64,000 nucleotides of DNA from Eubacteriaceae bacterium (GTDB lineage: Bacteria > Bacillota > Clostridia > Peptostreptococcales > Anaerovoracaceae), in contig CABIXY010000002.1 of the NCBI GenBank assembly GCA_902362805.1, positions 1 to 64,000 on the forward strand. The letters run 5' to 3'. This document shows, one piece after another, positions 1-64,000 of this stretch. The notes beneath the pieces were generated by a model. It did no database searches. It was not told the origin of the DNA and saw nothing but the letters and a program-made list of their open reading frames with translations. Position 1 is the stretch's first letter. Each line of letters begins with the position of its first letter. The translations under genes were made by a program, and so were the position numbers.

Positions 1-76
1 CAAAGGCGTCTTCCTTCGAATCTTTAAAAAGCCCTACCAAAAAATCGTATTCTAGTGTAAAATTAATTTGAGCCAT
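1..76 (-). CDS. IS256-family (Mutator) transposase, N-terminal fragment cut by window edge
   Basis: On the minus strand a GGAGG (89-85) precedes ATG at 76-74. The frame stays open to the window edge and reads MAQINFTLEYDFLVGLF and onward for 25 residues. This opening is typical of IS256-family DDE transposases, which begin with MAQIN or a close variant and catalyse copy-out transposition of their own element. Only about 6% of an expected 400-residue protein is visible, so integrity cannot be judged. The call rests on the start sequence together with the terminal repeat at 152-178. Confidence 0.7.
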   Translation of the reverse strand, partial: MAQINFTLEYDFLVGLFKDSKEDAF

Positions 77-178
77 ATCTATTACCTCCGGTTTTGTTTT
101 TGTCGTTATTAACATTTTAACCGATTTAATAGATATGTGCTCTATTTTTTTAATTTACACCATTATACAGACTCTATC
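1..178 (-). mobile_element. IS256-family insertion sequence, terminal part
   Basis: The segment holds the start of a transposase gene reading leftwards out of the window, preceded by about 100 bp of AT-rich leader. Its outer edge, read on the minus strand, is GATAGAGTCTGTATAATGGT (positions 178-159). This resembles the terminal inverted repeats of IS256/Mutator-type elements. The 93-bp tandem array begins directly at about position 179, so the element appears to have inserted into that array. The exact boundary is uncertain by a few bases, and the other end and target duplication lie outside the window. Confidence 0.75.
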
Positions 179-758
179 GGTTTCTGCACCCAAACAGTCC
201 ACAAATGAGGAATCTGAAAAGAATGTTTTAGACATTTTTTGAAACCGGGCAGATTGCGGACTGCCAGAGTCGGTTTCTGCACCCAAACAGTCCGCAAATG
301 AGCAAACCGAAAAAAATGTACCAGACATTTTTTGAAACCGGGCAGATTGCGGACTGCCGGAGATGGTTTCCGCACCTAAACAGTCTGCAAATGAGCAAAC
401 CGAAAAAAATGTACCAGACATTTTTTGAAACCGGGCAGATTGCGGACTGCCGGAGATGGTTTCTGCACCCAAACAGTCCGCAAATGAGAAATCTGAAAAA
501 AATGTTTCAGACATTCTTTGAAACCGGGCAGATTACGGACTTCCGGAGATGGTTTCCGCACCCAAACAGTCCGCAAATGAGCAAACCGAAAAAAATGTTT
601 CAGACATTTTTTGAAAACAGGAAGATTGTGGACTGTCAGAGCCGGTTTCTGCACCCAAACAGTCCGCAAATGAGAAATCTGAAAAAAATGTTTCAGACAT
701 TCTTTGAAACCGGGCAGATTATGGACTGCCGGAGCCGGTTTCTGCACCTATCTATACT
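179..758. repeat. 93-bp tandem repeat array, about seven degenerate copies
   Basis: The landmark CAAACAGTCC (or a one- or two-base variant) recurs at 191, 284, 377, 470, 563, 656 and 749, a constant period of exactly 93 bp. Each unit is a large imperfect palindrome. CAGTCCGCAA pairs with TTGCGGACTG about 60 bases later, and inside that AAAAAATGT pairs with ACATTTTTT. Because 93 is divisible by three and stops are few, long ORFs appear on both strands through the array. None has a convincing ribosome binding site, so they are treated as by-products. A 17-base piece of the unit reappears alone at 54982-54998. Confidence 0.9.
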
Positions 759-817
759 GGTTTTGGTACGGATTTGATTCCAACATCTGCCTCCATGTTA
801 AAAAAATTTGAATCCCC

Positions 818-848
818 TTGTGAGAAACTGCCCAAAATGTGGTATACT
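818..848 (+). promoter_or_regulatory. Probable sigma-70 promoter of the cobW pair
   Basis: TTGTGA (818-823) and TATACT (843-848) are 19 bp apart, which is long. A TG one base upstream of the -10 gives an extended -10, which can compensate. It ends about 38 bp upstream of the first cobW start codon. Confidence 0.55.
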
Positions 849-886
849 ATAAGTTAGAAATTTTTTAGAGAAAGAGATGATTGATT

Positions 887-2014
887 ATGACAAAGGTAGA
901 CATCTTTTCCGGTTTCCTGGGCGCCGGAAAAACAACGTTAATTAAAAAATTGATTGAAGAGGCCTACAAAGGTGAACAGATTGTTTTGATAGAAAATGAA
1001 TTTGGCGAAATCGGCATTGACGGCGGATTCCTGAAAGACGCAGGCGTGCAGATCAACGAGATGAATTCCGGCTGTATCTGCTGCAGTCTGGTAGGAGACT
1101 TTGGCAAAGCACTGGATCAGGTTATCAACGAATACGCGCCGGACAGAATCTTGATCGAACCCTCAGGCGTTGGCAAACTCAGTGACGTCATCCTGGCAGT
1201 GGAACGTCTGCACAACGACAAAATTCAGCTCAATGGATTTACCACAGTAGTAGATGCCAAGAAAGCCAAGATGTACATGAAGAACTTTGGCGAGTTCTTC
1301 AACAATCAGATTGAACATGCCAGTTCTATTATTTTGAGCCATACTGCAGGATTATCCCAGGACAAGCTGGACGCCTGCGTGGCTTTGATGCGTGAACATA
1401 ATACAGAGGCGACGATTGTAACGACACCGTGGGAGGAGATTACCGGTCGGCAGATTCTTGCTACCATGGAACAGAAAAACACAATTGCTGCTGAACTGGC
1501 GCATTTGGAGGAAGAAGCCCACGAGCATCACCATCACGACCATGACCACGACGAGCACTGTGGATGCGGACATGACCATGAAGCCCACGAGCATCATCAT
1601 GACCATGACGAGCACTGCGGATGCGGAGACGACCATCATGAGCATCATAATCATGACCACGAGCATGACCATGACGAGCACTGTGGATGCGGACATGAGC
1701 ATCATCACCATCATGATCATGATGGGCACCATCACGCTGACGAAGTTTTTACCAGCTTTGGCGTCGAGACTGCGCACAAGTTCACAGAAAAGCAAATCGA
1801 AGAAGCGCTTTCAGCCCTTTCCAATTTTGCTGAATATGGCCAGGTCCTCAGAGCCAAGGGTATCGTAGAAGGGGAAGACGGCCAGTGGATTCACTTCGAT
1901 TATGTACCTGGTGAGCCTGACGTGAGACACGGTAGTGCGGCAGTTACAGGTATGTTCTGCGTTATCGGCGCAGGGATCGAAGAGGACAGCATCAAAGAGC
2001 TGTTCGGGCTATAA
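887..2014 (+). CDS. COG0523/CobW-family GTPase with very His-rich metal-binding loop
   Basis: This is a G3E-family P-loop GTPase of the CobW/ZNG1/YeiR group, which act as GTP-driven metallochaperones or insertases, mostly for zinc or cobalt. Visible features are the Walker A motif GFLGAGKTT near residues 8-16, the family CxCC motif (GCICCSL, near residues 60-66), and a CobW C-terminal domain. Residues of roughly 210-290 form an extreme His/Asp stretch with three HCGCG blocks, suited to binding several metal ions. The ATG at 887 is preferred over an upstream TTG at 881 because the family starts directly before the Walker A strand. The next gene is a second CobW protein 12 bp downstream, so the two probably form an operon. 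The metal served cannot be read from sequence; zinc is the commonest for this architecture. Confidence 0.9.
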   Translation: MTKVDIFSGFLGAGKTTLIKKLIEEAYKGEQIVLIENEFGEIGIDGGFLKDAGVQINEMNSGCICCSLVGDFGKALDQVINEYAPDRILIEPSGVGKLSDVILAVERLHNDKIQLNGFTTVVDAKKAKMYMKNFGEFFNNQIEHASSIILSHTAGLSQDKLDACVALMREHNTEATIVTTPWEEITGRQILATMEQKNTIAAELAHLEEEAHEHHHHDHDHDEHCGCGHDHEAHEHHHDHDEHCGCGDDHHEHHNHDHEHDHDEHCGCGHEHHHHHDHDGHHHADEVFTSFGVETAHKFTEKQIEEALSALSNFAEYGQVLRAKGIVEGEDGQWIHFDYVPGEPDVRHGSAAVTGMFCVIGAGIEEDSIKELFGL

Positions 2015-2026
2015 GAGGTGGCGCAT

Positions 2027-2968
2027 ATGGAAATACCAGTATATTTGTTCACCGGTTTTTTGGAAAGCGGTAAAACGACCTTCATTCAGGAAGCATTGGA
2101 AGGCGACGATTTTAACGCGGGAGAGAGAACATTGTTTCTCTTGTGCGAAGAGGGAGAAGCTGAATATCATCCCAGCAGGTTTTTCGGTACCAAAGTCTTT
2201 TTTGAAACCATAGAAGATGAGGAAGAACTGACGACTGCACATCTGCGTGATTTACAGTTAAAACACAAGGTCGAGCGGGTGGTCGTGGAGTACAACGGCA
2301 TGTGGAACCTGGACACTTTCTATCAGAATATGCCGCAGGAATGGGTGACGTATCAGGAGATGATGTTTGCCGATGGGAGGACGTTTCTCCAGTATAATCA
2401 AAATATGAGACAGCTGGTCTTCGACAAACTCAAAAGTGCGGAACTGGTGGTTTTTAATCGCTGTGAGCGCGGCTTTGATAAAATGGAGTTCCACAAGATT
2501 GTCAGGGCTGCTAACAGAAGAAGCCAGATATTGTACGAATATGGCAAAGACGACGTGGAACTGGACCAGATTGAAGATCCCCTGCCTTTTGACCTTGAAG
2601 CACCGGTGGTGGAAATCGGTGACGATGCCTACGCCGAGTGGTATCGCGATATCAATGAGGAGCAGGATAAGTACGATGGCAAAGTTCTGAAGGTCAAAGG
2701 CCGCAGCGTTCTGGGCGGCGGCATACCTGACGACCACTTTGTCTTTGGCCGCCATGTCATGACCTGCTGTGTAGAGGATATTCAGTTTGCCGGGCTTGTC
2801 TGCCGTTGGGACAACGCAGCCGACATCCTTGAGCACGGCGGCTGGGTTAGTATTACTGCCAAAGTGAAGGTTGAATTTGACGATGTCTACGGAGAAGAAG
2901 GCCCTGTGCTGTACTGCAGTGAGGTGACTGAGGCTGAAGAGGCCGATCCGGAAGTGGCGCAATTTTAA
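2027..2968 (+). CDS. CobW-type GTPase fused to a DUF1980/TIGR03943-like C-terminal domain
   Basis: The N-terminus starts MEIPVYLFTGFLESGKTTF, a P-loop of the COG0523 type, followed by CEEGE where canonical members carry CxCC. The last 90 or so residues (from about 220) read KGRSVLGGG, FVFGRHVMTCC, FAGLVCRW and GWVSITAKVKVEF. This resembles the C-terminal domain of the TIGR03943/DUF1980 proteins (YcgQ-like), which usually occur as separate partners of permease-like YcgR proteins near CobW genes. The fusion would link GTPase and metal-site domain in one chain. ATG at 2027 is preferred over GTG at 2018 because AGAGGTG lies 6 bases upstream of it. It is probably cotranscribed with the preceding His-rich GTPase. 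A role in metal homeostasis is inferred from the families. Confidence 0.8.
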   Translation: MEIPVYLFTGFLESGKTTFIQEALEGDDFNAGERTLFLLCEEGEAEYHPSRFFGTKVFFETIEDEEELTTAHLRDLQLKHKVERVVVEYNGMWNLDTFYQNMPQEWVTYQEMMFADGRTFLQYNQNMRQLVFDKLKSAELVVFNRCERGFDKMEFHKIVRAANRRSQILYEYGKDDVELDQIEDPLPFDLEAPVVEIGDDAYAEWYRDINEEQDKYDGKVLKVKGRSVLGGGIPDDHFVFGRHVMTCCVEDIQFAGLVCRWDNAADILEHGGWVSITAKVKVEFDDVYGEEGPVLYCSEVTEAEEADPEVAQF

Positions 2969-2971
2969 CAT

Positions 2972-3028
2972 AAAAAGGGCATGCCCTAAAGATAGCGGAA
3001 ATTTTGCTATTGAAAGGATGCCTTTTTT
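2972..3028 (+). terminator. Rho-independent terminator after the cobW pair
   Basis: AAAAAGGGCAT (2972-2982) pairs with ATGCCTTTTTT (3018-3028), with one G-T wobble. A small inner stem ATAGC/GCTAT lies between the arms, and the T-run forms the right arm. It starts 3 bp after the stop codon. Confidence 0.7.
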
Positions 3029-3069
3029 GATTGCTCCAAGGCAACAACTGTTGGGATTAAGGGGTTTTT

Positions 3070-3408
3070 ATGAATACCCCAAACAACAAGCGAAGAAGAG
3101 AGTCTATGGAGCGCATTGAGAAAACCTTTATTGAATTGCTCCAAACAAAAGAATTAGATGAAATCAGCGTATCGGATATTTGCAAGCGTGCCGGACTAAA
3201 CCGAACCACATTTTATGCAAATGATCCGGTATGATATTGATCTTGCTCGTAAACATTTTCAGAACTGGTTTGCGGTCCTGGTGAAATATTTTGTGCAGGA
3301 CAGAGAAGAAATGCTCAAAAAGTCCAAAAGTATCGTGGGGAGCAGAAGCAGTCCATCCTCCAGGAGGGTTGGGCGACAAAGGAAACCGTCTGCCGGAAAC
3401 TACATGTA
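3070..3408 (+). pseudogene. Decayed TetR-family regulator
   Basis: From ATG 3070 the frame reads a TetR DNA-binding domain: helix 1 (RIEKTFIELLQ), then ISVSDICKRAGLNRTTFYAN, the recognition helix-turn-helix. The frame breaks right after FYAN and stops at 3232-3234 after 54 residues. Downstream of it, in other frames up to about 3408, the sequence still looks coding-like (for example ARKHFQNWFAVLVKYF) without a continuous frame. A normal TetR protein has about 190 residues, so this is a remnant that has lost its ligand-binding domain. The original target is unknown; the small gene at 3458 could have been its neighbour or target. Confidence 0.75.
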
Positions 3409-3457
3409 AAAACTGCCAGTTTGACAGAGCGAAAATTTGAATTTAAGGATGTGTTTT

Positions 3458-3805
3458 ATGTTTAACGAAATATGTATCTATGAGGCGAAATTAACAAAGC
3501 TAGACGAAATCGAAGAGCTGATGAAGGAAGTAGCTGAATTTTATTTGAAACAAGAAGGCGTCATCGATGTGCATTATATCAAACGCACGCATCGACAAAA
3601 AGATTTTAATGCAGTTAAAAATGGTGAACTGCCTATCCGTCTTACACGAAATGTGGGTAAGGTGACATATGTTTTATACTGGGTACTGGAGAATGAGGAA
3701 GCCCATGCAAGAGTCTCAAAACTTGGTGTGGAGAAATTCTACAAACGCTGGAACAGATGTTTGACCACTATGCCTAAGATTATATTAGGTGAAAATATTG
3801 TTTAA
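3458..3805 (+). CDS. Small protein, possibly antibiotic-biosynthesis-monooxygenase (ABM) fold
   Basis: A 115-residue soluble protein starts MFNEICIYEAKLTKLDEIEELM, with AAGGA 8 bases before ATG 3458. The pattern is a beta strand followed by a helix rich in E and K, then a GVIDVHYIKRTH strand. This is what one expects of a dimeric alpha/beta-barrel (ABM/Dabb) protein, and the length is right for that fold. These proteins include small monooxygenases and many members without a known reaction. No catalytic residue can be assigned with confidence. It follows a broken TetR regulator and has no other obvious partner. The family call is tentative. Confidence 0.5.
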   Translation: MFNEICIYEAKLTKLDEIEELMKEVAEFYLKQEGVIDVHYIKRTHRQKDFNAVKNGELPIRLTRNVGKVTYVLYWVLENEEAHARVSKLGVEKFYKRWNRCLTTMPKIILGENIV

Positions 3806-4070
3806 CTTGCAGGTTTCAGCTTGTCGAAATAAAAGCCTCATCTTTTGAGCTGCCCTTGCAAATCGCCCAGTTTTCCATTTTGTGAGACTGTATTTTACTT
3901 TTACTCGGCAAATCATCATTTCTGAAGCAGACTATGGTGTAATTGAGGCGGGTTTAGGTCAGCTTTTCAATGAATTTTAGAAAAACTGGTAACCGAAACC
4001 GTCTGAAATGGAGGCTGGAAGGTTGTTTTTCGTTAGTTTTCTTGTTAAATATATGAAATTGAAAAATTTC
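3806..4070. other. Intergenic stretch with a possible coding relic
   Basis: The 336 bp between the small gene and carD contain no complete gene. A stop-terminated fragment at 3906-3980 reads RQIIISEADYGVIEAGLGQL followed by FNEF, which has protein-like composition but no start or ribosome site. It may be the tail of a lost gene. The rest is AT-rich leader to the carD promoter. Confidence 0.35.
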
Positions 4071-4100
4071 TTACATTATTATGGAAAAAAGTGTTATAAT
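4071..4100 (+). promoter_or_regulatory. carD promoter
   Basis: TTACAT (4071-4076) and a consensus TATAAT (4095-4100) are separated by 18 bp and lie 43 bp upstream of the carD start codon. Confidence 0.6.
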
Positions 4101-4142
4101 AATTATAATGAGTGAAACGTTGAAAGGAGATGTGAGCTAATT

Positions 4143-4649
4143 ATGTATGATATTAATGATTTGATCATGTACGGCGGTACTGGAGTCTGCAAGGTGTCTG
4201 ATATATCTAATAACGTGTTTTCTGGTTCTGATGAGGACAGGCTGTATTACGTGCTTGAGCCCTTATACCAAAGCGGTGTGATATATGCGCCTGTAGACAA
4301 CGAGAAAGTTTTCATGCGTCCTGTTATATCAGAGGACGAAGCCAAAAACCTGATCGATAACATTCCGCAGATTCATACTGAGATTTACAAAAGCAGCAGT
4401 ATGCAGCAGTTAACGAAGTATTACCAGTCGGTTATTGATTCTCACAAGTGTTTAGAACTTCTGCAATTGACAAAATCCATCCATGCAAAAAAGGTGGATG
4501 CCATGAAGCAGAACAGACATTTGGGACAGATCGATAAGAAATTTATGAAAAAAGCGGAAGACCTTTTATTTGGAGAATTTGCAGCAGCACTTCGCATTTC
4601 GAGAGACGATGTGGAGGACTTTATACAGGAACGATTAGACGAAGAATAA
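4143..4649 (+). CDS. CarD-family transcription regulator (CarD/CdnL/TRCF domain)
   Basis: The 168-residue protein opens MYDINDLIMYGGTGVCKVSDI, the characteristic Tudor-like RNA-polymerase-interaction domain (positions about 1-60, with the conserved YGGTGVC turn). It continues with YYVLEPLYQSGVIYAPVDN and an all-helical C-terminal half that would contact promoter DNA. CarD proteins bind the RNA polymerase beta subunit and alter open-complex stability. Length is typical. AAAGGAGATG lies before ATG 4143. The gene stands alone between its own promoter and a terminator at 4669, so it is likely monocistronic. The globally acting family is certain; which genes it affects is not visible. Confidence 0.9.
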   Translation: MYDINDLIMYGGTGVCKVSDISNNVFSGSDEDRLYYVLEPLYQSGVIYAPVDNEKVFMRPVISEDEAKNLIDNIPQIHTEIYKSSSMQQLTKYYQSVIDSHKCLELLQLTKSIHAKKVDAMKQNRHLGQIDKKFMKKAEDLLFGEFAAALRISRDDVEDFIQERLDEE

Positions 4650-4668
4650 TAGGCGAGAGGCAGAGCGA

Positions 4669-4708
4669 TAGACAGCAAATCGGGTATGATTTGATTGTCT
4701 ATTTTTTT
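4669..4708 (+). terminator. carD terminator
   Basis: GACA-GCAAATC pairs with GATTTG-ATTGTC around a GGGTAT loop, followed by TATTTTTTT. It begins about 20 bp after the carD stop. Confidence 0.75.
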
Positions 4709-4740
4709 GTTTAATAGGAAATATCGATTTCCTATTAAAC
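4709..4740. repeat. Perfect 13-bp inverted repeat
   Basis: GTTTAATAGGAAA (4709-4721) and TTTCCTATTAAAC (4728-4740) are exact complements around TATCGA. The core ATAGGAAATATCG recurs at 30897-30909 inside another hairpin, suggesting a dispersed palindromic family. Confidence 0.85.
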
Positions 4741-4756
4741 AAAAAAGGGGTGTGCA

Positions 4757-4856
4757 GAGGGGATTCCCCTCGCCGCCTTCAGGAGGGTGCTCAGCCTGCG
4801 TAGCAGGCGCCGAAGGGAACCTAGGGTTCCCTAGCGGAGTGGTGAAGCCACTTTTT
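4757..4856. repeat. Block of four consecutive GC-rich hairpins
   Basis: Four short stem-loops follow each other: GAGGGG/CCCCTC (4757-4771), GCCTGC/GCAGGC (4794-4808), AGGGAACC/GGTTCCCT (4814-4832) and AGTGG/CCACT (4838-4852). The last is followed by TTTTTG and could terminate transcription towards the regulator at 4987. The block is GC-richer than its surroundings. It resembles the dense hairpin repeats elsewhere in the window more than any gene. Confidence 0.7.
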
Positions 4857-4880
4857 GATGCAGCAAAAGCCTTTTTCTAC

Positions 4881-4951
4881 TTGACATGTACAAGAAAAGC
4901 TGTATAATAATCCTTGCATTGCAGTTTACAAATACTAAACAAACAGTTTAG
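4881..4951 (+). promoter_or_regulatory. Promoter and possible operator of the XRE-cupin/pot operon
   Basis: Consensus TTGACA (4881-4886) and TATAAT (4903-4908) are separated by 16 bp. Downstream of the expected start, CTAAAC-AAACA-GTTTAG (4935-4951) is a perfect 6-bp inverted repeat. It is well placed for autoregulation by the XRE-cupin protein encoded next. Confidence 0.75.
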
Positions 4952-4986
4952 AATCTTTGTCATTACCATGAGGTAGAGGAGAGAAT

Positions 4987-5526
4987 ATGGAAATGGATAT
5001 AGGAACCAAGATCAAGGAACTGAGAGTCGTAAAGGGACTGACGCAGGAGGAACTGGCGGATCGGGCGGAACTGTCCAAGGGGTTTATTTCCCAGCTGGAG
5101 AGAGACCTGACGTCGCCGTCTATCGCGACCTTAGCTGATATTTTACAGTGTCTGGGCGTATCCGTAGCAGAGTTCTTTGCGGACGACAGCGACGACCAGG
5201 TGGTGTTTAAGGACGAAGATTATTTTGAAAAAATAGACGGCGATTTAAAGAACACGATTGAGTGGATTATTCCCAATGCCCAGAAGAACATCATGGAGCC
5301 GATCCGTCTGACCCTTGAGGCCGGCGGACAGACTTATCCCGATACACCTCACGAAGGAGAGGAATTCGGCTACGTATTGAAAGGCGAAATTACCATTCAC
5401 ATTGGAAATAAGACCCATAACGCCAAGGCGGGAGAGTCTTTCTACTATACGCCGGAGAAACAGCATCATATATCATCAAAAAAGGGAGCGAAACTCATCT
5501 GGGTCAGCTCACCTCCTAGTTTCTAG
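4987..5526 (+). CDS. XRE-cupin transcriptional regulator of the polyamine transporter (PuuR-like)
   Basis: The 179-residue protein combines an N-terminal helix-turn-helix of the XRE type (about residues 7-62, [20 protein letters not shown] then [16 protein letters not shown]) with a C-terminal cupin beta barrel (about 110-177, [16 protein letters not shown] and [15 protein letters not shown]). This two-domain layout is that of PuuR-type regulators, which sense polyamines or other small metabolites through the cupin. It lies 14 bp upstream of potA in the same direction, and its promoter carries a possible operator. It most likely controls the pot operon and itself. The ligand is inferred from context, not seen. 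Confidence 0.85.
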
Positions 5527-5540
5527 AGAAAGGAAGAACA

Positions 5541-6614
5541 ATGGCATCATCACTTATCGAACTAAGACATATTTCTAAGTCATTTGAAGACACCTTAGTA
5601 TTAGACGATTTTAATCTCACTGTCAATGAGAATGAATTTATCACTCTGCTGGGACCTTCCGGCTGTGGGAAGACGACGACGCTCCGAATCGTAGGAGGTT
5701 TTGAAACACCCGATCAGGGACAGGTGTTTTTTGAGGGAAAGGATATCACCAATGTACCGCCCAACCAAAGACATCTCAACACGGTATTTCAGAAGTATGC
5801 CCTTTTCCCCCACATGAACGTAGGACAGAACATCGCATTTGGTCTCAAGATCAGTGGGAAAAGCGATGAATATATCAGGGACAAGGTCAAATACGCCTTG
5901 AAACTGGTCAATCTGGACGGCTATGAGAAGAGAAAAATAGACGCCTTATCTGGCGGCCAGCAGCAGAGAATCGCCATGGCTAGAGCCATCGTCAACGAGC
6001 CGAAAGTCCTGCTCCTTGACGAACCGCTTGGCGCTTTGGACCTGAAGCTGAGACAGGACATGCAGTATGAACTGATCAGGTTGAAAAACGAATTGGGCAT
6101 CACCTTTATTTATGTTACCCACGATCAAGAGGAAGCGCTAACCATGAGCGATAAGGTCGTCGTCATGAACGGCGGTTATATCCAGCAGATGGGGACGCCG
6201 GAAGAAATCTACAATGAGCCGGAGAACGCTTTTGTGGCAGACTTTATCGGCGACAGTAATATCATAGACGGCATCATGATCGAAGACCGGGTGGTCAGAA
6301 TTTGTGACACCATTTTTCCTTGCATTGACGAAGACTTTGGCAGAAACAAGCCAGTTGACGTTGTTATCAGACCGGAGGATCTGATCATCGGAAAACCAGG
6401 TGAAGGCAGGCTGGACGGAGAGATAACCCACAACGTATTCATCGGCGTTCACTATGAGATGGAAATCGAGGCGGGCGGATTCCTCTGGCTGGCGCAAAAT
6501 ACCAAAAGCTATCCAGTCGGAACCAAGGTCAGTCTCGACGTGGTACCGGAAAATATACAGATTATGCACAAACCGCAGTCAAAAGAAGAGGAGGCGATAG
6601 AAATCGATGTCTAG
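5541..6614 (+). CDS. potA: Spermidine/putrescine ABC transporter ATPase
   Basis: The 357-residue ATPase energises polyamine import at the inner face of the membrane. Visible motifs are Walker [11 protein letters not shown] (about residues 35-44), Q-loop [10 protein letters not shown], signature [14 protein letters not shown] (about 136-149), Walker [13 protein letters not shown] and the switch histidine in [15 protein letters not shown]. The C-terminal 120 residues form the TOBE-type regulatory domain of PotA/MalK-like ATPases. Length is normal. The gene overlaps potB by 8 bp, which indicates translational coupling. Substrate assignment rests on the PotB/PotC/PotD neighbours. Confidence 0.93.
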
Positions 6615-7419
6615 AAAATTACTTGCAAGCCCTTTTCTGATTTGGATTGCCTGTGGTACTTTGATTCCACTGGCGGTTATCGCTTACTACGGATTTACAG
6701 ATCGCAGCGGTACTTTCACATGGAATAATATTACGGCTATTTTTGGCGCTGAGCATGCGCAGGCCCTGGGGCTGGCCCTGCTGCTGGCTCTGATCAGTAC
6801 GGTGATCTGTTTCCTGCTGGCTTTTCCCTTGGCGATGATTTTAAAGAGCAGCCGCATCGGCCAGAAAGGATTTATGATTTTTCTCTTTGTCCTGCCGATG
6901 TGGATGAATTTTCTGCTGCGAACCATGGCATGGCAAGTCATATTGGAGAAAGAGGGGATTCTCAACAACTTATTAACCGCCCTGCATCTGCCGGCGCTGG
7001 AGATTATCAATACACCGGCGGCCATCGTCCTGGGCATGGTCTACGACTTTCTGCCTTTTATGGTGCTGCCGATTTTCAATACGCTGATGAAAATTGACGA
7101 CAACATCATTGAAGCCGCCTACGACTTGGGCGCTACGAAAAAGCGGGTGCTCTTTGACATCCTGCTTCCTCTGAGCGTGCCAGGCATTGCCAGCGGTGTT
7201 ACCATGGTATTCGTACCATCCCTGACCACCTTTGTCATCTCCAATATGCTGGGCGGCGGCAAAATTAACTTGATCGGCAATATCATCGAACAGGAGTTTA
7301 CCACCAGCTCCAACTGGAACCTCGGCTCAGGCCTTTCTCTGATCATGATGATTTTCATCGTCATCAGCATGGCCGCTTTGGGCAAGCTGGATAAAGAAGG
7401 GGAGGGGACGCTGATATGA
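6607..7419 (+). CDS. potB: Spermidine/putrescine ABC transporter permease, PotB type
   Basis: A 270-residue integral membrane protein has six predicted hydrophobic helices. The EAA-type coupling loop reads [20 protein letters not shown] near residues 165-184 and docks on PotA. The motif [11 protein letters not shown] is typical of PotB. It forms the channel with the PotC part of the next protein. Its start overlaps the end of potA and its stop overlaps the next start by 4 bp (ATGA), so translation of the three genes is coupled. Confidence 0.92.
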
Positions 7420-9251
7420 AGAATCTTGGAAAACGCATCTACCTCATCCTCATCATATTGTTTTTGTACCTGCCTATTTTGACGCTGATGGTGTTCTCCT
7501 TCAACGAGAGCAAATCCATGTCCATCTGGACGGGTTTTTCCCTGAAGTGGTACAAGGAAATGCTGGGCAACAGCATGATTATGGAAGCGATATGGAATAC
7601 GTTTACCATCGCCTTAGCGGCGGCGGCTATTGCGACAATCATCGGCACCCTGGCTTGTATCGGCATTATGGCGATGAAAAAGCGTTCGGAAACGGTCATC
7701 ATGGGACTGAACAATATTCCGCTTCTCAATGCGGACATTGTAACTGGTATTTCTCTGATGATGACCTTCCTGGTATTTGGCATCTCTCTCAACTGGGGGA
7801 CGGTGCTGCTGTCGCACATTACTTTCTGTATTCCCTACGTAATTCTGTCCGTCATGCCGAAATTCAAGCAACTGGCGGGCAATACGTACGAGGCTGCCCT
7901 TGATCTTGGCGCCACACCGCTTTACGCTTTTTACAAAGTGGTCCTGCCGGACATCCGGCCCGGCATCGTCTCAGGCTTCTTGCTGGCTTTTACTATGTCC
8001 GTAGACGACTTTGTCATCACCCACTTTACCAGAGGCGCGGGCATCAACACCATTTCCACACTGATCTACAGTCAGGTGAAGGTCGGCATCCGGCCGACCC
8101 TCTTTGCCCTGTCTACTTTGATCTTCGTCACGGTATTGGTCATTCTGGTGACTTCCAATGTGGCATCAAACAAAGAAGACGGCAAGGGAAAGAAACGGAT
8201 TATGGCGGTACTCACCACTCTGGTGGTATGCTTATTAGGCGGTACGCTGTTTCTCAGCGGTGTTTCCGGCGGCAGCGGCGGCAAAGAGGTTCATGTCTAC
8301 TGCTTCGGCGATTACATCGACCCGGCTTTGATCAAAGAATTTGAGAAAGAGACGGGCATCAAAGTAGTCATGGATACCTTTGACACCAATGAAGAGATGT
8401 ATCCTGTCATCAAGAATGGATCAGTGAACTATGATGTCATCTGTGGGTCTGATTACATGATCGACAAAATGATCGGAGAGGACTTACTGGCAGAGATTGA
8501 TTATTCAATTATACCCAATGTGGCTAATCTGGATGAGAAATATCTGAAAGTAGCTGAGAACTTTGACCCGGGAAACAAGTATTCCGTACCACATACTTGG
8601 GGAACCCTGGGGATTCTTTACGATATCAATAAGATTCCGGAAGGGTCTATCACATCGTGGAACGACCTTTGGGACAGCAAATATAAGGGCAAAATCGTCA
8701 TGCCTGACAGCATGAGAGATACCCTGGCGATCGCTTTGAAAGCAAAAGGGTACTCCCTTAATACGACCGCTGAAGGAGAAATCAAAGAGGCCTCTGATTA
8801 CCTGATAGAACAAAAACCGCTGGTGTACAAGTACGCCAACGATTCGGCCAGGGACATCATTCTGGGCGGCTCTGCTGACATTGCAGTTATCTGGAACGGA
8901 GAGGTCCTCTACTGTCAGGAAGAAAACCCGGATCTGGCTTACGTGGTACCAAAGGAGGGCAGTGAAGATTTTACGGACTCCTGGGCCATACCAAAGACCG
9001 CCAAGAACAAAGAAAACGGAGAGAAGTGGATCAATTTCATGTTAGATAAAGACGTGGCGATGACGAATTTCGACTATCTGACCTATTCGATCCCGAATAT
9101 CAGCGTCATCGACAGTGTGAAAGACGATGCAGCGAAGATGAACGTTCTCTTCCCTGAGGATGCAGTGCTGACGAAGTGCGAAGCGCTGAAAAATCTGGGA
9201 CCGGCAGCAGACGATCTGTACACCAAGTATTGGAAAAAATTTAAGAGCTGA
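7416..9251 (+). CDS. potCD: Fused polyamine permease PotC and substrate-binding protein PotD
   Basis: The 611-residue chain joins two proteins that are usually separate. Residues 1 to about 250 are a PotC permease with six helices and the EAA loop (EAALDLGATPLYAFYKVVLP). A linker rich in lysine and glycine leads to a seventh helix at about 262-282. From about 290 to the end it is a PotD periplasmic-type binding protein (VHVYCFGDYIDPALIKEFEK, DVICGSDYMIDKMI, DSWAIPKTAKN). The seventh helix would put the binding domain outside the cell and tether it to the channel without a lipid anchor. Such fusions are known in some Firmicutes. Ribosome site and ATGA overlap with potB mark it as the last gene of the operon. 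Confidence 0.92.
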   Translation: MKNLGKRIYLILIILFLYLPILTLMVFSFNESKSMSIWTGFSLKWYKEMLGNSMIMEAIWNTFTIALAAAAIATIIGTLACIGIMAMKKRSETVIMGLNNIPLLNADIVTGISLMMTFLVFGISLNWGTVLLSHITFCIPYVILSVMPKFKQLAGNTYEAALDLGATPLYAFYKVVLPDIRPGIVSGFLLAFTMSVDDFVITHFTRGAGINTISTLIYSQVKVGIRPTLFALSTLIFVTVLVILVTSNVASNKEDGKGKKRIMAVLTTLVVCLLGGTLFLSGVSGGSGGKEVHVYCFGDYIDPALIKEFEKETGIKVVMDTFDTNEEMYPVIKNGSVNYDVICGSDYMIDKMIGEDLLAEIDYSIIPNVANLDEKYLKVAENFDPGNKYSVPHTWGTLGILYDINKIPEGSITSWNDLWDSKYKGKIVMPDSMRDTLAIALKAKGYSLNTTAEGEIKEASDYLIEQKPLVYKYANDSARDIILGGSADIAVIWNGEVLYCQEENPDLAYVVPKEGSEDFTDSWAIPKTAKNKENGEKWINFMLDKDVAMTNFDYLTYSIPNISVIDSVKDDAAKMNVLFPEDAVLTKCEALKNLGPAADDLYTKYWKKFKS

Positions 9252-9253
9252 TT

Positions 9254-9286
9254 AAAAAAGGACTGCCTGATTGAGCAGTCCTTTTT
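9254..9286. terminator. Bidirectional terminator between potCD and bceB
   Basis: AAAAAAGGACTGC pairs with GCAGTCCTTTTT around CTGATTGA. A-tract and T-tract on both sides allow it to serve the convergent gene as well. Confidence 0.85.
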
Positions 9287-9293
9287 GTATTTA

Positions 9294-11444
9294 TCATTCT
9301 AAGCGGACGAACACTTCTTCCACGTTGCGTTTGAACCCCAGATAGGTTGCCGCGAAATAGAGAAGATAGACAGCCATAAAGACTGCGACAGATATGACAA
9401 AGTAGGACAGACTGCTGCTGGTTGTTCCCGTATAGAAGACAAAACGATTTCCTGCAAAGATGCCGATGAAGGCACTGAGAAAGAGGGAAACTGCGATGGG
9501 TACCAGGTAATACATGGACAGCTGTTTTCTCACAATTTTGTTAATCCCTCTGCTGCTCACACCTAGCTTTCGCAGCACATCGTAGCGGTAACGATAGCGG
9601 CTGGAATCTGAAAGCTGCTGTACAGCCAGTATCGTCAGCGCTACGCACAGAAAGATAAGCGCGATATAGGCCAGGGGGAAGGTGAGCGTAGAAATCAGAG
9701 AGAGCATTTCTACTGTGATTTCTGATTTCAAAGCCACGTCATACCTGCCGATGGTCATGATCTGGTCAGAGCCGTTTGGCATATTCTCCATAGCGCGTGT
9801 CTTTTTCAAGGCCAGCTTTTCTTTTTCGGTTGCCTTGTGGTCTTCCAGGGTCATTTCCAGGTCATCTGCCTCCTTTTCTGTCAACATTCCCCTGTGATGA
9901 TAGTAAACAGCTTCCAGCTTTTCCTGCAGACCTGCCTGCGGTTGTTTTGCGAAGGAGGCGGCAGCGGCAGCATAATAGGCTGTCATCTGTTTTGCAGTCC
10001 CATCCGGGACGACGATGATATAGTCTGCGCCGTTGACACCATTCAGGGCAAAGGCTTCGGTGTGTGCGCCTGCAAAGGAAAGACTTCTGCCACCTACGGA
10101 AAGCGGCCTGTGGAGGAACGCATCGTCAATATCTTTTAACACCCGGTTTTTGACATGGAGCAGATATTCGCTGTCCTTTAGGGATACATCGGCGTATCCC
10201 AGCAGATGCCGCAGAGCGTTATAGTCACTGAGAGACATGTAGGTGTCGTAATCATAATAATTATAGGTATCAGCGGCAATTGCCTTTCTATCCGGCTTCC
10301 CGTCTTTATTGGTATACCGTCCTCCATAGCCTGCAACGTGGGTATACAGATAGTCGTTCATCTGGTGCTGATCGTTGCGGTAGACCTGATAAATCTGCCG
10401 CTCCGATATCTCTACGCCTTCTTCCTTGAGAAAATCAAATTCCTCTGAAAAACCATCGTCCGGGTTTTCGCTGCACAACATCAGACCGAAAGGGACGGCC
10501 TGATTGATTGCCTCTTTCTGATAGCTGGCAAACATCATGGCGACGCTGCCGCCGAGAAGGGCGATTGTAAACAAAACGGTCAGAGTGCCCATGGTAAACC
10601 GCATGGTGCGCATTTTTGCAGAGAGCTGCCGCAATAGGAACAGACCATCTGAACGGTACACTAATTTACCGCCGCGGTGAATATAACGGACCAGCCAGGC
10701 AGCCAGCCCGTGGTAAAAGAGATAGATGGCAGCGAGGAAAAGCGCACTTAAAAGGATGACGCCAAAGATGCTGTAATTGCCTCGGTACATCAGAATAAAG
10801 AACAAAAGGAAATAGCATATGGAAGCGGGAAAAAGCCATTGCTTCCACCTTTCTCTGCCTGTTTCTACTGCTTCACTTTTCTTCTCCATTTCTATCAAGT
10901 CGGAGATGGTCGTCTTCTTAAAAATTTTTCGATTATGCCGCAGTGCCAGCAAAAAACAAAGTCCGAAACAGCCGGCCGTCAAAAGGAGACACCAGTGAAA
11001 ATCGCCCATTTGTATCTGATAGTCTTGGCTGAATAAGTGATAAAATACGCTCATGATAACCTGCTGCAGCAAAATGCCTGCCAGAATGCCAAAAACTAGT
11101 GAGACAGTTCCCAGGATCATGTTTTCCCGCATGTAGAGCCGGGAGACCTTCTTTTTGTTCATACCTAGAAGAAGATAGGTTCCAAATTCCAGACTGCGTT
11201 TTTCCAGCATGAAATGAACCATGTAATTGATCAGCCAGGCCACGATGAGAATGATGAAAAAAGTGACGAAGCCGATCATGACGGCCATCATCATGGCTGT
11301 TTCCCACATGTTCTGGACGATATCGGTAAAGATTAAAGAGTCAAATGCGAACATAAAAGCGACGATACCGGTCATGGTAAGCATGTAAATCAGATAATCC
11401 CTCATTGAGCGCCTCGCATTGCGCAGGGAAAGCTTAAAGAGCAT
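9294..11444 (-). CDS. BceB-type ABC transporter permease (peptide antibiotic resistance/sensing)
   Basis: The 716-residue membrane protein has the layout of BceB/VraG permeases: a first helix after RNARRSMRDYLIYMLTMTG, FtsX-like helix bundles, and a large extracytoplasmic domain of roughly 200 residues (about 310-520). Further helices lie near the C-terminus. In the Bce system this domain binds or senses cell-wall-targeting peptide antibiotics and passes the signal to the histidine kinase. ATG 11444 is chosen over GTG 11456 because the latter lies inside the GGAGG ribosome site. The start overlaps the bceA stop by 11 bp. The specific antibiotic cannot be told from sequence. Confidence 0.88.
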   Translation of the reverse strand: MLFKLSLRNARRSMRDYLIYMLTMTGIVAFMFAFDSLIFTDIVQNMWETAMMMAVMIGFVTFFIILIVAWLINYMVHFMLEKRSLEFGTYLLLGMNKKKVSRLYMRENMILGTVSLVFGILAGILLQQVIMSVFYHLFSQDYQIQMGDFHWCLLLTAGCFGLCFLLALRHNRKIFKKTTISDLIEMEKKSEAVETGRERWKQWLFPASICYFLLFFILMYRGNYSIFGVILLSALFLAAIYLFYHGLAAWLVRYIHRGGKLVYRSDGLFLLRQLSAKMRTMRFTMGTLTVLFTIALLGGSVAMMFASYQKEAINQAVPFGLMLCSENPDDGFSEEFDFLKEEGVEISERQIYQVYRNDQHQMNDYLYTHVAGYGGRYTNKDGKPDRKAIAADTYNYYDYDTYMSLSDYNALRHLLGYADVSLKDSEYLLHVKNRVLKDIDDAFLHRPLSVGGRSLSFAGAHTEAFALNGVNGADYIIVVPDGTAKQMTAYYAAAAASFAKQPQAGLQEKLEAVYYHHRGMLTEKEADDLEMTLEDHKATEKEKLALKKTRAMENMPNGSDQIMTIGRYDVALKSEITVEMLSLISTLTFPLAYIALIFLCVALTILAVQQLSDSSRYRYRYDVLRKLGVSSRGINKIVRKQLSMYYLVPIAVSLFLSAFIGIFAGNRFVFYTGTTSSSLSYFVISVAVFMAVYLLYFAATYLGFKRNVEEVFVRLE

Positions 11445-12201
11445 GGCTGCTGTCACCTCCAGTCAGAGCAAGAACATCCAGAATCTGACCGAGAAATTCT
11501 CTGCGGCTCTTCTCTGCGCGAATCAGTTCATGGAAGATCCGACCGTCTTTCAGAAACAAGATTCGGCTGCAGTAACTTGCAGAAAAGGCGTCATGGGTTA
11601 CCATCAGAATCGTGGCTTTGAGTTCTTGGTTCATCTTACAAAAGGTTTCCAGCAGCATGCCGGCGGAGTGGGAGTCTAAGGCGCCTGTGGGCTCGTCTGC
11701 CAAAATCAATTTGGGATCATTGACCAGGGCTCTCGCACAAGCACAGCGCTGTTTTTGACCGCCAGAAACCTGATCAGGAAATTTGCTGCGGATGTCTGTA
11801 ATTTCGAGACGTTCCATGATCGCTGTGGTCTGTGACTGAATTTCACCCTTTTTTTTATTTTGCAAGGTCTGCGCCAACTGGATATTTTCTTCAATGGTCA
11901 GGGTATCCAGCAGATTATAATTTTGGAACACGAAGCCCAGGCTTTCCTTTCGAAAATCGGCGAGGGCTTCTTCCGAAAGCTGGGTGATATCAAGTTCTCC
12001 GAAGTAGATGTGGCCGCTGGTTACGTGGTCTATGGCAGCCATCAGATGCAGCAGTGTGGATTTGCCAGAGCCGGACGCCCCCATGATGCCTACGAATTCT
12101 CCTTCTTCAACCTGGAAGCTGACGCGATCCACAGCTTTGACCACGTTGCTTCCGTTGCCATAATATTTTTCTACGTCACAAATACGTATCATTTCATTCA
12201 T
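11434..12201 (-). CDS. BceA-type ABC transporter ATPase
   Basis: A 255-residue ATPase of the MacB/BceA family. Walker A is GASGSGKSTLL (about residues 40-50), followed by Q-loop FQNYNLLDTLT, signature VSGGQKQRCACARAL, Walker B LILADEPTGALD and H-loop MVTHD. The signature carries CACARA in place of the usual VAIARA, a minor change outside the catalytic residues. It works with the permease encoded immediately downstream, with which it overlaps. AGGAAGAG lies 7 bases before the start. Between this gene and the kinase lies a 98-bp gap containing a probable response-regulator site. Confidence 0.9.
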   Translation of the reverse strand: MNEMIRICDVEKYYGNGSNVVKAVDRVSFQVEEGEFVGIMGASGSGKSTLLHLMAAIDHVTSGHIYFGELDITQLSEEALADFRKESLGFVFQNYNLLDTLTIEENIQLAQTLQNKKKGEIQSQTTAIMERLEITDIRSKFPDQVSGGQKQRCACARALVNDPKLILADEPTGALDSHSAGMLLETFCKMNQELKATILMVTHDAFSASYCSRILFLKDGRIFHELIRAEKSRREFLGQILDVLALTGGDSSHAL

Positions 12202-12272
12202 TTTTTTCTCTTCCTTTCTGTTCTGTTAAGATCATTGTACAGAACAAAAGGTCCTGCTGGTATGGGTCTTGG

Positions 12273-12288
12273 TTACAGAAGTCTTACA
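12273..12288 (-). promoter_or_regulatory. Possible response-regulator site upstream of bceAB
   Basis: Read on the minus strand, TGTAA occurs twice with an 11-bp period (TGTAAGACTTCTGTAA) about 70-85 bp before the bceA start. Direct repeats at one helical turn are usual for OmpR-type regulators. The encoded BceR-like protein is the obvious candidate, though known BceR boxes are inverted repeats. Confidence 0.45.
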
Positions 12289-12299
12289 TTTTTGAAAGA

Positions 12300-13322
12300 T
12301 TACGAGAGTTTTTGGTAGTCAGAATCGGGAAAGGTGAGCAGGATACGGGTGAAGAAGCCTTCTTTGGACTCACAGGTGATCCCGATGTCCAGTTTATCGC
12401 AGAGTTTCTTGCACAGATAGAGACCGATACCCGTGGATTTGACACCGGTTCGGCCGTTTTTTCCTGTAAAACCTTTGTCAAAGATGCGTGTCTGGTCTTC
12501 TTTCGGAATGCCCAGGCCGTTGTCTTCTATAATAAGAGTCAGGTTTTGATGACCTCTTCGAACAAAAATGCGGACGTAGGCTTCTTGCCCCCGGCTGTAC
12601 TTGATACAGTTGGAAAAGATTTGATTGAGCAGGAAAATCACCCATTTTTCGTCGGTGGAAACGATAGAGGCGGCATCTTCCGGCAGTTCTAAGCGGATCT
12701 GCATATTTTTCTGAATAAAATAGGGCTTATTTTCGGCGATGGCGGAGAGCACAACCTCTCGCAGATTTACTGGGTGGATCAGATAGTCCTGATATGGGTG
12801 TTCGGTGCGCGCGTAGAAAAGCACCTGTTCAACCAGCTGATCGATTTTTCTCAGTTCCATCTGGAGTCTACGACTCTCCTCACCGAAATGATTTTCACAG
12901 ATCAGCGTGGCTGCCGTCAGTGGAAGTTTTACCTGATGGATCCACTGCTCGATGTATTCCTTATAGTCTCGCTGAGCGTCTTCCAGGCGATGGATTTTTT
13001 CGATGACAGAGCGGTTGGAGCTGCGCAAAATTTCGCGATACAGCCTATCCGCCAGGTGGGGTGAGGATTCCATGACTTCAGAAATGAGATAGGGCTGATC
13101 CAGCTCTGCCAGCTGCGTGAAAAGACGGGCAAAGTATTTCTTGCGGCGGGAAAAATCAATCAGAAGCCATATGAGCAGGACCAAGAGCCACAGAGCCGCG
13201 ATGATCAGAATATCTGTACTGCGGCTGCCAGAGAGATGCAGAAAGAGGCACAGCAAAAACAGCCCGATGCCATTCAACAGCAGGGCGAAAGCTTTATCTT
13301 CTAAATAGTGGGTCAGTTTCAT
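12300..13322 (-). CDS. BceS-type sensor histidine kinase (intramembrane-sensing)
   Basis: The 340-residue kinase has two hydrophobic helices within the first 60 residues and almost no extracytoplasmic loop between them, which is the mark of BceS-like kinases. These receive their signal from the BceAB transporter rather than binding a ligand. The dimerisation region carries the phospho-acceptor histidine in EQWIHQVKLPLTA. The ATP domain shows the N box (NQIFSNCIKYS), G1 (IIEDNGLGIPKEDQ) and G2 (GIGLYLCKKLC). It follows the response regulator gene by 17 bp and has a clear GGAGG. Confidence 0.9.
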   Translation of the reverse strand: MKLTHYLEDKAFALLLNGIGLFLLCLFLHLSGSRSTDILIIAALWLLVLLIWLLIDFSRRKKYFARLFTQLAELDQPYLISEVMESSPHLADRLYREILRSSNRSVIEKIHRLEDAQRDYKEYIEQWIHQVKLPLTAATLICENHFGEESRRLQMELRKIDQLVEQVLFYARTEHPYQDYLIHPVNLREVVLSAIAENKPYFIQKNMQIRLELPEDAASIVSTDEKWVIFLLNQIFSNCIKYSRGQEAYVRIFVRRGHQNLTLIIEDNGLGIPKEDQTRIFDKGFTGKNGRTGVKSTGIGLYLCKKLCDKLDIGITCESKEGFFTRILLTFPDSDYQKLS

Positions 13323-13339
13323 CTTTTACCTCCATAGTT

Positions 13340-14011
13340 TCAGGGAATCAGATAGCCCATGCCTCTCTTTGTGATGATAAAATTTTCCATACCCAGTTCG
13401 GACAGTCGTCCGCGCAGGCGCGTCATATTGACACTCAAGGCGTTATCGTCGATAAACACCTGATTATCCCACAGGTAGTCGATCAGCTGTGCCCTGGAGA
13501 CGATTTCGCCTTGATGCCTGATGAGACAGCTGAGAATCTTCCATTCATTTTTGGTCAATTCGGCTTGTCTGCCCTCGTAGGAGATGACGGCAGAAGCTAA
13601 ATCCAAGGTGAGTCCGTGTGCGGTAAGGCGCTTTGAGTCAGTATCCGCCTGCATCGTTCGTTTGAGGACTGCGCCGATTCTGGCAAGCAGTACAGGCGGT
13701 TCATAAGGCTTAGTGATATAGTCGTCACCGCCCTGCAGGATGCAGTTGAGTTCATCCATAGAGGTTGCGGCTGCTGTAACAAAGATGACTGGAACATTTG
13801 AACTGCGCCGAAGGCGGCTGCAGACTGTCAGACCGCTTTCAGCGGGAAGACTGACGTCCAGCAGGACCAGGTCGGGTGCTGAAGAGAGAATCTGCTTTGT
13901 CACATCGGAAAAATCAGAGATTCTCTCGGTAATGTGATTGGCATTGCTCAAAAGGAGCGACAGTTCCTGCGCAATCGTCTCATCGTCTTCTACGATTAAA
14001 ATTTTGGCCAT
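13340..14011 (-). CDS. BceR-type OmpR-family response regulator
   Basis: The 223-residue protein has a receiver domain, with acidic pocket VEDDE, phospho-acceptor aspartate in LVLLDVSLP and lysine in YITKPYEPP. A winged-helix DNA-binding domain follows (KNEWKILSCLIRHQGEIVSR through VNMTRLRGRL). The start at 14011 is used because GGAGG lies 6 bases upstream; the longer frame from 14035 would begin upstream of that site. It is first in a minus-strand run regulator-kinase-ATPase-permease, the standard Bce order. It probably activates bceAB through the site near 12280. Confidence 0.92.
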   Translation of the reverse strand: MAKILIVEDDETIAQELSLLLSNANHITERISDFSDVTKQILSSAPDLVLLDVSLPAESGLTVCSRLRRSSNVPVIFVTAAATSMDELNCILQGGDDYITKPYEPPVLLARIGAVLKRTMQADTDSKRLTAHGLTLDLASAVISYEGRQAELTKNEWKILSCLIRHQGEIVSRAQLIDYLWDNQVFIDDNALSVNMTRLRGRLSELGMENFIITKRGMGYLIP

Positions 14012-14041
14012 ATTTATCCTCCGTCTTTTTAACATGATTCT

Positions 14042-14070
14042 ATTATAGTGCCTGACGGCGAATCTATCAA
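14042..14070 (-). promoter_or_regulatory. Promoter of the bce regulator-kinase genes
   Basis: On the minus strand TTGATA (14070-14065) and TATAAT (14047-14042) are spaced 17 bp, about 30 bp upstream of the regulator start. Confidence 0.75.
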
Positions 14071-14110
14071 GGGCGCTTGGCAGAATGTATACCAGTAGAC
14101 AAAAAAATCC

Positions 14111-14139
14111 TTGAATCGACTTTCCTTTAATGATAGAAT
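14111..14139 (+). promoter_or_regulatory. Promoter of the YfcC-peptidase genes
   Basis: TTGAAT (14111-14116) and TAGAAT (14134-14139) are separated by 17 bp and lie 37 bp before the start codon. Confidence 0.65.
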
Positions 14140-14176
14140 AGTTTATAACTTTATCTTATGAAAGGACGAAATAAGT

Positions 14177-15583
14177 ATGAAAAAGAAAAAAAAATTAAAA
14201 GAAGGGGAAGCCAGACAGGCGGTCAACCCGCTGATCATCCTGGCAGTCATTCTTCTCGTAGCGTCTGTTTGTACCTATCTCATCCCAGCTGGTGAGTTCC
14301 ACAGACAAGCGATAGAAGGAAGCGACTATGCAAAAATTGATGTCAACTCCTTCAAGTTCAAAGAGGGCGCACCAATCGGAATTTTCGACATTTTTCAATC
14401 ATTTACACTGGGACTGCAAAGCGCAGGTTCTGTTATCTTCTTCCTGCTGATCATCGGAGGTACCTTCCAGATCGTAGAGAAGACGGGTGCTCTTCACGCA
14501 GGGCTTTCCAACCTGGTGAGAGTGCTCAAGGGCAAAGAGCTGATTATGATTCCAGCTTGCGTATTTATCTTTGGACTAGTGTCCGCTTTTGCCGCTTGTT
14601 CTGAGGAATATCTGGCGTTCATCCCTCTGATGTACATAGTCTGTATTGCGGCTGGATTTGACTCTCTCACGGCGGTAGCCCTTTTGATGGTTTCCAGTGC
14701 CATCGGTTATGCCGGCGGTATGACCAATGCGTTTACGGTAGGTATCGCCCAGGAGATATCCGAATTGCCGCTGTTCTCCGGTATGGGATACAGGTTTGTG
14801 GTCTTTGGGGTCATGGCAGTCATAACTTCTCTTTATCTGATGAAGCATGCGCACAAGATTAAAAAACATCCTGAGCTCAATACCATGAGAGAAACAGACC
14901 TGATGTATGCTGAGAAATTGGATGTTGAAGAAGTAGAACCGATGACTGGCAGACAGAAGCTGTCGCTGCTCATCTTCGGACTGGGTTTTGTCGTCGTTGC
15001 ATTCTGTGTTATCAAACTGGGTTTCTATATCGATGAGATGTCAGCCATTTTCCTCATCGTCGGAATTCTGGTGGTCATCGTCAGTGGAATGAGTGTCAAC
15101 GAAGCCGCAGACAATTTCGTGGAAGGCTGCAGAAACATGCTCTGGGCAGGTCTGATCATCGGTATGTGTAAAGCGGTAACCAACATTCTCAGCGATGCTG
15201 GCATCATGGACACGCTGATCTATTACGCTGGAACACTGTTAGAAGGCCTCAGTGCAAAAATCAGCGCCTGCGGCATGTTCATCCTGCAGGATCTGCTGAA
15301 CATTTTGATTCCGTCAGGTTCTGGACAGGCAGCGATCACCATGCCGTTTATGGCACCGCTTTCAGACATTCTGGGCGTTTCCAGACAAACAGCGGTACTG
15401 GCATTCCAGATGGGTGATGCCTTTACTAACGTGGTTACGCCGACCAGTGGCGAGCTGATGGCGGCCCTGGCGATCTGTCACGTACCATATAAGAAGTGGT
15501 TCAAGTTCTTAGCGCCGCTTTGGGGCATGTGGGCAGTGGCAGCGTGTGTATTGCTGGTGATTGCAGTATCCATCGGATACTAA
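14177..15583 (+). CDS. YfcC/DcuC-superfamily membrane carrier (probable amino acid or peptide transport)
   Basis: The 468-residue polytopic protein has about 12 hydrophobic helices and a lysine-rich start. It carries patterns of the YfcC family: NPLIILAVILLVASVCTYLI with PAGEF at the first helix, FACSEEYLAFIPL-like central loops and NILIPSGSGQAAITMPFMAP near the C-terminus. YfcC proteins belong to the C4-dicarboxylate anaerobic carrier clan, and many relatives exchange or import amino acids. It sits 19 bp upstream of a dipeptidase gene, so uptake of a dipeptide or a dipeptide-derived amino acid is a reasonable inference. Substrate is not determined. AAAGGACGAAATAAGT precedes ATG 14177. Confidence 0.82.
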   Translation: MKKKKKLKEGEARQAVNPLIILAVILLVASVCTYLIPAGEFHRQAIEGSDYAKIDVNSFKFKEGAPIGIFDIFQSFTLGLQSAGSVIFFLLIIGGTFQIVEKTGALHAGLSNLVRVLKGKELIMIPACVFIFGLVSAFAACSEEYLAFIPLMYIVCIAAGFDSLTAVALLMVSSAIGYAGGMTNAFTVGIAQEISELPLFSGMGYRFVVFGVMAVITSLYLMKHAHKIKKHPELNTMRETDLMYAEKLDVEEVEPMTGRQKLSLLIFGLGFVVVAFCVIKLGFYIDEMSAIFLIVGILVVIVSGMSVNEAADNFVEGCRNMLWAGLIIGMCKAVTNILSDAGIMDTLIYYAGTLLEGLSAKISACGMFILQDLLNILIPSGSGQAAITMPFMAPLSDILGVSRQTAVLAFQMGDAFTNVVTPTSGELMAALAICHVPYKKWFKFLAPLWGMWAVAACVLLVIAVSIGY

Positions 15584-15602
15584 TGAAACGAAGGTGAATG
15601 AC

Positions 15603-17033
15603 ATGTTAAATTTAGAGCCGAAACGGGTATTCTATTTCTTTGAAGAGATTGACAAGATTCCAAGAAACTCTGGCGATGAGAAGAGAGTCAGTGACTTCAT
15701 TCTAGCTTGGGCAAAGGAACAAGGTTTTGATGCAGTGCAGGACGAATACTGCAATCTGGTCATCAAAAAAGGACCGTCTGCCGGCTATGAAGAAGCTGCA
15801 CCGGTCATTCTGCAGGCCCATCTGGACATGGTCTGCGAGAAAACACCGGAGAGCAGCCACGATTTTACAAAAGACCCTATTACCCTGCGGGTAGATGGAG
15901 ACTGGGTTTCCTCTGACTGCGGAACTTCTCTGGGCGCTGACAACGGTATCGGCGTGGCCTATGCCATGGCGATCTTGGAAGACGATAGCTTGGCGCATCC
16001 GCCTCTGGAAGTCATCTTTACCGTCTGTGAAGAATCCACTTTTGACGGCGCGGCAAATATATCTACCGACTTGTTCTGCGGAAAACGGATCATCAACTTG
16101 GACAACGCAGAAGAAAATCAGGTTCTGGCGGGAAGCTGCGGCGGCAGCGGCATCAACTTTGAACTGCCGCTCCAATGGACGTCGGCGCCAGAAGAGGGCG
16201 TGTTTTATAAGCTGTATGTAGAAGGTATGGAAGGCGGCCATTCTGGCGAGGACATTCACAGAGGCCGCGGCAATGCGATCGAATTGCTGATCAGGCTCAT
16301 TCGCGATGAAGAAATTTCACTCTGCTCCATGAAGGCGGGCTCTTACAGGCTGGCAATTCCAAGAGACGGCCAGTGCACCGTCATGGTAGACCGCGGTAAG
16401 GAAGACTATCTCAGGGAGCACGTTGCGGAGATGGCGGCGATTTTCAAGAAAGAATACTTTGCTGCAGCGCCTGCGCTTTCCGTGCGCATGGAAAAAACAG
16501 AGGCGGAAGAAACTCTCATTGCCGCCGACAAGAAAAAGATCGTGCAGATTATAGATCTGTTCCCTAATGGGATTGCCAAGATGAACGGTGCAATTCCGGG
16601 CGTGGTGGAAAGCTCCAACAACGTCGGCACCATAGAGGTGGGGGAAGGAAGACTCTTCCTCACGGCGGAAACCAGAGCTGCCTATATGACGACCGTAAAG
16701 GACATATTGGATAAAGTCGACAGCCTGGCAGAAATCTTTGGCGCAGAGGTGACCTATTTTGGCGGTTATGTCCCTTGGGAATTCAATCCTGATTCGGCGC
16801 TGAGATTGAAGGCACAGGAAGTTTACCGTCAGATGTTCGGCGAAGAGATGTATTCTCTGGTAGCCCATGCAGGGATTGAATGTGCCATGTTCATCGAAAA
16901 AGATCCGCAGATGGACGCGATTGCTATCGGGCCAAACTGCGAATATTTCCATTCACCAGGGGAGCGAATGAGCATCAAATCCACGCAGAAGATGTACAAG
17001 TTTGTCGTAGAACTTCTTAAGAATTTGAAATAG
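15603..17033 (+). CDS. pepD: PepD-type aminoacyl-histidine dipeptidase (M20 metallopeptidase)
   Basis: The 476-residue enzyme is a cytosolic zinc dipeptidase of the M20C group with broad dipeptide substrates. Metal and catalytic motifs are visible: QAHLDMVCEKT (H and catalytic D), GTSLGADNGIGVAYAM (bridging D), VCEESTFDGA (general base and metal-binding E), and VAHAGIECAMF with the C-terminal histidine. The lid-domain segment GMEGGHSGEDIHRGRGNAI is typical for PepD. ATG 15603 with AAGGTG 6 bases upstream is preferred to the longer open frame from 15561, which overlaps the carrier gene. It is followed by a strong terminator, so carrier and peptidase form a two-gene operon. Confidence 0.93.
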   Translation: MLNLEPKRVFYFFEEIDKIPRNSGDEKRVSDFILAWAKEQGFDAVQDEYCNLVIKKGPSAGYEEAAPVILQAHLDMVCEKTPESSHDFTKDPITLRVDGDWVSSDCGTSLGADNGIGVAYAMAILEDDSLAHPPLEVIFTVCEESTFDGAANISTDLFCGKRIINLDNAEENQVLAGSCGGSGINFELPLQWTSAPEEGVFYKLYVEGMEGGHSGEDIHRGRGNAIELLIRLIRDEEISLCSMKAGSYRLAIPRDGQCTVMVDRGKEDYLREHVAEMAAIFKKEYFAAAPALSVRMEKTEAEETLIAADKKKIVQIIDLFPNGIAKMNGAIPGVVESSNNVGTIEVGEGRLFLTAETRAAYMTTVKDILDKVDSLAEIFGAEVTYFGGYVPWEFNPDSALRLKAQEVYRQMFGEEMYSLVAHAGIECAMFIEKDPQMDAIAIGPNCEYFHSPGERMSIKSTQKMYKFVVELLKNLK

Positions 17034-17039
17034 TATCTG

Positions 17040-17075
17040 AAAGGCGCAAAACCCAGATGGGTTTCGCGCCTTTTT
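17040..17075 (+). terminator. Terminator after pepD
   Basis: AAAGGCGC-AAACCC pairs with GGGTTT-GCGCCTTTTT around a short AGAT loop, 6 bp after the stop. Confidence 0.9.
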
Positions 17076-17088
17076 CACCTGGTTCGAT

Positions 17089-17117
17089 TTGACATTTGAC
17101 CGTAAAAAAAGTACAAT
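17089..17117 (+). promoter_or_regulatory. Strong promoter of the acyltransferase-ligase-EIIC/EAL operon
   Basis: TTGACA (17089-17094) and TACAAT (17112-17117) are spaced 17 bp. Transcription would start near 17124, so a start codon at 17127 would be leaderless. This supports the downstream ATG 17163. Confidence 0.8.
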
Positions 17118-17162
17118 TATTAGTTAGTGATGAACATACGATACAAGTTGAAAGGGCAAGGG

Positions 17163-18020
17163 ATGAGACAGAAAGAAAAAAAGAGATTTGGCGATCGAAA
17201 GGATGCCAGATGGCTGAGGGACATGGACGCGCTGCACGCATTCGTCCCCTATCTGTACCCCAACAGGGCGGATAATGAGGCCTACATCTGTGAGCGCATC
17301 GATTTGACAAATATCAACGCATATATGGCAAAAAAGAACGCTGAGAATCCGGAAATGCAGTATAAGCTGTTTCAGATAATCATCGCGGCCCTGGTGAAGA
17401 CGATCACCTTACGGCCAAAGATGAATCGGTTTATCAAAGGGTGCAGAATCTATCAGCGAGACGTTTTGTCAGCAGCCTTCGTCGTGAAGAAGGAATTTGC
17501 AGACGAGGGCGGCGAGGCTTTAGCCTTTGTCACATTTGAAGAAGACTCCAATATTGAAATCGTCAGGGAAAAGATATATAACATCATTCATAAATGCAGG
17601 GGAAATGGCATGGACAACTCCACCCAGGGGATGGATAGATTGACCAAGCTTCCTCGTTTTGTGCTGCGGTTTGTGATGTGGATATTGCACAAGCTGGACT
17701 TCTACGGGCGAGTGCCGGACTTTTTGATCAAAGAAGATCCCAACTATTCCACAGTCTTTGTGACAAACCTGGGATCTATCGGCTTGAAATCAGGCTATCA
17801 TCATCTTTCTAATTGGGGAACGAACTCGATTTTTGTCGTTTTGGGAGAAAAAAAGGTGGTTGATGGACGAGAGGTAATCGACATCGGCTTGACCCTCGAC
17901 GAACGAATTGCCGACGGATATTACTATTCCAAGACTGTGAAATTATTAAAATATTTGCTGCACAACCCGGAGCTGCTGGAGACTCCGGCCAGGGAGGAAG
18001 TGGATTATGAGAGAGATTAA
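17163..18020 (+). CDS. Stand-alone E2-type (2-oxoacid dehydrogenase) acyltransferase-like protein
   Basis: The 285-residue protein resembles the catalytic domain of dihydrolipoamide acyltransferases and chloramphenicol acetyltransferase. It shows PYLYPNRADNEAYICERIDL at the start, VKTITLRPKMNRFIKGCRIY, VFVTNLGSIGLKSGYHHLSN and LTLDERIADGYYYSKTVKLL. The last corresponds to the conserved catalytic block, with DERIADG in the place of DHRVVDG, so the usual catalytic histidine is replaced by glutamate. No lipoyl or E1/E3-binding domain and no dehydrogenase genes are nearby. It overlaps the acyl-CoA ligase gene by 14 bp and may transfer an acyl group that the ligase activates. Enzymatic activity is uncertain because of the altered motif. 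Confidence 0.75.
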   Translation: MRQKEKKRFGDRKDARWLRDMDALHAFVPYLYPNRADNEAYICERIDLTNINAYMAKKNAENPEMQYKLFQIIIAALVKTITLRPKMNRFIKGCRIYQRDVLSAAFVVKKEFADEGGEALAFVTFEEDSNIEIVREKIYNIIHKCRGNGMDNSTQGMDRLTKLPRFVLRFVMWILHKLDFYGRVPDFLIKEDPNYSTVFVTNLGSIGLKSGYHHLSNWGTNSIFVVLGEKKVVDGREVIDIGLTLDERIADGYYYSKTVKLLKYLLHNPELLETPAREEVDYERD

Positions 18021-19713
18021 AATGCCGTGGCTTAAGAATCTGGGAGGGGTGCCCTCTCATTTAGAATATCAAAAGGGAAGTATGTATGAGGCAGTAGAGT
18101 CGATTGCCGGCAAGTATCCCGATTATATAGCCTACGACTTCATGGGCAGTAAGACCACATACAAAACATTTATCAAAGAAATCAATGACTGTGCCAGAGC
18201 CTTAAAGGCGATTGGTGTGCAGGAAGGGGAGGCGGTAACCATCTGCATGCCCAATGCACCCCAGACACTGATCATGTTCTATGCGGTGAATCTGATCGGG
18301 GCTGTTTCCAATATGGTGCATCCGCTTTCCAGTGAAAAGGAAATTGAATTCTGCCTGAGGGAATCGGGCAGCGCCGTATGCTTGACGTTAGACCAGATGT
18401 ATGGTAAATTTGAGAACATCAGACATAACGTACCGCTGCGGAGCCTGATTCTGACCAGTGTCAAGGATGTACTCAGCCCCATCAAAAAGAAGGGCTATTA
18501 TCTGGTAGAGGGCCGCAAAATAAAGAAGGTGCCAAAGGACGCGGTCATCATCTGGTGGAATTCTTTTATCAAAAACGGCAAAGGATATAAAGCGGAGTAT
18601 GCGGTAAGAAGAAAAGATGCGGATCCTGCAGCAATCCTTTACAGCGGCGGAACCACGGGTACCATGAAGGGAATTCTCCTTTCCAACCTGAATTTCAACG
18701 CTTTGGCAGCACAGATCATCGCTACGAACAAGATGTTTAAACCGGGAGACAAGATGTTGGCGGTGATGCCCATGTTCCACGGCTTCGGCCTGGGAGTCAG
18801 CATTCATTCCATGGCTGCCAGCGGAGGGCGCTGTATCTTGATTCCTCGCTTTAATGCGGAGAGTTATGCCAAGCTTTTGAAAAAGCACCAGCCTAACTTC
18901 ATCGCCGGTGTTCCGACCCTGTACGAAGCACTTCTGCGGCTGCCTTCCTTGAATAAGGTCAATTTAGCCTGTTTGAAGGGGGTTTTCAGCGGAGGGGACT
19001 CTTTGTCCATTGAACTGAAAAAACGCTTTGACAAGTTCCTGAGAGCCCACGGGGCCCATGTGGTTGTCAGAGAAGGATATGGAACGACAGAATGTGTCAC
19101 GGCCAGTTGTCTGACTCCGGTCCACATGGAAAAAGAAGGAAGCATCGGCCTGCCTTTCCCAGACACCTATTACAAGATTGTCAAGGTCGGTACCTGTGAC
19201 GAAGTCTCTTATGGGAAGGAGGGAGAAATCTGTATCGCCGGTCCGACGGTGATGATGGGATATCTCAATCATCCAGAAGAGACGGCATCCGCCTTAAAAG
19301 ACCACGGAGACGGGTTGACCTGGCTCCATACTGGTGATTTGGGCATGATGGACGAGGATGGCTTCGTTTATTTCCGCCAGAGAATCAAAAGGATGATTGT
19401 CACCAGCGGTTACAATGTATATCCGTCTCAGATAGAAAACATATTGGACGCTCACGACTTTGTTCACATGAGTTGTGTAATCGGCGTACCAGATCCACTT
19501 AAGATGCAGAAAGTAGTGGCCTTTGTGGTGCTGAAACCGGGTGTGGAACCGGACGATGAAACCCGCGAAGCCATCTTAAAATATTGTGAGAAGCATATTG
19601 CTAAATACGCCATTCCGAAGAAGCTGGAATTCAGAACCATGCTGCCGAAGACTCTCGTCGGCAAGGTAGCTTACAGAGAGCTGGAAGAAGAGATGAAGGA
19701 AAAGGGCGCATAG
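18007..19713 (+). CDS. AMP-forming acyl-CoA synthetase (ANL superfamily)
   Basis: The 568-residue enzyme would activate a carboxylic acid as acyl-AMP and then as a CoA thioester. Core motifs are present: the phosphate loop LYSGGTTGTMKGILLS (about residues 214-229), GYGTTECVTASC, the ribose-binding LHTGDLGMMDEDGF, the hinge RQRIKRMIVTSGYNVYP and the C-terminal lysine region PKTLVGKVAYREL. Length and order are typical of medium/long-chain and caiC-like ligases. It overlaps the acyltransferase-like gene and precedes the EIIC/EAL gene by 19 bp. A joint role in modifying a lipid or small molecule is inference. The acid used cannot be read from sequence. Confidence 0.9.
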   Translation: MREIKMPWLKNLGGVPSHLEYQKGSMYEAVESIAGKYPDYIAYDFMGSKTTYKTFIKEINDCARALKAIGVQEGEAVTICMPNAPQTLIMFYAVNLIGAVSNMVHPLSSEKEIEFCLRESGSAVCLTLDQMYGKFENIRHNVPLRSLILTSVKDVLSPIKKKGYYLVEGRKIKKVPKDAVIIWWNSFIKNGKGYKAEYAVRRKDADPAAILYSGGTTGTMKGILLSNLNFNALAAQIIATNKMFKPGDKMLAVMPMFHGFGLGVSIHSMAASGGRCILIPRFNAESYAKLLKKHQPNFIAGVPTLYEALLRLPSLNKVNLACLKGVFSGGDSLSIELKKRFDKFLRAHGAHVVVREGYGTTECVTASCLTPVHMEKEGSIGLPFPDTYYKIVKVGTCDEVSYGKEGEICIAGPTVMMGYLNHPEETASALKDHGDGLTWLHTGDLGMMDEDGFVYFRQRIKRMIVTSGYNVYPSQIENILDAHDFVHMSCVIGVPDPLKMQKVVAFVVLKPGVEPDDETREAILKYCEKHIAKYAIPKKLEFRTMLPKTLVGKVAYRELEEEMKEKGA

Positions 19714-19732
19714 ACCTTGCGGGTGAACGTAT

Positions 19733-21805
19733 ATGGGAAAACTAGACAAAATCTTTGAGAGAATAGAGAACAACACTTTAATCAATGTCATCAGGAATGG
19801 TTTCGTTGCCGCGATTCCATTCCTTCTGATGGGCGCTTTCAGTTTGATGATTACCTCACTGCCAATTACGCCTTATCAAAATTTTATCACGGAGATTTGG
19901 AACGGAAGAGTTTACGCTTTCTTTGATTCCATATATGATTACACGATCTGCGCCTTATCTCTGATTTTACTGATTACCATCAGTTACTACTATGCGAAAT
20001 ATTATGATGCACGAGAGCCTTCCTCGTATCCGATCATTTCGGTGATTTCATACGTGGTATTTGTGGGCATGGGAATGGAGCCGGCAGAACTCAACATTAC
20101 CATTTTCAGTCAGATGTGGACCCTTACGGCAGTTATGATCGCACTGCTTTCTTCAGCAATTTATCATCAGCTTTTAGAAAAAGTTTATAAGCGGCACGGC
20201 AAGAATATCTATCGAAGCAGCAAAGGATCCACCAAATTTGTATATCTGATTATTCCTTCTGTTGTAACCATAGGGTTGTTTGGCTTGGCAAGTGTAGTCT
20301 TGGAGGTCATCTTTGGCGCGGCAGTTTCTCAAAATGTATTATCTGCGCTTGCGATGGAACTCTTTGAAAATCTGGGACGCAATTTTGGCAGTTCCGTTCT
20401 CTTCATCTTCCTCGTGCATTTCATGTGGATGTTCGGCATCCACGGCAGCAATGTGCTGGACGACGTGGCTACGACCTTGTTCGCCGATCGATGGGGAGAA
20501 GTGTTTTCGAAGACATTTTTTGATACCTTCGTGCTCATGGGCGGCAGCGGCACAGCGATCAGTCTGCTGATTGCCATTCTGCTTTTTATGAAAAATAAAG
20601 GGAAACGGCGTCTGGCTAAACTGAGCTTTCTGCCGGTTCTTTTTAACGTCAATGAGACCCTGATTTTCGGTCTGCCGGTCATTTTCAACCCAGTCCTTCT
20701 AGTGCCATTTGTTTTGACGCCAGTCATCACGCTGATTACTTCGACTGCCGCCGTATCTTTGGATTTTGTGCCTGTGGTAAACGCATCAGTCAACTGGACG
20801 ACGCCGGTGATTCTCAGCGGTTATCTGACCACCGGTTCCATCGCCGGCAGCCTGCTGCAGATATTCAATATCTGTATCGGTGTTCTGATATATATGCCAT
20901 TTGTAAGAGTTCTTGAAAAACCATATACTGGCGTTGTGAAAGAAAATATCGACACCCTGGTCGATTACGTGAAGGAGATGGAGAGCATCGGTGTCGTCCC
21001 GTCTCTGACAAAGGGCACAGAAGCAAAAAACAAAGCTGCCAGGCGCCTCCTCTCTGATATGCATACTGCCATTGAAGACGGACAGCTGAGACTGTTCTAT
21101 CAACCGCAGGTAGATGACAAAGGCCGTCTCATCGGTGTCGAAGGGCTGCTTCGCTGGAAACATCCGGCCTGCGGTTATATCTATCCGCCGCTCCTGCTTT
21201 ATCTGGCAGTGGAGGACGATTATCTTCATGAACTGGAGCTGATTGTGCTCAACTGCGCCTGTAAGGATATCGGCTATCTGAAGGCGCAGGGATTAGATGG
21301 TCTCAAAGTCTCTATCAATATTTCGGCCATGCAGCTTGACAGTCAGAAATTCTATGATGATGTGGAAAAGAACCTCAAGCGATATGATCTGGGTCAATGC
21401 AAACTGGCTTTTGAAATTACAGAGCGGGTAGCCCTCTCTGGCACGCAGAGAGTGAGACAAGGCCTGCAGCGCCTTGAGGCCAATGGCATCGGCATCATCA
21501 TGGATGATTTCGGCATGGGGTACAGTTCTATGAGCTATCTGCAGAACAGTAATTTTGACTATGTAAAGCTGGATGGCAGCCTGGTCAGAGAGATTTCTGT
21601 AAACCCTCGCTCAAAGGAAATCGTCAAGACGATCTGTCAGCTGTCTGAGAAACTGAATTTCGAGGTCATCGCTGAATATGTGGAGACAGAGGAACAGCGG
21701 GACTTGCTCCGCAGCCTGGGCTGCAGAATTTATCAGGGTTATTTCTATGGAAAAGCGATGCCGTTAGAAGAATTGATTGCCTGGAGTGAGAACTATATTA
21801 TATAA
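19733..21805 (+). CDS. PTS EIIC membrane domain fused to a c-di-GMP phosphodiesterase (EAL) domain
   Basis: Residues 1 to about 410 form an EIIC of the lactose/cellobiose/N,N'-diacetylchitobiose class: LINVIRNGFVAAIPFLLMGA, then HFMWMFGIHGSNVLDD, then FNVNETLIFGLPVIFNP. No EIIA or EIIB is attached. After a linker, about 435-685 is an EAL domain with the residues needed for hydrolysis: EGLLRW, NIS, FEITE, DDFGMGYSS, VKLDGSLV, AEYVET and QGYFYGKAMP. The EIIC part would sense or bind a sugar at the membrane and modulate degradation of cyclic di-GMP in the cytoplasm. Catalytic competence is inferred from motif retention. It closes an operon and is followed by a terminator. Confidence 0.9.
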   Translation: MGKLDKIFERIENNTLINVIRNGFVAAIPFLLMGAFSLMITSLPITPYQNFITEIWNGRVYAFFDSIYDYTICALSLILLITISYYYAKYYDAREPSSYPIISVISYVVFVGMGMEPAELNITIFSQMWTLTAVMIALLSSAIYHQLLEKVYKRHGKNIYRSSKGSTKFVYLIIPSVVTIGLFGLASVVLEVIFGAAVSQNVLSALAMELFENLGRNFGSSVLFIFLVHFMWMFGIHGSNVLDDVATTLFADRWGEVFSKTFFDTFVLMGGSGTAISLLIAILLFMKNKGKRRLAKLSFLPVLFNVNETLIFGLPVIFNPVLLVPFVLTPVITLITSTAAVSLDFVPVVNASVNWTTPVILSGYLTTGSIAGSLLQIFNICIGVLIYMPFVRVLEKPYTGVVKENIDTLVDYVKEMESIGVVPSLTKGTEAKNKAARRLLSDMHTAIEDGQLRLFYQPQVDDKGRLIGVEGLLRWKHPACGYIYPPLLLYLAVEDDYLHELELIVLNCACKDIGYLKAQGLDGLKVSINISAMQLDSQKFYDDVEKNLKRYDLGQCKLAFEITERVALSGTQRVRQGLQRLEANGIGIIMDDFGMGYSSMSYLQNSNFDYVKLDGSLVREISVNPRSKEIVKTICQLSEKLNFEVIAEYVETEEQRDLLRSLGCRIYQGYFYGKAMPLEELIAWSENYII

Positions 21806-21807
21806 TG

Positions 21808-21846
21808 AAAAACGACTTAGTCCGAAATAGGACTAAGCCGTTTTTT
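21808..21846. terminator. Bidirectional terminator between the EIIC/EAL and lysozyme genes
   Basis: AAAAACG-CTTAGTCC pairs with GGACTAAG-CGTTTTTT around a GAAATA loop. It serves both convergent genes. Confidence 0.9.
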
Positions 21847-21856
21847 GTATTTACAT

Positions 21857-23950
21857 TTACTGTGCAGTTCTAATTGCTTTTAAAGACCATTTCGTGTAAT
21901 AGGTTTCTCCGTCGATGTCTCTGACACCTCTGACTTTGTAGTAGTAACGAGTCCCCTTTACTAATGCTTTATTGTTCTTATAGGATCTTGCCTCTCCTGT
22001 CTTAGATCTGTAGAAGCCTTCGGTACCGTAACCACTGTCTTTTTTTACAGAGCGGAAGACTTCGAAGTAGTCGACCTTGTACCCGTAGGATTTGGTCCAG
22101 TATACTCTGATGTATCCTTTTCCTGCTTCAGAACGAGCTTTTAGCGTGGTATTCTGTACGCCGTTGATGATACCACTGCTAGGATGCATATCATCTTTCG
22201 TCACTGTTACTTTGACAGTCTTCGTAGCGGCAGTATATTTTCCGGTTGCTGCTACTTTGATCGTAATTGTTGCGGTTCCTTCGATTCCCTTCAGTGTAAC
22301 GTTACCTTTAGTATCGACTGTAGCGACTTCTGTGTTACTTGAACTATAAGTCATAGTACCGTCGCTGTTAGTTGAAGCATTGAGACTGAATGGACTGTCG
22401 TTGACATTCTTGTCGTAGGAGCTTGCCCCTGTAGTGATAGTTGCAGTCGCTGCTTCTTCTGGATTTACAGTAATCCGAATTTCTCTTGTAGCTGCCTTAT
22501 AGTTCTGGGTTTCAGGACTTGTCACTGTGATGTAAACAATCCCTGTTCCACCCTTCAGTGAAACCGTGCCGTTCGAGCTTACCGTTGCGATAGATGGATC
22601 GCTGGACTTGTAGGTCAGGGAAGCATCACTGTCACACTTGGTGTTCAGCTTGAAGTCTGGCCGGCTTGGCGTTCTCGTGTAACCAATATAGCCAGTGAAT
22701 TTAGGCGTCGCTTTGTTAATCTTAAAGGTCTTGGTAATCGTACCACTGTAGTTCCTCTTGCCTGTTATCTTGATTGAGGCCGTTCCGGCATTCCTGTTGT
22801 TTGAGTAGCTTACAGTATAATCTGTATTCTTCTTCAGGGTCGTTCCCGCATGCAGTACCTTGACTGACGGTATCTTCAACTTACCGCTGTAGGTGACATC
22901 GGCAACATCGGCAACAGTTGCGACATCGGCAAGATTAGCTTTGCTGATGGTAAACGGTACTAATTGCGTATTAGAGTATTTGCCTTTTCCTGTCACCATC
23001 GCATAGGCTGTTCCCGCCAGTACATTCTTTATGTAATTCACTTTGTAGTCTGTACCCTGGGTCAAGGTTGTCCCATTGTACTTGACGGTAACTTTCGGAT
23101 ACTTCTTGTTCTTATTGTACTTAAAAGAAGTAGCGCCTAATTTGATATCAGCCTTTTTAATGGAGGTTGTTCCTGCTTTCGTCTTTTCTGCGGCATTATC
23201 GTAATACCAGAAGTTACAGTCGACTCGGCCGCTGATTCCATTGACGCTGCCGCTGCTAGTGTACTGCCAGAACTCATAGTCTCTGTTATATGAAGGGTAG
23301 GTATTATACTGCGCAAACCAGACCTTGTATTTGTCTTCGATAAGAGACATATTCAAATTAGAGTTCATCATGTTCAGATATGAGTAAAACATTGGCTCAT
23401 ATCCTGCGTCTTTAATTACTTTTAGAAATGCCAGGGAATTGGATGTAAGCGTAGCTTTTCTAGTACTGGACGGCCAGTTTTTGTATGCGGTACTCAGACG
23501 CCCGTCCATCTCACAGTCATAGACTACAGGCATATCGAGGTCATATCCATCCAGAGCATTGACGACAAACTTTGCTTCCGATTGCGCCTCTTTCATAGTG
23601 GTGGCTTGAGAGTAATAATATACACCGACCATGACACCGGCCGCTTTTGCATTTTTCATATTGGTAGCAAACCAATCATCCATGTTAGGACGGAACGGGT
23701 CTGCTTGCCATGTATGTCCGAGTCTGATTAAGGCAAAATCGATACCTTGCCGTTTGACATTAGCCCAGTTAATGTTTTCCTGGACATAGGAGACGTCGAT
23801 TCCGTCAATAACCATGCAATTGCTGAATTTACTTGCGTGGGTATAGGTATTCGAGTCTACCACGGCGTTGCTGCCGAAGGCAATGCTGCAGGTGATGAAA
23901 AGGGCTGCTAGAGTTGTAACGATTGTTAATATGATTCTTGTCTTTTTCAT
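21857..23950 (-). CDS. Secreted GH25 lysozyme-like protein with Ig-like repeats
   Basis: The 697-residue protein begins with a signal peptide ([20 protein letters not shown]). A glycoside hydrolase 25 muramidase domain follows at about residues 45-260. The active-site strands are visible: [35 protein letters not shown] and VVYDCEMDG with the D-x-E pair. Then come several repeated Ig-like or BIG-type beta domains (for example [40 protein letters not shown]). A fibronectin-like C-terminus ends in [20 protein letters not shown]. It would cut peptidoglycan outside the cell and adhere through the repeats. Start 23950 has GGGAGAG upstream; an in-frame start at 23977 would add residues before the signal peptide. 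Confidence 0.88.
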
Positions 23951-24057
23951 GATTTCTCTCCCAACTAGTAATTGCACTTTTTCCTCTTACATATCCTATG
24001 TTAACAATTAGGTGAAGAATTTGTCAACCTTACGACGATAAATTTCACATAGACTTC

Positions 24058-24086
24058 TTGAAACCTTCATAAAAGTAGTTTATTAT
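24058..24086 (+). promoter_or_regulatory. Promoter of the DUF5685-DnaJ genes
   Basis: TTGAAA (24058-24063) and TATTAT (24081-24086) are separated by 17 bp. The remaining 87 bp to the start codon hold no clear structure. Confidence 0.6.
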
Positions 24087-24173
24087 CTAAATAATATTAT
24101 TCTTTAAAAGGCAGAAAAGCTGCCGTGTCATTTTGAGCAATACATAAGCTCAGAATATGGATTGAAATAAATT

Positions 24174-25016
24174 ATGTTAGGATATGTGACAATCGAAAAA
24201 AATGAGTTGAAAGTGCGTGAATTTGATATGTATCAGGCATACTATTGCGGAATCTGTAAGTCCATCGGCAGACGGTTCGGACAGCTTCCCAGAATGACCC
24301 TGAGTTACGACTCCGTATTCCTCGCACTGGTTTTAGCAGGACTTTCAGAAGAAACAGACATCGTCCTGCAGGAACATTGTATCACCCACCATATAAAGAA
24401 AAAACCGGTAGTTTTTGGAAATGAAGCCCTGGATTATGCAGCAGACGTGATGGTTATTTTGGCTTACCACAAGTTCCTCGACGATTGGAAAGACGAGCAA
24501 AGCAAGGTAGGGCTGCTCGGAAAAAGCGCTTTATCAGGCGCTTATGGAAAACTGCAGAAAATGCATCCTGAGATTTGTCATAAAGTAGAGCATTCTCTTA
24601 CGGACCTCTCTGAACTGGAAAGAGAAAATTCCGGAAAACTGGATTTGGTGGCAGATACGTTTGCCGATATCATGGAGACGCTTTTCATCGGTTACGATCC
24701 TGCTGCAGGTTCCGCACAAGTGCTGGGTCAGCTGGGTCGTCATCTGGGCAAATGGATCTATACCATCGATGCTTTAGACGATTACGAGAAAGATATAGAG
24801 GCAGGACATTATAATCCTTTGATTTTTAGAGAAAATAAGCTTGAGGGGATAGGAGATTTGCTATATAATTATCTTGCCGAGGCTAGTAATGCCTACGACC
24901 TTCTGCAAATCAAAAAGAACAAAGGAATCATAGATAATATCATATTTATGGGATTACGTGTACGAACAGATGTAATCCTGAGGGAAAGGACAGAATTGAA
25001 TGAACAATCCGTATGA
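24174..25016 (+). CDS. DUF5685-family protein
   Basis: The 280-residue soluble protein starts [20 protein letters not shown], followed by [20 protein letters not shown]. This N-terminal block with its CxxC (YCGICK) is characteristic of the DUF5685 family. Later come [19 protein letters not shown] and [20 protein letters not shown], helix-rich with DD pairs that recall metal or diphosphate binding in helical bundles; that comparison is only suggestive. Function is unknown. It overlaps the following DnaJ-domain gene by 17 bp, and the two are therefore translated together. A chaperone-assisted role is inferred from that coupling. Confidence 0.8.
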
Positions 25017-25596
25017 AGTATTAGGCGTAAAGCAGGGAGCTTCAGAAGCAGAAATTAAAGCAGCATACAAAGAATTAGTTAAGAAATATCATCCAGATAA
25101 ATATCAAAATAATCCGCTGGCAGATTTGGCAGAGGAAAAACTGCAAGAGGTGAACGAGGCCTATGATGCATTGATGAAGAATCGTCCGACAAGAGGCACT
25201 TATAGCAGCGGTACGCAGGGCCGCAGCGGACAGACCGCAAGTAATGCCAGCAATTATTACGCTGTAAGACAGGCGTTGGACCGAAATGATCTTTCTGGTG
25301 CGGAACAGATGTTGGTCAATTCCCCGAATCGCGATGCAGAATGGTTCTTCCTCAGCGGAGTCCTCTCATATAAAAAAGGATGGATTGATGACGCGATGAG
25401 CAATGTGAGACAGGCCATCGATATGGATCCGAACAATTTTGAATATCAGCAGGTTTTCCAGCAGATGAGAGGAGCGGGTGCTATGTACCGGGGCAGATCC
25501 AATGCGCAAGGGTACGATCAGAACCGCAATAATGACTGTTGTTCTGACTGCTGCACGTTCTATCTCTGCACTAGCTGCATCTCACCTTGTTGGTAA
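25000..25596 (+). CDS. J-domain protein with Cys-rich C-terminus
   Basis: The 198-residue protein begins with a complete J domain ([23 protein letters not shown] motif in [11 protein letters not shown], residues 1 to about 65). This would stimulate an Hsp70/DnaK ATPase. It continues with a Ser/Gly linker and a TPR-like helical pair ([28 protein letters not shown]). The last 20 residues are strikingly cysteine-rich, with seven cysteines in [19 protein letters not shown], suited to metal binding or membrane attachment. It lacks the DnaJ zinc-finger and substrate domains, so it is not DnaJ itself. Coupled to the DUF5685 gene and closed by a strong terminator. Confidence 0.85.
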
Positions 25597-25600
25597 AATG

Positions 25601-25645
25601 AAAATCAAAACAGGACGTTTTCGGAACGTCCTGTTTTTGATTTTT
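25601..25645. terminator. Bidirectional terminator after the J-domain gene
   Basis: AAAATCAAAACAGGACGTT pairs with AACGTCCTG-TTTTTGATTTTT, giving a long stem with a TTCGG-type loop. It is shared with the convergent gene at 25649. Confidence 0.9.
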
Positions 25646-25648
25646 GCT

Positions 25649-26677
25649 TCAAATAATATGGATGTAACCTTCCAGTTCTTTCTCCATTTCTATCCGATGA
25701 TGTTTGGTGTAGATACCAGGGATTCCGCCGGTATGAATCATGACCACGTTTTCACCGGGTTTGATTCTGCCGGTTTTCGCCATGTCTACGATGCCGGCAA
25801 AAGTCTTTCCTGTATAGCAGGGATCCAGAATGACGGCTTCTTTTCTGCCCATGTAGTAAATCGCCTCGCGGACTTCTTTGACCGGATTGTTGTAGGCGCC
25901 AAAGTGATAGTCGCTGACCAAATCAAAATCTTCTGCTCTGATGTCTAAGGCTAGGTTGTAGAATTTTTTGACGCGCTTATAATAGGACTCTGCTACATTC
26001 ACGATGCCTTCTTCAAAAGGCTCAATGCCGACACCAGTAATGTGGAGCGGCAATTTTTCGTTCATTGCTGCCACCTGTAATCCCATATAAGTTCCCATGC
26101 TGCCTACCGTTGTAACGACTCGGACTTGTTCAAGTCCCATCTGAGCAGTCTGTTCCGCAAGTTCTACGGCACAGTCATAGTAGCCGAGCACGCCCAGTTC
26201 ATTGGAACCGCCCAGAGGGATGTAATAGACCTTTTCGCCTTTTGCCTCCCATTCCTCGGTCACCTTTGCTACAGCCTCATGGAGCAATTGACCCTCTGTA
26301 TGCTGACCGTCGTCTTTAACCAGATAGACAGAGCATCCCATGATGCCGTCTAACAAAAGGTTGGCTGACATCTCGCCCGGATAATCACCTACTGCAACAA
26401 TGGCAGCTTTGAGACCGTATTTGGCTGCGACTGCACCGGTCAGCCTGCCGTGGTTTGTCTGCGGTCCGCCTACCGTCAGCAGCATGGTGGCACCTTTGTC
26501 CATCGCATCCTTTGCCAGGTATTCTAGCTTACGAAGCTTATTGCCTCCTGTCCCGAAATTGGTCAGGTCGTCTCTTTTCAGATAGAGATTGATCCCGAGT
26601 TTGTCAGAGATTCGGTTCATGCGGTCCAGCCGCGTAGGCGTGTTTAAAAAAGATAATTTTTCATGTCCTAAAGTCAT
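25649..26677 (-). CDS. D-cysteine desulfhydrase / ACC deaminase family PLP enzyme
   Basis: The 342-residue enzyme belongs to the fold-II PLP family of D-cysteine desulfhydrase (DcyD) and 1-aminocyclopropane-1-carboxylate deaminase. Motifs are NLYLKRDDLTNFGTGGNKLRK, with the PLP lysine in GGNK, then GGPQTNHGRLTGAVAAKYGL, then GSMGTYMGLQVA near the phosphate-binding loop, and HTGGIPGIY near the C-terminus. Reactions in the family release ammonia and pyruvate or 2-oxobutyrate from D-cysteine, related D-amino acids or ACC. DcyD is the more likely identity in an anaerobe. It has a GGAGG 7 bases upstream, its own promoter, and no operon partner. Confidence 0.85.
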   Translation of the reverse strand: MTLGHEKLSFLNTPTRLDRMNRISDKLGINLYLKRDDLTNFGTGGNKLRKLEYLAKDAMDKGATMLLTVGGPQTNHGRLTGAVAAKYGLKAAIVAVGDYPGEMSANLLLDGIMGCSVYLVKDDGQHTEGQLLHEAVAKVTEEWEAKGEKVYYIPLGGSNELGVLGYYDCAVELAEQTAQMGLEQVRVVTTVGSMGTYMGLQVAAMNEKLPLHITGVGIEPFEEGIVNVAESYYKRVKKFYNLALDIRAEDFDLVSDYHFGAYNNPVKEVREAIYYMGRKEAVILDPCYTGKTFAGIVDMAKTGRIKPGENVVMIHTGGIPGIYTKHHRIEMEKELEGYIHII

Positions 26678-26705
26678 CTGTGCACCTCCTGATTTTCATA
26701 CACTA

Positions 26706-26734
26706 AGTATAGCATTCTACCCAAAGAGCTGCAA
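26706..26734 (-). promoter_or_regulatory. Promoter of the desulfhydrase-like gene
   Basis: On the minus strand TTGCAG (26734-26729) and TATACT (26711-26706) are spaced 17 bp and lie about 30 bp upstream of the start codon. Confidence 0.75.
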
Positions 26735-26744
26735 GGTGGCAATC

Positions 26745-26777
26745 GAATTCAGCAAATCAAAGATTTGCGAATTTTTT
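26745..26777 (+). terminator. Terminator-like hairpin between divergent genes
   Basis: GAATTC-A-GCAAATC pairs with GATTTGC-GAATT around AAA and continues into TTTTT on the plus strand. No plus-strand gene ends here, so it may block read-in towards the gene at 26889 or be an isolated repeat. Confidence 0.5.
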
Positions 26778-26888
26778 GCATGAGACCTGATGCGGCTCGA
26801 CTCGCGTTTCGCTGGAAAGAATGTCATACTATAAATTTTCTCCGGAAAAAATGACAATACTATGCCTAACAACAAGTAGGAGGCTGAT

Positions 26889-27746
26889 ATGAAAAAAACA
26901 AACTTTTTTGAGGGATGGTATTTTAAGGAACAGTGTGAGGAACTGACAATCGCTTTTATTCCGGAGGTTTCTTATGATGAAGATGGAAAGCTGTCGGGCA
27001 GCTTGCAGATTGTTCTGCCGGACCGCTCTTACTATTACACTTATCAAAATCCCATCAACATGAACCTGAATCGCACCATGTTCATCGTCATGGAGAAAAA
27101 TGTTTTTACGGATGCTTGTATCCATATCGATATAGAAGAAGAGGATTTGATGATCAAAGGTGATATCTACTTTGACAGAGAGAAAGGCAGAAAATTTAAT
27201 GTCATGGGGCCTCTCGCTGTATTTCCACTGCCTTGTAAACACGGAATCCTCTCTATGGAACAGCGGCTGTCAGGAACTCTCGAAATAGACGGCAAAGTCT
27301 ATGATTTTAACGGTGGCAAAGGTTATCTGGAAACTGATTTTGGGAAGTCTTTCCCAAGGAGATATATGTGGAGCCAATGCAACTGGTTTGGCAGTACAGA
27401 CTGCCAGATTGCCGTTGCGGCAGCGACAATTCCCCTGGGGCCCATTCCTATCATGGGAACTTTTGCCTGTATCAATTATGAGGGGCAGAGATATAAACTG
27501 GCCACTTATAAAGGAGCGGAAGTAGAGAAAATAGGGGAAAAAGGTTTTAAGATTACGCAGGGTCCTTATATTTTTGAAGGCAGACGTCAGGGCGGAAACG
27601 CCATAGAGCTAAAAAGTCCGGAAATGGGCAAGATGGAGTCAGCTACACGGGAATACTTGGTCTGCAATATGGAGTACCGGCTTAGAAAAAGAGGCGTGGA
27701 GATTTTTTACGTCAGGAGCAGCCACGGATCTTACGAATTTCTTTGA
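26889..27746 (+). CDS. Tocopherol-cyclase-like (DUF/PF14249-type) protein
   Basis: The 285-residue protein carries landmarks of the tocopherol-cyclase-like family found in many Firmicutes: FFEGWYFKEQ at the N-terminus, a predicted lipocalin-type series of beta strands, FNGGKGYLETDFGKSFPRRYM and WSQCNWFG in the middle, and ALAATYKGA-like repeats later. In plants the enzyme closes the chromanol ring of vitamin E. Bacterial relatives have no proven substrate and probably bind a lipid or isoprenoid. No signal peptide is present. The gene is single, in plus orientation, upstream of a DUF554 gene 68 bp away that has its own promoter. Confidence 0.75.
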   Translation: MKKTNFFEGWYFKEQCEELTIAFIPEVSYDEDGKLSGSLQIVLPDRSYYYTYQNPINMNLNRTMFIVMEKNVFTDACIHIDIEEEDLMIKGDIYFDREKGRKFNVMGPLAVFPLPCKHGILSMEQRLSGTLEIDGKVYDFNGGKGYLETDFGKSFPRRYMWSQCNWFGSTDCQIAVAAATIPLGPIPIMGTFACINYEGQRYKLATYKGAEVEKIGEKGFKITQGPYIFEGRRQGGNAIELKSPEMGKMESATREYLVCNMEYRLRKRGVEIFYVRSSHGSYEFL

Positions 27747-27752
27747 TTACAG

Positions 27753-27781
27753 TTGATAAAAGCAAAATAATGATGTAGGAT
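27753..27781 (+). promoter_or_regulatory. Promoter of the DUF554 gene
   Basis: TTGATA (27753-27758) and TAGGAT (27776-27781) are separated by 17 bp, 33 bp upstream of the start codon. Confidence 0.6.
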
Positions 27782-27814
27782 ATTTCTATCAACAGTAACA
27801 GAAGGAGACGGAAG

Positions 27815-28522
27815 ATGATAGGAGTTATCAGCGATACAGCAGCGATTTTGCTTGGAGGAACCATCGGCTTTCTGGCAAAGAAAATTATCCCGGAAAGCTG
27901 GAATGATATTATTCTGAAGGGATTGGGGCTTTGTTCGATCTATATTGGCATTGCAGGAACGCTCGAAGGCAATAATACGCTCATTTTAATCATGGCCATG
28001 GTTTTCGGGGCTATGATGGGGGAGGGTTTTCGAATCGAACAGCGCTTCAATGGTTTTGCCGAAAGATTAGAAAAGAAGTTTGATAGCCGGGGCGGCAAGT
28101 CCAATTTTGCACAAGGGTTTATCACCTCCAGTTTGATGATGTGTGTAGGTGCGATGTCCATTGTAGGCTCCTTGAACGCTGGACTGAAAGGGGACAACAC
28201 CTTGCTGTTCACCAAGACGGCCATGGACGGAGTAGGCGCCATGATGTTTGCGGCCTCCCTGGGCATGGGCGTTATCTTTTCTTCTATCACAGTATTTCTC
28301 TTTGAAGGCGCCATCGTATTGCTGGCTGGCGTCGTGGCACCGGCCCTGACCAGCGATGTCATTAACATAATGACCTGCGTCGGTTCTCTGATTATTATCG
28401 CCATGGGACTGAACCTGGTGGCGGATACGAAACTGAAAATCATGAACTACATGCCGGCAGTCTTTCTGCCCATCGCATTCTGCCCGTTGTACGACTGGAT
28501 ATTGGCAATGGTGCAGGGGTAA
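27815..28522 (+). CDS. DUF554-family membrane protein (YdfK/YqgA-like)
   Basis: The 235-residue polytopic membrane protein shows the DUF554 signature: short N-terminal helix with GVISDTAAILLGGTIGFLAK, IYIGIAGTLEGN, then SLMMCVGAMSIVGSLNAGLKGDNTLLFTKTAMDG, and a C-terminal run of helices. Members have about seven helices and may be transporters. No substrate is established for the family, and the context offers none. GGAG precedes the ATG. It ends 50 bp before a strong symmetrical hairpin. Confidence 0.85.
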   Translation: MIGVISDTAAILLGGTIGFLAKKIIPESWNDIILKGLGLCSIYIGIAGTLEGNNTLILIMAMVFGAMMGEGFRIEQRFNGFAERLEKKFDSRGGKSNFAQGFITSSLMMCVGAMSIVGSLNAGLKGDNTLLFTKTAMDGVGAMMFAASLGMGVIFSSITVFLFEGAIVLLAGVVAPALTSDVINIMTCVGSLIIIAMGLNLVADTKLKIMNYMPAVFLPIAFCPLYDWILAMVQG

Positions 28523-28574
28523 ACAAATGCGGCAGGAAATATAAAAAGGTAATCAAATAATTCCATAAACTAAT

Positions 28575-28603
28575 CGAGCGAATCGGATTTTCCGATTCGC
28601 TCG
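28575..28603. terminator. Perfect stem-loop between convergent genes
   Basis: CGAGCGAATCGGA pairs exactly with CCGATTCGCTCG around TTTT. There is no long T-run on either side, so termination is likely but not certain. Confidence 0.65.
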
Positions 28604-28624
28604 TTCTGTCTATAAAGAGAAGCT

Positions 28625-30676
28625 TTACAGCTTCATGCAGACGTCCCATGCGCGCCAGATGACGCTGCGCAGGTTACCTACGCCGTTGGCATCTCCCACG
28701 AGGTGGACATGCTTTCCGGATCCGGTCAGCGGTGCAGGTTTATAACCGACAGAAACGATAACATCGTCACCGGTGAGATCGAAGACCTTTCCGCCCTGAT
28801 CCTTGACCGTTACGCCGCCTTCCTTGATTTCCAGAAGGGTCGTATTGAGATAGATCGGCGCCTTCTTGAAGGCCAGCATTTCACGCAAGAAGGAAGAGTT
28901 TGCCAGGCAGACGCCTTTGACGGCGATCAGGTCGTTCTTCATTTCTACGATCTGCGGCTTTTTGCCCTTGAGAATCAGGTCATAGGCGATTTCGCAGCCA
29001 GTCAGTCCGCCGCCAATGATGATGACATTATCTCCTACTTCTTTGCCAGAGAGGTAGTCTGTGGCCTCAATGGAATGTTCGAGGCCTTTGATTGGTGGAC
29101 GATTTGGCACGGAACCGGTGGCGATGATGACTTCATCCGCCTTCAGTTCCTGAGGATCTTTTACTTCTGTATTGAACTTGACTTCTATGGAATGCTTTGC
29201 AATCTCTCGTCTGTACCATTCGATCAGCGCGCGGTCGCGTTCCTTGTATACCGGTGCTGCAGCCTGAATGAATACGCCTCCGAGACGATCTGACTTTTCG
29301 TAAATCGTCACCTTGTGGCCTCTCTCCGTCAGAACCAGTGCCGATTCCATGCCGCCGATACCGCCGCCGATGATGGCGATATGCTTCGGAGAAGAAGTCT
29401 TTTCAATCTTGTATTTTGTTGACTGCATGGTGCGAGGGTTCAAAGCGCAGCGAGCCATATGGATGGCGTCGGTCAAATCCTGGATGTTCGGTGTACCCTC
29501 ATACTTGGCCATGGTAAAGCAGGCATTGTGACAGTGGATGCAAGGCTTGATGTCCTCTTCCCGCTCTTCTATCAGTTTTGTGACCCAGGCAGGGTCAGTG
29601 AGGAACTGTCTGGCAACGCCCAGACCGTCTAGTTTTCCATCTTTAATCGCCTCTGCACCGACGGCAGGGGACATCTTGCCTGCGCAGACTACCGGGATAT
29701 CTACGAATTCTTTGATGTGGGTGACATCGGCCAGGTTGCAGTTTTCCGGCATATAGGCAGGTGGATGTGCCCAGTACCAGGCATCGTAGGTGCCGTTATC
29801 ACAGTTGAGCATATCATAGCCGGCATCCTGTAGGAATTTGGCTGCCTGCTCCGATTCGGACATGTCACGTCCCACTTCTATGTACTCCTCACCTGGAACC
29901 GCGCCCATGCGGAACCCTTTGGTCTTGGAAATGACAGAATAACGCAGAGAGACAGGGAAGTCGTCGCCGCAGGATTTCTTGATCGCCTGCACGATTTCTA
30001 CAGGAAAGCGGTATCTGTTTTCAAAGGAACCGCCGTATTCGTCAGTCCTCTGATTGGTGTATTTCATGGTAAATTGATCCAACATATAACCTTCGTGGAC
30101 AGCATGGACTTCGATTCCGTCTACGCCGGCATCCATGCACAGCTTGGCAGTCTTGGCAAAGGCGTCCACAATCTGGTGAATCTCCTCTATGGTAAAAGGT
30201 CTGGAATAGACGCCGTCAGCCCAACGATTTTCTGTTGCCGAAGCGCTGGCGCAGATGTAGTCCATATTGAAAATTGGTTTACCGAGGAATCCGAAGACTT
30301 TGTTCTTCATCATCTTGACCATCAGGTCGTTGACTGCCATAGAACGTCCCATGCCGGCAGTCAGCTGGATAAAGAGCTTGGCACCGGTCTTGTGGAATTC
30401 ATCCATGAATTCTTTCAGCTGTTTGAATTTCCCCTTGTTCTGGTAGAGCCATTTGCCGCCCATGGTATCTCTGATTGGCGCGATGCCGGGCAGTATCAGC
30501 CCTACGTTGTTCTTTGCCCGCTCCAGCAGAAAATTAGCGGCTTCTTTGTCAAAGTGGTTGGGTTCCATCCATCCGAAAATGGAAGTACCCCCCATAGAAC
30601 ACATGACGATGCGGTTCTTGATCTCTACATTGCCTATTTTCCATGGCGTAAATAAAGGTTCATATTCTTGTTTCAT
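28625..30676 (-). CDS. Old-yellow-enzyme-type NADH:flavin oxidoreductase with Fe-S and pyridine nucleotide domains
   Basis: The 683-residue protein has the layout of 2,4-dienoyl-CoA reductase, BaiCD/BaiH and trimethylamine dehydrogenase. An N-terminal FMN barrel (about 1-370) is seen in FTPWKIGNVEIKNRIVMCSM, HAVHEGYMLDQF and NQRTDEYGGSFENRYRFP. A 4Fe-4S ligand set follows (CIHCHNACF and a later ARCALNP, about 385-430). FAD and NAD Rossmann regions follow (IAIIGGGIGGMESALVL near 450 and VIIIGGGLTGCEIAYDL near 565). Such enzymes reduce activated double bonds of enoates. It lies downstream of aconitase X on the same strand, separated by 426 bp holding a structured leader. AAGGAGG precedes the ATG. 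Substrate unknown. Confidence 0.9.
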   Translation of the reverse strand: MKQEYEPLFTPWKIGNVEIKNRIVMCSMGGTSIFGWMEPNHFDKEAANFLLERAKNNVGLILPGIAPIRDTMGGKWLYQNKGKFKQLKEFMDEFHKTGAKLFIQLTAGMGRSMAVNDLMVKMMKNKVFGFLGKPIFNMDYICASASATENRWADGVYSRPFTIEEIHQIVDAFAKTAKLCMDAGVDGIEVHAVHEGYMLDQFTMKYTNQRTDEYGGSFENRYRFPVEIVQAIKKSCGDDFPVSLRYSVISKTKGFRMGAVPGEEYIEVGRDMSESEQAAKFLQDAGYDMLNCDNGTYDAWYWAHPPAYMPENCNLADVTHIKEFVDIPVVCAGKMSPAVGAEAIKDGKLDGLGVARQFLTDPAWVTKLIEEREEDIKPCIHCHNACFTMAKYEGTPNIQDLTDAIHMARCALNPRTMQSTKYKIEKTSSPKHIAIIGGGIGGMESALVLTERGHKVTIYEKSDRLGGVFIQAAAPVYKERDRALIEWYRREIAKHSIEVKFNTEVKDPQELKADEVIIATGSVPNRPPIKGLEHSIEATDYLSGKEVGDNVIIIGGGLTGCEIAYDLILKGKKPQIVEMKNDLIAVKGVCLANSSFLREMLAFKKAPIYLNTTLLEIKEGGVTVKDQGGKVFDLTGDDVIVSVGYKPAPLTGSGKHVHLVGDANGVGNLRSVIWRAWDVCMKL

Positions 30677-30730
30677 TCCGTCCTCCTTAATGGTATAATG
30701 GTCTGTCCTGTGAGCTGTGAGAAGCTAGAC

Positions 30731-30877
30731 AGACCTTATGCTTTGGGAGACCTAACCCGATTTCGTGAAGCGGAATCGCCGGTAGGTCCCCGGTCAAAAG
30801 TGCAGCGCTTTAGCGCGTGGCACTTGACGACCACGCCCCGCAAACGAAGTGAGTGGAACGGCGTTAGTCGTATAATG
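30731..30877 (-). ncRNA. Structured 147-nt leader element, copy A
   Basis: Read on the minus strand, this runs from CATTATACGACTA to AAAGCATAAGGTCT and lies directly upstream of the oxidoreductase start, with GGAGG about 45 nt after it. It matches copy B (47544-47690) over exactly 147 positions with about 21 differences and no gaps. Three stems are shared: CCGTTCC/GGCGTGG, AAGTGC/GCACTT enclosing GCGC-TAAA-GCGC, and ACCTA/TAGGT enclosing CGATT/AATCG. A further stem, GGTCTGTC/GACAGACC, follows it. Differences between the copies mostly keep pairs (AAGTGC/GCACTT here, GAGTGC/GCACTC in B). A cis-acting RNA is the best reading; a mobile palindromic element is the alternative. Confidence 0.6.
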
Positions 30878-31102
30878 GCTATCACTTTGTTATAACATAG
30901 GAAATATCGTCCAAAGGACGTATTTCCGTATGTTTCAACGTTCGCTTTGCTCACTCCTCCAGTCGCTGACGCTCTTTTCGCTGTCCGTTTCGCCTAGCCA
31001 GCTAAAGCTGGGGCGAAAAGGCAAAGAACGTACCTTACGAAGCGTCGCCCCTTGCGGGCGACATGAGTGCATAGGAGTGACGCTCCGTTATGCACTCGTT
31101 TT
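30878..31102. other. Hairpin-rich intergenic DNA between aconitase X and the oxidoreductase
   Basis: No gene. Three hairpins are visible: GGAAATA-CGTCC/GGACG-TATTTCC (30900-30928, sharing the core ATAGGAAATATCG with the palindrome at 4709), CCAGCT/AGCTGG (near 31000), and GTCGCCC/GGGCGAC (near 31044-31062). A fourth hairpin, with a relative at 36250, is listed separately. The promoter of the oxidoreductase, if separate, must lie here, but no clear -35/-10 pair was identified. Confidence 0.6.
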
Positions 31103-31106
31103 TTAC
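31065..31106. repeat. Dispersed hairpin repeat, copy 1
   Basis: GAGTGCATA (31065-31073) pairs exactly with TATGCACTC (31089-31097), with an inner GGAG/CTCC stem, followed by GTTTTTTAC. The same 40-bp pattern recurs at 36250-36288 with base changes that keep the outer stem. This copy covers the stop codon of the gene at 31103. Confidence 0.75.
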
Positions 31107-31546
31107 TCAACGGTTACGCTGCCGTCTGTGGCAACGGTGACCGTCATGCCATCTTTGATGTAGTCTAAAAACGCTTCTCCCAGATTGTCAATGACTGGCA
31201 TCTCTGCATCAGTCCAGTTGGCTGCCAGGATTGCACCGGAAGCCGCCAGGGAGTCGATAGGTTTAGAAAAAAGCATGCACGCAGGTTGTTTCCCCATGGC
31301 ACAGGCTGTATAGAGCACCATGCCGCCGGTGGTCGAACCGATGGTTTCTGGAAGGCAGAGGGCCTTGCCGATCATGGATTTCTTGTAGAGGTCACTGTTA
31401 TTCTGATCGCCGCATTTGACCTTCTTGTCACCGAACATCAAAGCCATCTGGTAGCTGGCCAGGGTGTTGAAACCGCCGCGTGAAACCAGGGCTTCGGCGG
31501 TGACACTGCCGGGAGCGACGACGCGGCCTTTGAATTCTCTTGCCAT
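31103..31546 (-). CDS. Aconitase X small subunit (swivel domain, DUF126)
   Basis: The 147-residue protein is the swivelling domain of the aconitase X family: MAREFKGRVVAPGSVTAEAL, VSRGGFNTLASY, CLPETIGSTTGGMVLYTAC and PACMLFSKPIDSLAASG. In this family it closes over the Fe-S active site of the large subunit, which is encoded 1 bp upstream on the same strand. Bacterial aconitase X enzymes with this split arrangement include cis-3-hydroxy-L-proline dehydratases; archaeal ones dehydrate phosphomevalonate. A proline racemase or hydroxyproline gene is not seen nearby, so the substrate is open. Length is normal. Confidence 0.88.
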   Translation of the reverse strand: MAREFKGRVVAPGSVTAEALVSRGGFNTLASYQMALMFGDKKVKCGDQNNSDLYKKSMIGKALCLPETIGSTTGGMVLYTACAMGKQPACMLFSKPIDSLAASGAILAANWTDAEMPVIDNLGEAFLDYIKDGMTVTVATDGSVTVE

Positions 31547-31547
31547 A

Positions 31548-32819
31548 TTATTGCACCCCCTTGGTAATCATCGTCAAAATCTCTTCGTCGGTGTAAAATC
31601 TGGCGCTGGTATAGGTGCGCAGCTTGTTGGACGAAGTGATGACGGGCATTTTCTTTGAGAGTGGGTTATTCATATACATGAGTGGGCAGATGTAGCTGAG
31701 GATGATGCCTGTCTGCTCCAGTCTCTTATAGTATTCTGTTTCCTTGAATTCACTGATAACACCGGGCGCAGAAGTGAAGACCGTTGGAATCTGCACTTTT
31801 TTGTTCCCGCAAGCCTTGAGCGCCTCTTCGACACGTTCTGTCCAGTCTTTCAGCTGTGCCAGGGTCATGTGAGGACAGCCCATGAAACAGAGCTTTGGTT
31901 TGGCATCCGGGTCTTTCCAGATGCAGGGGTAGCTGTCCTTTACCCGCGTTAGTTCCGCATCGTCGATGATGTAAACCGGGGCATTTTCGCGAATCAGTTC
32001 TTCGCCGTAGTCTACGGCTTCCGGGGTTAAGTTCTCGACATGATAAAGCCCGACGGAGCCGTTGGACGCAGTGGCAGCGCCAAAGTCCTTGAGGTAGGCG
32101 CAGGCGGCATCGTCTAATGTAGAACCGATCCATTTGTCCAATCCTCTGATGTACGGCACTTGATCCAGGACCTTCATGCCGATGGCGGAGCCGAGAATCT
32201 GCGCTTCCGGCATCTTTTCCGTGCGGATTTCCACGATCCAGTCGGCTTTGCGTCCATCGTCGGTCAGAAGTCCGAATTCAGGAACAAATCCGACGATAGA
32301 ACCCATCAGTTCGATGATGCCGGAGTTCCGGTTACATCTAGCACCGAGAACGCTATTTGCATAGACCACTGCGGAAGATTCAGCCCAGGAGAGGATCTCG
32401 CCCCTTTTTGGCACATTACCGACTTCTGGCAGGTAGCAGGCGCAAGTATAGGCGTCCTCACTTAAGAGCCCCAGTTTGCGCAGCTGTTCTTCGTAATGCT
32501 CCTGCTGGCTGTACATGAACTTGAAGACGATGTTCTGCAGAAAAGACGAGGGGACGTTTTTGTCCAGGGGTCTTGGATCTGCTGAGAATTTCTGTTTGCT
32601 GACAGCTTGAGCGGACAGAAGCCGATCGTACAGTTCGTAGACCGGCGTCATGACGCCGATGCCGAAGCTGATGACGGTATGACCGTATTCGTTTGTAATT
32701 GGAACCATTTTCTCAGCGCCGAAGGCTTCGCCGTACATGACAAGGGTTTTGACAATCTTTGCCATGGTTTCGCCTTGCGCGCCGTCAAGCAGTGCCTGTT
32801 GTCCTTTTGTGAGAATCAT
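31548..32819 (-). CDS. Aconitase X catalytic subunit (DUF521)
   Basis: The 423-residue large subunit starts MILTKGQQALLDGAQGETMA, the standard opening. Conserved segments include NEYGHTVISFGIG, SWAESSAVVYANSVLGARCN with the cysteine used as an Fe-S ligand in the family, LCFMGCPHMTLAQL with a second cysteine, and FTSAPGVIS. The partner swivel subunit follows immediately. Together they would dehydrate a hydroxy acid or hydroxyproline using an iron-sulfur cluster. GGAGG and a consensus promoter lie upstream. The following oxidoreductase could act on the resulting unsaturated product, which is an inference from gene order. Confidence 0.9.
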   Translation of the reverse strand: MILTKGQQALLDGAQGETMAKIVKTLVMYGEAFGAEKMVPITNEYGHTVISFGIGVMTPVYELYDRLLSAQAVSKQKFSADPRPLDKNVPSSFLQNIVFKFMYSQQEHYEEQLRKLGLLSEDAYTCACYLPEVGNVPKRGEILSWAESSAVVYANSVLGARCNRNSGIIELMGSIVGFVPEFGLLTDDGRKADWIVEIRTEKMPEAQILGSAIGMKVLDQVPYIRGLDKWIGSTLDDAACAYLKDFGAATASNGSVGLYHVENLTPEAVDYGEELIRENAPVYIIDDAELTRVKDSYPCIWKDPDAKPKLCFMGCPHMTLAQLKDWTERVEEALKACGNKKVQIPTVFTSAPGVISEFKETEYYKRLEQTGIILSYICPLMYMNNPLSKKMPVITSSNKLRTYTSARFYTDEEILTMITKGVQ

Positions 32820-32870
32820 GCTATCATTCCTCCATATGTTTTAAAATGATACCGAATATTCTATATTTTC

Positions 32871-32899
32871 ATTATACTGTTTTATCGGAGGTATTTCAA
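32871..32899 (-). promoter_or_regulatory. Promoter of the aconitase X genes
   Basis: On the minus strand TTGAAA (32899-32894) and TATAAT (32876-32871) are spaced 17 bp, about 50 bp upstream of the start codon. Confidence 0.85.
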
Positions 32900-32967
32900 G
32901 ATACTGGGGCAAAGTTGGACTGACTTTGCAGTTTTTTATTTAAGCAAGAAATAAAACGGGTAAAAGT

Positions 32968-33001
32968 GCCATAAAAGCATCTAAATCCACTCATTTATGG
33001 C
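32968..33001. repeat. 34-bp hairpin repeat, copy 1
   Basis: GCCATAAA pairs exactly with TTTATGGC around an 18-base loop containing CTAAATCC and CTCA. It differs from copy 2 (33178-33211) at two positions only. The loop-stem junction CTCATTTATGGC resembles CTCATTTGCGGAC of the 93-bp array read in reverse. Confidence 0.85.
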
Positions 33002-33177
33002 AATTTTTGAGAAATGAAGCTGATTTTTTGACTGTTTATCCAAAAAAATGGAAAAAGTGCAAAGGGAATAGAAAACTATATAATAATAAAACTTTATAAA
33101 AAATACGATTTTGAAGCGTAAACGTTATGAACAAATGCATTTTTGCTGTCCGAAAGGGCGGATGAAAACGGAAATCT

Positions 33178-33211
33178 GCCATAAAAGCACCTAAATCCGC
33201 TCATTTATGGC
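33178..33211. repeat. 34-bp hairpin repeat, copy 2
   Basis: Same arms GCCATAAA/TTTATGGC, 210 bp from copy 1 and in the same orientation. The remaining sequence of the 526-bp gap (32820-33345) is AT-rich with no open frame or recognisable gene. It holds only the aconitase promoter, these two repeats and a hairpin at 33294. Confidence 0.85.
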
Positions 33212-33293
33212 ACTTTTGCCGGATTTAAAAATTTGTCGGACCTATAAGTTAAGAAATTGTCTACGTCAAGGCTGTCCTCATCTTCCATAGGTG

Positions 33294-33325
33294 AGAAGCT
33301 CTCCGGATGAGATTTGAGAGCTTCT
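33294..33325 (-). terminator. Possible terminator hairpin after the MFS gene
   Basis: AGAAGCTCTC pairs exactly with GAGAGCTTCT around a 12-base loop, 21 bp beyond the stop of the MFS gene on the minus strand. A T-run is lacking. Confidence 0.45.
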
Positions 33326-33345
33326 TATCCGTCATTTCCACGGTT

Positions 33346-34545
33346 TTAACTGTTCCTTTTTCGATAGAGGAACCAGATGACTGCATCCACAGCCAGACAG
33401 ATGGCGGCAATCATGAACCAGGTCTGTGTATAGGTATGGGATTGCAGCAGCCATCCGGTGAATACGGGGCCGGTCAGTCTGCCCAGACCTCTAGAGAACT
33501 CGTAGAGAGACATACTGCGGCCTTTGTGGGTTTCCGGTGACTGATCGGCTATGTAGATGCCTGCACAGGTGGAAATCAAGATTTCTCCGCTGGTCCAGAT
33601 GACCACTGCCATCATATAGATCAGGACGCTGCTGGAGAATCCATAGAGTGAGAAACCTGCGGCGTAGAGGAGGCAGGCAAAACCGATGTTGAACAGGGGA
33701 TGCTTTTTCTTGGTAAAAGAAACGATGATCGGCGTACAGACTACGACCACGCCTCCATTGACGGTCCAGACCAGTGAACTGTATTTTGACCCTGCATTGA
33801 GACCGAACAGATCCCTAAGCTGCAGAGGCAGCATAAAGTCCAAATTGATATAGCAGAGTGTCAGTACGGCAAGACAGATGGTGAATACAAGCAGAACAGG
33901 ATTCTGCAGAACAATCGAAAGCTGACTGTCCTGCTTCACCTTTTCCAAATGCTTCGTTTTTTTGTGGGGAATATAGACATCCTGTACACTGCACAAAACG
34001 AGAATAAAGGTAATCAGGAAAATCAAGGACATACTGAAAAATATCCACGGCATATGGCTGTAGAATAACATGCCGGCAATGACAGGTCCCAGAGCGCTTC
34101 CGATATTTCCTGATAAATACATCAAAGAGAAACATTCTGTCTTGTTGCTTTCATCCGCCCAGTCGAGGATCATGGCCGATACCGTAGGCAAGATGGCGCT
34201 GGCAACAAAATAGGTGATGATGATGAAGAGAATCACCAGGTGCGTGGATGCAAAAAAACCAGCCACTGCCATCGTGATGATAACGACGAAGGTAGCGGCG
34301 ATATAGACTTTCTTGCGCCCGATTTCATCAGACAGTTTTCCGCCGGCCAGAGTTCCCAGGGTGCTGGCGATGGAAGCTACGACAACGATGTAGCTGGCTT
34401 CAATTTCTGTGTAACCCAGTCTGCTGGTCAACAGCAGAGATAAAAAAGGATATACAAACATCATTCCCATAGAAATAACCGCCCTGGAAATAGAAAGAAT
34501 GTATATCTGCTTTGGCAAGCCCTTGTACTGTGTTAAAAAGTTCAA
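33346..34545 (-). CDS. Major facilitator superfamily transporter (drug-exporter type)
   Basis: The 399-residue membrane protein has 12 predicted helices in two halves. The loop between helices 2 and 3 carries GGKLSDEIGRKKVYIAA, the MFS motif A, which points to a proton-coupled exporter (DHA1-like). A second-half copy is recognisable around SFTKKKHPLFNIG. The start is TTG at 34545, with AAGGAG 8 bases upstream; no in-frame ATG fits better. It stands alone with a consensus promoter. Substrate cannot be predicted. Confidence 0.85.
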   Translation of the reverse strand: MNFLTQYKGLPKQIYILSISRAVISMGMMFVYPFLSLLLTSRLGYTEIEASYIVVVASIASTLGTLAGGKLSDEIGRKKVYIAATFVVIITMAVAGFFASTHLVILFIIITYFVASAILPTVSAMILDWADESNKTECFSLMYLSGNIGSALGPVIAGMLFYSHMPWIFFSMSLIFLITFILVLCSVQDVYIPHKKTKHLEKVKQDSQLSIVLQNPVLLVFTICLAVLTLCYINLDFMLPLQLRDLFGLNAGSKYSSLVWTVNGGVVVVCTPIIVSFTKKKHPLFNIGFACLLYAAGFSLYGFSSSVLIYMMAVVIWTSGEILISTCAGIYIADQSPETHKGRSMSLYEFSRGLGRLTGPVFTGWLLQSHTYTQTWFMIAAICLAVDAVIWFLYRKRNS

Positions 34546-34569
34546 TGTCTCATCTCCTTTGTAAGATGC

Positions 34570-34598
34570 AATATACTATTGTGATAGAATTTTGTCAA
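34570..34598 (-). promoter_or_regulatory. Promoter of the MFS gene
   Basis: On the minus strand TTGACA (34598-34593) and TATATT (34575-34570) are separated by 17 bp, a near-consensus sigma-70 promoter about 25 bp before the start codon. Confidence 0.85.
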
Positions 34599-34681
34599 GA
34601 CGTTCTGATTGATCTGTGATAATGTCTCAAGTAAACGTAAAAGAAAATATCCCAGGCAGTCACAGTCTACGCCTGAGACAT

Positions 34682-34728
34682 AAAAGAAGAAGCTGCCGAC
34701 AGAAATTCTCGTGCCAGCAGCTTCTTTT
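34682..34728 (-). terminator. Terminator of the nhaC-type gene at 34748
   Basis: AAAAGAAG-AAGCTGC pairs with GCAGCTT-CTTTT around a loop of about 20 bases, just beyond the stop of the minus-strand carrier. Confidence 0.7.
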
Positions 34729-34747
34729 ACTTTCAATTAGGATGGGC

Positions 34748-36172
34748 TCAGGCCTCTAATGCGGCATCTTGTGCGGCAATCTCCTCATCTGTGACTTTGG
34801 TCATAGTGAATCCTGTGAGGACATAGATAAATCCAATCAGGGTGCTGAGCCATGTCAGCGGCGCATAGATGAAAAAGTCTGAGTTTGCAACTCCGAGAGT
34901 CGCCGCGTAGAATGCGCCCATACCGCCCCAAGGAATCAGCGGCGATAAGCTGATGGTGCAGTCCTGCAAGATACGAGATAAATTTTTTCTGTGCAGGTGG
35001 TATTTATCGAACAAGTCTGGCAGCATAGGACCCAGGGCGGCATAGGTCAGATCGTATCCGCCAGTGATGACGAAGAAGGTCAGACACATGCCATACACTT
35101 TGACGACCATGGATTTTGAACTCTTAGATGTGGTAGTGATTAAGTCCAGCAGAGCATCGATAACACCAGCTGCCCGCAGCGGCGCGCCGAATACGCAGGC
35201 TGCGATTAAAATCGCTGCGATTTCCAGGAAACTTGCCAGTCCGCCTCTGAGGATGATGGAGTCGATGATTTCAATACCGGACGCTTCGCCATACCCGTTC
35301 ATCATGACACTGGCAACGTCACCGATGGATGCACTCTGAAATACCATGGACAGTATGGCTCCGAGGACGATACCTACGGCAAAGGTAGGAAGAATCGGCT
35401 TTTTCATGATGATCAGTACGATGACGACGATAGGAGGAAGCAGCAGCAATGGATTCAGGCTGTAAATAGAGGAGAGGCCATTCACAATCGTATCATATGC
35501 TTCTGTTCCAGTTCCCGCACCGGCAGCATCGTTGTTAAATCCAAGTATCAGGAAGTAAACCAGGCAGATAACCAGTGCAGGCAGAGAAGTCTTTGCCGCG
35601 TGGATGCAGCCTTCAAAGAGGTTTACCTTGGATACTGCAGTGGATACGTTAGGGGAATCTGACATTGGAGACAGCTTGTCTCCGCAGAGAGCCCCGCTGG
35701 CAATGGCGCCGGCTGTAATGACCGGTGACATGCCCAGACCAGAGGCCATGCCTAAAAATGCAATACCTACGGTACTGATGGTGCCCCAGGAGGATCCCAT
35801 GATCAGAGCCATGATGGTGCAGATCAGACAGGTCAGGAAATAGAACAGGGATGGGCTGATAACTTGTATTCCGTAATATACCATGATAGGTACTGTTCCG
35901 GATAGGACCCAGGTGCCGATCATCATGCCTACTGAAAATATGATCAGAATCGGCATGATCATATTTTTGACCAGTGTGATAATGGTGGACTGAATATCAC
36001 TGTACTTCGTTCCGAAGATGACAGCGATGACGGACAGTAAGGCTCCAACGGACAATAGGATGACAGCATCAGCGTCTTCTGTGACTAAAAAGCCGACAAC
36101 TACGAGGACAATTCCTAAGATCAGCATGAAGAAAGCCTGCGGCTTTGTGACTTTTTTGCTTGATGTACTCAT
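34748..36172 (-). CDS. NhaC-type Na+/H+ antiporter family carrier, first of three
   Basis: The 474-residue protein has about 11 hydrophobic helices and the NhaC/ArsB-clan patterns LIMGSSWGTISTVGIAFLGM, AGAIASGALCGDKLSPMSDS and LSPLIPWGGMGAFYAATLG. NhaC proteins exchange sodium for protons, but several relatives are sodium- or proton-coupled organic acid carriers (for example malate/lactate exchange). ATG 36172 with GAAAGGA is preferred to the longer frame from 36244. A sigma-54 promoter lies at 36302-36319 on the same strand, with a 120-nt leader holding a hairpin repeat. Sigma-54 control next to catabolic genes makes a nutrient carrier more likely than simple salt balance. Confidence 0.85.
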   Translation of the reverse strand: MSTSSKKVTKPQAFFMLILGIVLVVVGFLVTEDADAVILLSVGALLSVIAVIFGTKYSDIQSTIITLVKNMIMPILIIFSVGMMIGTWVLSGTVPIMVYYGIQVISPSLFYFLTCLICTIMALIMGSSWGTISTVGIAFLGMASGLGMSPVITAGAIASGALCGDKLSPMSDSPNVSTAVSKVNLFEGCIHAAKTSLPALVICLVYFLILGFNNDAAGAGTGTEAYDTIVNGLSSIYSLNPLLLLPPIVVIVLIIMKKPILPTFAVGIVLGAILSMVFQSASIGDVASVMMNGYGEASGIEIIDSIILRGGLASFLEIAAILIAACVFGAPLRAAGVIDALLDLITTTSKSSKSMVVKVYGMCLTFFVITGGYDLTYAALGPMLPDLFDKYHLHRKNLSRILQDCTISLSPLIPWGGMGAFYAATLGVANSDFFIYAPLTWLSTLIGFIYVLTGFTMTKVTDEEIAAQDAALEA

Positions 36173-36249
36173 TTTGCATATTCCTTTCTTTCTTATAATG
36201 TTGTAAAATATTCCTAAGTTATATTCCAGTGATGCACGTGTCACTTTTT

Positions 36250-36288
36250 ATGCATGGGAGCGATGCTCCATCACGCACTCGTTTTTAC
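36250..36288. repeat. Dispersed hairpin repeat, copy 2
   Basis: ATGCATGGGAGCGATGCTCC followed by ATCACGCACTCGTTTTTAC. Outer stem ATGCATG/CGTGCGT-type pairing and inner GGAGC/GCTCC. It is related to 31065-31106 with compensating changes, and here lies in the leader of the nhaC gene. Confidence 0.7.
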
Positions 36289-36301
36289 ATGACTTAAGAA
36301 A

Positions 36302-36319
36302 AGCAATTTCTGTGCCAAA
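36302..36319 (-). promoter_or_regulatory. Sigma-54 (-24/-12) promoter of the nhaC gene
   Basis: Minus strand reads TTGGCACAGAAATTGCT, with the GG and GC dinucleotides exactly 10 bases apart, as RpoN promoters require. It faces away from the sigma-54 promoter at 36493, leaving about 175 bp between them for activator binding. Confidence 0.85.
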
Positions 36320-36492
36320 ATATCTTAGAAGTCAAAAATCTCTGAAAGTTGACCTTTGTAAGGGTCTTCTTGAGAAATAAAGCAAAAGAGAATCGAACAG
36401 AAAAAGAAAATTAGGAAAAGAATTAACCTAAAAGCTCAATTTGCCTCCGTTGCTCCAGGATCATTTCTTTGGAAAAAGGCAGATTAATATGG
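36320..36492. other. Region between divergent sigma-54 promoters, probable activator-binding DNA
   Basis: AT-rich and without any open frame. Because both flanking promoters are of the -24/-12 type, enhancer sites for the activator encoded at 37340 are expected here. Candidate half-sites such as TTGCCTCCGTTGCTCC (near 36440) are visible, but no clear palindrome could be confirmed by eye. Confidence 0.45.
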
Positions 36493-36509
36493 TGGCATGA
36501 AGTTTGCTT
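36493..36509 (+). promoter_or_regulatory. Sigma-54 (-24/-12) promoter of the nitroreductase gene
   Basis: TGGCATGAAGTTTGCTT has GG (36494-36495) and GC (36506-36507) 10 bases apart. Transcription would start near 36520, about 50 bp upstream of the start codon. Confidence 0.88.
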
Positions 36510-36569
36510 TATAATGACAGTATACCTATAAGAAAAAGAAATTTGCAATGTGAAATGGAGGAGAAAGAA

Positions 36570-37322
36570 ATGAATGCAGTGGAGAACTTGATGGTAAATC
36601 ATAAATCAGTCAGGAAATTTAAGAATCAACCGGTGTCAGACGCGCTTTTGGAGAGAATGATCAGATGCGCACAGCATGCTGCTACATCGGAATTCATCCA
36701 GGCATATACCATCATAAAGGTCACAGATCAAAAGACGAAAGAAACCCTTTATAATGAAGTGACAAGCCAGAAGCCGATCTTAAATGCACCCGTGTTTTTA
36801 GTATTCTGTGCCGATGTCAGCCGCCTGCTGCGGGCCAGTGAAATGAATCAGCGTGAAGCGCCAGAAGCCTACATGGAATACACAGAGACTTTTCTCATGG
36901 CATCGGTGGACACCGCCATCGCAGCACAGAACGCAGTGCTGGCAGCAGAATCAGAAGGGTTGGGCTGCACTTATATCGGCGGAATCAGAAATAACCTGCC
37001 GAAGGTCATGGAACTGCTTGCTATTCCGCAGGGAGTATATCCGCTGTTCGGCATGGTTTTAGGGTATCCGGAAGAGCAGACAGACGAGGCGGCAAAGCCG
37101 AGGCTGCCCCTTGACGTCATATTCAAAGAAGAAAAGTATCATATTGACGGAGAGGAAGAACAGATCAGAGCCTACGATGAAGTAATCAGACAGTATTATA
37201 TCGATAGAACTGGCGGGAAACGAGATGAAACCTGGTCCATGCAGATGTCGGACTTTGTGGAAAAACCCCAGAGGCCATTTTTAAAAGATGTTTTGGAAAA
37301 GCAGGGATTTAAGCTGAAATAA
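36570..37322 (+). CDS. NfsA/FRP-type nitroreductase or flavin reductase
   Basis: The 250-residue FMN enzyme shows the NfsA family pattern: HKSVRKFKNQPVSDALLERM, then CAQHAATSEFIQAYTIIKVT, DTAIAAQNAVLAAESEGLGC and YIGGIRNNLPKVMELL, ending in KPRLPLDVIFKEEKYH. Such enzymes use NAD(P)H to reduce nitro compounds, quinones or flavins. ATG 36570 follows GGAGGAGAAAGAA; the longer frame from 36504 would start inside the promoter. It is driven by a sigma-54 promoter and followed 17 bp later by a sigma-54 activator gene, likely its own regulator. Physiological substrate is unknown. Confidence 0.88.
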   Translation: MNAVENLMVNHKSVRKFKNQPVSDALLERMIRCAQHAATSEFIQAYTIIKVTDQKTKETLYNEVTSQKPILNAPVFLVFCADVSRLLRASEMNQREAPEAYMEYTETFLMASVDTAIAAQNAVLAAESEGLGCTYIGGIRNNLPKVMELLAIPQGVYPLFGMVLGYPEEQTDEAAKPRLPLDVIFKEEKYHIDGEEEQIRAYDEVIRQYYIDRTGGKRDETWSMQMSDFVEKPQRPFLKDVLEKQGFKLK

Positions 37323-37339
37323 AGAAAGGATTTGCGATT

Positions 37340-39403
37340 ATGAAACGAATTGCAGTCGTAGCGACGGAAAAGGAATATGCAGATTTTCTGATGAATCACG
37401 TAGCCAAATATATGAACCGGTATGCTCAATTCGTTTCTTATTCCATCGCTGAAATTGAAAAGGCGGGACTGATAGAAGAGGACTTTGTCCTGCTTTCGGC
37501 CTTTAACATCTTTCAGCAAGTCAGGCAGAAAATCAGTGAAGCGTCAGAAATCATCGTTCTCTCCTTGTCCCTGAGTAAAAGACAGATGGAACCCCTAAAG
37601 GAAATCCCGAGCGGAACCAAGGCTCTGCTGGTCAATTTTGACAACAGAAGCTGCATGCATACGATTACCTGTATGTATGATGCAGGAATCCGTGACTTGG
37701 AACTGGTTCCTTACTATGGAGAAGGGGATTACGACCGCGACATCGATGTGGCAATCACGCCCAACGAGGCGCATCTGGTCCCAGCAGGAATCACAAAGGT
37801 CTACAACGTTGGGGAGAGTTCTGTAGATATGAACAGCCTCTATAACATAGCGGACAAACTGGGAGTCTACGAAGAATTTGCTGCCAGAGAAGCCAATGAG
37901 GCGAGAAAAGAATATTATTACATCAATTCCAGTATGGATAAGCTGATGGGCGACAAAGCGAGTATGACCGATAAGCTGAACACACTGATTAAGCTGATGA
38001 ACGAAGGCATCATCATCACAGACTCGACGGGCAGAATTTACCTGTCCAATGAAAAAGCGCAGAAGCTTCTGGCGGAACGATCGAAGGTCTTGCAGGGGTT
38101 TCATATTGAAGAAGTGCTGCCGGAACTGGATGTAAACTCCACCAAAGAACGGCTGGCCAAAACGCCTGGGGCGAATTTGATCGTATCGGCAGTAGAAATC
38201 CGCTCGGGCGATGAAATGGCGGGACATATCATCACCGTAACAGACTTTGAAGAGGCAGAGGAAAAGCAGCATGGCATGAGAGCCAAACTCAATGAAGCCA
38301 GTCATGTTGCCAGATATCATTTTGAAGATATTTTAGGGGAAAGTGATGCAATCAGAAGAGCGATCGCCGACGCAAGGCAGATTGCGGCAGCAGAAGCAGC
38401 GGTGATGATCATCGGTGAAAGCGGTACGGGGAAGGAGATGTTTGCGCAGAGCATCCATAACGCCTCTGCCAGAAGAAAATATAATTTTGTCGCTGTGAAT
38501 TGTGCGGCCATACCGGAGAACCTGTTGGAAAGCGAGATGTTCGGCTACGAGGAGGGCTCCTTTACTGGCGCGAAAAAGGGCGGCAAAATGGGATTCTTTG
38601 AATTGGCGCATCGAGGGACTATCTTTCTCGATGAAATTGGAGAGATGCCCCTGCAGCTGCAATCTAAACTGCTCAGAGTCCTGGAGGAACGAAAGGTCAT
38701 GCGCGTAGGCGGCAGCAGGAACATCGATGTGGATGTGCGGATCATCTCAGCAACTAATAAAAATTTGTTTCAATTGGTAGAACGGGGAGAATTCAGAGAA
38801 GACCTCTACTACAGACTCAACGTGCTGCCATTGTCAATTCCTCCGCTGCGAGCGAGAAGGGAGGACGTGCTTCCAATCTTCTATTCCCTCGCTGAACGCA
38901 TGAATTCTGACATGCAGCTGAGTCCGGAAAGCGGGGATATTCTGATTCACTATGCCTGGAGAGGAAATGTCCGGGAGCTGAGAAATGTGGCGGAGTTCTT
39001 AGGGAGTAAAGGCAAAAAATATATCGAAGCGGAAGATCTTCCGCCGCTGAAGTACGGGCAGAAGGAGAACAGAGGTGGAAACGCAGTTGGAGAAGCCTCC
39101 ACCATAATCGACAAGTTTATCCTCAACGAAGGGCGGGAAATCGAACTTTATTACGCGGTACTGCGTCAGCTTCGGCAGTCTTTGGAACAGAGTGAACGTT
39201 ATGGCAGGCAGAAGCTATTGGATAAGGTCAACAGCAGTGGCGGTGTTTATACAGAAGGCGAAGTTCGCAAGGCCTTGACAAAACTGTCTTCTTATGGTTT
39301 TATCAGGTCGCCGAAGGGGCGAGGCGGCAGTGTGATCAATCACGAAGGAATCAGGCTGCTGGAAGTTATAGAAACTTTTCGAGAGAGAGGAATCCTCAGA
39401 TAA
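37340..39403 (+). CDS. Sigma-54-dependent transcriptional activator with PrpR-type sensor region
   Basis: The 687-residue regulator has a PrpR_N-like sensor (about 1-190), a PAS domain (about 215-310, LMNEGIIITDSTGRIYLSNE) and an AAA+ domain. The AAA+ part shows Walker A GESGTGKEMF, the loop EEGSFTGAKKGG that contacts sigma-54, and Walker B GTIFLDEIGEMP. The C-terminus lacks a Fis-type helix-turn-helix. It carries a winged-helix-like segment ending KLSSYGFIRSPKGRGGSVI, shared with the second activator at 45359. It should drive the divergent sigma-54 promoters at 36302 and 36493. The effector is unknown; PrpR_N regions bind small acids in known cases. Confidence 0.9.
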   Translation: MKRIAVVATEKEYADFLMNHVAKYMNRYAQFVSYSIAEIEKAGLIEEDFVLLSAFNIFQQVRQKISEASEIIVLSLSLSKRQMEPLKEIPSGTKALLVNFDNRSCMHTITCMYDAGIRDLELVPYYGEGDYDRDIDVAITPNEAHLVPAGITKVYNVGESSVDMNSLYNIADKLGVYEEFAAREANEARKEYYYINSSMDKLMGDKASMTDKLNTLIKLMNEGIIITDSTGRIYLSNEKAQKLLAERSKVLQGFHIEEVLPELDVNSTKERLAKTPGANLIVSAVEIRSGDEMAGHIITVTDFEEAEEKQHGMRAKLNEASHVARYHFEDILGESDAIRRAIADARQIAAAEAAVMIIGESGTGKEMFAQSIHNASARRKYNFVAVNCAAIPENLLESEMFGYEEGSFTGAKKGGKMGFFELAHRGTIFLDEIGEMPLQLQSKLLRVLEERKVMRVGGSRNIDVDVRIISATNKNLFQLVERGEFREDLYYRLNVLPLSIPPLRARREDVLPIFYSLAERMNSDMQLSPESGDILIHYAWRGNVRELRNVAEFLGSKGKKYIEAEDLPPLKYGQKENRGGNAVGEASTIIDKFILNEGREIELYYAVLRQLRQSLEQSERYGRQKLLDKVNSSGGVYTEGEVRKALTKLSSYGFIRSPKGRGGSVINHEGIRLLEVIETFRERGILR

Positions 39404-39440
39404 AAAGCAGATGCGGCCATCAAAACCGTATCTGCTTTTT
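39402..39440. terminator. Bidirectional terminator after the first activator gene
   Basis: AAAAAGCAGAT pairs exactly with ATCTGCTTTTT across a 17-base loop. It serves the convergent permease gene as well. Confidence 0.85.
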
Positions 39441-39458
39441 AAATAATGCAATAGATTG

Positions 39459-40196
39459 TTACATGTTAAATTTGCTGTTTAGGGCTTTAACGCAATAAGT
39501 GAAAAGTCCTGCGATGACCACGATATAGAAACCATCGGTCAGCCCTTCCAGAAGCAGACTGTTGAAACCATTTTTCAACAGCGTTTTACAAAGAAACTCT
39601 GCGCCGGTGGTGATGGCAAAATTGATTCCATAGATGACCAGCCATGCGGGTACTGCCAATTTGTCCGGCTTGATTAAATGAAAGGACAGCAAGACGGTAA
39701 ATGCAAAGGTGCAGAAGAATACTTGCTGCAGCAGCATTTTAAGCGGGAGCAGCCCCATAAGGATGCCGATTTGCATCGGCGGTACATCAGCATTCAGATA
39801 TTCCTTCAGTACCTCGACGCCGATGTCGGTGACATCCACATCAAAGAACAGCACCATGACCAGGGAGGCAGCCAAAGCCACCAAACTGATCAGCAGCATG
39901 TAGATGCTTCCTGCCAGAACTTTGCTCATAACAATCTCTCTCTCTGAAAGAGGCAGGGCCATATAGAAAGAGCCTTCCGCGTTAAAAAGAGAGGTGCTGA
40001 AAATTTTGTTCAACCCTTTGATGCTGAAGACGATTGTTGCAATGGAGCATACCAAAAGCACCAGAGGACCGATCAGCGCCGTCATCGCTTTGGCCAGGAG
40101 AATAGATAAAGTCCAGCCGGCGATGGAAAATCCGATTGCTTTAGAAAAATCGCTTCTGCCGATTTTCAGGTTCAGGTTGATTCCTTTACTGAGCAT
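39459..40196 (-). CDS. ABC-2-type permease-like membrane protein, copy 1
   Basis: The 245-residue protein has six predicted helices and the stretch EGSFYMALPLSEREIVMSKV. That is the loop typical of ABC-2 permeases in Firmicutes cell-envelope export systems. No ATPase is encoded in this cluster. It is a paralogue of the protein at 41396 (shared starts MLSKGINLNLKIGR and MLSKAISLNLKIGK; shared ENPLKMLLQQVFFC-type segment). The ATG follows the stop of the preceding gene directly (TAAATG), with AGGAGG inside that gene, so translation is coupled. It is the last of four genes. Role unknown. Confidence 0.75.
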   Translation of the reverse strand: MLSKGINLNLKIGRSDFSKAIGFSIAGWTLSILLAKAMTALIGPLVLLVCSIATIVFSIKGLNKIFSTSLFNAEGSFYMALPLSEREIVMSKVLAGSIYMLLISLVALAASLVMVLFFDVDVTDIGVEVLKEYLNADVPPMQIGILMGLLPLKMLLQQVFFCTFAFTVLLSFHLIKPDKLAVPAWLVIYGINFAITTGAEFLCKTLLKNGFNSLLLEGLTDGFYIVVIAGLFTYCVKALNSKFNM

Positions 40197-41381
40197 TTAC
40201 ATCGCCTCCTTTAGGTTCAGGATTCCGTAAGCGTCTCTGTACTTTACGATGGAACGTCCGTCTTCTATTTCTGTGGCATCGGTAAAATACGGCTCGATGA
40301 CGAATTTTCCTCTCTCGTTGATAAATCCATAGTGAACGCCGTCCAGGGTAACCGGGGCGAGGCCTCCTGCGAATACTGTCTCATATAGAAACCAATCATC
40401 ATTTTTATAATGTGTTTTCAAGTTGAAGAGAATGTTTCCTGTTTTGTCGATGCATCGTATTTCGCTATTAGCGTAGACCAGGGATTTGCCCTCCGAGAAT
40501 GGGTTTGCTCTGTCGGTGGTATAATAAGGCAATTTGATTATGAGCCTGCCTTTTTCGTCGATATAGCCGCAAGTGGTCTTTGTCGTATTTTCGTCAAAGT
40601 CCTTACTGATCTTATCCGCGTCTTGTCCCTCAAAGATTTCTGCATACCGCAGACCCTCTGATAATTCACCGACAGTCTTGTATAGCTTTGTGTCTTCTGC
40701 CGGAGTAAAGTCATCCTTGAGAAAACAATGTCCTCCTTCATAAAGATAGGCTATATAGCCGCCGTTATCGTCACTTTCCAGATCTGAGATCGTTGATGGT
40801 ACTTTTTTCTTTTCTCCTGTGACCGCATCAAAGAGATACATGTCGGTGGTTTTGCCGCTCGTTTTGATCAGGTACGTGGTGCCGTCGAAATGGATTATTT
40901 CGTTTGCGGATTTGTCGTAAAAGACAGTGCGGCCTTTTTTGTCCATCAGACGAGGGCTTCCGATACTGTCCGTAGCAATGGTGTATCCGCTCAGAAAAGA
41001 TTCTACGCTGGTGTATATCGCTTTGACGACGATGTTGCCGTCCTCGTCCTTGATTCCGCATTGGTCATTTTCTGTATACTCGTACAATCCGTCACCCAGG
41101 CTGTATTCCGCATTCTTTATCCGCTTGATCGGTTTTCCGGCGGCATCGATAAGGAGCAGATCGTCGCCCTTTGATGTCAGGAAGGAGCCGGCGGCCGTGC
41201 CGAAATAGAGATCAGAGTAGCTCTTTGTCGGCTTGAGACTCCAAGATAAAGCCATGACAGAAGAACGCTCCTCGTAATAGGCGGTAGACGTTTTGCAGCC
41301 GGCCCATGCCGACAAACCTGATATGCCGACAAAGAAAATCAGGATGATGATGAGTAAATGATTTTTTATAAATATCTTCAT
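40197..41381 (-). CDS. Membrane-anchored WG-repeat protein, copy 1
   Basis: The 394-residue protein has an N-terminal signal anchor (about residues 6-26, rich in I/L). A beta-rich extracellular part follows, made of WG-type repeats such as CGIKDEDGNIVVKAIY, CGYIDEKGRLIIKL and YGFINERGKFVIEPYF. WG repeats form beta-propeller-like binding surfaces with no fixed function. ATG 41381 follows GGGGGTGTCAAA; a TTG at 41399 would overlap the upstream gene. It is paired with an ABC-2-like permease on each side and is homologous to the protein at 42119. Together they look like a surface complex. Confidence 0.78.
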   Translation of the reverse strand: MKIFIKNHLLIIILIFFVGISGLSAWAGCKTSTAYYEERSSVMALSWSLKPTKSYSDLYFGTAAGSFLTSKGDDLLLIDAAGKPIKRIKNAEYSLGDGLYEYTENDQCGIKDEDGNIVVKAIYTSVESFLSGYTIATDSIGSPRLMDKKGRTVFYDKSANEIIHFDGTTYLIKTSGKTTDMYLFDAVTGEKKKVPSTISDLESDDNGGYIAYLYEGGHCFLKDDFTPAEDTKLYKTVGELSEGLRYAEIFEGQDADKISKDFDENTTKTTCGYIDEKGRLIIKLPYYTTDRANPFSEGKSLVYANSEIRCIDKTGNILFNLKTHYKNDDWFLYETVFAGGLAPVTLDGVHYGFINERGKFVIEPYFTDATEIEDGRSIVKYRDAYGILNLKEAM

Positions 41382-41395
41382 TTTGACACCCCCAA

Positions 41396-42118
41396 TCAAA
41401 TATTGTACTTACTGCATAAAGCTTTACTACTGTAAGATAGCAGGACCGCAATGACCACGACATACAAAATATCGGTAATCCCCTCCAGAAGAAAGATATT
41501 GAACCCCGCTCCTACGAGTTTGCCGGTTACAGCCGTTATACCAGAGCTGACAGCAGCGTTGATTCCGAAGATGACCAGCCACGCGACAACGGACAGCTTG
41601 CCGGGCTTGATCAAGTTGAAAGACAACAGGGCCGCCATGGCGAAGGAACAGAAGAACACCTGCTGCAGGAGCATCTTCAGAGGGGACAGACCCATGAGAA
41701 CGGCAATCTGTCCTGCAGTCATATGGAGGTCCATATATTGCTGCAGAGGACTCATCAGGATCTCTGTAACGTCCAGACCGATGAGATATGAAAGGATAGT
41801 GATGGCAAAAATCGCCGACACAGATACTAGATCCAAGAGAAGCATGTAGATGCTCCCAGCCGCGACTTTGCTGAGGACGATTTCCTTTTCGGACAACGGC
41901 AGGGCCATATAGAAAGTCCCCTGATTATCAAACAAAGATGTGCTGAAGATGCAATTCAGTCCTTTGATGCAGAAGACCGTAACTATGATGAGGCTGATTG
42001 CAAGGGGAATTCCTCCGGCGAGACTTGCGAGAGCGTAACCTGCTGCGGAAATGCCTATAGCTTTTGAGAAGTCATCTTTTCCGATTTTTAAATTGAGCGA
42101 GATTGCTTTACTGAGCAT
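41396..42118 (-). CDS. ABC-2-type permease-like membrane protein, copy 2
   Basis: A 240-residue, six-helix protein with NQGTFYMALPLSEKEIVLSK, the same permease loop as its paralogue at 39459. It follows the WG-repeat gene at 42119 without a gap (stop then ATG), so the two are translated together. The identical order in both halves of the cluster shows a two-gene tandem duplication. An ATP-binding partner must come from elsewhere if this is a true ABC permease. Confidence 0.75.
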   Translation of the reverse strand: MLSKAISLNLKIGKDDFSKAIGISAAGYALASLAGGIPLAISLIIVTVFCIKGLNCIFSTSLFDNQGTFYMALPLSEKEIVLSKVAAGSIYMLLLDLVSVSAIFAITILSYLIGLDVTEILMSPLQQYMDLHMTAGQIAVLMGLSPLKMLLQQVFFCSFAMAALLSFNLIKPGKLSVVAWLVIFGINAAVSSGITAVTGKLVGAGFNIFLLEGITDILYVVVIAVLLSYSSKALCSKYNI

Positions 42119-43276
42119 TTAAATCCCTTCTTTCAGGTTTATGATTCCATATTGTTCTTTGTACCTGACCGCAGCGTAACCTGCGTTGATTCTACCTACA
42201 GAATCGAAGATTGGTTCAAAGATGAATTTCCCTTCTTCATCAATGATGCCTTCTTTTTTGCCGTCTAGTGACAATGATGCGTAGCCGCCTGTGAAACGAG
42301 TATCTAATGGATCGCTGTTGCTGCAGCCTTCAAGGACAAACAGGGTTTTGCCTTTGGTGTCAATGCAGATGATTTTTTTATCAGCATAGATCAAAGCCTT
42401 ACCCTCTGCAAAGGGACAGGCTCCTTTGATGTCTTTGTACGCAAGGGGCAGAACGATTTCGTGAGATTCATTCATGTATCCGCAGATCCGTGCGTGACCA
42501 CGAGTAAGAGGAACATTATGTTTTTCGTCCACGATCAAATCGTCATAACGCTCGACGTAGGCGAGACCCTCTGAAAATTCTGGAAGCGTTTTGTACAAAA
42601 CCGCCCCTTGGGGAATGGCAAAGGCATCTGTCAGATAACAGTAGGTATCATCAGGGAGCCTGGCCATGTAACTGCCATTGTCGTCCGTCGTGATACCGAG
42701 GACCTTTGATGGCAGCGGCGTTTTGTCTCCGGTAGAGACGTCCAGGATATAGTGGGTACTGCCATTGACAAAATACTTGCCGCCTTTGATATAAGAAACA
42801 GCCGAGATCACTTCGTCTGCAAGGAGCTGGCTGCCGTCCCGGTTCAGCAGCTTGTGGCGGGAGCCGTCCCAAGCGATGGCGTATCCGTGATGGAACTCTT
42901 CTATGGAACGGTATTTCGCTTCGATGACAACCTTGCCGCTGGCATCTTTGACACCGCAAAGGTCTTCTTTCTCAAATAGGAAAAGTCCCTCGCCCAGGTT
43001 TCCGTCATCGGGAATCTCTTTCAGAACGCGTCCTGTGGCATCAATGAGAAACCATTTCTCCCCGTCATAGGCCTCGAACTGGCCCGGATTTTCTCCTGCG
43101 GTAATCCAGTCATACTGGTCTGTGGGTTCCATAGACCAGGGGATACTCTTAAGAATCTCTTTTTGGCTGTAGCTCAGAGTTACGGTTTTATATGCGGCAA
43201 AGGCAAAGAGCAGAGAAATCAGAATGAAAAGTGTGACGCCGACAGAAAGCGGATGTCGTTTGATAAATGCTTTCAT
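42119..43276 (-). CDS. Membrane-anchored WG-repeat protein, copy 2
   Basis: The 385-residue protein begins MKAFIKRHPLSVGVTLFILI, a signal anchor. It continues with WG-type repeats (CGVKDASGKVVIEAKY, CGYMNESHEIVLPLAY, EGIIDEEGKFIFEPIF). It is first in the four-gene minus-strand operon and is separated from its promoter by a 40-bp palindrome. Homology to the protein at 40197 is clear over the whole length though sequence has diverged, so the duplication is not recent. Function unknown. Confidence 0.78.
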   Translation of the reverse strand: MKAFIKRHPLSVGVTLFILISLLFAFAAYKTVTLSYSQKEILKSIPWSMEPTDQYDWITAGENPGQFEAYDGEKWFLIDATGRVLKEIPDDGNLGEGLFLFEKEDLCGVKDASGKVVIEAKYRSIEEFHHGYAIAWDGSRHKLLNRDGSQLLADEVISAVSYIKGGKYFVNGSTHYILDVSTGDKTPLPSKVLGITTDDNGSYMARLPDDTYCYLTDAFAIPQGAVLYKTLPEFSEGLAYVERYDDLIVDEKHNVPLTRGHARICGYMNESHEIVLPLAYKDIKGACPFAEGKALIYADKKIICIDTKGKTLFVLEGCSNSDPLDTRFTGGYASLSLDGKKEGIIDEEGKFIFEPIFDSVGRINAGYAAVRYKEQYGIINLKEGI

Positions 43277-43292
43277 GACATAGCTCCTTCTA

Positions 43293-43332
43293 GTGGTATT
43301 ATTGTATTAATTGATTAATACAATAATACCAC
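43293..43332. promoter_or_regulatory. 40-bp near-perfect palindromic operator
   Basis: GTGGTATTATTGTATTAAT and its exact complement are separated by TG only. The inner part GTATTAATTGATTAATAC resembles operators of GntR/YtrA-type repressors. It covers the -10 element of the promoter at 43323-43351 and continues downstream, so a bound repressor would block transcription. No GntR gene is present in the window. Confidence 0.85.
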
Positions 43333-43351
43333 TGAGCAGATGAAAAGTCAA
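43323..43351 (-). promoter_or_regulatory. Promoter of the WG/permease operon
   Basis: On the minus strand TTGACT (43351-43346) and TATTAT (43328-43323) are separated by 17 bp. The -10 lies inside the first arm of the palindrome. The remainder of the gap to 43594 has no gene. Confidence 0.75.
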
Positions 43352-43531
43352 TATGAAATCATATATTTTCCTGGTAACTTCGCTTGAATCATAATCATGG
43401 TTTTACTGAAAAACGCTGGTTGCCGCGTTAATCAGGCGAATCATTAACCTATTTTCCTGTCTCTTCTGTACTCTTTTTTAAAGGAATCGAAATAATCATT
43501 GAAATTCCAATAAATCCACTATTTCCATCAC

Positions 43532-43549
43532 TTGGCACGCTGTTTGCGT
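43532..43549 (+). promoter_or_regulatory. Sigma-54 promoter of the deacetylase-like pair
   Basis: TTGGCACGCTGTTTGCGT has GG (43534-43535) and GC (43546-43547) 10 bases apart, matching the RpoN consensus. It lies about 45 bp upstream of the start codon. Confidence 0.9.
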
Positions 43550-43594
43550 TTATATCTGACGGATACAGATGAAAGATCAAAAAAGGAGTGAAAA

Positions 43595-44452
43595 ATGGAA
43601 AGAATAAAGTGGCCGGAGGGCAAAAGAAGCGCGGTCATGTTCACTTTTGATGTGGACGGTGATACCACTTGGGAGAATGGAAACCGAGGCCTTCCCAATG
43701 GAGACAAATATATCAAATCCTTATCGGTAGGACAATATGGTCCTAAACGCTGCGTAGACAGAATTCTCGACAAGCTGGAGCAGTATGGCGTAAAGGCGAC
43801 ATTTTTCGTGCCAGGACTTACTGCAGAGAGATATCCAGAAGTAGTTCTGCGAATCGCAGAGGCAGGACATGAAATCGGACATCACGGTTATGCCCATGAA
43901 CGGTTTGCAGGACAGACTCCAGAGCAGCAGATTGAGATTATTGAAAAATCGCAGAAGATTTTCAAGGAATTGATCGGATATGAGGTAAAGGGATTTCGCA
44001 CGCCCTCAGGAGATTGGGCGGAGGAGACACCAAAACTTTTATACGAAAGAGGGTTTCGCTATTCAAGTTCCATGCGGGGTGACGACAGGCCCTACCGGAC
44101 TGTCATCGACGGCGAGGAAACAGATTTTATCGAAATACCGACCAAGTGGGAAGCAGATGATTATGTGGCAATGGCCTATCACATGTATCCGGCTGAGCCG
44201 GCAGGCCTGGACAGAATTTCCTGCTATCGGAATGTGGAAGATAACTTTATGAGAGAATTTCGCGGACACCACAGAGAGGGTCTGTGTATTTCCTATATGA
44301 GTCATCCTCAGATTATCGGCTCTCCGGGGAGGATTCAGATCCTGGATCATCTTCTGGCTGAAATTACAGGACGAGATGACGTGTGGGCGGCTACAGGCAG
44401 TGAAATCGCTGATTGGTACAGAGAACATCATTGGAAAAGAGAGGTGGAATAA
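43595..44452 (+). CDS. Polysaccharide deacetylase/PuuE-type hydrolase, canonical metal site
   Basis: The 285-residue protein is a carbohydrate-esterase-4-like barrel of the PuuE/HpPgdA subgroup. Metal and catalytic motifs are visible: motif 1 TFDVDGD (about residue 16), motif 2 HEIGHHGYAHERF with the H-x3-H pair, motif 3 GFRTPSGDW, and a C-terminal SHPQ. The subgroup includes allantoinase-like enzymes acting on cyclic amides as well as sugar deacetylases. The lack of signal peptide suggests a cytosolic amide substrate. It is driven by a sigma-54 promoter and followed 1 bp later by a degenerate paralogue. GGAGTG precedes the ATG. Confidence 0.85.
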   Translation: MERIKWPEGKRSAVMFTFDVDGDTTWENGNRGLPNGDKYIKSLSVGQYGPKRCVDRILDKLEQYGVKATFFVPGLTAERYPEVVLRIAEAGHEIGHHGYAHERFAGQTPEQQIEIIEKSQKIFKELIGYEVKGFRTPSGDWAEETPKLLYERGFRYSSSMRGDDRPYRTVIDGEETDFIEIPTKWEADDYVAMAYHMYPAEPAGLDRISCYRNVEDNFMREFRGHHREGLCISYMSHPQIIGSPGRIQILDHLLAEITGRDDVWAATGSEIADWYREHHWKREVE

Positions 44453-44453
44453 G

Positions 44454-45293
44454 ATGAGATTAGAACGACCAAAATGGCCTGCAGGCAGCTGCTGTGCGGC
44501 CATGATCACCATAAACCTCAATGCAGAACTCTTCTGGCTGCAGCTGGATTCTTCTTGCACTAATATGCCTAAGACGTTATCCCTTGGCCAGTACGGGATG
44601 ACTAGAGGCGTAAAGCGGATTCTCGATGTATTGGAGGAGCGGGGCATCAAAGCGACCTTTTTCACCCCGGGCTGGGTTGCGGAAAAATATAGCGAGAAGC
44701 TTTTGACCATCCGGGATAAAGGCCATGAAATTGCTGCCATGGGGTACAGACACGAGAACATGGCGCTGCTCAGCCTTGAAGAACAGACAGATGCCATAAA
44801 AAGGGGGATTGAATCCATAGAGAAAATCTGTGGTATTACGCCCAGGGGATTTCGCAGTCCGGAAGGAGAACTGACCTTGGAGACTTTGAGAATTGCTAAA
44901 AGCTGCGGCATGGAATATTCCAGCAATCTCTGTGACGACGACAGACCGTATAACAAAGACTTGGGGAATGGAGAGACACTTCTCGAAATCCCCGTACATT
45001 GGGTCAATTATGATTTGCCTTATTTTGCTTTCAACTATCACCCGGCATTTCCGGCAGGACAGGGAAGAATTGCAAATTATACGGGAGTATTGAACAACTG
45101 GTGTGATGAGTTTTACGGCTGTCACGAATACGGACTGTGCTATGTGCTGCAGCTGGACCCTGCTGCCATTGGCGCACCGGGAAGAATCAGCCTATTGGAA
45201 GATCTGCTGGACTACATGGAAAGCCTGGGCGGCGTGTGGTTTGCTACAGGCAGTGAAATGGCAGAATATTGCCGATGTCTCGAAAGAAAGTGA
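44454..45293 (+). CDS. Deacetylase-like paralogue lacking the metal-binding residues
   Basis: The 279-residue protein aligns end to end with the preceding gene (same SLGQYGMTRGVKRIL, GIKATFFTPGW, GFRSPEGE and DDDRPY blocks), but the key residues have changed. TFDVDGD has become TINLNAE, and HEIGHHGYAHE has become HEIAAMGYRHE. Thus the motif 1 aspartates and the first histidine of the metal site are missing. It may be a non-catalytic subunit, or use a different mechanism. ATG 44454 follows GAGGTGG at the end of the first gene, so the pair is cotranscribed and probably makes a hetero-oligomer. The frame is intact, against simple decay. Confidence 0.82.
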   Translation: MRLERPKWPAGSCCAAMITINLNAELFWLQLDSSCTNMPKTLSLGQYGMTRGVKRILDVLEERGIKATFFTPGWVAEKYSEKLLTIRDKGHEIAAMGYRHENMALLSLEEQTDAIKRGIESIEKICGITPRGFRSPEGELTLETLRIAKSCGMEYSSNLCDDDRPYNKDLGNGETLLEIPVHWVNYDLPYFAFNYHPAFPAGQGRIANYTGVLNNWCDEFYGCHEYGLCYVLQLDPAAIGAPGRISLLEDLLDYMESLGGVWFATGSEMAEYCRCLERK

Positions 45294-45358
45294 AAAGGCG
45301 TTGCCTTTCTAAAAGGTTCTTTGGTACAATGAGTACAAAGATCGAAGGAGAGGTAACG

Positions 45359-47437
45359 ATGATGAAAACCATTGCTGTAGTAGCTGTACATAAAGATTTT
45401 GCCGCCTTTATCAAGGCGGACTTAGAACAGTATTTTTCTGCATACGCCGAAATTCACGCATATGCAGAGGAAGAAATCGAACACATGGAGGAGATTCCAG
45501 AGGAGTTTGTGGTCATGTCGGCGCTGACCGTATTTCGAAAGGTACAGCCGAAGATGAAGGAACACGCTTTGACACAGGTCATCAGCTTTGCCGTCAGCCG
45601 CGATAATTTGGCCAGGCTTTCACAAGTGCCGCGGCACCAGAAAGTCCTGATGGTCAATGTGGACTACAAGATGTGTATGCAGGTCATCGCACAGATCTAT
45701 GAGCTGGGCTATCGGGACTTCGATTTTGTGCCCTATTACGGTGATGAAGAAAACAGAGACCGGAGCATCAAAACAGCGGTCACGCCTGATGAGATGACAA
45801 TGATACCGGCGGATATGGAGCGGATTATTGACATCGGAGGACGGCCTGTTGACATCAACTGCATTGTAGAACTGGCGAACAAAATGGGCATCGAGGACAT
45901 CTTCGGCTCGCGACAAGCGAAGGAGGCGCGAAAGCGTTTTGTGACGGCCTCTTTCGGTATTGACCGCGTTCTCAGTGATACAAAGGATAAGAATGAACAG
46001 ATTAAGACCCTCGTGGAACTGATTGAGGATGGTATCATTTTGACTGACGCGTCGGGTGTCGTACTGCTCAGCAACAAAAAAGCGCGCAGTATTCTGAAGA
46101 CGGAAATCGACGGTTTTAACACCGATGAGCTGCTGCCTGATTTTCCCATTAGAATGGAAGCGGAGGTGACTTCGGATAAAGTCATTGTCGTCGATGGCAA
46201 AGACATCGTCGTCAATGTGAGTCCGATCATCTCTGATGACAGATATACGGGGAACATTATCACCTTGAAGAACTTCGAGGAAACAGAGGAAAAGCAGCAC
46301 GGCATTCGTGCGCAGATTGCCAGGATTGGCCACGGTGCCAGATATACTTTTGATGATATTGTCGGCGTCAGCAGTCAGATTCGAGAGAGTGTAAAGGTGG
46401 CAGAGCGCATGGCAAAATCGGACTCTTCGGTTTTGATCATAGGCGAATCGGGCACTGGCAAAGAAGTCTTTGCCCAGAGCATCCACAATGGGTCAGGCAG
46501 GAGCAAACGGAATTTTGTTGCCCTCAATTGCGCCGCCATTCCTGAGCATCTTTTAGAAAGCGAACTGTTCGGCTATGAGGAGGGGGCTTTTACAGGGGCG
46601 AGAAAAGGCGGTAAAATCGGTTATTTTGAACTGGCTCACCAGGGGACGATTTTTCTCGATGAAATCGGGGAGATGCCGTTGGCGCTGCAGAGCAAACTGC
46701 TCCGGGTCCTGGAAGAAAAGACGGTGACGAGAATCGGTTCATCAAAGCTGATCGATATTGACGTGCGCATTATTGCCGCCACCAATAAAAATCTTCTGGA
46801 ATTGGTGGAACGAAAAGAATTCAGGGAGGACTTGTACTATCGAATCAATGTTCTGCCGCTGAACATCCCGCCTCTGAGAGAGCGAAAAGAGGATATTCCG
46901 TTTTTGATAGATGTCTTTATGGAAACCATGGGGAAGGAGTTGACTTTCTCCGACGAAGCGTCAAAACGTCTGCGCTCTCACCGCTGGAACGGAAACATCA
47001 GGGAACTGAAAAATGTCATAGAGTATTTGGAAAGTCTCGGCAAGCGACATATTGAAACAGGTGACTTACCGGTTTCGGTCTTTATGGTTCCGGAGCAAAA
47101 AGTATCTGCTGCCGCAGTAAAATTGAAGACTTACGATGGTTTAAAAGGAGAATTCCGTGATGTTATCTTCGGTTGGTGGAATGACAGGGTTCTGATTGCC
47201 AATATTTTGCTGGCATTGCAGGAGGCGGCAGCGGCTCAGAAAAAAATTGGCAGACGTCAGCTGGAGACGATTTTGCAGGAAAAGGGTTTCCTCTATACGG
47301 AAACGGAAATCAGAACCTGTCTGAGCAAGCTGGCGGGACTGGGATTTGTCAGATCACAGCATGGCAGAGGCGGCAGCGTCATTCTGCCGAAAGGAGACGA
47401 ACTTCTAAAAGAAATAATGGAATTAATGGGAGAATGA
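45359..47437 (+). CDS. Second sigma-54-dependent activator, paralogue of the one at 37340
   Basis: The 692-residue regulator has the same order: PrpR_N-like sensor (about 1-190), PAS domain (LIEDGIILTDASGVVLLSNK) and AAA+ domain. The AAA+ part has Walker A GESGTGKEVF, sigma-54 loop EEGAFTGARKGG and Walker B GTIFLDEIGEMP. A winged-helix-like C-terminus ends in HGRGGSVILP instead of a Fis helix-turn-helix. ATG 45359 follows GGAGAGG. TACAAT at 45325 with TTGCCT at 45301 offers its own weak promoter. It lies between the sigma-54 promoters of the deacetylase-like pair and the NhaC-argH transcript and probably activates one or both. The effector is unknown. Confidence 0.9.
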   Translation: MMKTIAVVAVHKDFAAFIKADLEQYFSAYAEIHAYAEEEIEHMEEIPEEFVVMSALTVFRKVQPKMKEHALTQVISFAVSRDNLARLSQVPRHQKVLMVNVDYKMCMQVIAQIYELGYRDFDFVPYYGDEENRDRSIKTAVTPDEMTMIPADMERIIDIGGRPVDINCIVELANKMGIEDIFGSRQAKEARKRFVTASFGIDRVLSDTKDKNEQIKTLVELIEDGIILTDASGVVLLSNKKARSILKTEIDGFNTDELLPDFPIRMEAEVTSDKVIVVDGKDIVVNVSPIISDDRYTGNIITLKNFEETEEKQHGIRAQIARIGHGARYTFDDIVGVSSQIRESVKVAERMAKSDSSVLIIGESGTGKEVFAQSIHNGSGRSKRNFVALNCAAIPEHLLESELFGYEEGAFTGARKGGKIGYFELAHQGTIFLDEIGEMPLALQSKLLRVLEEKTVTRIGSSKLIDIDVRIIAATNKNLLELVERKEFREDLYYRINVLPLNIPPLRERKEDIPFLIDVFMETMGKELTFSDEASKRLRSHRWNGNIRELKNVIEYLESLGKRHIETGDLPVSVFMVPEQKVSAAAVKLKTYDGLKGEFRDVIFGWWNDRVLIANILLALQEAAAAQKKIGRRQLETILQEKGFLYTETEIRTCLSKLAGLGFVRSQHGRGGSVILPKGDELLKEIMELMGE

Positions 47438-47493
47438 AAAACCCAATAAACCCTTCGGCGCAGAAGAAAACGTTGAAAAATTGGGGATTTTTG

Positions 47494-47510
47494 TTGGCAC
47501 GGTATTTGCT
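47494..47510 (+). promoter_or_regulatory. Sigma-54 promoter of the nhaC-argH transcript
   Basis: TTGGCACGGTATTTGCT has GG (47496-47497) and GC (47508-47509) 10 bases apart, a full match to the RpoN pattern. Transcription would begin near 47520 and include the structured element at 47544-47690 in a leader of about 220 nt. Confidence 0.9.
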
Positions 47511-47543
47511 ATATATTATGGCAAAGATCTTTTACCATTTTAT

Positions 47544-47690
47544 CATTATACGACTAGCGCCAAGCCGCTCGCATTGCTTGCGGGGCTTGGCCGTCGAGTG
47601 CCACGCGCTAAAGCGTTGCACTCTTGACCGGGAACCTACCAGCGATTCCGCATTGCTGAATCGGGTTAGGTCTCCCAAAGCATAAGGTCT
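47544..47690 (+). ncRNA. Structured 147-nt leader element, copy B
   Basis: Gap-free match to copy A (30731-30877, minus), with the same orientation relative to the downstream gene. Stems: CCAAGCC/GGCTTGG (47560-47566 with 47584-47590), GAGTGC/GCACTC enclosing CGC-TAAA-GCG, and GGGA-ACCTA/TAGGT-C-TCCC enclosing CGATTC/GAATCG. Right after it CCCC-AGC-AATTTGC pairs with GCAAATT-GGGG (47691-47718), just before AGGAGG. It lies between a sigma-54 promoter and the nhaC start. Changes from copy A fall mainly in pairs that stay paired or in loops. A regulatory RNA is the favoured reading. Confidence 0.65.
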
Positions 47691-47741
47691 CCCCAGCAAT
47701 TTGCGATGCAAATTGGGGCGAGAACCATTAGGAGGTTCGTT

Positions 47742-49301
47742 ATGGAAACAAGTATTTTATCATTAATCCCTATCGTTTTGACCATTGGTCTTGCGATTAA
47801 GACGAGAAACGTCTTAGTGTCATTATTTGCCGGTGTGTTTTCCGGCGTGCTGATTTTGTCAGCAGGTCATCCGATTACTGCAGTAAAATCCATGGTGGGA
47901 GATTACGTCATGGCGCAGCTGCTTGACAGCTATAACGCCGGCATCATCGTACTGCTGGTCTTCATCGGCGGATTTGTAACGCTGATCGAAAAATCCGGCG
48001 GAGCAGAGGCTTTTGCCAGATGTGTCGCTCATTTTGTCAACACCAGATGCAAAACACAGATTGCCGCTTGGATTGCCGGCATCGCCGTGTTTTTCTCTGA
48101 GCTGGGGACACCGCTGATCGTCGGCCCGATTTTTACGCCGATCTTTGAAAAGATGCGCATTTCTAAGGAAAAGCTGGCATGGATCATCGATACCACCGCA
48201 TCGCCGGTCTGCGTGTTGATTCCTTTTATCGGCTGGGGTGTATACTCCATGGGTCTGATCAAAACCGAGTTGAAAGCGCTGAATATCACAGATATTACTG
48301 ACTGGACTGCATTTATCCACGCAATTCCCTTTCAGATTTATCCGATTCTCTGCCTGATCATGGTACCTATGGTAGCTTTTTCGAGAAAAGAGTTTGGCGC
48401 CATGGCAAGAGCAGAACTCAATGCGCAGAAGGGCATCTTCTCTACGATTGGAAATGCTGAGGAACTGGAAAAGAAGTCCATGGTTATGGACAACCATACT
48501 CCGCTGACTGTCGTAATAGCGCCATTGTTAGTGCTTTTCGCTACCCTTTTCGGCATTTTGTGGCCGCAGGGCTTTCCGATCAAGCAGGTGCCTGGCGGAG
48601 ATTTCAGGATCGCACTGATCACAGGCTATCTCTTTGCTGCCATCACCATGATTGTGCTAATGGCTATCTATAAGGTCAAGCCGCTGAAAGAAGGCATTTC
48701 CATCTACATCAAAGGATTAGGAAAGCTTTTCGAATGTATTCTGATGCTGGTTCTGGCGTGGGGGCTCAGTTCTGTAGGTAAAGCCCTGGGAACTTCGGAG
48801 TACATCGTACAGATGGCAGAGGGCAATATTCCGGCATGGAGTATCCCGGCAATCATCTTCATCATCGGCGCTTTGATGTCATTCTCCACAGGGACATCCT
48901 GGGGAACCTTTGCCATCGTCATGCCTATTGCAATTCCAATGGCAGTGGCTCTCGGCGCGCCGCTATATGTTACCATCGCGGCGGTGCTTTCCGGCGGACT
49001 CTTTGGGGACCACTGCTCACCGGTATCCGACACCACCATTCTGGCGGCTACAGGTTCTTCCTGCGGATTGATGGAACACATGTGGACCCAGCTCCCATAC
49101 GCCATGATCTGTGCCGGCGTATCCATTGTGGGGTTCATCGCAGCTGGCATCACAGACAGCGTCATCGTCACAGCAGTATGTGCAGTGTTATTAGTTATCG
49201 TATATAATCTGGCAGGTAAGCTCAAGGGCGTTTCTGTCAAGAATCTAAATATTAAAGATATAGAAGAACTGGAAGTTGAAGAAGCTTCTCAGTCAGTATA
49301 A
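47742..49301 (+). CDS. NhaC-type Na+/H+ antiporter family carrier, second of three
   Basis: The 519-residue protein has about 12 helices. Patterns are IVLLVFIGGFVTLIEKSGGA, FFSELGTPLIVGPIFTPIFE, MSFSTGTSWGTFAIVMPIAI and LSGGLFGDHCSPVSDTTILA, the last two being conserved NhaC transport motifs. AGGAGG lies 6 bases before ATG 47742; the open frame from 47706 would start inside the leader. It is transcribed with argH 15 bp downstream from a sigma-54 promoter. Import of the ArgH substrate, coupled to sodium or protons, is a plausible inference. Confidence 0.87.
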   Translation: METSILSLIPIVLTIGLAIKTRNVLVSLFAGVFSGVLILSAGHPITAVKSMVGDYVMAQLLDSYNAGIIVLLVFIGGFVTLIEKSGGAEAFARCVAHFVNTRCKTQIAAWIAGIAVFFSELGTPLIVGPIFTPIFEKMRISKEKLAWIIDTTASPVCVLIPFIGWGVYSMGLIKTELKALNITDITDWTAFIHAIPFQIYPILCLIMVPMVAFSRKEFGAMARAELNAQKGIFSTIGNAEELEKKSMVMDNHTPLTVVIAPLLVLFATLFGILWPQGFPIKQVPGGDFRIALITGYLFAAITMIVLMAIYKVKPLKEGISIYIKGLGKLFECILMLVLAWGLSSVGKALGTSEYIVQMAEGNIPAWSIPAIIFIIGALMSFSTGTSWGTFAIVMPIAIPMAVALGAPLYVTIAAVLSGGLFGDHCSPVSDTTILAATGSSCGLMEHMWTQLPYAMICAGVSIVGFIAAGITDSVIVTAVCAVLLVIVYNLAGKLKGVSVKNLNIKDIEELEVEEASQSV

Positions 49302-49316
49302 TTGGAGGTGTTTTAT

Positions 49317-50699
49317 ATGGCTAGCTTATGGGGTGGCAGGTTTGAAAAAGATATGGACGATATTGTAAAGCAGTTCAACGCGTCCATCGGTTTTGACAAG
49401 AGAATGTATAACGAAGATATAGACGGCAGCATCGCACATGTGACAATGCTTGGTGAACAGGGCATTGTGACTATGGAAGAAAAGGAACAGATTGTGGCCG
49501 GCCTTGAGAAGATCAGAGAAAAAATCGCCAGCGGTGAAATTGTCTTTACCGTAGACGACGAAGATATTCACATGGGCATTGAAAGCAGGCTCATCGCAGA
49601 AATCGGCGACGTGGGCAAGAAGCTGCACACGGCAAGAAGCAGAAATGACCAATGCCAGGTGGATGGACGAATGTATCTGAAAAAAGAAATCAGAGAGATT
49701 GTACACAGGCTCTGCTATTTAGAATCGGTCATTTTGGAGAAGGCTGAGAAATACGCCGATTCCATTACAGTCGGATTTACGCACATGCAGCACGCACAGC
49801 CGATCACCATCGGCTTCGTATTTATGGCATACTTCCAGATGTTTAAAAGAGATATCGACAGATTGATGGATACCTACGAGAGAATGAATCTTTGCCCGCT
49901 GGGAGCCTGTGCCCTTGCAGGAACCACTTTGCCGACCAACAGGCAGAGAACAGCGGAGCTGCTGGGCTTTGACGCACCGACAGAAAATGCCATGGACAGC
50001 GTCAGCGATCGTGACTACAGTCTGGAATTCCTGGCGGACGCATCCATATCCATGATGCATCTTTCCAGATGGGCAGAAGAATTCGTATGGTGGAATTCCC
50101 AGGAATTCTCTTATATCGCCATCGACGACAGCTACTGCACTGGCAGCAGCATCATGCCGCAGAAGAAGAACCCGGATATGGCAGAACTGCTCCGCGGAAA
50201 AGTGGGCAGAGTCTACGGTGATCTGATGCAGCTGCTGACTGTGATGAAGGGTACGCCGCTTGCTTATAATAAGGATTTCCAAGAAGATAAAGAGAGCCTC
50301 TTTGATGCCATCGATACGTGGAAAGCCAGCATTCAGATCTTTGCTAACATGCTGGATAAGACTGAGTTCAGAATGGATCAGATCGAGAAACAGTTTGCCA
50401 AAGGCTTCCTCAATGCAACCGACATCGCAGAGCACTTTGCCAAACAGGGCATCCCGTTCAGAGAGGCCCATTCCATCGTAGGACAGATGGTAAAAGCCTG
50501 CGAGCAGAAGGACTGCGATTTTGGGGATTTGACAGAGGAAGAACTGCAGGCTATCGATAGTCGCGTCACAAAAGAATCTTTGGGTGATATCAGCATCAAA
50601 GCCTGCGTGGATGCCAGAGTCTCTTTCGGCGGTACGGCGCCGAGTGAAGTCAGAAGACAGATCAAAGTCGGTGCAGAGTGGCTTGCGGGTATTAAATAA
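49317..50699 (+). CDS. argH: Argininosuccinate lyase family enzyme
   Basis: The 460-residue enzyme is a fumarase/aspartase-superfamily lyase: MASLWGGRFEKDMDDIVKQF opening, TARSRNDQ, THMQHAQPITIGF and the signature GSSIMPQKKNPD with the catalytic serine loop. The family splits argininosuccinate into arginine and fumarate; some members cleave other N-(1,2-dicarboxyethyl) amines. No argG or other arginine biosynthesis gene is nearby. The gene is cotranscribed with an NhaC carrier under sigma-54 control, while malic enzyme and fumarase follow. This context suggests a catabolic role. ATG 49317 is used because GGAGG lies 9 bases upstream, whereas the TTG at 49302 overlaps that site. Confidence 0.9.
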   Translation: MASLWGGRFEKDMDDIVKQFNASIGFDKRMYNEDIDGSIAHVTMLGEQGIVTMEEKEQIVAGLEKIREKIASGEIVFTVDDEDIHMGIESRLIAEIGDVGKKLHTARSRNDQCQVDGRMYLKKEIREIVHRLCYLESVILEKAEKYADSITVGFTHMQHAQPITIGFVFMAYFQMFKRDIDRLMDTYERMNLCPLGACALAGTTLPTNRQRTAELLGFDAPTENAMDSVSDRDYSLEFLADASISMMHLSRWAEEFVWWNSQEFSYIAIDDSYCTGSSIMPQKKNPDMAELLRGKVGRVYGDLMQLLTVMKGTPLAYNKDFQEDKESLFDAIDTWKASIQIFANMLDKTEFRMDQIEKQFAKGFLNATDIAEHFAKQGIPFREAHSIVGQMVKACEQKDCDFGDLTEEELQAIDSRVTKESLGDISIKACVDARVSFGGTAPSEVRRQIKVGAEWLAGIK

Positions 50700-50713
50700 A
50701 TGCCGAAACTGAT

Positions 50714-50760
50714 AAATCTGCCAGAAAAACCATAATTTGAGGGCATTTCTGGCAGATTTT
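50714..50760 (+). terminator. Terminator after argH
   Basis: AAATCTGCCAGAAA pairs exactly with TTTCTGGCAGATTT (14 bp) across a loop of 18 bases, ending in TTTT. It separates the sigma-54 transcript from the malic enzyme operon. Confidence 0.8.
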
Positions 50761-50795
50761 CATAAACGGGAAGGACAGCAGTCACCTTTGCCGCC

Positions 50796-50824
50796 TTGCA
50801 GTTCTATTTACAGAATGGTATAAT
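50796..50824 (+). promoter_or_regulatory. Sigma-70 promoter of the malic enzyme-fumarase operon
   Basis: TTGCAG (50796-50801) and TATAAT (50819-50824) are spaced 17 bp, about 90 bp upstream of the malic enzyme start. Confidence 0.85.
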
Positions 50825-50915
50825 ATTCTGTCCAGCGAGATGCAGCCGAGCTGCATGACAGAAATTTATGCTGGCAATCCCCTTTTTAAATACAACCACG
50901 AAAGGATGGAACTAT

Positions 50916-52085
50916 ATGGATAAAAAAGAATTAGCCCTTGCAAAACATGCAGAATGGAAAGGGAAACTTTCCATTAAGACAAAGGCGCCGATTACAAATA
51001 AAGAAGAACTGGCCATCGCATATACGCCTGGTGTAGCGGAGCCTTGCCTGGAAATTGAGAAGGATGCTGAATTGGCCTATACCTATACAGGAAAGGGAAA
51101 TACGGTTGCTGTCATCACCGACGGCACTGCAGTTCTGGGACTTGGTGACATCGGTCCGTCAGCAGGAATGCCTGTCATGGAGGGAAAGTGCGCATTATTC
51201 AAAGCCTTTGCAGACATCGATGCGGTTCCGATCTGTATAGACTCCAAGGATCCCCAGGTAATTATTGATACGGTATATCATATTTCCAAGAGTTTTGGCG
51301 GCATCAACTTGGAGGATATCAGTGCGCCCAGATGTTTTGAAATTGAAAGAGCGCTGATAGAAAAGTGCGATATTCCCGTGTTCCATGACGACCAGCACGG
51401 AACAGCCATCATCACAAGCGCAGGTCTGCTCAACGCTTGCAAGGTGACAGGAAAAAAAATGGGCAGCTTGAAAATCGTTATCAGCGGGGCCGGGTCGGCA
51501 GGTATTTCCATCGCAAAGATGGTCATGCGTCTCGGCTTTGGGGAAGTCATTCTCTGCGGCAGCAAAGGCACCATCTATGATGGTGCGCCTTACAACAATC
51601 CTGAGCAGCAGAAGATTGCGTTGGTTACCAACAGAGACAAGCTAGTTGGCAGCCTGGCAGATGCTATGAAAGGAGCCGACATTTTGATCGGCGTATCAAA
51701 ACCTGGCATCGTGACACAGGATATGATTCGTTCCATGGCAAGTGATCCAATCGTCTTTGTCATGAGCAATCCAGTGCCTGAGATCATGCCGGATCTGGCA
51801 AAGGAAGCAGGTGCCGCCGTTGTGGGAACTGGAAGATCGGATTTTCCGAATCAGGTCAACAACGTCATCGCATTCCCAGGCATTTTCCGAGGCGCTTTGG
51901 ACGGCAGAGCGAGAAAAATTACGGAAGAGATGAAGGAAGCTGCAGCCAGAGCTATCGCCAGTGTCATTCCGGAAGAAGAACTGACGGCGGATTATGTACT
52001 GCCTGATCCTTTTAATCCTCTGATCGTGGAGAAAATTGCTGCTGCAGTCATGGCGGAAGCTGCCAAGGAGAAGGAGGCAAAATAG
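50916..52085 (+). CDS. NAD(P)-dependent malic enzyme
   Basis: The 389-residue short-type malic enzyme converts malate to pyruvate, CO2 and NAD(P)H. Conserved segments are [55 protein letters not shown] with catalytic and metal-binding DD, the nucleotide-binding [12 protein letters not shown], and [23 protein letters not shown] 50916 follows AAAGGATGG; the frame extends further upstream but lacks a ribosome site. Its stop overlaps the fumarase start. With argH and fumarase it completes a path from fumarate to pyruvate. Confidence 0.93.
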
Positions 52086-53449
52086 TGGATTATCGGATAG
52101 AACACGACACCATGGGCGAAGTGAAGGTCCCGGCCGATCGGTACTGGGGCGCCCAGACAGAGAGAAGTTATGAAAATTTCAAGATCGGCTCCTCCAAAAT
52201 GCCTCTTGAAATCATCCACGCTTTTGGGGTTTTAAAGAAAGCGGCGGCCTTAGCCAATAAAAGGCTGGGCATGATCGACGAGGAGCGAGCGGATTTGATC
52301 GCCAGGGTCTGTGGCGAGGTCATCAGCGGTGAACTGGATAAACATTTTCCTTTGGTGGTATATCAGACGGGGAGTGGTACGCAGTCCAACATGAACGTCA
52401 ACGAGGTGGTTGCCAACCGGGGCAATGAAATTGCCGGGAAAAATCTGCTCCATCCCAACGACCACGTGAATAAATCGCAGAGTTCCAACGACACCTTTCC
52501 AACTGCCATGCACATTGCGGCACTGGTCAGTGTGGAAGACAAATTGCTGCCGGCTTTGGCAGAGCTGCGCGACACGCTTTTGGGCTTGGAAAACGCGTAT
52601 ATGGACATGGTCAAAACGGGCAGGACCCATCTGCAGGATGCGACGCCTCTGACCCTGGGACAGGAAATCAGCGGCTGGCGGTCCATGCTGGATCACTGCA
52701 TGGTCATGATAGACAATTCTTTGAACGGCCTGCGGGAACTGGCTCTGGGAGGTACGGCGGTCGGTACCGGTCTCAATGCGCACAAGGATTTTGGCCCTGT
52801 CTCTGCCGAAGAAATCAGCAAGATTACCGGCAAAGATTTTGTCACCGCGGGCAATAAGTTTCACAGCCTGACATCAAAGGATGCTCTGGTCTTTGCCCAT
52901 GGCGGGCTGAAAGCTTTGGCCGCGGATTTGATGAAAATTGCCAACGACGTCAGATGGCTGGCATCAGGGCCGAGATGCGGTATCGGAGAAATCAACATTC
53001 CGGAAAACGAACCAGGCAGTTCTATCATGCCGGGCAAAGTGAATCCGACCCAGTGTGAAGCCTTGACGATGGTCTGTGTACAGGTCATGGGAAACGACGC
53101 GACGATAGGCATGGCAGCGTCACAAGGTAATTTCCAACTCAACGTGTTCATGCCGGTCATAGCTGATAATTTCCTGGAATCAGTCAATCTGCTGGCAGAT
53201 GGGATGCAATCTTTCAACAAGAACTGCGTCTGTGGGATCACGCCAAACAGAGGAAAAATTCGAGAGAACATGGAGAAGTCTTTGATGCTGGTGACGGCAT
53301 TGAATCCGCACATCGGTTATGAAAATGCAGCTAAAATTGCCAAGCTGGCGCATCAGGAAAATATCACTTTAAAACAGGCTGCATCAAAATTGGGATTGGT
53401 CAGTGAAGAGGATTTCGACCAATTTGTCAATCCGGAGAAGATGGTGTAA
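52085..53449 (+). CDS. fumC: Class II fumarate hydratase
   Basis: The 454-residue enzyme interconverts fumarate and malate without an iron-sulfur cluster. Motifs: [20 protein letters not shown], the substrate-binding [39 protein letters not shown], and the superfamily signature [16 protein letters not shown] with the catalytic serine loop. Length is normal. The GTG start at 52085 overlaps the TAG of malic enzyme by one base, with GGAG upstream, so translation is coupled. The gene order argH, malic enzyme, fumarase matches a route that collects fumarate carbon. Confidence 0.93.
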
Positions 53450-53456
53450 ATTAAAA

Positions 53457-54833
53457 ATGTTAGGTTATGGAATCGGTTATATCGGACAAGGAAATACTTA
53501 TAATTTCATGGCGGCCTATTTTGTCGTATTTCTGACAAACTGCGTCGGCTTGAGTTCTGCCATGGCCGGCTCCATTACCTCTATCGCCTTGTTGGTTGAA
53601 GTGGTAACGGGCATGGTGGTAGGCAATCTTTCGGATAACTGTACCCTGGCCATGGGGAAAAGGAGGCCATTCGTGCTTGCGGCCTCTGTCACTATGCCGA
53701 TCATTATGGTGTTGATTATGAGAACCATACACGGATCCACAGCGGTGCGTTTTGCTTATTATCTGGTGCTGTCCATCGCTTTTCGTCTCTCTTTTTCTAC
53801 TTTTGAGATTCCCAACAATGCTTTTGGAGCAGAGATCGCAGTCGGCTATGACGAACGGACGCGCCTGCGTACCATGTCCAGAGTTTTCTCCATCATCGGA
53901 AACACGTTGGGTTATGTGATGCCCCTGTGGATCTTGGAGCTGTTCCCAAAAGACCAGGAAGCGGGGTGGCAGACCATCGGGGTGATCATCGCAATCGTCG
54001 CCTTTGGCAGCTGGTTCAGTTCCTTTAAATTGACAAAGAAACGGGCTGTGATAGGGACAAAGGGAGCTGGACGCAGGAATGTGGCGCGGGATATTTTTGT
54101 AAATTACTGGCAGCTTTCTAAACTGCGTTCTATGCGGCTTTTGATCGTATATAAAGCTGCTTTTGCCTGTGCTTTTGCGTTGTTTAATATCGGAACCATT
54201 TACTATTTGAGATACAGCCTGGGGCTTGGAAATCGGTATTCGTCGTATATGTATGTGTTGTCCATCATTATTTTTATCATCATGACGCCCATCGCAAACA
54301 AAATGGCTCTCAGCCTCGGCAAAGCCAACCAGCAGATGATCACCATGGCCATCTCGGCAGTGATCGGCTTCGGGGTATTTCTTCTGGCGCCTCGTTCGGT
54401 AATCGGTGCGGCTTTGTATGTCGGAGGATTTTCTGTCATGCAGACCAGCTTCTGGCAGCTTTCCAGTTCCATTTTCTATGACGTGGTGGAAGTGGATCAA
54501 TTTGCCAATAACAAACGTCGTGAAGGAGATATCATGTCCTTAGTTTCTGTACTCGGCACACTGGTCACCGCCGTGATTGTGCAGTTCTTCGGCGTTTTCC
54601 TGGATGCCTCCGGTTTTGACGCACAATTGACAATGCAGCCGGACAGCGTGGTGCACTTCCTCAATGTCGCTTATATCTTGATGCCAAGTGTCTGCTTTGC
54701 CATCGGATTTGCAGCGCTCAAAGCCTTTCCTATCAACAAAAAGACTTTTGACTCGTTGCTGCGGGCTTTGGAACGTCGAAAGGCGGGGAAAGATTATACA
54801 GAGTACATAAGGGATATAGAAAAAATGATTTGA
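53457..54833 (+). CDS. GPH/MFS_2-type cation symporter
   Basis: The 458-residue membrane protein has about 12 helices and GPH-family patterns: KMLGYGIGYIGQGNTYNFMA at the start, GNLSDNCTLAMGKRRPFVLA (family loop with GKRRP), FEIPNNAFGAEIAVGYDERT with the N-A-F-G-A-E and R-T-R-L segments, and a second-half MTPIANKMALSLGK. The family imports glycosides, pentosides and hexuronides with cations, and some members other organic compounds. It starts 7 bp after the fumarase stop without a strong ribosome site, so it may depend on coupling. Cargo is unknown and could be the substrate of the preceding enzymes. Confidence 0.8.
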   Translation: MLGYGIGYIGQGNTYNFMAAYFVVFLTNCVGLSSAMAGSITSIALLVEVVTGMVVGNLSDNCTLAMGKRRPFVLAASVTMPIIMVLIMRTIHGSTAVRFAYYLVLSIAFRLSFSTFEIPNNAFGAEIAVGYDERTRLRTMSRVFSIIGNTLGYVMPLWILELFPKDQEAGWQTIGVIIAIVAFGSWFSSFKLTKKRAVIGTKGAGRRNVARDIFVNYWQLSKLRSMRLLIVYKAAFACAFALFNIGTIYYLRYSLGLGNRYSSYMYVLSIIIFIIMTPIANKMALSLGKANQQMITMAISAVIGFGVFLLAPRSVIGAALYVGGFSVMQTSFWQLSSSIFYDVVEVDQFANNKRREGDIMSLVSVLGTLVTAVIVQFFGVFLDASGFDAQLTMQPDSVVHFLNVAYILMPSVCFAIGFAALKAFPINKKTFDSLLRALERRKAGKDYTEYIRDIEKMI

Positions 54834-54880
54834 ACGAAGCCTCGCAAGGGGCATAAGTATGTTGTCATCGTGTTCAGTGA

Positions 54881-54923
54881 AGAAGCGGAATCTGCTAAGC
54901 GCAGTGCAGTCCGCTTCTTTTTG
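54881..54923 (+). terminator. Terminator after the symporter gene
   Basis: AGAAGCGGA pairs with TCCGCTTCT, with an inner CTGC/GCAG stem, followed by TTTTTG. Confidence 0.8.
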
Positions 54924-54981
54924 TGTGCAGGCAGTGGTCGTATAAGTACATAGATGTGGATGACCTGGATTCGAGGTGTGC

Positions 54982-54998
54982 ACAGTCCGCAAATGAGC
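54982..54998 (+). repeat. Solitary fragment of the 93-bp repeat
   Basis: ACAGTCCGCAAATGAGC is identical to 17 bases of the unit in the array at 179-758, followed by a weaker match (TGGTCAGATGGACATTT against the ACCAGACATTT part). It lies in the leader region before the PadR gene, over 54 kb from the array. Confidence 0.6.
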
Positions 54999-55027
54999 TG
55001 GTCAGATGGACATTTAAAAAATTGTAG

Positions 55028-55069
55028 TTGATTTATCTTCTAACATGTGTTATTATTAACATATGTTAG
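55028..55069 (+). promoter_or_regulatory. padR promoter with overlapping PadR-type operator
   Basis: TTGATT (55028-55033) and TATTAT (55051-55056) are spaced 17 bp. CTAACATGTGTTA (55040-55052) and TAACATATGTTAG (55057-55069) form an inverted repeat with one mismatch that covers the promoter. It matches the ATGT-ACAT style of PadR operators and points to autoregulation. Confidence 0.8.
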
Positions 55070-55087
55070 AGAGGAGGAAAGAAAATA

Positions 55088-55636
55088 ATGTCTATTAATT
55101 ATACGATTCTTGGCCTTTTAGAGGGTAAAGATATGAGTGGATACGATTTGAAAAAGGTCATGCAGGAACTGGATTTTCTTCCGTGGTCAGGCAACAACAA
55201 TCAGATTTATAAGGCACTGGTGCAATTGCTGGACGAGGAGCTGGTAGTAAATAGGACAGAGCACAAGGATGGGGCGCCATCAAAAAAAATATATAGTATA
55301 ACGCAACTAGGCAAAAGTACACTGCATACATGGGTTAGAGAGAACCCGCCCAGCCTGCCAGAATTTAAAAAAATATTCCTTGCGCAGTTGGCTTTTGCTG
55401 GAGAAGAAGGAGAAACACTGCTGGAGCAATATCAAGTCCAACTGGAGGAACAACTGGCCTATCACCAGGAAAAACAGAAGCGGCAGATCGGATTTCCTCA
55501 TGATACGGAGAGACAGACCTATATTTGGACCATGCTCTACGAGAATCTTATCGACACTTATCAGTGCGAGTTAAACTGGGCGAAAAAAATGAAAGAAGGG
55601 ATGGCGAAATTTCATGAAGATAAAAGTAATAAATAG
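55088..55636 (+). CDS. PadR-family transcriptional regulator
   Basis: The 182-residue protein has a PadR winged helix (about residues 1-85, NYTILGLLEGKDMSGYDLKK, NNNQIYKALVQLLDEELVV and GAPSKKIYSITQLG). The C-terminal Vir_act_alpha_C helices are used for dimerisation (FLAQLAFAGEEGETLLEQY). Such regulators usually repress detoxification or catabolic genes until a small ligand binds. A matching operator overlaps its own promoter. The next gene starts within its end by 23 bp, so the operon is padR, DUF4180 and an amidohydrolase. The ligand is unknown. Confidence 0.92.
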   Translation: MSINYTILGLLEGKDMSGYDLKKVMQELDFLPWSGNNNQIYKALVQLLDEELVVNRTEHKDGAPSKKIYSITQLGKSTLHTWVRENPPSLPEFKKIFLAQLAFAGEEGETLLEQYQVQLEEQLAYHQEKQKRQIGFPHDTERQTYIWTMLYENLIDTYQCELNWAKKMKEGMAKFHEDKSNK

Positions 55637-55976
55637 TGATAGAATAGTAATCAGAGATTTGCAGTCCGCCTTGGATTTGATGATGAGTGCAAAATACGAA
55701 AATGATTACGAAGGGATCATCATCAATAAAGATGCAATCACTGAGGATTTTTTTCGTTTAAGCAGCGGACTGGCAGGCGAAATCCTGCAGAAGTTTGTAA
55801 ACTACAATATGAAATTAGCTGTATACGGTGACTATTCTATGTACGACAGCAAACCACTGCGGGATTTTATACTAGAGAGCAACAAGGGAAAGAATTTTTT
55901 CTTTGTAGAGAGCCAAGATGAGGCGATGAGGAGGTACAACGATGATATTACTGAAAAACTGCAGGCTGATTCCTGA
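55614..55976 (+). CDS. DUF4180-family protein
   Basis: The 120-residue soluble protein carries the DUF4180 pattern: MKIKVINSDRIVIRDLQSAL at the start, EGIIINKDAITEDFFRLSSG, LAGEILQKFVNYNMKLAVYG and KNFFFVESQDEAMRRY. Members often occur next to PadR regulators. The fold is probably alpha/beta, and no catalytic role is known. It overlaps padR by 23 bp and the amidohydrolase by 35 bp, so expression of the three is tightly linked. Confidence 0.85.
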   Translation: MKIKVINSDRIVIRDLQSALDLMMSAKYENDYEGIIINKDAITEDFFRLSSGLAGEILQKFVNYNMKLAVYGDYSMYDSKPLRDFILESNKGKNFFFVESQDEAMRRYNDDITEKLQADS

Positions 55977-57135
55977 ACTGACAGAGGGCTATGACGGCCA
56001 ACTGGCCGATGTGCTGATCGACGATGAGAAGATACGGAAAATTGCAGCGCCGGGGACAATTGCGTCTGAGAGCGAGACCAGGGTTATCGACATTGAGGGA
56101 AACACACTGTTACCGGGATTCTTTGATCTCCACGCCCATCTCTATCTGTCATCCTTTGATTTTCAGGCCCTCAATGGACGCAGTCCAGCAGATACCGCCT
56201 TTGATGTCTATGGTTATGCCAGAGACTATTTGAAAGCAGGTTATACGACCATCAGAGACTGCGGATGCAGCCATAATTCCACGGTTTCTTTAGAACGAGC
56301 CAGAAGAAAGGGTCTTGTCAATGTGCCGCGTCTCATCTCCACCGGATTGATTTTGACGCCGACAGAAAACGGCAACAGCACCTTTGAGTCGCTTTACAAA
56401 GTGGTGGATTCGCCGGAGGAGGTACGCAGAGCCGCAAGGGAGCAGTTTGAACTGGGCAACGACGCTATTAAATACATGGTTACAGGAGCTTATTTCAATG
56501 AGAGCGGCGATCCGGGGGCTGTCATCGCTATGGAAGACGAGGTGCGCGAGGCGGTCAAAGTGGCAGAGATGAAGAACTCCTATGTTATCGCCCACACCCA
56601 CAGCGCAGAGGGAATCAAGCTGGCGATCAGAGCGGGGGTTTATACCGTAGAGCATTGTAGTTTCATCGATGACGAGGCAATTGCAATGCTGAAAGATAAC
56701 AAAAACTGCTTCATGGTGGCTACTGGTGCCATCGGTCTTGACAGTCTAGATGAGGAAAACGATTTGATCAGTGAAAACAGCTTGGACAAGAGCAAGAAGT
56801 TTGAAGAAATAGAGCGTAAGTCGGTCAACAAAGCCTACCAGGCGGGACTGAAAATTGGCTTTGGCTCCGATATCGACTGGGGCGCTTTTGTCAAGCATCC
56901 AGGTTACGAGTTTATCGCCAGAACGGAGTGGTATGATTTTGACTATAAAGATATTTTGCTGCAGGCCACAAAATACAGTGCCGAAATCGCCAAGCTGGAC
57001 GATCAGCTGGGAACCATCAAAGAAGGTAAAAATGCGGAGCTGGTCGTAGTCTGCGGCAAGCCGGACGAGGATATCTACGTGATGAAAAAGCTGCCGAAGT
57101 ACGTGTTCTACAATGGGGAGATCATTGAAAACTAG
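55942..57135 (+). CDS. Metal-dependent amidohydrolase (imidazolonepropionase/prolidase-like)
   Basis: The 397-residue enzyme has the amidohydrolase barrel with metal ligands in sequence order: DLHAHLY (HxH), lysine in AIKYMVTGAY, AHTHS, VEHCS and the catalytic aspartate in GSDIDW. The C-terminal strand block DQLGTIKEGKNAELVVV completes the composite beta domain. The family hydrolyses cyclic amides, N-acyl amino acids or X-Pro dipeptides. GAGGAGG precedes ATG 55942. Being the enzyme of a PadR operon, it likely acts on the inducing compound; the substrate cannot be read. Confidence 0.88.
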   Translation: MILLKNCRLIPELTEGYDGQLADVLIDDEKIRKIAAPGTIASESETRVIDIEGNTLLPGFFDLHAHLYLSSFDFQALNGRSPADTAFDVYGYARDYLKAGYTTIRDCGCSHNSTVSLERARRKGLVNVPRLISTGLILTPTENGNSTFESLYKVVDSPEEVRRAAREQFELGNDAIKYMVTGAYFNESGDPGAVIAMEDEVREAVKVAEMKNSYVIAHTHSAEGIKLAIRAGVYTVEHCSFIDDEAIAMLKDNKNCFMVATGAIGLDSLDEENDLISENSLDKSKKFEEIERKSVNKAYQAGLKIGFGSDIDWGAFVKHPGYEFIARTEWYDFDYKDILLQATKYSAEIAKLDDQLGTIKEGKNAELVVVCGKPDEDIYVMKKLPKYVFYNGEIIEN

Positions 57136-57194
57136 CGGGTCTGCACGGGACAAAGATGATGCACCCTTCTGATTGACAGATCCTCTCACAAGCA

Positions 57195-57230
57195 AAAACA
57201 AAGTAGTCCGAATTCGGACTACTTTGTTTT
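57195..57230. terminator. Perfectly palindromic bidirectional terminator
   Basis: AAACAAAGTAGTCCG and its exact complement meet at GAATTC, with A- and T-runs at the ends. It serves the amidohydrolase and the convergent corA gene. Confidence 0.92.
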
Positions 57231-57254
57231 TGGCTTTGGTATATATGGTTTCAC

Positions 57255-58037
57255 TCAGAACCACTTCTTTTTCTTGAAAATAATCACCAGGGCAGCGATG
57301 ACTGCCAGGCTGATACCGATGACGAAGGGATAACCCCAGGTCCACTTGAATTCGGGCATTTGCAAGTTCATGCCATACCAGCCGGCGATCAGAGTGAGCG
57401 GCAGAAAGATGGAAGTCACTACGGTGAAGACCTTCATGATGTTGTTCTGTTCAATGTCGATTTGGGATTGATAGGCTTCACGCACCTGTTCGATGTATTC
57501 CTGCAAATGGAGGACGAACTCCAGCAGTCGGTCAAATTTCTTGTCGATGAAACCAAAAGCCGGATCGATGGCAGCGATTTCATCAGTTAGAAACTCCATC
57601 TGCTCATAGTAACGCTTTACCTTTAAAAGATCCTTACGGACTTTGATGATGTCTCGGATGCCGTCGCCGCTGGGGCTTTTGTCCATGAGAAGATTGTCCT
57701 CCAGGGAGATAATCATATTTTCAAGAGACTCCAGCTTGTAGACGTCATTGGCTGTCAACTCGAGCATAAACTCGTGAAGCTGCAAAATGCCGTCGTCCGG
57801 AATGTCTATATTATCCACACATTCCATAACCGCGTCGCTGTCTGTAGCGCAGATGAAATGATCGCGATTTGCATATAATGTCACCTTTTTCTCGTCCAGC
57901 CAATGAAATGTGATGAAATACACCTTTTCATCCAATGCCATAAAGAAATTCCTGTTTTCGTCCAGCCGTTTGACGATATCGCTGTCAACGTATTCCTTGA
58001 GTGTATCAGTTTTATCAGTCGTGAGTTTTATAATCAT
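57255..58037 (-). CDS. CorA-family divalent cation channel
   Basis: The 260-residue protein shows the CorA layout: an N-terminal alpha/beta domain, long helices (LEFVLHLQEYIEQVREAY), then two C-terminal transmembrane helices with the signature YGMN (TLIAGWYGMNLQMPE). It ends with the basic tail KKKKWF. CorA pentamers carry magnesium or cobalt. At 260 residues it is shorter than typical CorA (about 315), the shortage lying in the N-terminal domain. AAAGGATG lies 11 bases upstream of the ATG. It is between a terminator and the racemase genes and has a possible TATAAT near 58070. Confidence 0.88.
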   Translation of the reverse strand: MIIKLTTDKTDTLKEYVDSDIVKRLDENRNFFMALDEKVYFITFHWLDEKKVTLYANRDHFICATDSDAVMECVDNIDIPDDGILQLHEFMLELTANDVYKLESLENMIISLEDNLLMDKSPSGDGIRDIIKVRKDLLKVKRYYEQMEFLTDEIAAIDPAFGFIDKKFDRLLEFVLHLQEYIEQVREAYQSQIDIEQNNIMKVFTVVTSIFLPLTLIAGWYGMNLQMPEFKWTWGYPFVIGISLAVIAALVIIFKKKKWF

Positions 58038-58080
58038 AGTCGATGCATCCTTTCGGTTTGTACACCTATATTATACTCAC

Positions 58081-59253
58081 TTATAGGATAAAATCCACCG
58101 ATTCTTTTATTCTGGAATGGTCAAAGCAGTAAATTCTTTCTACTCGTGGTCCGATAGTGCCATACAGATATTCAAAAGTATTTTCACAGAACTGTTCCAT
58201 CTCCCAGGTGGTAATCTGCTCATCGCCGTCGCGCCCGATCAAAACAGCTTTCTGACCGATTTGGCAGGGGATTCCGGTCACATCCACAAAAGACTGATCC
58301 ATACAACAGCCCAGAAAACGGGTCTTTTGACCGCTGATCAAAACGGGTCCCTGGCTGCGCATCCAGCGCGGATAAAAGCCGTCGGCAAAACCGACAGAAA
58401 GTGTGGCAACGGTCATAGGTTCAGTCACCTTAAAAGCGCGGCTGTATCCCACACTTTCACCGGGGTATACGTCGTGGACGTTGGTGATATAAGTTCCAAT
58501 CTCAAGGGGTTCTATGAGTCCGATCGGTTCTCTTCCGTCCTCCATAGCCATATGTCCGAGTACCGAGGAACAGGATCTGACGTGGGTACAAAAGTCGACG
58601 GCCTCTCTGTACCAGGCGGTGGCGGCTGAATTGCAGCAATGAATGTATTGGAGCGTCATGCCTGCTGCCTCTATCTGCGATATACTTTCCTTAAATTTCT
58701 CAAACTGCTCTACCGCAAACGGATCATAATAGTCAGCCGTTGAGGTGGCAAAGTGAGTATAAGCGCCTACGATTTCCAAATAATCTAAAGATTTTACCAA
58801 ACTTAGCAGGTCGTGCAGAGGTTCTCCTGGCCGGACACCCAACCGATTCATTCCTGTTTCGATTTTCAAGTGAACTTTCACCTTTTTGCCGGCGTTTTTT
58901 GCCAGCTGATTGACGTTGCAGGCCGTTGTTTTGTCAAAAAGAGCAATCTGCAGGTCATATTCTACAGCACCGGGCAACAGATGCTGCGGAATACCTCCCA
59001 TGACCAAAATGTCACACTGGACACCTCCTCGCCTCAGCTCTACAGCTTCGTACATAGCGGCATTTGCCAGCAGTTTGACGTGACAGCGTTCTTCAAACAG
59101 CCTCGCCATGGGAACTAAGCCATAGCCATAACAATTTCCTTTGATGACAGGAATGATATCTGTATTGGAGCCGATGTAGTCCTGCACTTTGTCAAAATTG
59201 CGGACGACCTGATCCATATTTACCTTAAAATAGGAATTATAATATCGATTCAT
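58081..59253 (-). CDS. Alanine-racemase-type PLP enzyme
   Basis: The 390-residue enzyme has the alanine racemase fold: N-terminal barrel with the PLP lysine in PVIKGNCYGYGLVPMA, HLKIETGMNRLGVRP, THFATSTADYYDP, and a C-terminal beta domain with VGYSRAFKV holding the second catalytic tyrosine region, and SVGFADGFYPRW. Compared with housekeeping Alr, the lysine motif is VIKGNCYGYG rather than VVKANAYGHG, suggesting another amino acid substrate. It is the third gene of a minus-strand run with a UroD-type methyltransferase and another racemase-fold protein. ATG 59253 follows AGGAG. Confidence 0.87.
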   Translation of the reverse strand: MNRYYNSYFKVNMDQVVRNFDKVQDYIGSNTDIIPVIKGNCYGYGLVPMARLFEERCHVKLLANAAMYEAVELRRGGVQCDILVMGGIPQHLLPGAVEYDLQIALFDKTTACNVNQLAKNAGKKVKVHLKIETGMNRLGVRPGEPLHDLLSLVKSLDYLEIVGAYTHFATSTADYYDPFAVEQFEKFKESISQIEAAGMTLQYIHCCNSAATAWYREAVDFCTHVRSCSSVLGHMAMEDGREPIGLIEPLEIGTYITNVHDVYPGESVGYSRAFKVTEPMTVATLSVGFADGFYPRWMRSQGPVLISGQKTRFLGCCMDQSFVDVTGIPCQIGQKAVLIGRDGDEQITTWEMEQFCENTFEYLYGTIGPRVERIYCFDHSRIKESVDFIL

Positions 59254-59303
59254 TGTTTTTCTCCTATATACAACACAAGGGAGCTTTGCAGCTCCCCATC
59301 TCG

Positions 59304-60146
59304 TTATTTCATGAGTTCCAGATAATTGATTACTTTGACTTGAATCTGATCGTCTTTGCGACAGCGCTGACCGAGAATGCGGACTTTGCCGCAAGCGGCC
59401 TCACATGCTTCTCTGTAAGGCATGACGCTGTCCAATTGCAGCTTTTTCCACTCAGCCTTTTCACAGCCTGCCAACAGAAAAGATGTCTTCGGACAGAGGT
59501 GAATGACGCAGTCCCGATCAAGCTTTTCGTCTAGCGCTAGTAATAGCGGCAAAGTGAAATTTTCTGTGACCTGTTTCGCGTATTTTGGTCCCAAGATGTT
59601 CAGACTGCCGGGAGAGTCAGTATAATAGATGATGTTAGCACCGGCTGCTCTGGCGGCAAGGGCATAATCTGTCAGACCGCCGATCAGCAGAGAAAAAAAT
59701 TCATCCATAATCTCGGGGTGCTTCCGCCAGCCCATGAGAATTTTCATGATATCAGCAAGACCGTTGATGATCGTGATAGGACCGTGCATCTCAACCGTTG
59801 CATTTCCGCCATTTTCGTTGATCAGCTTTACGGCCTTTAATGTCTCTGCCAACCGGCCTTTGTTCACATCCAATGCAGGCAGTTCTTTCAGCTGATCGAT
59901 TTTTGAGACGATATCTTCTTCCTTTCGCGGACCTAGGGAAGAGGCGTCAAACTTAATTTTTGCGCCCAGGTTTTCGGCTTCCAGGACAGGATCAAAGGGC
60001 AGGACCACATCACTACCCGACAAAGCGGCAATCTGCTCAGCATGCATATAGCATTCGGGAAGAGACAGACCCTTTGCGGCCGCAAGTTCTTGCGACATGC
60101 CGCTGTACTCCGCATATTTGCATTTAAAATCCATTAATTTAGCCAT
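59304..60146 (-). CDS. UroD-superfamily (MtaA/CmuA-like) methyltransferase
   Basis: The 280-residue protein belongs to the uroporphyrinogen decarboxylase superfamily but resembles the cobamide-dependent methyltransferase branch. It has VEMHGPITIINGLADIMKIL, MGWRKHPEIMDEFFSLLI, AARAAGANIIYYTDSPGSLN, and a HLCPKTS segment with a later GC that could bind zinc. Such enzymes move methyl groups from a methyl-corrinoid protein to coenzyme M or tetrahydrofolate. It is shorter than the usual 340 residues. It starts 10 bases after the racemase stop. Near an MttB-type gene this makes a demethylation role likely, though no corrinoid protein is encoded in the window. Confidence 0.78.
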   Translation of the reverse strand: MAKLMDFKCKYAEYSGMSQELAAAKGLSLPECYMHAEQIAALSGSDVVLPFDPVLEAENLGAKIKFDASSLGPRKEEDIVSKIDQLKELPALDVNKGRLAETLKAVKLINENGGNATVEMHGPITIINGLADIMKILMGWRKHPEIMDEFFSLLIGGLTDYALAARAAGANIIYYTDSPGSLNILGPKYAKQVTENFTLPLLLALDEKLDRDCVIHLCPKTSFLLAGCEKAEWKKLQLDSVMPYREACEAACGKVRILGQRCRKDDQIQVKVINYLELMK

Positions 60147-60156
60147 GACTCCACCT

Positions 60157-61248
60157 TTATACAAATACCATCTGTACGTTTCTGCAGTTTGTCAGATACA
60201 CGATGGATGCGTAGTTGATGCCGAAGGAGACGATATCTCCCGGTTCCAGGTTTCTCTCGGCATCTTCGATATCCAGGATCGTGTGATCGCTGGAAGCGCC
60301 GATGACTTCGATTCCTTTGTCTTTGGGGAAGATTTCGTCAATGCTGCCGTAATCGACTTTGCCGATTCCCAGTAAGGCTCTCTTTCTGATGCCTCTGTCC
60401 ACGTACTCAGGTGTATGACCAAAGGCGTCAATGGATATCTTTCCAACTGGGTGAGACGGCTTGTCTTTTACTTCAATGACCTCAGCCTTTAAAGTGTAGA
60501 CATTCTGATGCATAAAACTCATGTCGTAGCCATAGAAGACGTCTAAATCCCTTGCCAGAAGGATGCCTTCGCCTACTCGCAGGAGGTTGATTCTCTTTGG
60601 CATGTCGTTATTGATAATTCTTGGGAGACTTGTCGTAGCTCCGCCGGATATGTATTCTAATGTTCTGCCGATTTTTGCTTCGATGCTCTCTGCAATGGCA
60701 ACCAATTCGTCCAGTTTGTCTGAGGTGGCTTCAATGGAACCGTAGCAGCCCAAGTTGGTGCCGACGCCTGCTAATTCTAAGTTTGCCAGATCGTTTTCCA
60801 CTGTGACAGCCACGCTGACCATTTCGTCCTTGTCCCAGAAACCTTCACGGAGGTCGCCCAGGTCGGCCATCAAAATGACCTTGTGTTTTTTGCCTTGCTT
60901 TCCAGCTTCTTCGTTGAGGGCTTTCAGCACTTTGATTTCACTGTTGAGGCTGATGTCTGTAAGTCTGACGACTTCTGGCAGTTCTGTCATCATTGGGACT
61001 CTGAGCAGAAGATATGGCAAGTCGATACCATAGTCTCTGGCGTCTTCAATCTGCTCCAGACGAGAGGAAGCGATGATTTTTGCGCCGCCGTCTTCGAACA
61101 TCTTTGCGCATTCCGGGATACCGGTTGTTCCTTTGATTACGCCAGCAATATCGATGCCGAATTCGCCGCATCTCCTGACGATTTCCGCCACGTTTTCTTT
61201 TAAATACTGTAAATTAATTTCTACTCTTGGATAAACCTGATTCACCAT
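60157..61248 (-). CDS. Alanine/ornithine-racemase family PLP protein (YhfX/OrR-like)
   Basis: The 363-residue protein is a PLP-dependent barrel of the group containing ornithine racemase and YhfX. It shows YPRVEINLQYLKENVAEIVR, lysine motif IAGVIKGTTGIPECAKM, MADLGDLREGF, VGTNLGCYGSI, SGGATTSLPRI and RVGEGILLARD. It differs clearly from the Alr-type protein at 58081, so two stereochemical steps or two substrates may be served. ATG 61248 follows GGAGAAAATT. It is first in the minus-strand run, divergent from an MttB-family gene with which it probably shares regulation. Confidence 0.85.
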   Translation of the reverse strand: MVNQVYPRVEINLQYLKENVAEIVRRCGEFGIDIAGVIKGTTGIPECAKMFEDGGAKIIASSRLEQIEDARDYGIDLPYLLLRVPMMTELPEVVRLTDISLNSEIKVLKALNEEAGKQGKKHKVILMADLGDLREGFWDKDEMVSVAVTVENDLANLELAGVGTNLGCYGSIEATSDKLDELVAIAESIEAKIGRTLEYISGGATTSLPRIINNDMPKRINLLRVGEGILLARDLDVFYGYDMSFMHQNVYTLKAEVIEVKDKPSHPVGKISIDAFGHTPEYVDRGIRKRALLGIGKVDYGSIDEIFPKDKGIEVIGASSDHTILDIEDAERNLEPGDIVSFGINYASIVYLTNCRNVQMVFV

Positions 61249-61272
61249 AATTTTCTCCTCTTCAGCCAATAG

Positions 61273-61313
61273 AATTACCATATATTATAAGTTTATTTTA
61301 TCACTGGGTCATA
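61273..61313 (-). promoter_or_regulatory. Promoter of the racemase-UroD-alr run
   Basis: On the minus strand ATGACC (61313-61308) and TATAAT (61290-61285) are spaced 17 bp. Just downstream lies GGTAATT (61279-61273), the same half-site that forms the palindrome in the divergent promoter. The 338-bp gap between the two start codons holds only these promoters and the leader RNA candidate. Confidence 0.6.
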
Positions 61314-61428
61314 GTACGATTCTAATATAATGATTATATAGTTTGGTATTTTTTTATGGTGAAATTTTGGAAACGATAGTTGTCTGAAATTTATAATTAT
61401 TTTACAAAAATAAGTAAATTTACAGCTA

Positions 61429-61456
61429 AATTACCAAAAGGTAATTAAGGTATAAT
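61429..61456 (+). promoter_or_regulatory. Operator and -10 of the mttB-type gene
   Basis: AATTACC-AAAA-GGTAATT (61429-61446) is a perfect inverted repeat directly upstream of TATAAT (61451-61456). It takes the place of a good -35 element, which suggests activator- or repressor-controlled transcription. Confidence 0.7.
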
Positions 61457-61465
61457 GAATTCATA

Positions 61466-61545
61466 ACCAGACGGGGCGTTGCCGCCAGGTAGGAATCGAT
61501 GAATCCATAACTGCAATGACGCGGCCCGCAGGTTCGAATCTCATC
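61466..61545 (+). ncRNA. Possible structured leader of the mttB-type gene
   Basis: The 120-nt leader is GC-rich compared with its surroundings. It holds GGCG-TTGC-CGCC (near 61475-61486) and CTCA-TCT-TGAG (near 61540-61550), with GGTTCGAATC in between, which mimics a tRNA T-loop. No match to a known riboswitch was recognised, and a full tRNA fold does not work. It is listed as a candidate only. Confidence 0.35.
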
Positions 61546-61586
61546 TTGAGAATTCAAATTATTCACAGAGAGGCGAAGGTAAGAAA

Positions 61587-63086
61587 ATGGACAAATTCAA
61601 ATTTGACACACTGCCGCAGCTCAGAGTTCTGAATGACGATCAGATCAAAGAGATGCACGAAAAGGCAATGTATGTTTTAGAAAATTTAGGTATTATTTTT
61701 GCATATGACAGAGCATTGGACGTTTTGGAAGAAGCGGGCTGTACTGTTGACAGAGAAACACAGAAGGTGAAATTCCCTAGAGAGCTGGTAGAGAAATGTA
61801 TCGAATCGGCTCCAGGTTCATTTGATTTATACGACAGAGAAGGCAATTTCTATTGCACATTTGGAGACGGCAAGACTAGATTTAATCCAGGCAGCAGCGC
61901 CAGCAACGTTTTGGAAAGCGATGGGGAGACTGTAAGACTGTCCAATGTCAAAGACCTGAAGCTGCTGACAAAGGTGGCACAGAGTCTTCCGCATATCGAC
62001 TTCGTATCTTCTTCCATCGTATGCGAAGAAGCGCCGGGTGAACTGGGTTCCCAATATCTCTATTACACTGAGATGCAGAACTCGACAAAACCGATCATCG
62101 GCGGTTCTACTGACGTAGAAGGGGTGCCTAGAACTTTCAAGCTGCTGAAAGCGGTTCTGGGATCTGAAGAAAACGTAAGAACGAAACCTTACACCATCTT
62201 CGACATCTGCGTGACTTCTCCACTCAAATGGTCCACCATCGGCGCAAGAAATATCATGGACTGCGTGGATATGGACATTCCAATCGAATTGATTTCTGCA
62301 CAGATTGCCGGCGCAACGGGTCCAATCACTTTAGCAGGATGTATCTTAGAACATACCGTAGAACTTCTGTCAGGATTGGTATTGATTCAGGTCATGAAGC
62401 CGGGACATCCAACAGTATATGGAGGCGCACCTTGCATCTTCAACATGAAGACCATGTATACACCGATGGAGGCCATGGAATGCAGCATGGTGACTGCCGG
62501 ATATGCGTCCATGGGTAAATACTACGGACTTCCAGTACATACATATGCGGCTATGTCAGACTCCAAATATATCGACTACCAGGCTGGAAGTGAATCTGCC
62601 AGAAGCGGACTCATGGCATATCTTGCCGATGTTGACAACGTATCCGGTGCAGGCGGACTCAACGTCATCGCGGAGATGAGTATCGAGAAAATGGTTGTGG
62701 ACAACGACTTTATCGGAACCATCAAGCATCTGGAAAAAGGAATTCGCTTTGACGAAGATTCCCTGGCAGCAGATCTGTTATTAAAGGTGGGCTCAGGCGG
62801 AAACTTCCTCAATCAGAAACACACTCTGAAGAACTACAAGAAAGAACAGAACTACAGCAACATCACCATGAACTACGAAGAGCGAGCTAACTGGAACAAG
62901 AGCGGCAACTGGTCCGTATCTGACAAAGCGAGAGACTATGTCAAGAAGATCGCAGAAGCAGATATCTGCCCTCTCGGCGAAGAGCGCACAAAAGCGCTGA
63001 ACGAAGCATTCATGGAAGTTTGTCAGGATTGCGGACTGACAAAAGAAACTGCGGAAGATCTGATTAAAAAGTATAATGAAGCTTAA
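61587..63086 (+). CDS. MttB-family corrinoid methyltransferase without pyrrolysine
   Basis: The 499-residue protein is a trimethylamine-methyltransferase (MttB/COG5598) superfamily member: PQLRVLNDDQIKEMHEKAMY, VLENLGIIFAYDRALDVLEE, ARNIMDCVDMDIPIELISAQ, IAGATGPITLAGCILEHTVE, GGAPCIFNMKTMYTPMEAME. The frame is open throughout with no in-frame TAG, so it is one of the non-pyrrolysine members. Characterised relatives demethylate glycine betaine, proline betaine, carnitine or gamma-butyrobetaine by passing methyl groups to a corrinoid protein. A carrier gene follows and racemases lie opposite, pointing to a methylated amino acid. Substrate not predictable. Confidence 0.9.
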   Translation: MDKFKFDTLPQLRVLNDDQIKEMHEKAMYVLENLGIIFAYDRALDVLEEAGCTVDRETQKVKFPRELVEKCIESAPGSFDLYDREGNFYCTFGDGKTRFNPGSSASNVLESDGETVRLSNVKDLKLLTKVAQSLPHIDFVSSSIVCEEAPGELGSQYLYYTEMQNSTKPIIGGSTDVEGVPRTFKLLKAVLGSEENVRTKPYTIFDICVTSPLKWSTIGARNIMDCVDMDIPIELISAQIAGATGPITLAGCILEHTVELLSGLVLIQVMKPGHPTVYGGAPCIFNMKTMYTPMEAMECSMVTAGYASMGKYYGLPVHTYAAMSDSKYIDYQAGSESARSGLMAYLADVDNVSGAGGLNVIAEMSIEKMVVDNDFIGTIKHLEKGIRFDEDSLAADLLLKVGSGGNFLNQKHTLKNYKKEQNYSNITMNYEERANWNKSGNWSVSDKARDYVKKIAEADICPLGEERTKALNEAFMEVCQDCGLTKETAEDLIKKYNEA

Positions 63087-63123
63087 GACAGTAATAGGGA
63101 ACAGTCTGAAAGCTTGTTATAGA

Positions 63124-63156
63124 GGACGCGCCAGGGGTTAGTTCCCCGGTGCATCC
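63124..63156 (+). other. Strong stem-loop between mttB-type gene and carrier
   Basis: GGA-C-GCGCC-A-GGGG pairs with CCCC-GGTGC-A-TCC around TTAGTT. There is no T-run after it, so it is more likely an mRNA-processing or stability element than a terminator. In addition GGGAAC (near 63098) can pair with GTTCCC inside it, allowing an alternative fold. Confidence 0.65.
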
Positions 63157-63249
63157 CAATTTCAAACGAAATTATCTTTTATCTAAACTATCTAGAAAGG
63201 AAAATGTGCGAGTAAAAGCCCCTAACTTTTATTTGTACAAGGAACAATT

Positions 63250-64000
63250 ATGGGTAAACGAGTTCCAATGTGGCAAGTATTATTCTGTATCGTATTTGCA
63301 CTAGGTATCATCTGTTATTCCATCTTCTACAGCTATGGCGAAGCACATATGCCAATGATCTTGGCAGCAGCAGTGGTAGCCACAGTTGGCGCACTCAATG
63401 GCTGGAAGTGGAATGTCATGGAAAAAGGTATGATTCAGGGAATCAGCCGCTCCATGCAGGCGAACCTGATCCTGCTGACTGTAGGTATCCTGGTAGCCAC
63501 CTGGAAAGCTGGAGGCATCATTCCGTCCATCATTTACTATGGACTTGACATTATCAGCCCGGGATTTTTCTTGGTAACGGCTTGTCTGCTGTGCTCCATC
63601 ATCTCCTTGGTAATCGGTTCGTCTTACACCACTGCCGGCACTATCGGCGTAGCCATGATCGGTATCGCCATCGGTCTTGGCATCAATCCGGCTCTGGCAG
63701 CAGGCGCAATAGTAGCGGGGGCTTATACTGGAGACAAGATGTCCCCGATGTCAGATACGACCAACATGGCACCGGCTGTATCTGGATCTAACATCTTTGA
63801 TCACATCAGGCACATGGTCTATACGGTAACCCCTTCTTATATCATCGCTTTGGTACTATACTTCATCTTAGGAAGAGGTGCTGCTCCTAGTGGGAACATA
63901 CAGATGGAGATGAAGGACATCCTGCAGGAAGCAATTCTGAACGAATTCACGGTGAGCCCGTTCCTCATGCTGCCGATCGTATTTCTATTGGGAGCAGTAT
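63250..64000 (+). CDS. NhaC-type carrier, third of three, cut by the window edge
   Basis: ATG 63250 with AAGGA 7 bases upstream opens a frame that continues past the window end (250 residues seen). It reads MGKRVPMWQVLFCIVFALGI, SLVIGSSYTTAGTIGVAMIG, and AGAIVAGAYTGDKMSPMSDT, matching the NhaC motif also found in the carrier at 34748. At least six helices are visible. Following an MttB-type methyltransferase, it is a good candidate for the importer of the methylated substrate, in the place usually taken by BCCT carriers. The missing second half prevents a judgement on integrity. Confidence 0.85.
   Translation, partial: MGKRVPMWQVLFCIVFALGIICYSIFYSYGEAHMPMILAAAVVATVGALNGWKWNVMEKGMIQGISRSMQANLILLTVGILVATWKAGGIIPSIIYYGLDIISPGFFLVTACLLCSIISLVIGSSYTTAGTIGVAMIGIAIGLGINPALAAGAIVAGAYTGDKMSPMSDTTNMAPAVSGSNIFDHIRHMVYTVTPSYIIALVLYFILGRGAAPSGNIQMEMKDILQEAILNEFTVSPFLMLPIVFLLGAV

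What the first reader, a model, noticed from the sequence alone, without database searches (positions are those of the whole stretch)
30731..47690. A 147-nt structured leader element occurs twice, upstream of two unrelated genes
Seen: 30731-30877 (minus) and 47544-47690 (plus) align over exactly 147 positions with no gaps and about 21 differences. Each copy lies just upstream of the ribosome site of its gene, in the same orientation relative to that gene (an old-yellow-enzyme reductase and an NhaC carrier). Differences favour pairing: AAGTGC/GCACTT becomes GAGTGC/GCACTC, GCGC/GCGC becomes GCGC/GCGT, CCGTTCC/GGCGTGG becomes CCAAGCC/GGCTTGG, and G-T becomes A-T in the third stem. Both are followed by another hairpin before the Shine-Dalgarno. 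An ORF also runs through both copies, but six of its eight codon changes are non-synonymous, against a protein constraint. Inference: a cis-acting RNA, possibly a riboswitch, or a mobile palindromic element that settled in leaders.
Basis: partly seen in the sequence, partly recalled or inferred. Interest (0 to 1): 0.85.

Follow-up and report, generated by a model that had tools for sequence, protein, structure and literature searches.

The report
Mobile hairpin repeat beside translation signals
The two matching stretches belong to a family of small hairpin-forming repeats scattered through certain gut bacteria, whose right-hand end very often sits exactly at a ribosome-binding site or a stop codon; they look like mobile DNA rather than a gene switch.

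Summary
In detail: 147 ungapped positions, 21 differences, strongly folded, each copy in the orientation of its downstream gene. The window comes from a close relative of Emergencia timonensis. A covariance model has 48 matches in that genome (some overlap inside arrays) and matches in 80 of 296 genomes of its family. The element is modular: hairpins A and T form a ~95-bp unit, single or tandem (10.5 copies at one site); an 88-nt module (BC) sits in A arms, inverted in T loops, inside other palindromes, or in its own arrays. Stems vary widely yet stay paired. Six presence/absence sites between relatives show insertion: copy 1 lies in a 416-bp insertion between operon genes that are 28 nt apart in E. 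timonensis. Striking: of 24 complete T ends in the E. timonensis DNA held, 18 abut a Shine-Dalgarno sequence with no gap and 3 coincide with the stop codon of a convergent gene; in ten other genomes 7 and 15 of 38. No transposase partner, Rfam family or publication was found. It is a new variant of the REP/BOX kind; how it comes to lie on translation signals is open.

The parts
30682..30688 (-). Shine-Dalgarno AAGGAGG of the old-yellow-enzyme-type gene, abutted by the right end of copy 1
   Evidence: read; gene 28625-30676; PF00724
30689..30699 (-). copy 1: right terminus (ATTATACCATT, a doubled CCATTA-type end) between the T hairpin and the Shine-Dalgarno
   Evidence: family right end CCATTA
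30700..30735 (-). copy 1: T hairpin (GGTCTGTC...GACAGACC)
   Evidence: T hairpins tabulated
30734..30744 (-). copy 1: constant right flank of the A arm, AAAGCATAAGG
   Evidence: invariant in alignments A1 and A3
30744..30831 (-). copy 1: BC module (88 nt, hairpins B and C), inserted in the A arm
30832..30877 (-). copy 1: constant left flank CATTATACGAC and variable stem of the A arm
30878..31102 (-). stretch upstream of copy 1 that carries a second, unrelated repeat family (called F2 here), part of the same 416-bp insertion
   Evidence: three motifs of it recur 7 to 12 times each in the E. timonensis DNA held; insertion
47495..47509 (+). sigma-54-like promoter TGGCAC-N5-TTGC upstream of copy 2 (consensus recalled, not from a call); kept in E. 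timonensis and in an ortholog without the element
47544..47589 (+). copy 2: left flank CATTATACGAC and variable stem of the A arm
47590..47677 (+). copy 2: BC module
47677..47687 (+). copy 2: constant right flank of the A arm, AAAGCATAAGG
47686..47726 (+). copy 2: T hairpin
47727..47735 (+). copy 2: right terminus ATTA running into the Shine-Dalgarno AGGAGG (47730-47735) of the NhaC gene (ATG at 47742)

Best explanation
The two copies belong to a family of non-autonomous, mobile palindromic repeats. SHOWN: dispersed copies; modular build (A-T units, single or tandem, plus an insertable BC module); filled and empty orthologous sites; two-sided stem changes; right (T) ends lying exactly on Shine-Dalgarno sequences or stop codons in most complete copies. 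INFERRED: copies spread as single-stranded or cruciform hairpins moved by a recombinase supplied in trans that I could not identify. Insertion is directed to, or kept only at, the border of translation signals. Once in place the hairpins are co-transcribed and act at most as spacers or mRNA-stability elements, without sensing a ligand. Copy 1 was added between acnX and the reductase gene. Copy 2 was added to an existing leader of the NhaC gene.
For: 48 model matches in E. timonensis; 80 of 296 family genomes at E<=0.001; BC in 46 of 297 order genomes and 9 of 391 class genomes at E<=1e-5; A-T unit in 11 of 296 at E<=1e-4. Tandem arrays: 10.5 x 96 bp. BC inside A arms, inverted in T loops, and inside other palindromes. 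Presence/absence pairs at six sites: reductase, aconitase X, NhaC, and three more. T ends: 18 of 24 with Shine-Dalgarno at gap 0, 3 of 24 on a stop codon, 1 at gap 16, 2 other; ten other genomes 7 and 15 of 38 terminal copies, 16 other. Background: 49 of 765 genes have TA directly before A?GGAG, and 121 of 3243 TA sites within 60 nt upstream lie 0-1 nt from it. Covariation: A stem 96.8% paired against 72.0% shuffled, 7 of 7 pairs with two-sided change; BC 96.7% against 87.1%, 11 of 24 pairs.
Against: No moving enzyme found: Y1_Tnp absent from E. timonensis and not associated with the element (28 of 80 carriers against 96 of 216 non-carriers, p 0.15); DDE_3 in 0 of 8 genomes; other recombinases not searched. 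No clean target duplication seen. 16 of 38 terminal copies outside E. timonensis are not anchored by my test (7 of these lack a proper CCATT end, 3 share one gene with a short gap). Stem conservation would also fit an RNA role: non-Watson-Crick pairs in BC lean to G.T on the written strand (42 against 7 A.C of 643 cells, 25 of the 42 from one conserved pair). Gene calls were simple longest-ORF calls, and the E. timonensis DNA held (1.59 Mb) was partly chosen around model matches.
Confidence: 0.85

Rival explanations
1. A cis-regulatory RNA (riboswitch or protein-binding leader) that controls genes directly downstream.
For: Strong structure and covariation; right end at the Shine-Dalgarno of the downstream gene in many copies; conserved unpaired stretches; G.U-leaning wobble pairs on the written strand.
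Against: Absent upstream of orthologs: reductase gene 12 of 12 examined plus E. timonensis, NhaC 3 of 3. Both orientations, tandem and inverted copies, and copies behind stop codons. Downstream genes include murG, purD, lon, cobI, hemB, pfkA and atpD: no common pathway. No Rfam family at gathering score in the window or in 12 array loci, apart from unrelated Clostridiales-2 and S10-leader matches.
Confidence: 0.07
2. Hairpins recruited for a shared function at cistron borders (mRNA stabilisation, translational insulation, transcript processing), kept by selection rather than by target choice. Anchoring to the Shine-Dalgarno or stop codon would then reflect selection.
For: Anchoring at both kinds of translation signal; sites used in several genomes (the gdhA-like stop codon in L001, L006 and L213; the lon start in E. 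timonensis and G002); stems under pairing constraint.
Against: In the empty-site pairs insertion did not need deletion or rebuilding of the spacer. Nothing obvious distinguishes a gap of 0 from one of 5-15 nt for such a function. Reverse-oriented copies would present the complementary hairpin in the mRNA.
Confidence: 0.3
3. Integron attC-like sites: paired boxes, variable palindromes, tandem arrays.
For: The right arm of hairpin C reads GTTAGGT in most copies, which fits the recalled attC box GTTRRRY; arrays of variable palindromes.
Against: GTT is kept in only 21 of 27 BC copies and otherwise changes with its partner; no cassettes between units. An integrase was not searched.
Confidence: 0.02

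Closest known systems
REP / REPIN elements (GTAG- and CGTC-tagged palindromes; PMC3733652, passages read)
   Same: Short palindromes in intergenic DNA, often clustered, some families inserted inside other palindromes; 23 of 27 BC copies carry GTAG (14) or CGTC (9) at the foot of hairpin B.
   Different: BC is 88 nt with two hairpins, against 20-40 bp for REPs in that paper; the last G of the GTAG pairs here; no Y1 tyrosine transposase in E. timonensis and no association with one; A and T modules carry no such tag at their ends; anchoring at Shine-Dalgarno or stop codon is not described in the passages seen.
BOX elements of Streptococcus pneumoniae (PMC3049150, passages read)
   Same: Modular composite repeats with a variable number of tandem middle modules, predicted RNA folds, spread through the genome, effects on neighbouring genes reported.
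   Different: Sequence similarity not tested; here the modules also nest inside each other and the right end is fixed to translation signals; an IS link is proposed for BOX, none found here.
MITEs of the IS630/Tc1-mariner type (TA target; recalled)
   Same: The modules can be parsed as lying between TA dinucleotides (TA-TACGAC...AAAGCA-TA-AGG...CCAT-TA), and the right flank is TA in almost every complete copy.
   Different: DDE_3 absent from 8 of 8 carrier genomes; a TA duplication could not be shown; TA alone does not predict the anchoring.
bcr repeats of the Bacillus cereus group (seen only in search listings; otherwise recalled)
   Same: Dispersed, structured repeats of about this size.
   Different: Not compared.

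Membership tests
Riboswitch / cis-regulatory leader RNA | kept upstream of orthologous genes | tested here: not met
   absent in 12 of 12 reductase orthologs and 3 of 3 NhaC orthologs examined, absent in E. timonensis reductase; NhaC copy kept, but decayed, in E. timonensis
Riboswitch / cis-regulatory leader RNA | same strand as the regulated gene | tested here: not met
   26 of 38 clusters face a gene start, 12 of 38 a gene end
Riboswitch / cis-regulatory leader RNA | match to a known Rfam family | tested here: not met
Riboswitch / cis-regulatory leader RNA | conserved, covarying structure | tested here: met
Riboswitch / cis-regulatory leader RNA | ligand-dependent expression | not testable with these tools
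   needs reporter or in-line probing
REP / REPIN | GTAG or CGTC tag at one end of the palindrome | tested here: inconclusive
   23 of 27 BC copies, but the last G of the GTAG pairs in hairpin B, and A and T lack it
REP / REPIN | partner Y1 (RAYT) transposase | tested here: not met
   none in E. timonensis; 28 of 80 carriers against 96 of 216 others
REP / REPIN | 20-40 bp single palindrome | tested here: not met
   BC 88 nt, A-T unit about 95 nt
BOX-like modular repeat | composite of distinct modules with variable tandem number | tested here: met
BOX-like modular repeat | sequence homology to boxA/boxB/boxC | not tested
   BOX sequences were not fetched
IS630-type MITE | TA target duplication | tested here: inconclusive
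   TA on the right flank of complete copies; left flanks vary
IS630-type MITE | IS630 transposase in the genome | tested here: not met
   DDE_3 in 0 of 8 carrier genomes
Integron attC | invariant GTT in the right box | tested here: not met
   21 of 27

The most novel reading that the evidence does not exclude
A mobile element family whose insertion is directed by translation signals: its right end joins precisely at Shine-Dalgarno sequences or at stop codons (where the element's own TTA or CTA completes the stop), so that it spreads between cistrons of essential operons without harming translation. The target would be recognised as such, for example through single-stranded DNA or RNA at ribosome start and stop sites, rather than being left over by selection.
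Probability: 0.35. Interest if true: 0.85.

Novelty: new variant of a known kind. Interest (0 to 1): 0.6.

Why it matters
Small palindromic repeats are common in bacteria, but few are known to have a fixed position relative to translation signals. A family that lands at ribosome-binding sites and stop codons, sits inside operons of essential genes (atpD, lon, murG, ribosomal proteins) and keeps its hairpins through dozens of compensated changes gives a direct test of how such repeats choose sites and what their structure is for. It also warns that a conserved, covarying 'leader RNA' found in two copies can be a mobile element.

Tried and rejected
Riboswitch: rejected on orthologs, orientation, tandem and inverted copies and gene mix. 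Known Rfam family: none. Viral, phage and plasmid origin: the tail and B-hairpin patterns gave 0 places in viral contigs, no match in phages, one short unrelated plasmid match. Y1_Tnp and DDE_3 as movers: no support. attC: GTT box not invariant. Selection among random TA sites as sole cause of the anchoring: unlikely (there I used a hand count of 22 of 24 for the probability, which later put at 18 with gap 0, 3 stop codons, 1 at gap 16 and 2 other, one of those reading TTA-AAGAGAGG). Adjacent deletion as cause of the anchoring: not seen at the reductase and aconitase-X sites. Stop codons of a gdhA-like gene (name by my reading) in relatives: 26 of 30 loci could be read, 23 TAA and 3 TAG, no element seen by eye in the 57 nt behind them, so the element copies stand where an ordinary stop was. 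First pair count on BC used a structure string shifted by one column and gave 40.2% paired; the corrected string gave 96.7%. One search printed the wrong side for orthologs on the minus strand; redone. Papers: (search listings) and passages of PMC3733652, PMC3049150, PMC2267715, PMC10213047; none describes this family in what I saw.
Full report
Observation. The two stretches are real: 147 nt each, 21 differences, no gaps, both folding better than shuffles, each just before the ribosome site of its gene. Rfam has no family for them.

Where it occurs. A 19-base pattern from the invariant tail found 10 places in 84,980 species genomes: eight other than a MAG lie in Emergencia (six loci of E. timonensis, three of Emergencia sp. 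1XD21-10, one of an uncultured Eubacterium MAG). A model of 12 copies has 48 matches in E. timonensis, some overlapping inside arrays, 8 and 16 in the other two genomes, and matches in 80 of 296 family genomes at E<=0.001 (many are weak, and candidates were capped at 10 per genome). Orthologs of the two window genes in E. timonensis are 97% and 93% identical in protein, 13 kb apart, and nearly the whole window aligns to that region at 78-87% DNA identity with a number of gaps, so the window comes from a close relative.

Anatomy. The element is built of modules. The A arm has constant flanks TATACGAC and AAAGCATAAGG around a fully variable stem (21 units aligned: 96.8% of stem cells paired against 72.0% in shuffles, 7 of 7 pairs of the stem with two-sided change, no slid register above 48.1%). 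The T hairpin follows (GG...CC) and ends in CCATTA. A-T units of about 95 bp occur singly or head to tail: 10.5 copies of 96 bp before a DUF362-like gene (gene name by eye), five in L042. The BC module (88 nt) has its own structure (27 copies, 96.7% of cells paired against 87.1%, 11 of 24 pairs with two-sided change). Relatedness of copies inflates such shuffles, but the slid registers stay at 56.7% or less. BC lies in the A arm in both window copies and in most copies of alignment A1, inverted in T loops, inside other palindromes in other genomes, and in tandem arrays of its own. BC is the wider module (46 of 297 order genomes, 9 of 391 class genomes); the A-T unit was found in 11 of 296 family genomes (at most 14 candidates scored per genome).

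Mobility. Six sites are filled in one genome and empty in a relative. (1) Reductase gene: 426 nt from stop to start in the window, 28 nt in E. timonensis, with a 416-nt gap against 17 nt in the alignment; the insertion holds copy 1 and a second repeat family. (2) Aconitase X: E. timonensis has an A-T unit right before the Shine-Dalgarno, the window has none. (3) NhaC: the window and, decayed and with about 90 extra nt, E. timonensis have the element; an ortholog at 74% protein identity keeps the sigma-54-like promoter but not the element. (4-6) Three more sites between E. timonensis, 1XD21-10 and the MAG. None of four element motifs lies in the 300 nt upstream of 12 of 12 further reductase orthologs (of 15 matched outside E. 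timonensis) and 3 of 3 NhaC orthologs examined (of 32 matches).

The anchored right end. In the E. timonensis DNA held (1.59 Mb, 38 clusters) 24 clusters have a complete T end: 18 run straight into A(0-2)GGAG, 3 make the stop codon of a convergent gene with their TTA, 1 lies 16 nt before, 2 are other; 4 clusters are truncated there and 10 end in BC, of which 3 make a TAG stop, 6 are other and 1 is truncated. In ten other genomes 49 matches include 11 inside arrays; of the 38 terminal ones 15 are exactly the stop codon, 7 Shine-Dalgarno at gap 0 and 16 other, 7 of the 16 without a proper CCATT end. In genes without the element only 49 of 765 have TA directly before A?GGAG, and 121 of 3243 TA sites in the 60 nt upstream lie 0-1 nt from it. 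At one gene end (gdhA-like by my reading) two genomes carry a T end (stop TAA) and a third a BC end (stop TAG) at the same base, while 26 readable relatives have an ordinary TAA (23) or TAG (3). So the end is fixed to translation signals. Whether that is target choice or selection is not shown; the unaltered spacers in the pairs favour target choice.

Function. Genes behind Shine-Dalgarno-anchored copies include murG, purD, lon, cobI, hemB, pfkA and atpD (7 of 10 tested pass an NCBIfam cut-off), so a common ligand is unlikely. Clusters face gene starts in 26 and gene ends in 12 of 38 cases. I therefore take the element as mobile DNA whose structure serves its movement, possibly tolerated or used as a spacer hairpin in polycistronic mRNA. 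Non-Watson-Crick pairs in BC lean to G.T on the written strand (42 against 7 A.C, 25 from one pair), which fits folding of that strand as single-stranded DNA or RNA.

Mover. Y1_Tnp is absent from E. timonensis and not associated with carriers (28 of 80 against 96 of 216, p 0.15). DDE_3 is absent from 8 of 8 carriers. Other families were not searched.

Novelty. The nearest kinds are REP/REPIN and BOX (passages). 23 of 27 BC copies carry GTAG or CGTC at the foot of hairpin B, a lead to the tagged REPs, but size, missing transposase link and anchoring differ. No paper found in seven searches describes it.

Noticed in passing
window 30878-31102: A second dispersed repeat family (motifs GTCGCCCGCAAGGGGCGAC and AACATACGGAAATACGTCC, 12 hits each in the E. 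timonensis DNA held) stands directly upstream of copy 1 in the same insertion.
   Followed up: partly
window 26716-26825: A window-only insertion against E. timonensis carries a BC-like variant (TTGCATGAGACCTG); related motifs (up to 2 mismatches) occur 9 times in the E. timonensis DNA held.
   Followed up: partly
window 33239-33336, 50827-50883, 54832-55013: Further short intergenic insertions against E. timonensis, each with hairpin-like sequence.
   Followed up: no
window 4740-4820: Clostridiales-2 small RNA (RF02937, 83.6 bits).
   Followed up: no
L047 about 3880-3980: The E. timonensis ortholog of copy 2 has about 90 extra nt with its own palindromes in the loop of the A arm.
   Followed up: no
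L212 1685-2301, L214 2001-2695, L218 1731-1971: Tandem BC arrays at the 3' end of a secA-like gene (by eye) in three genomes, where the element seems to supply the last residues and the stop codon.
   Followed up: no
L215 1908-2084, L216 1783-1963, L226 2469-2557: BC-like units between ribosomal protein genes (by eye rpsJ-rplC in two genomes, rpsN-rpsH in one).
   Followed up: no
L016 about 1440-1460: In the MAG the right flank of an A arm (AAAGCATAAGGAG) itself seems to serve as the Shine-Dalgarno of the hemB-like gene.
   Followed up: no
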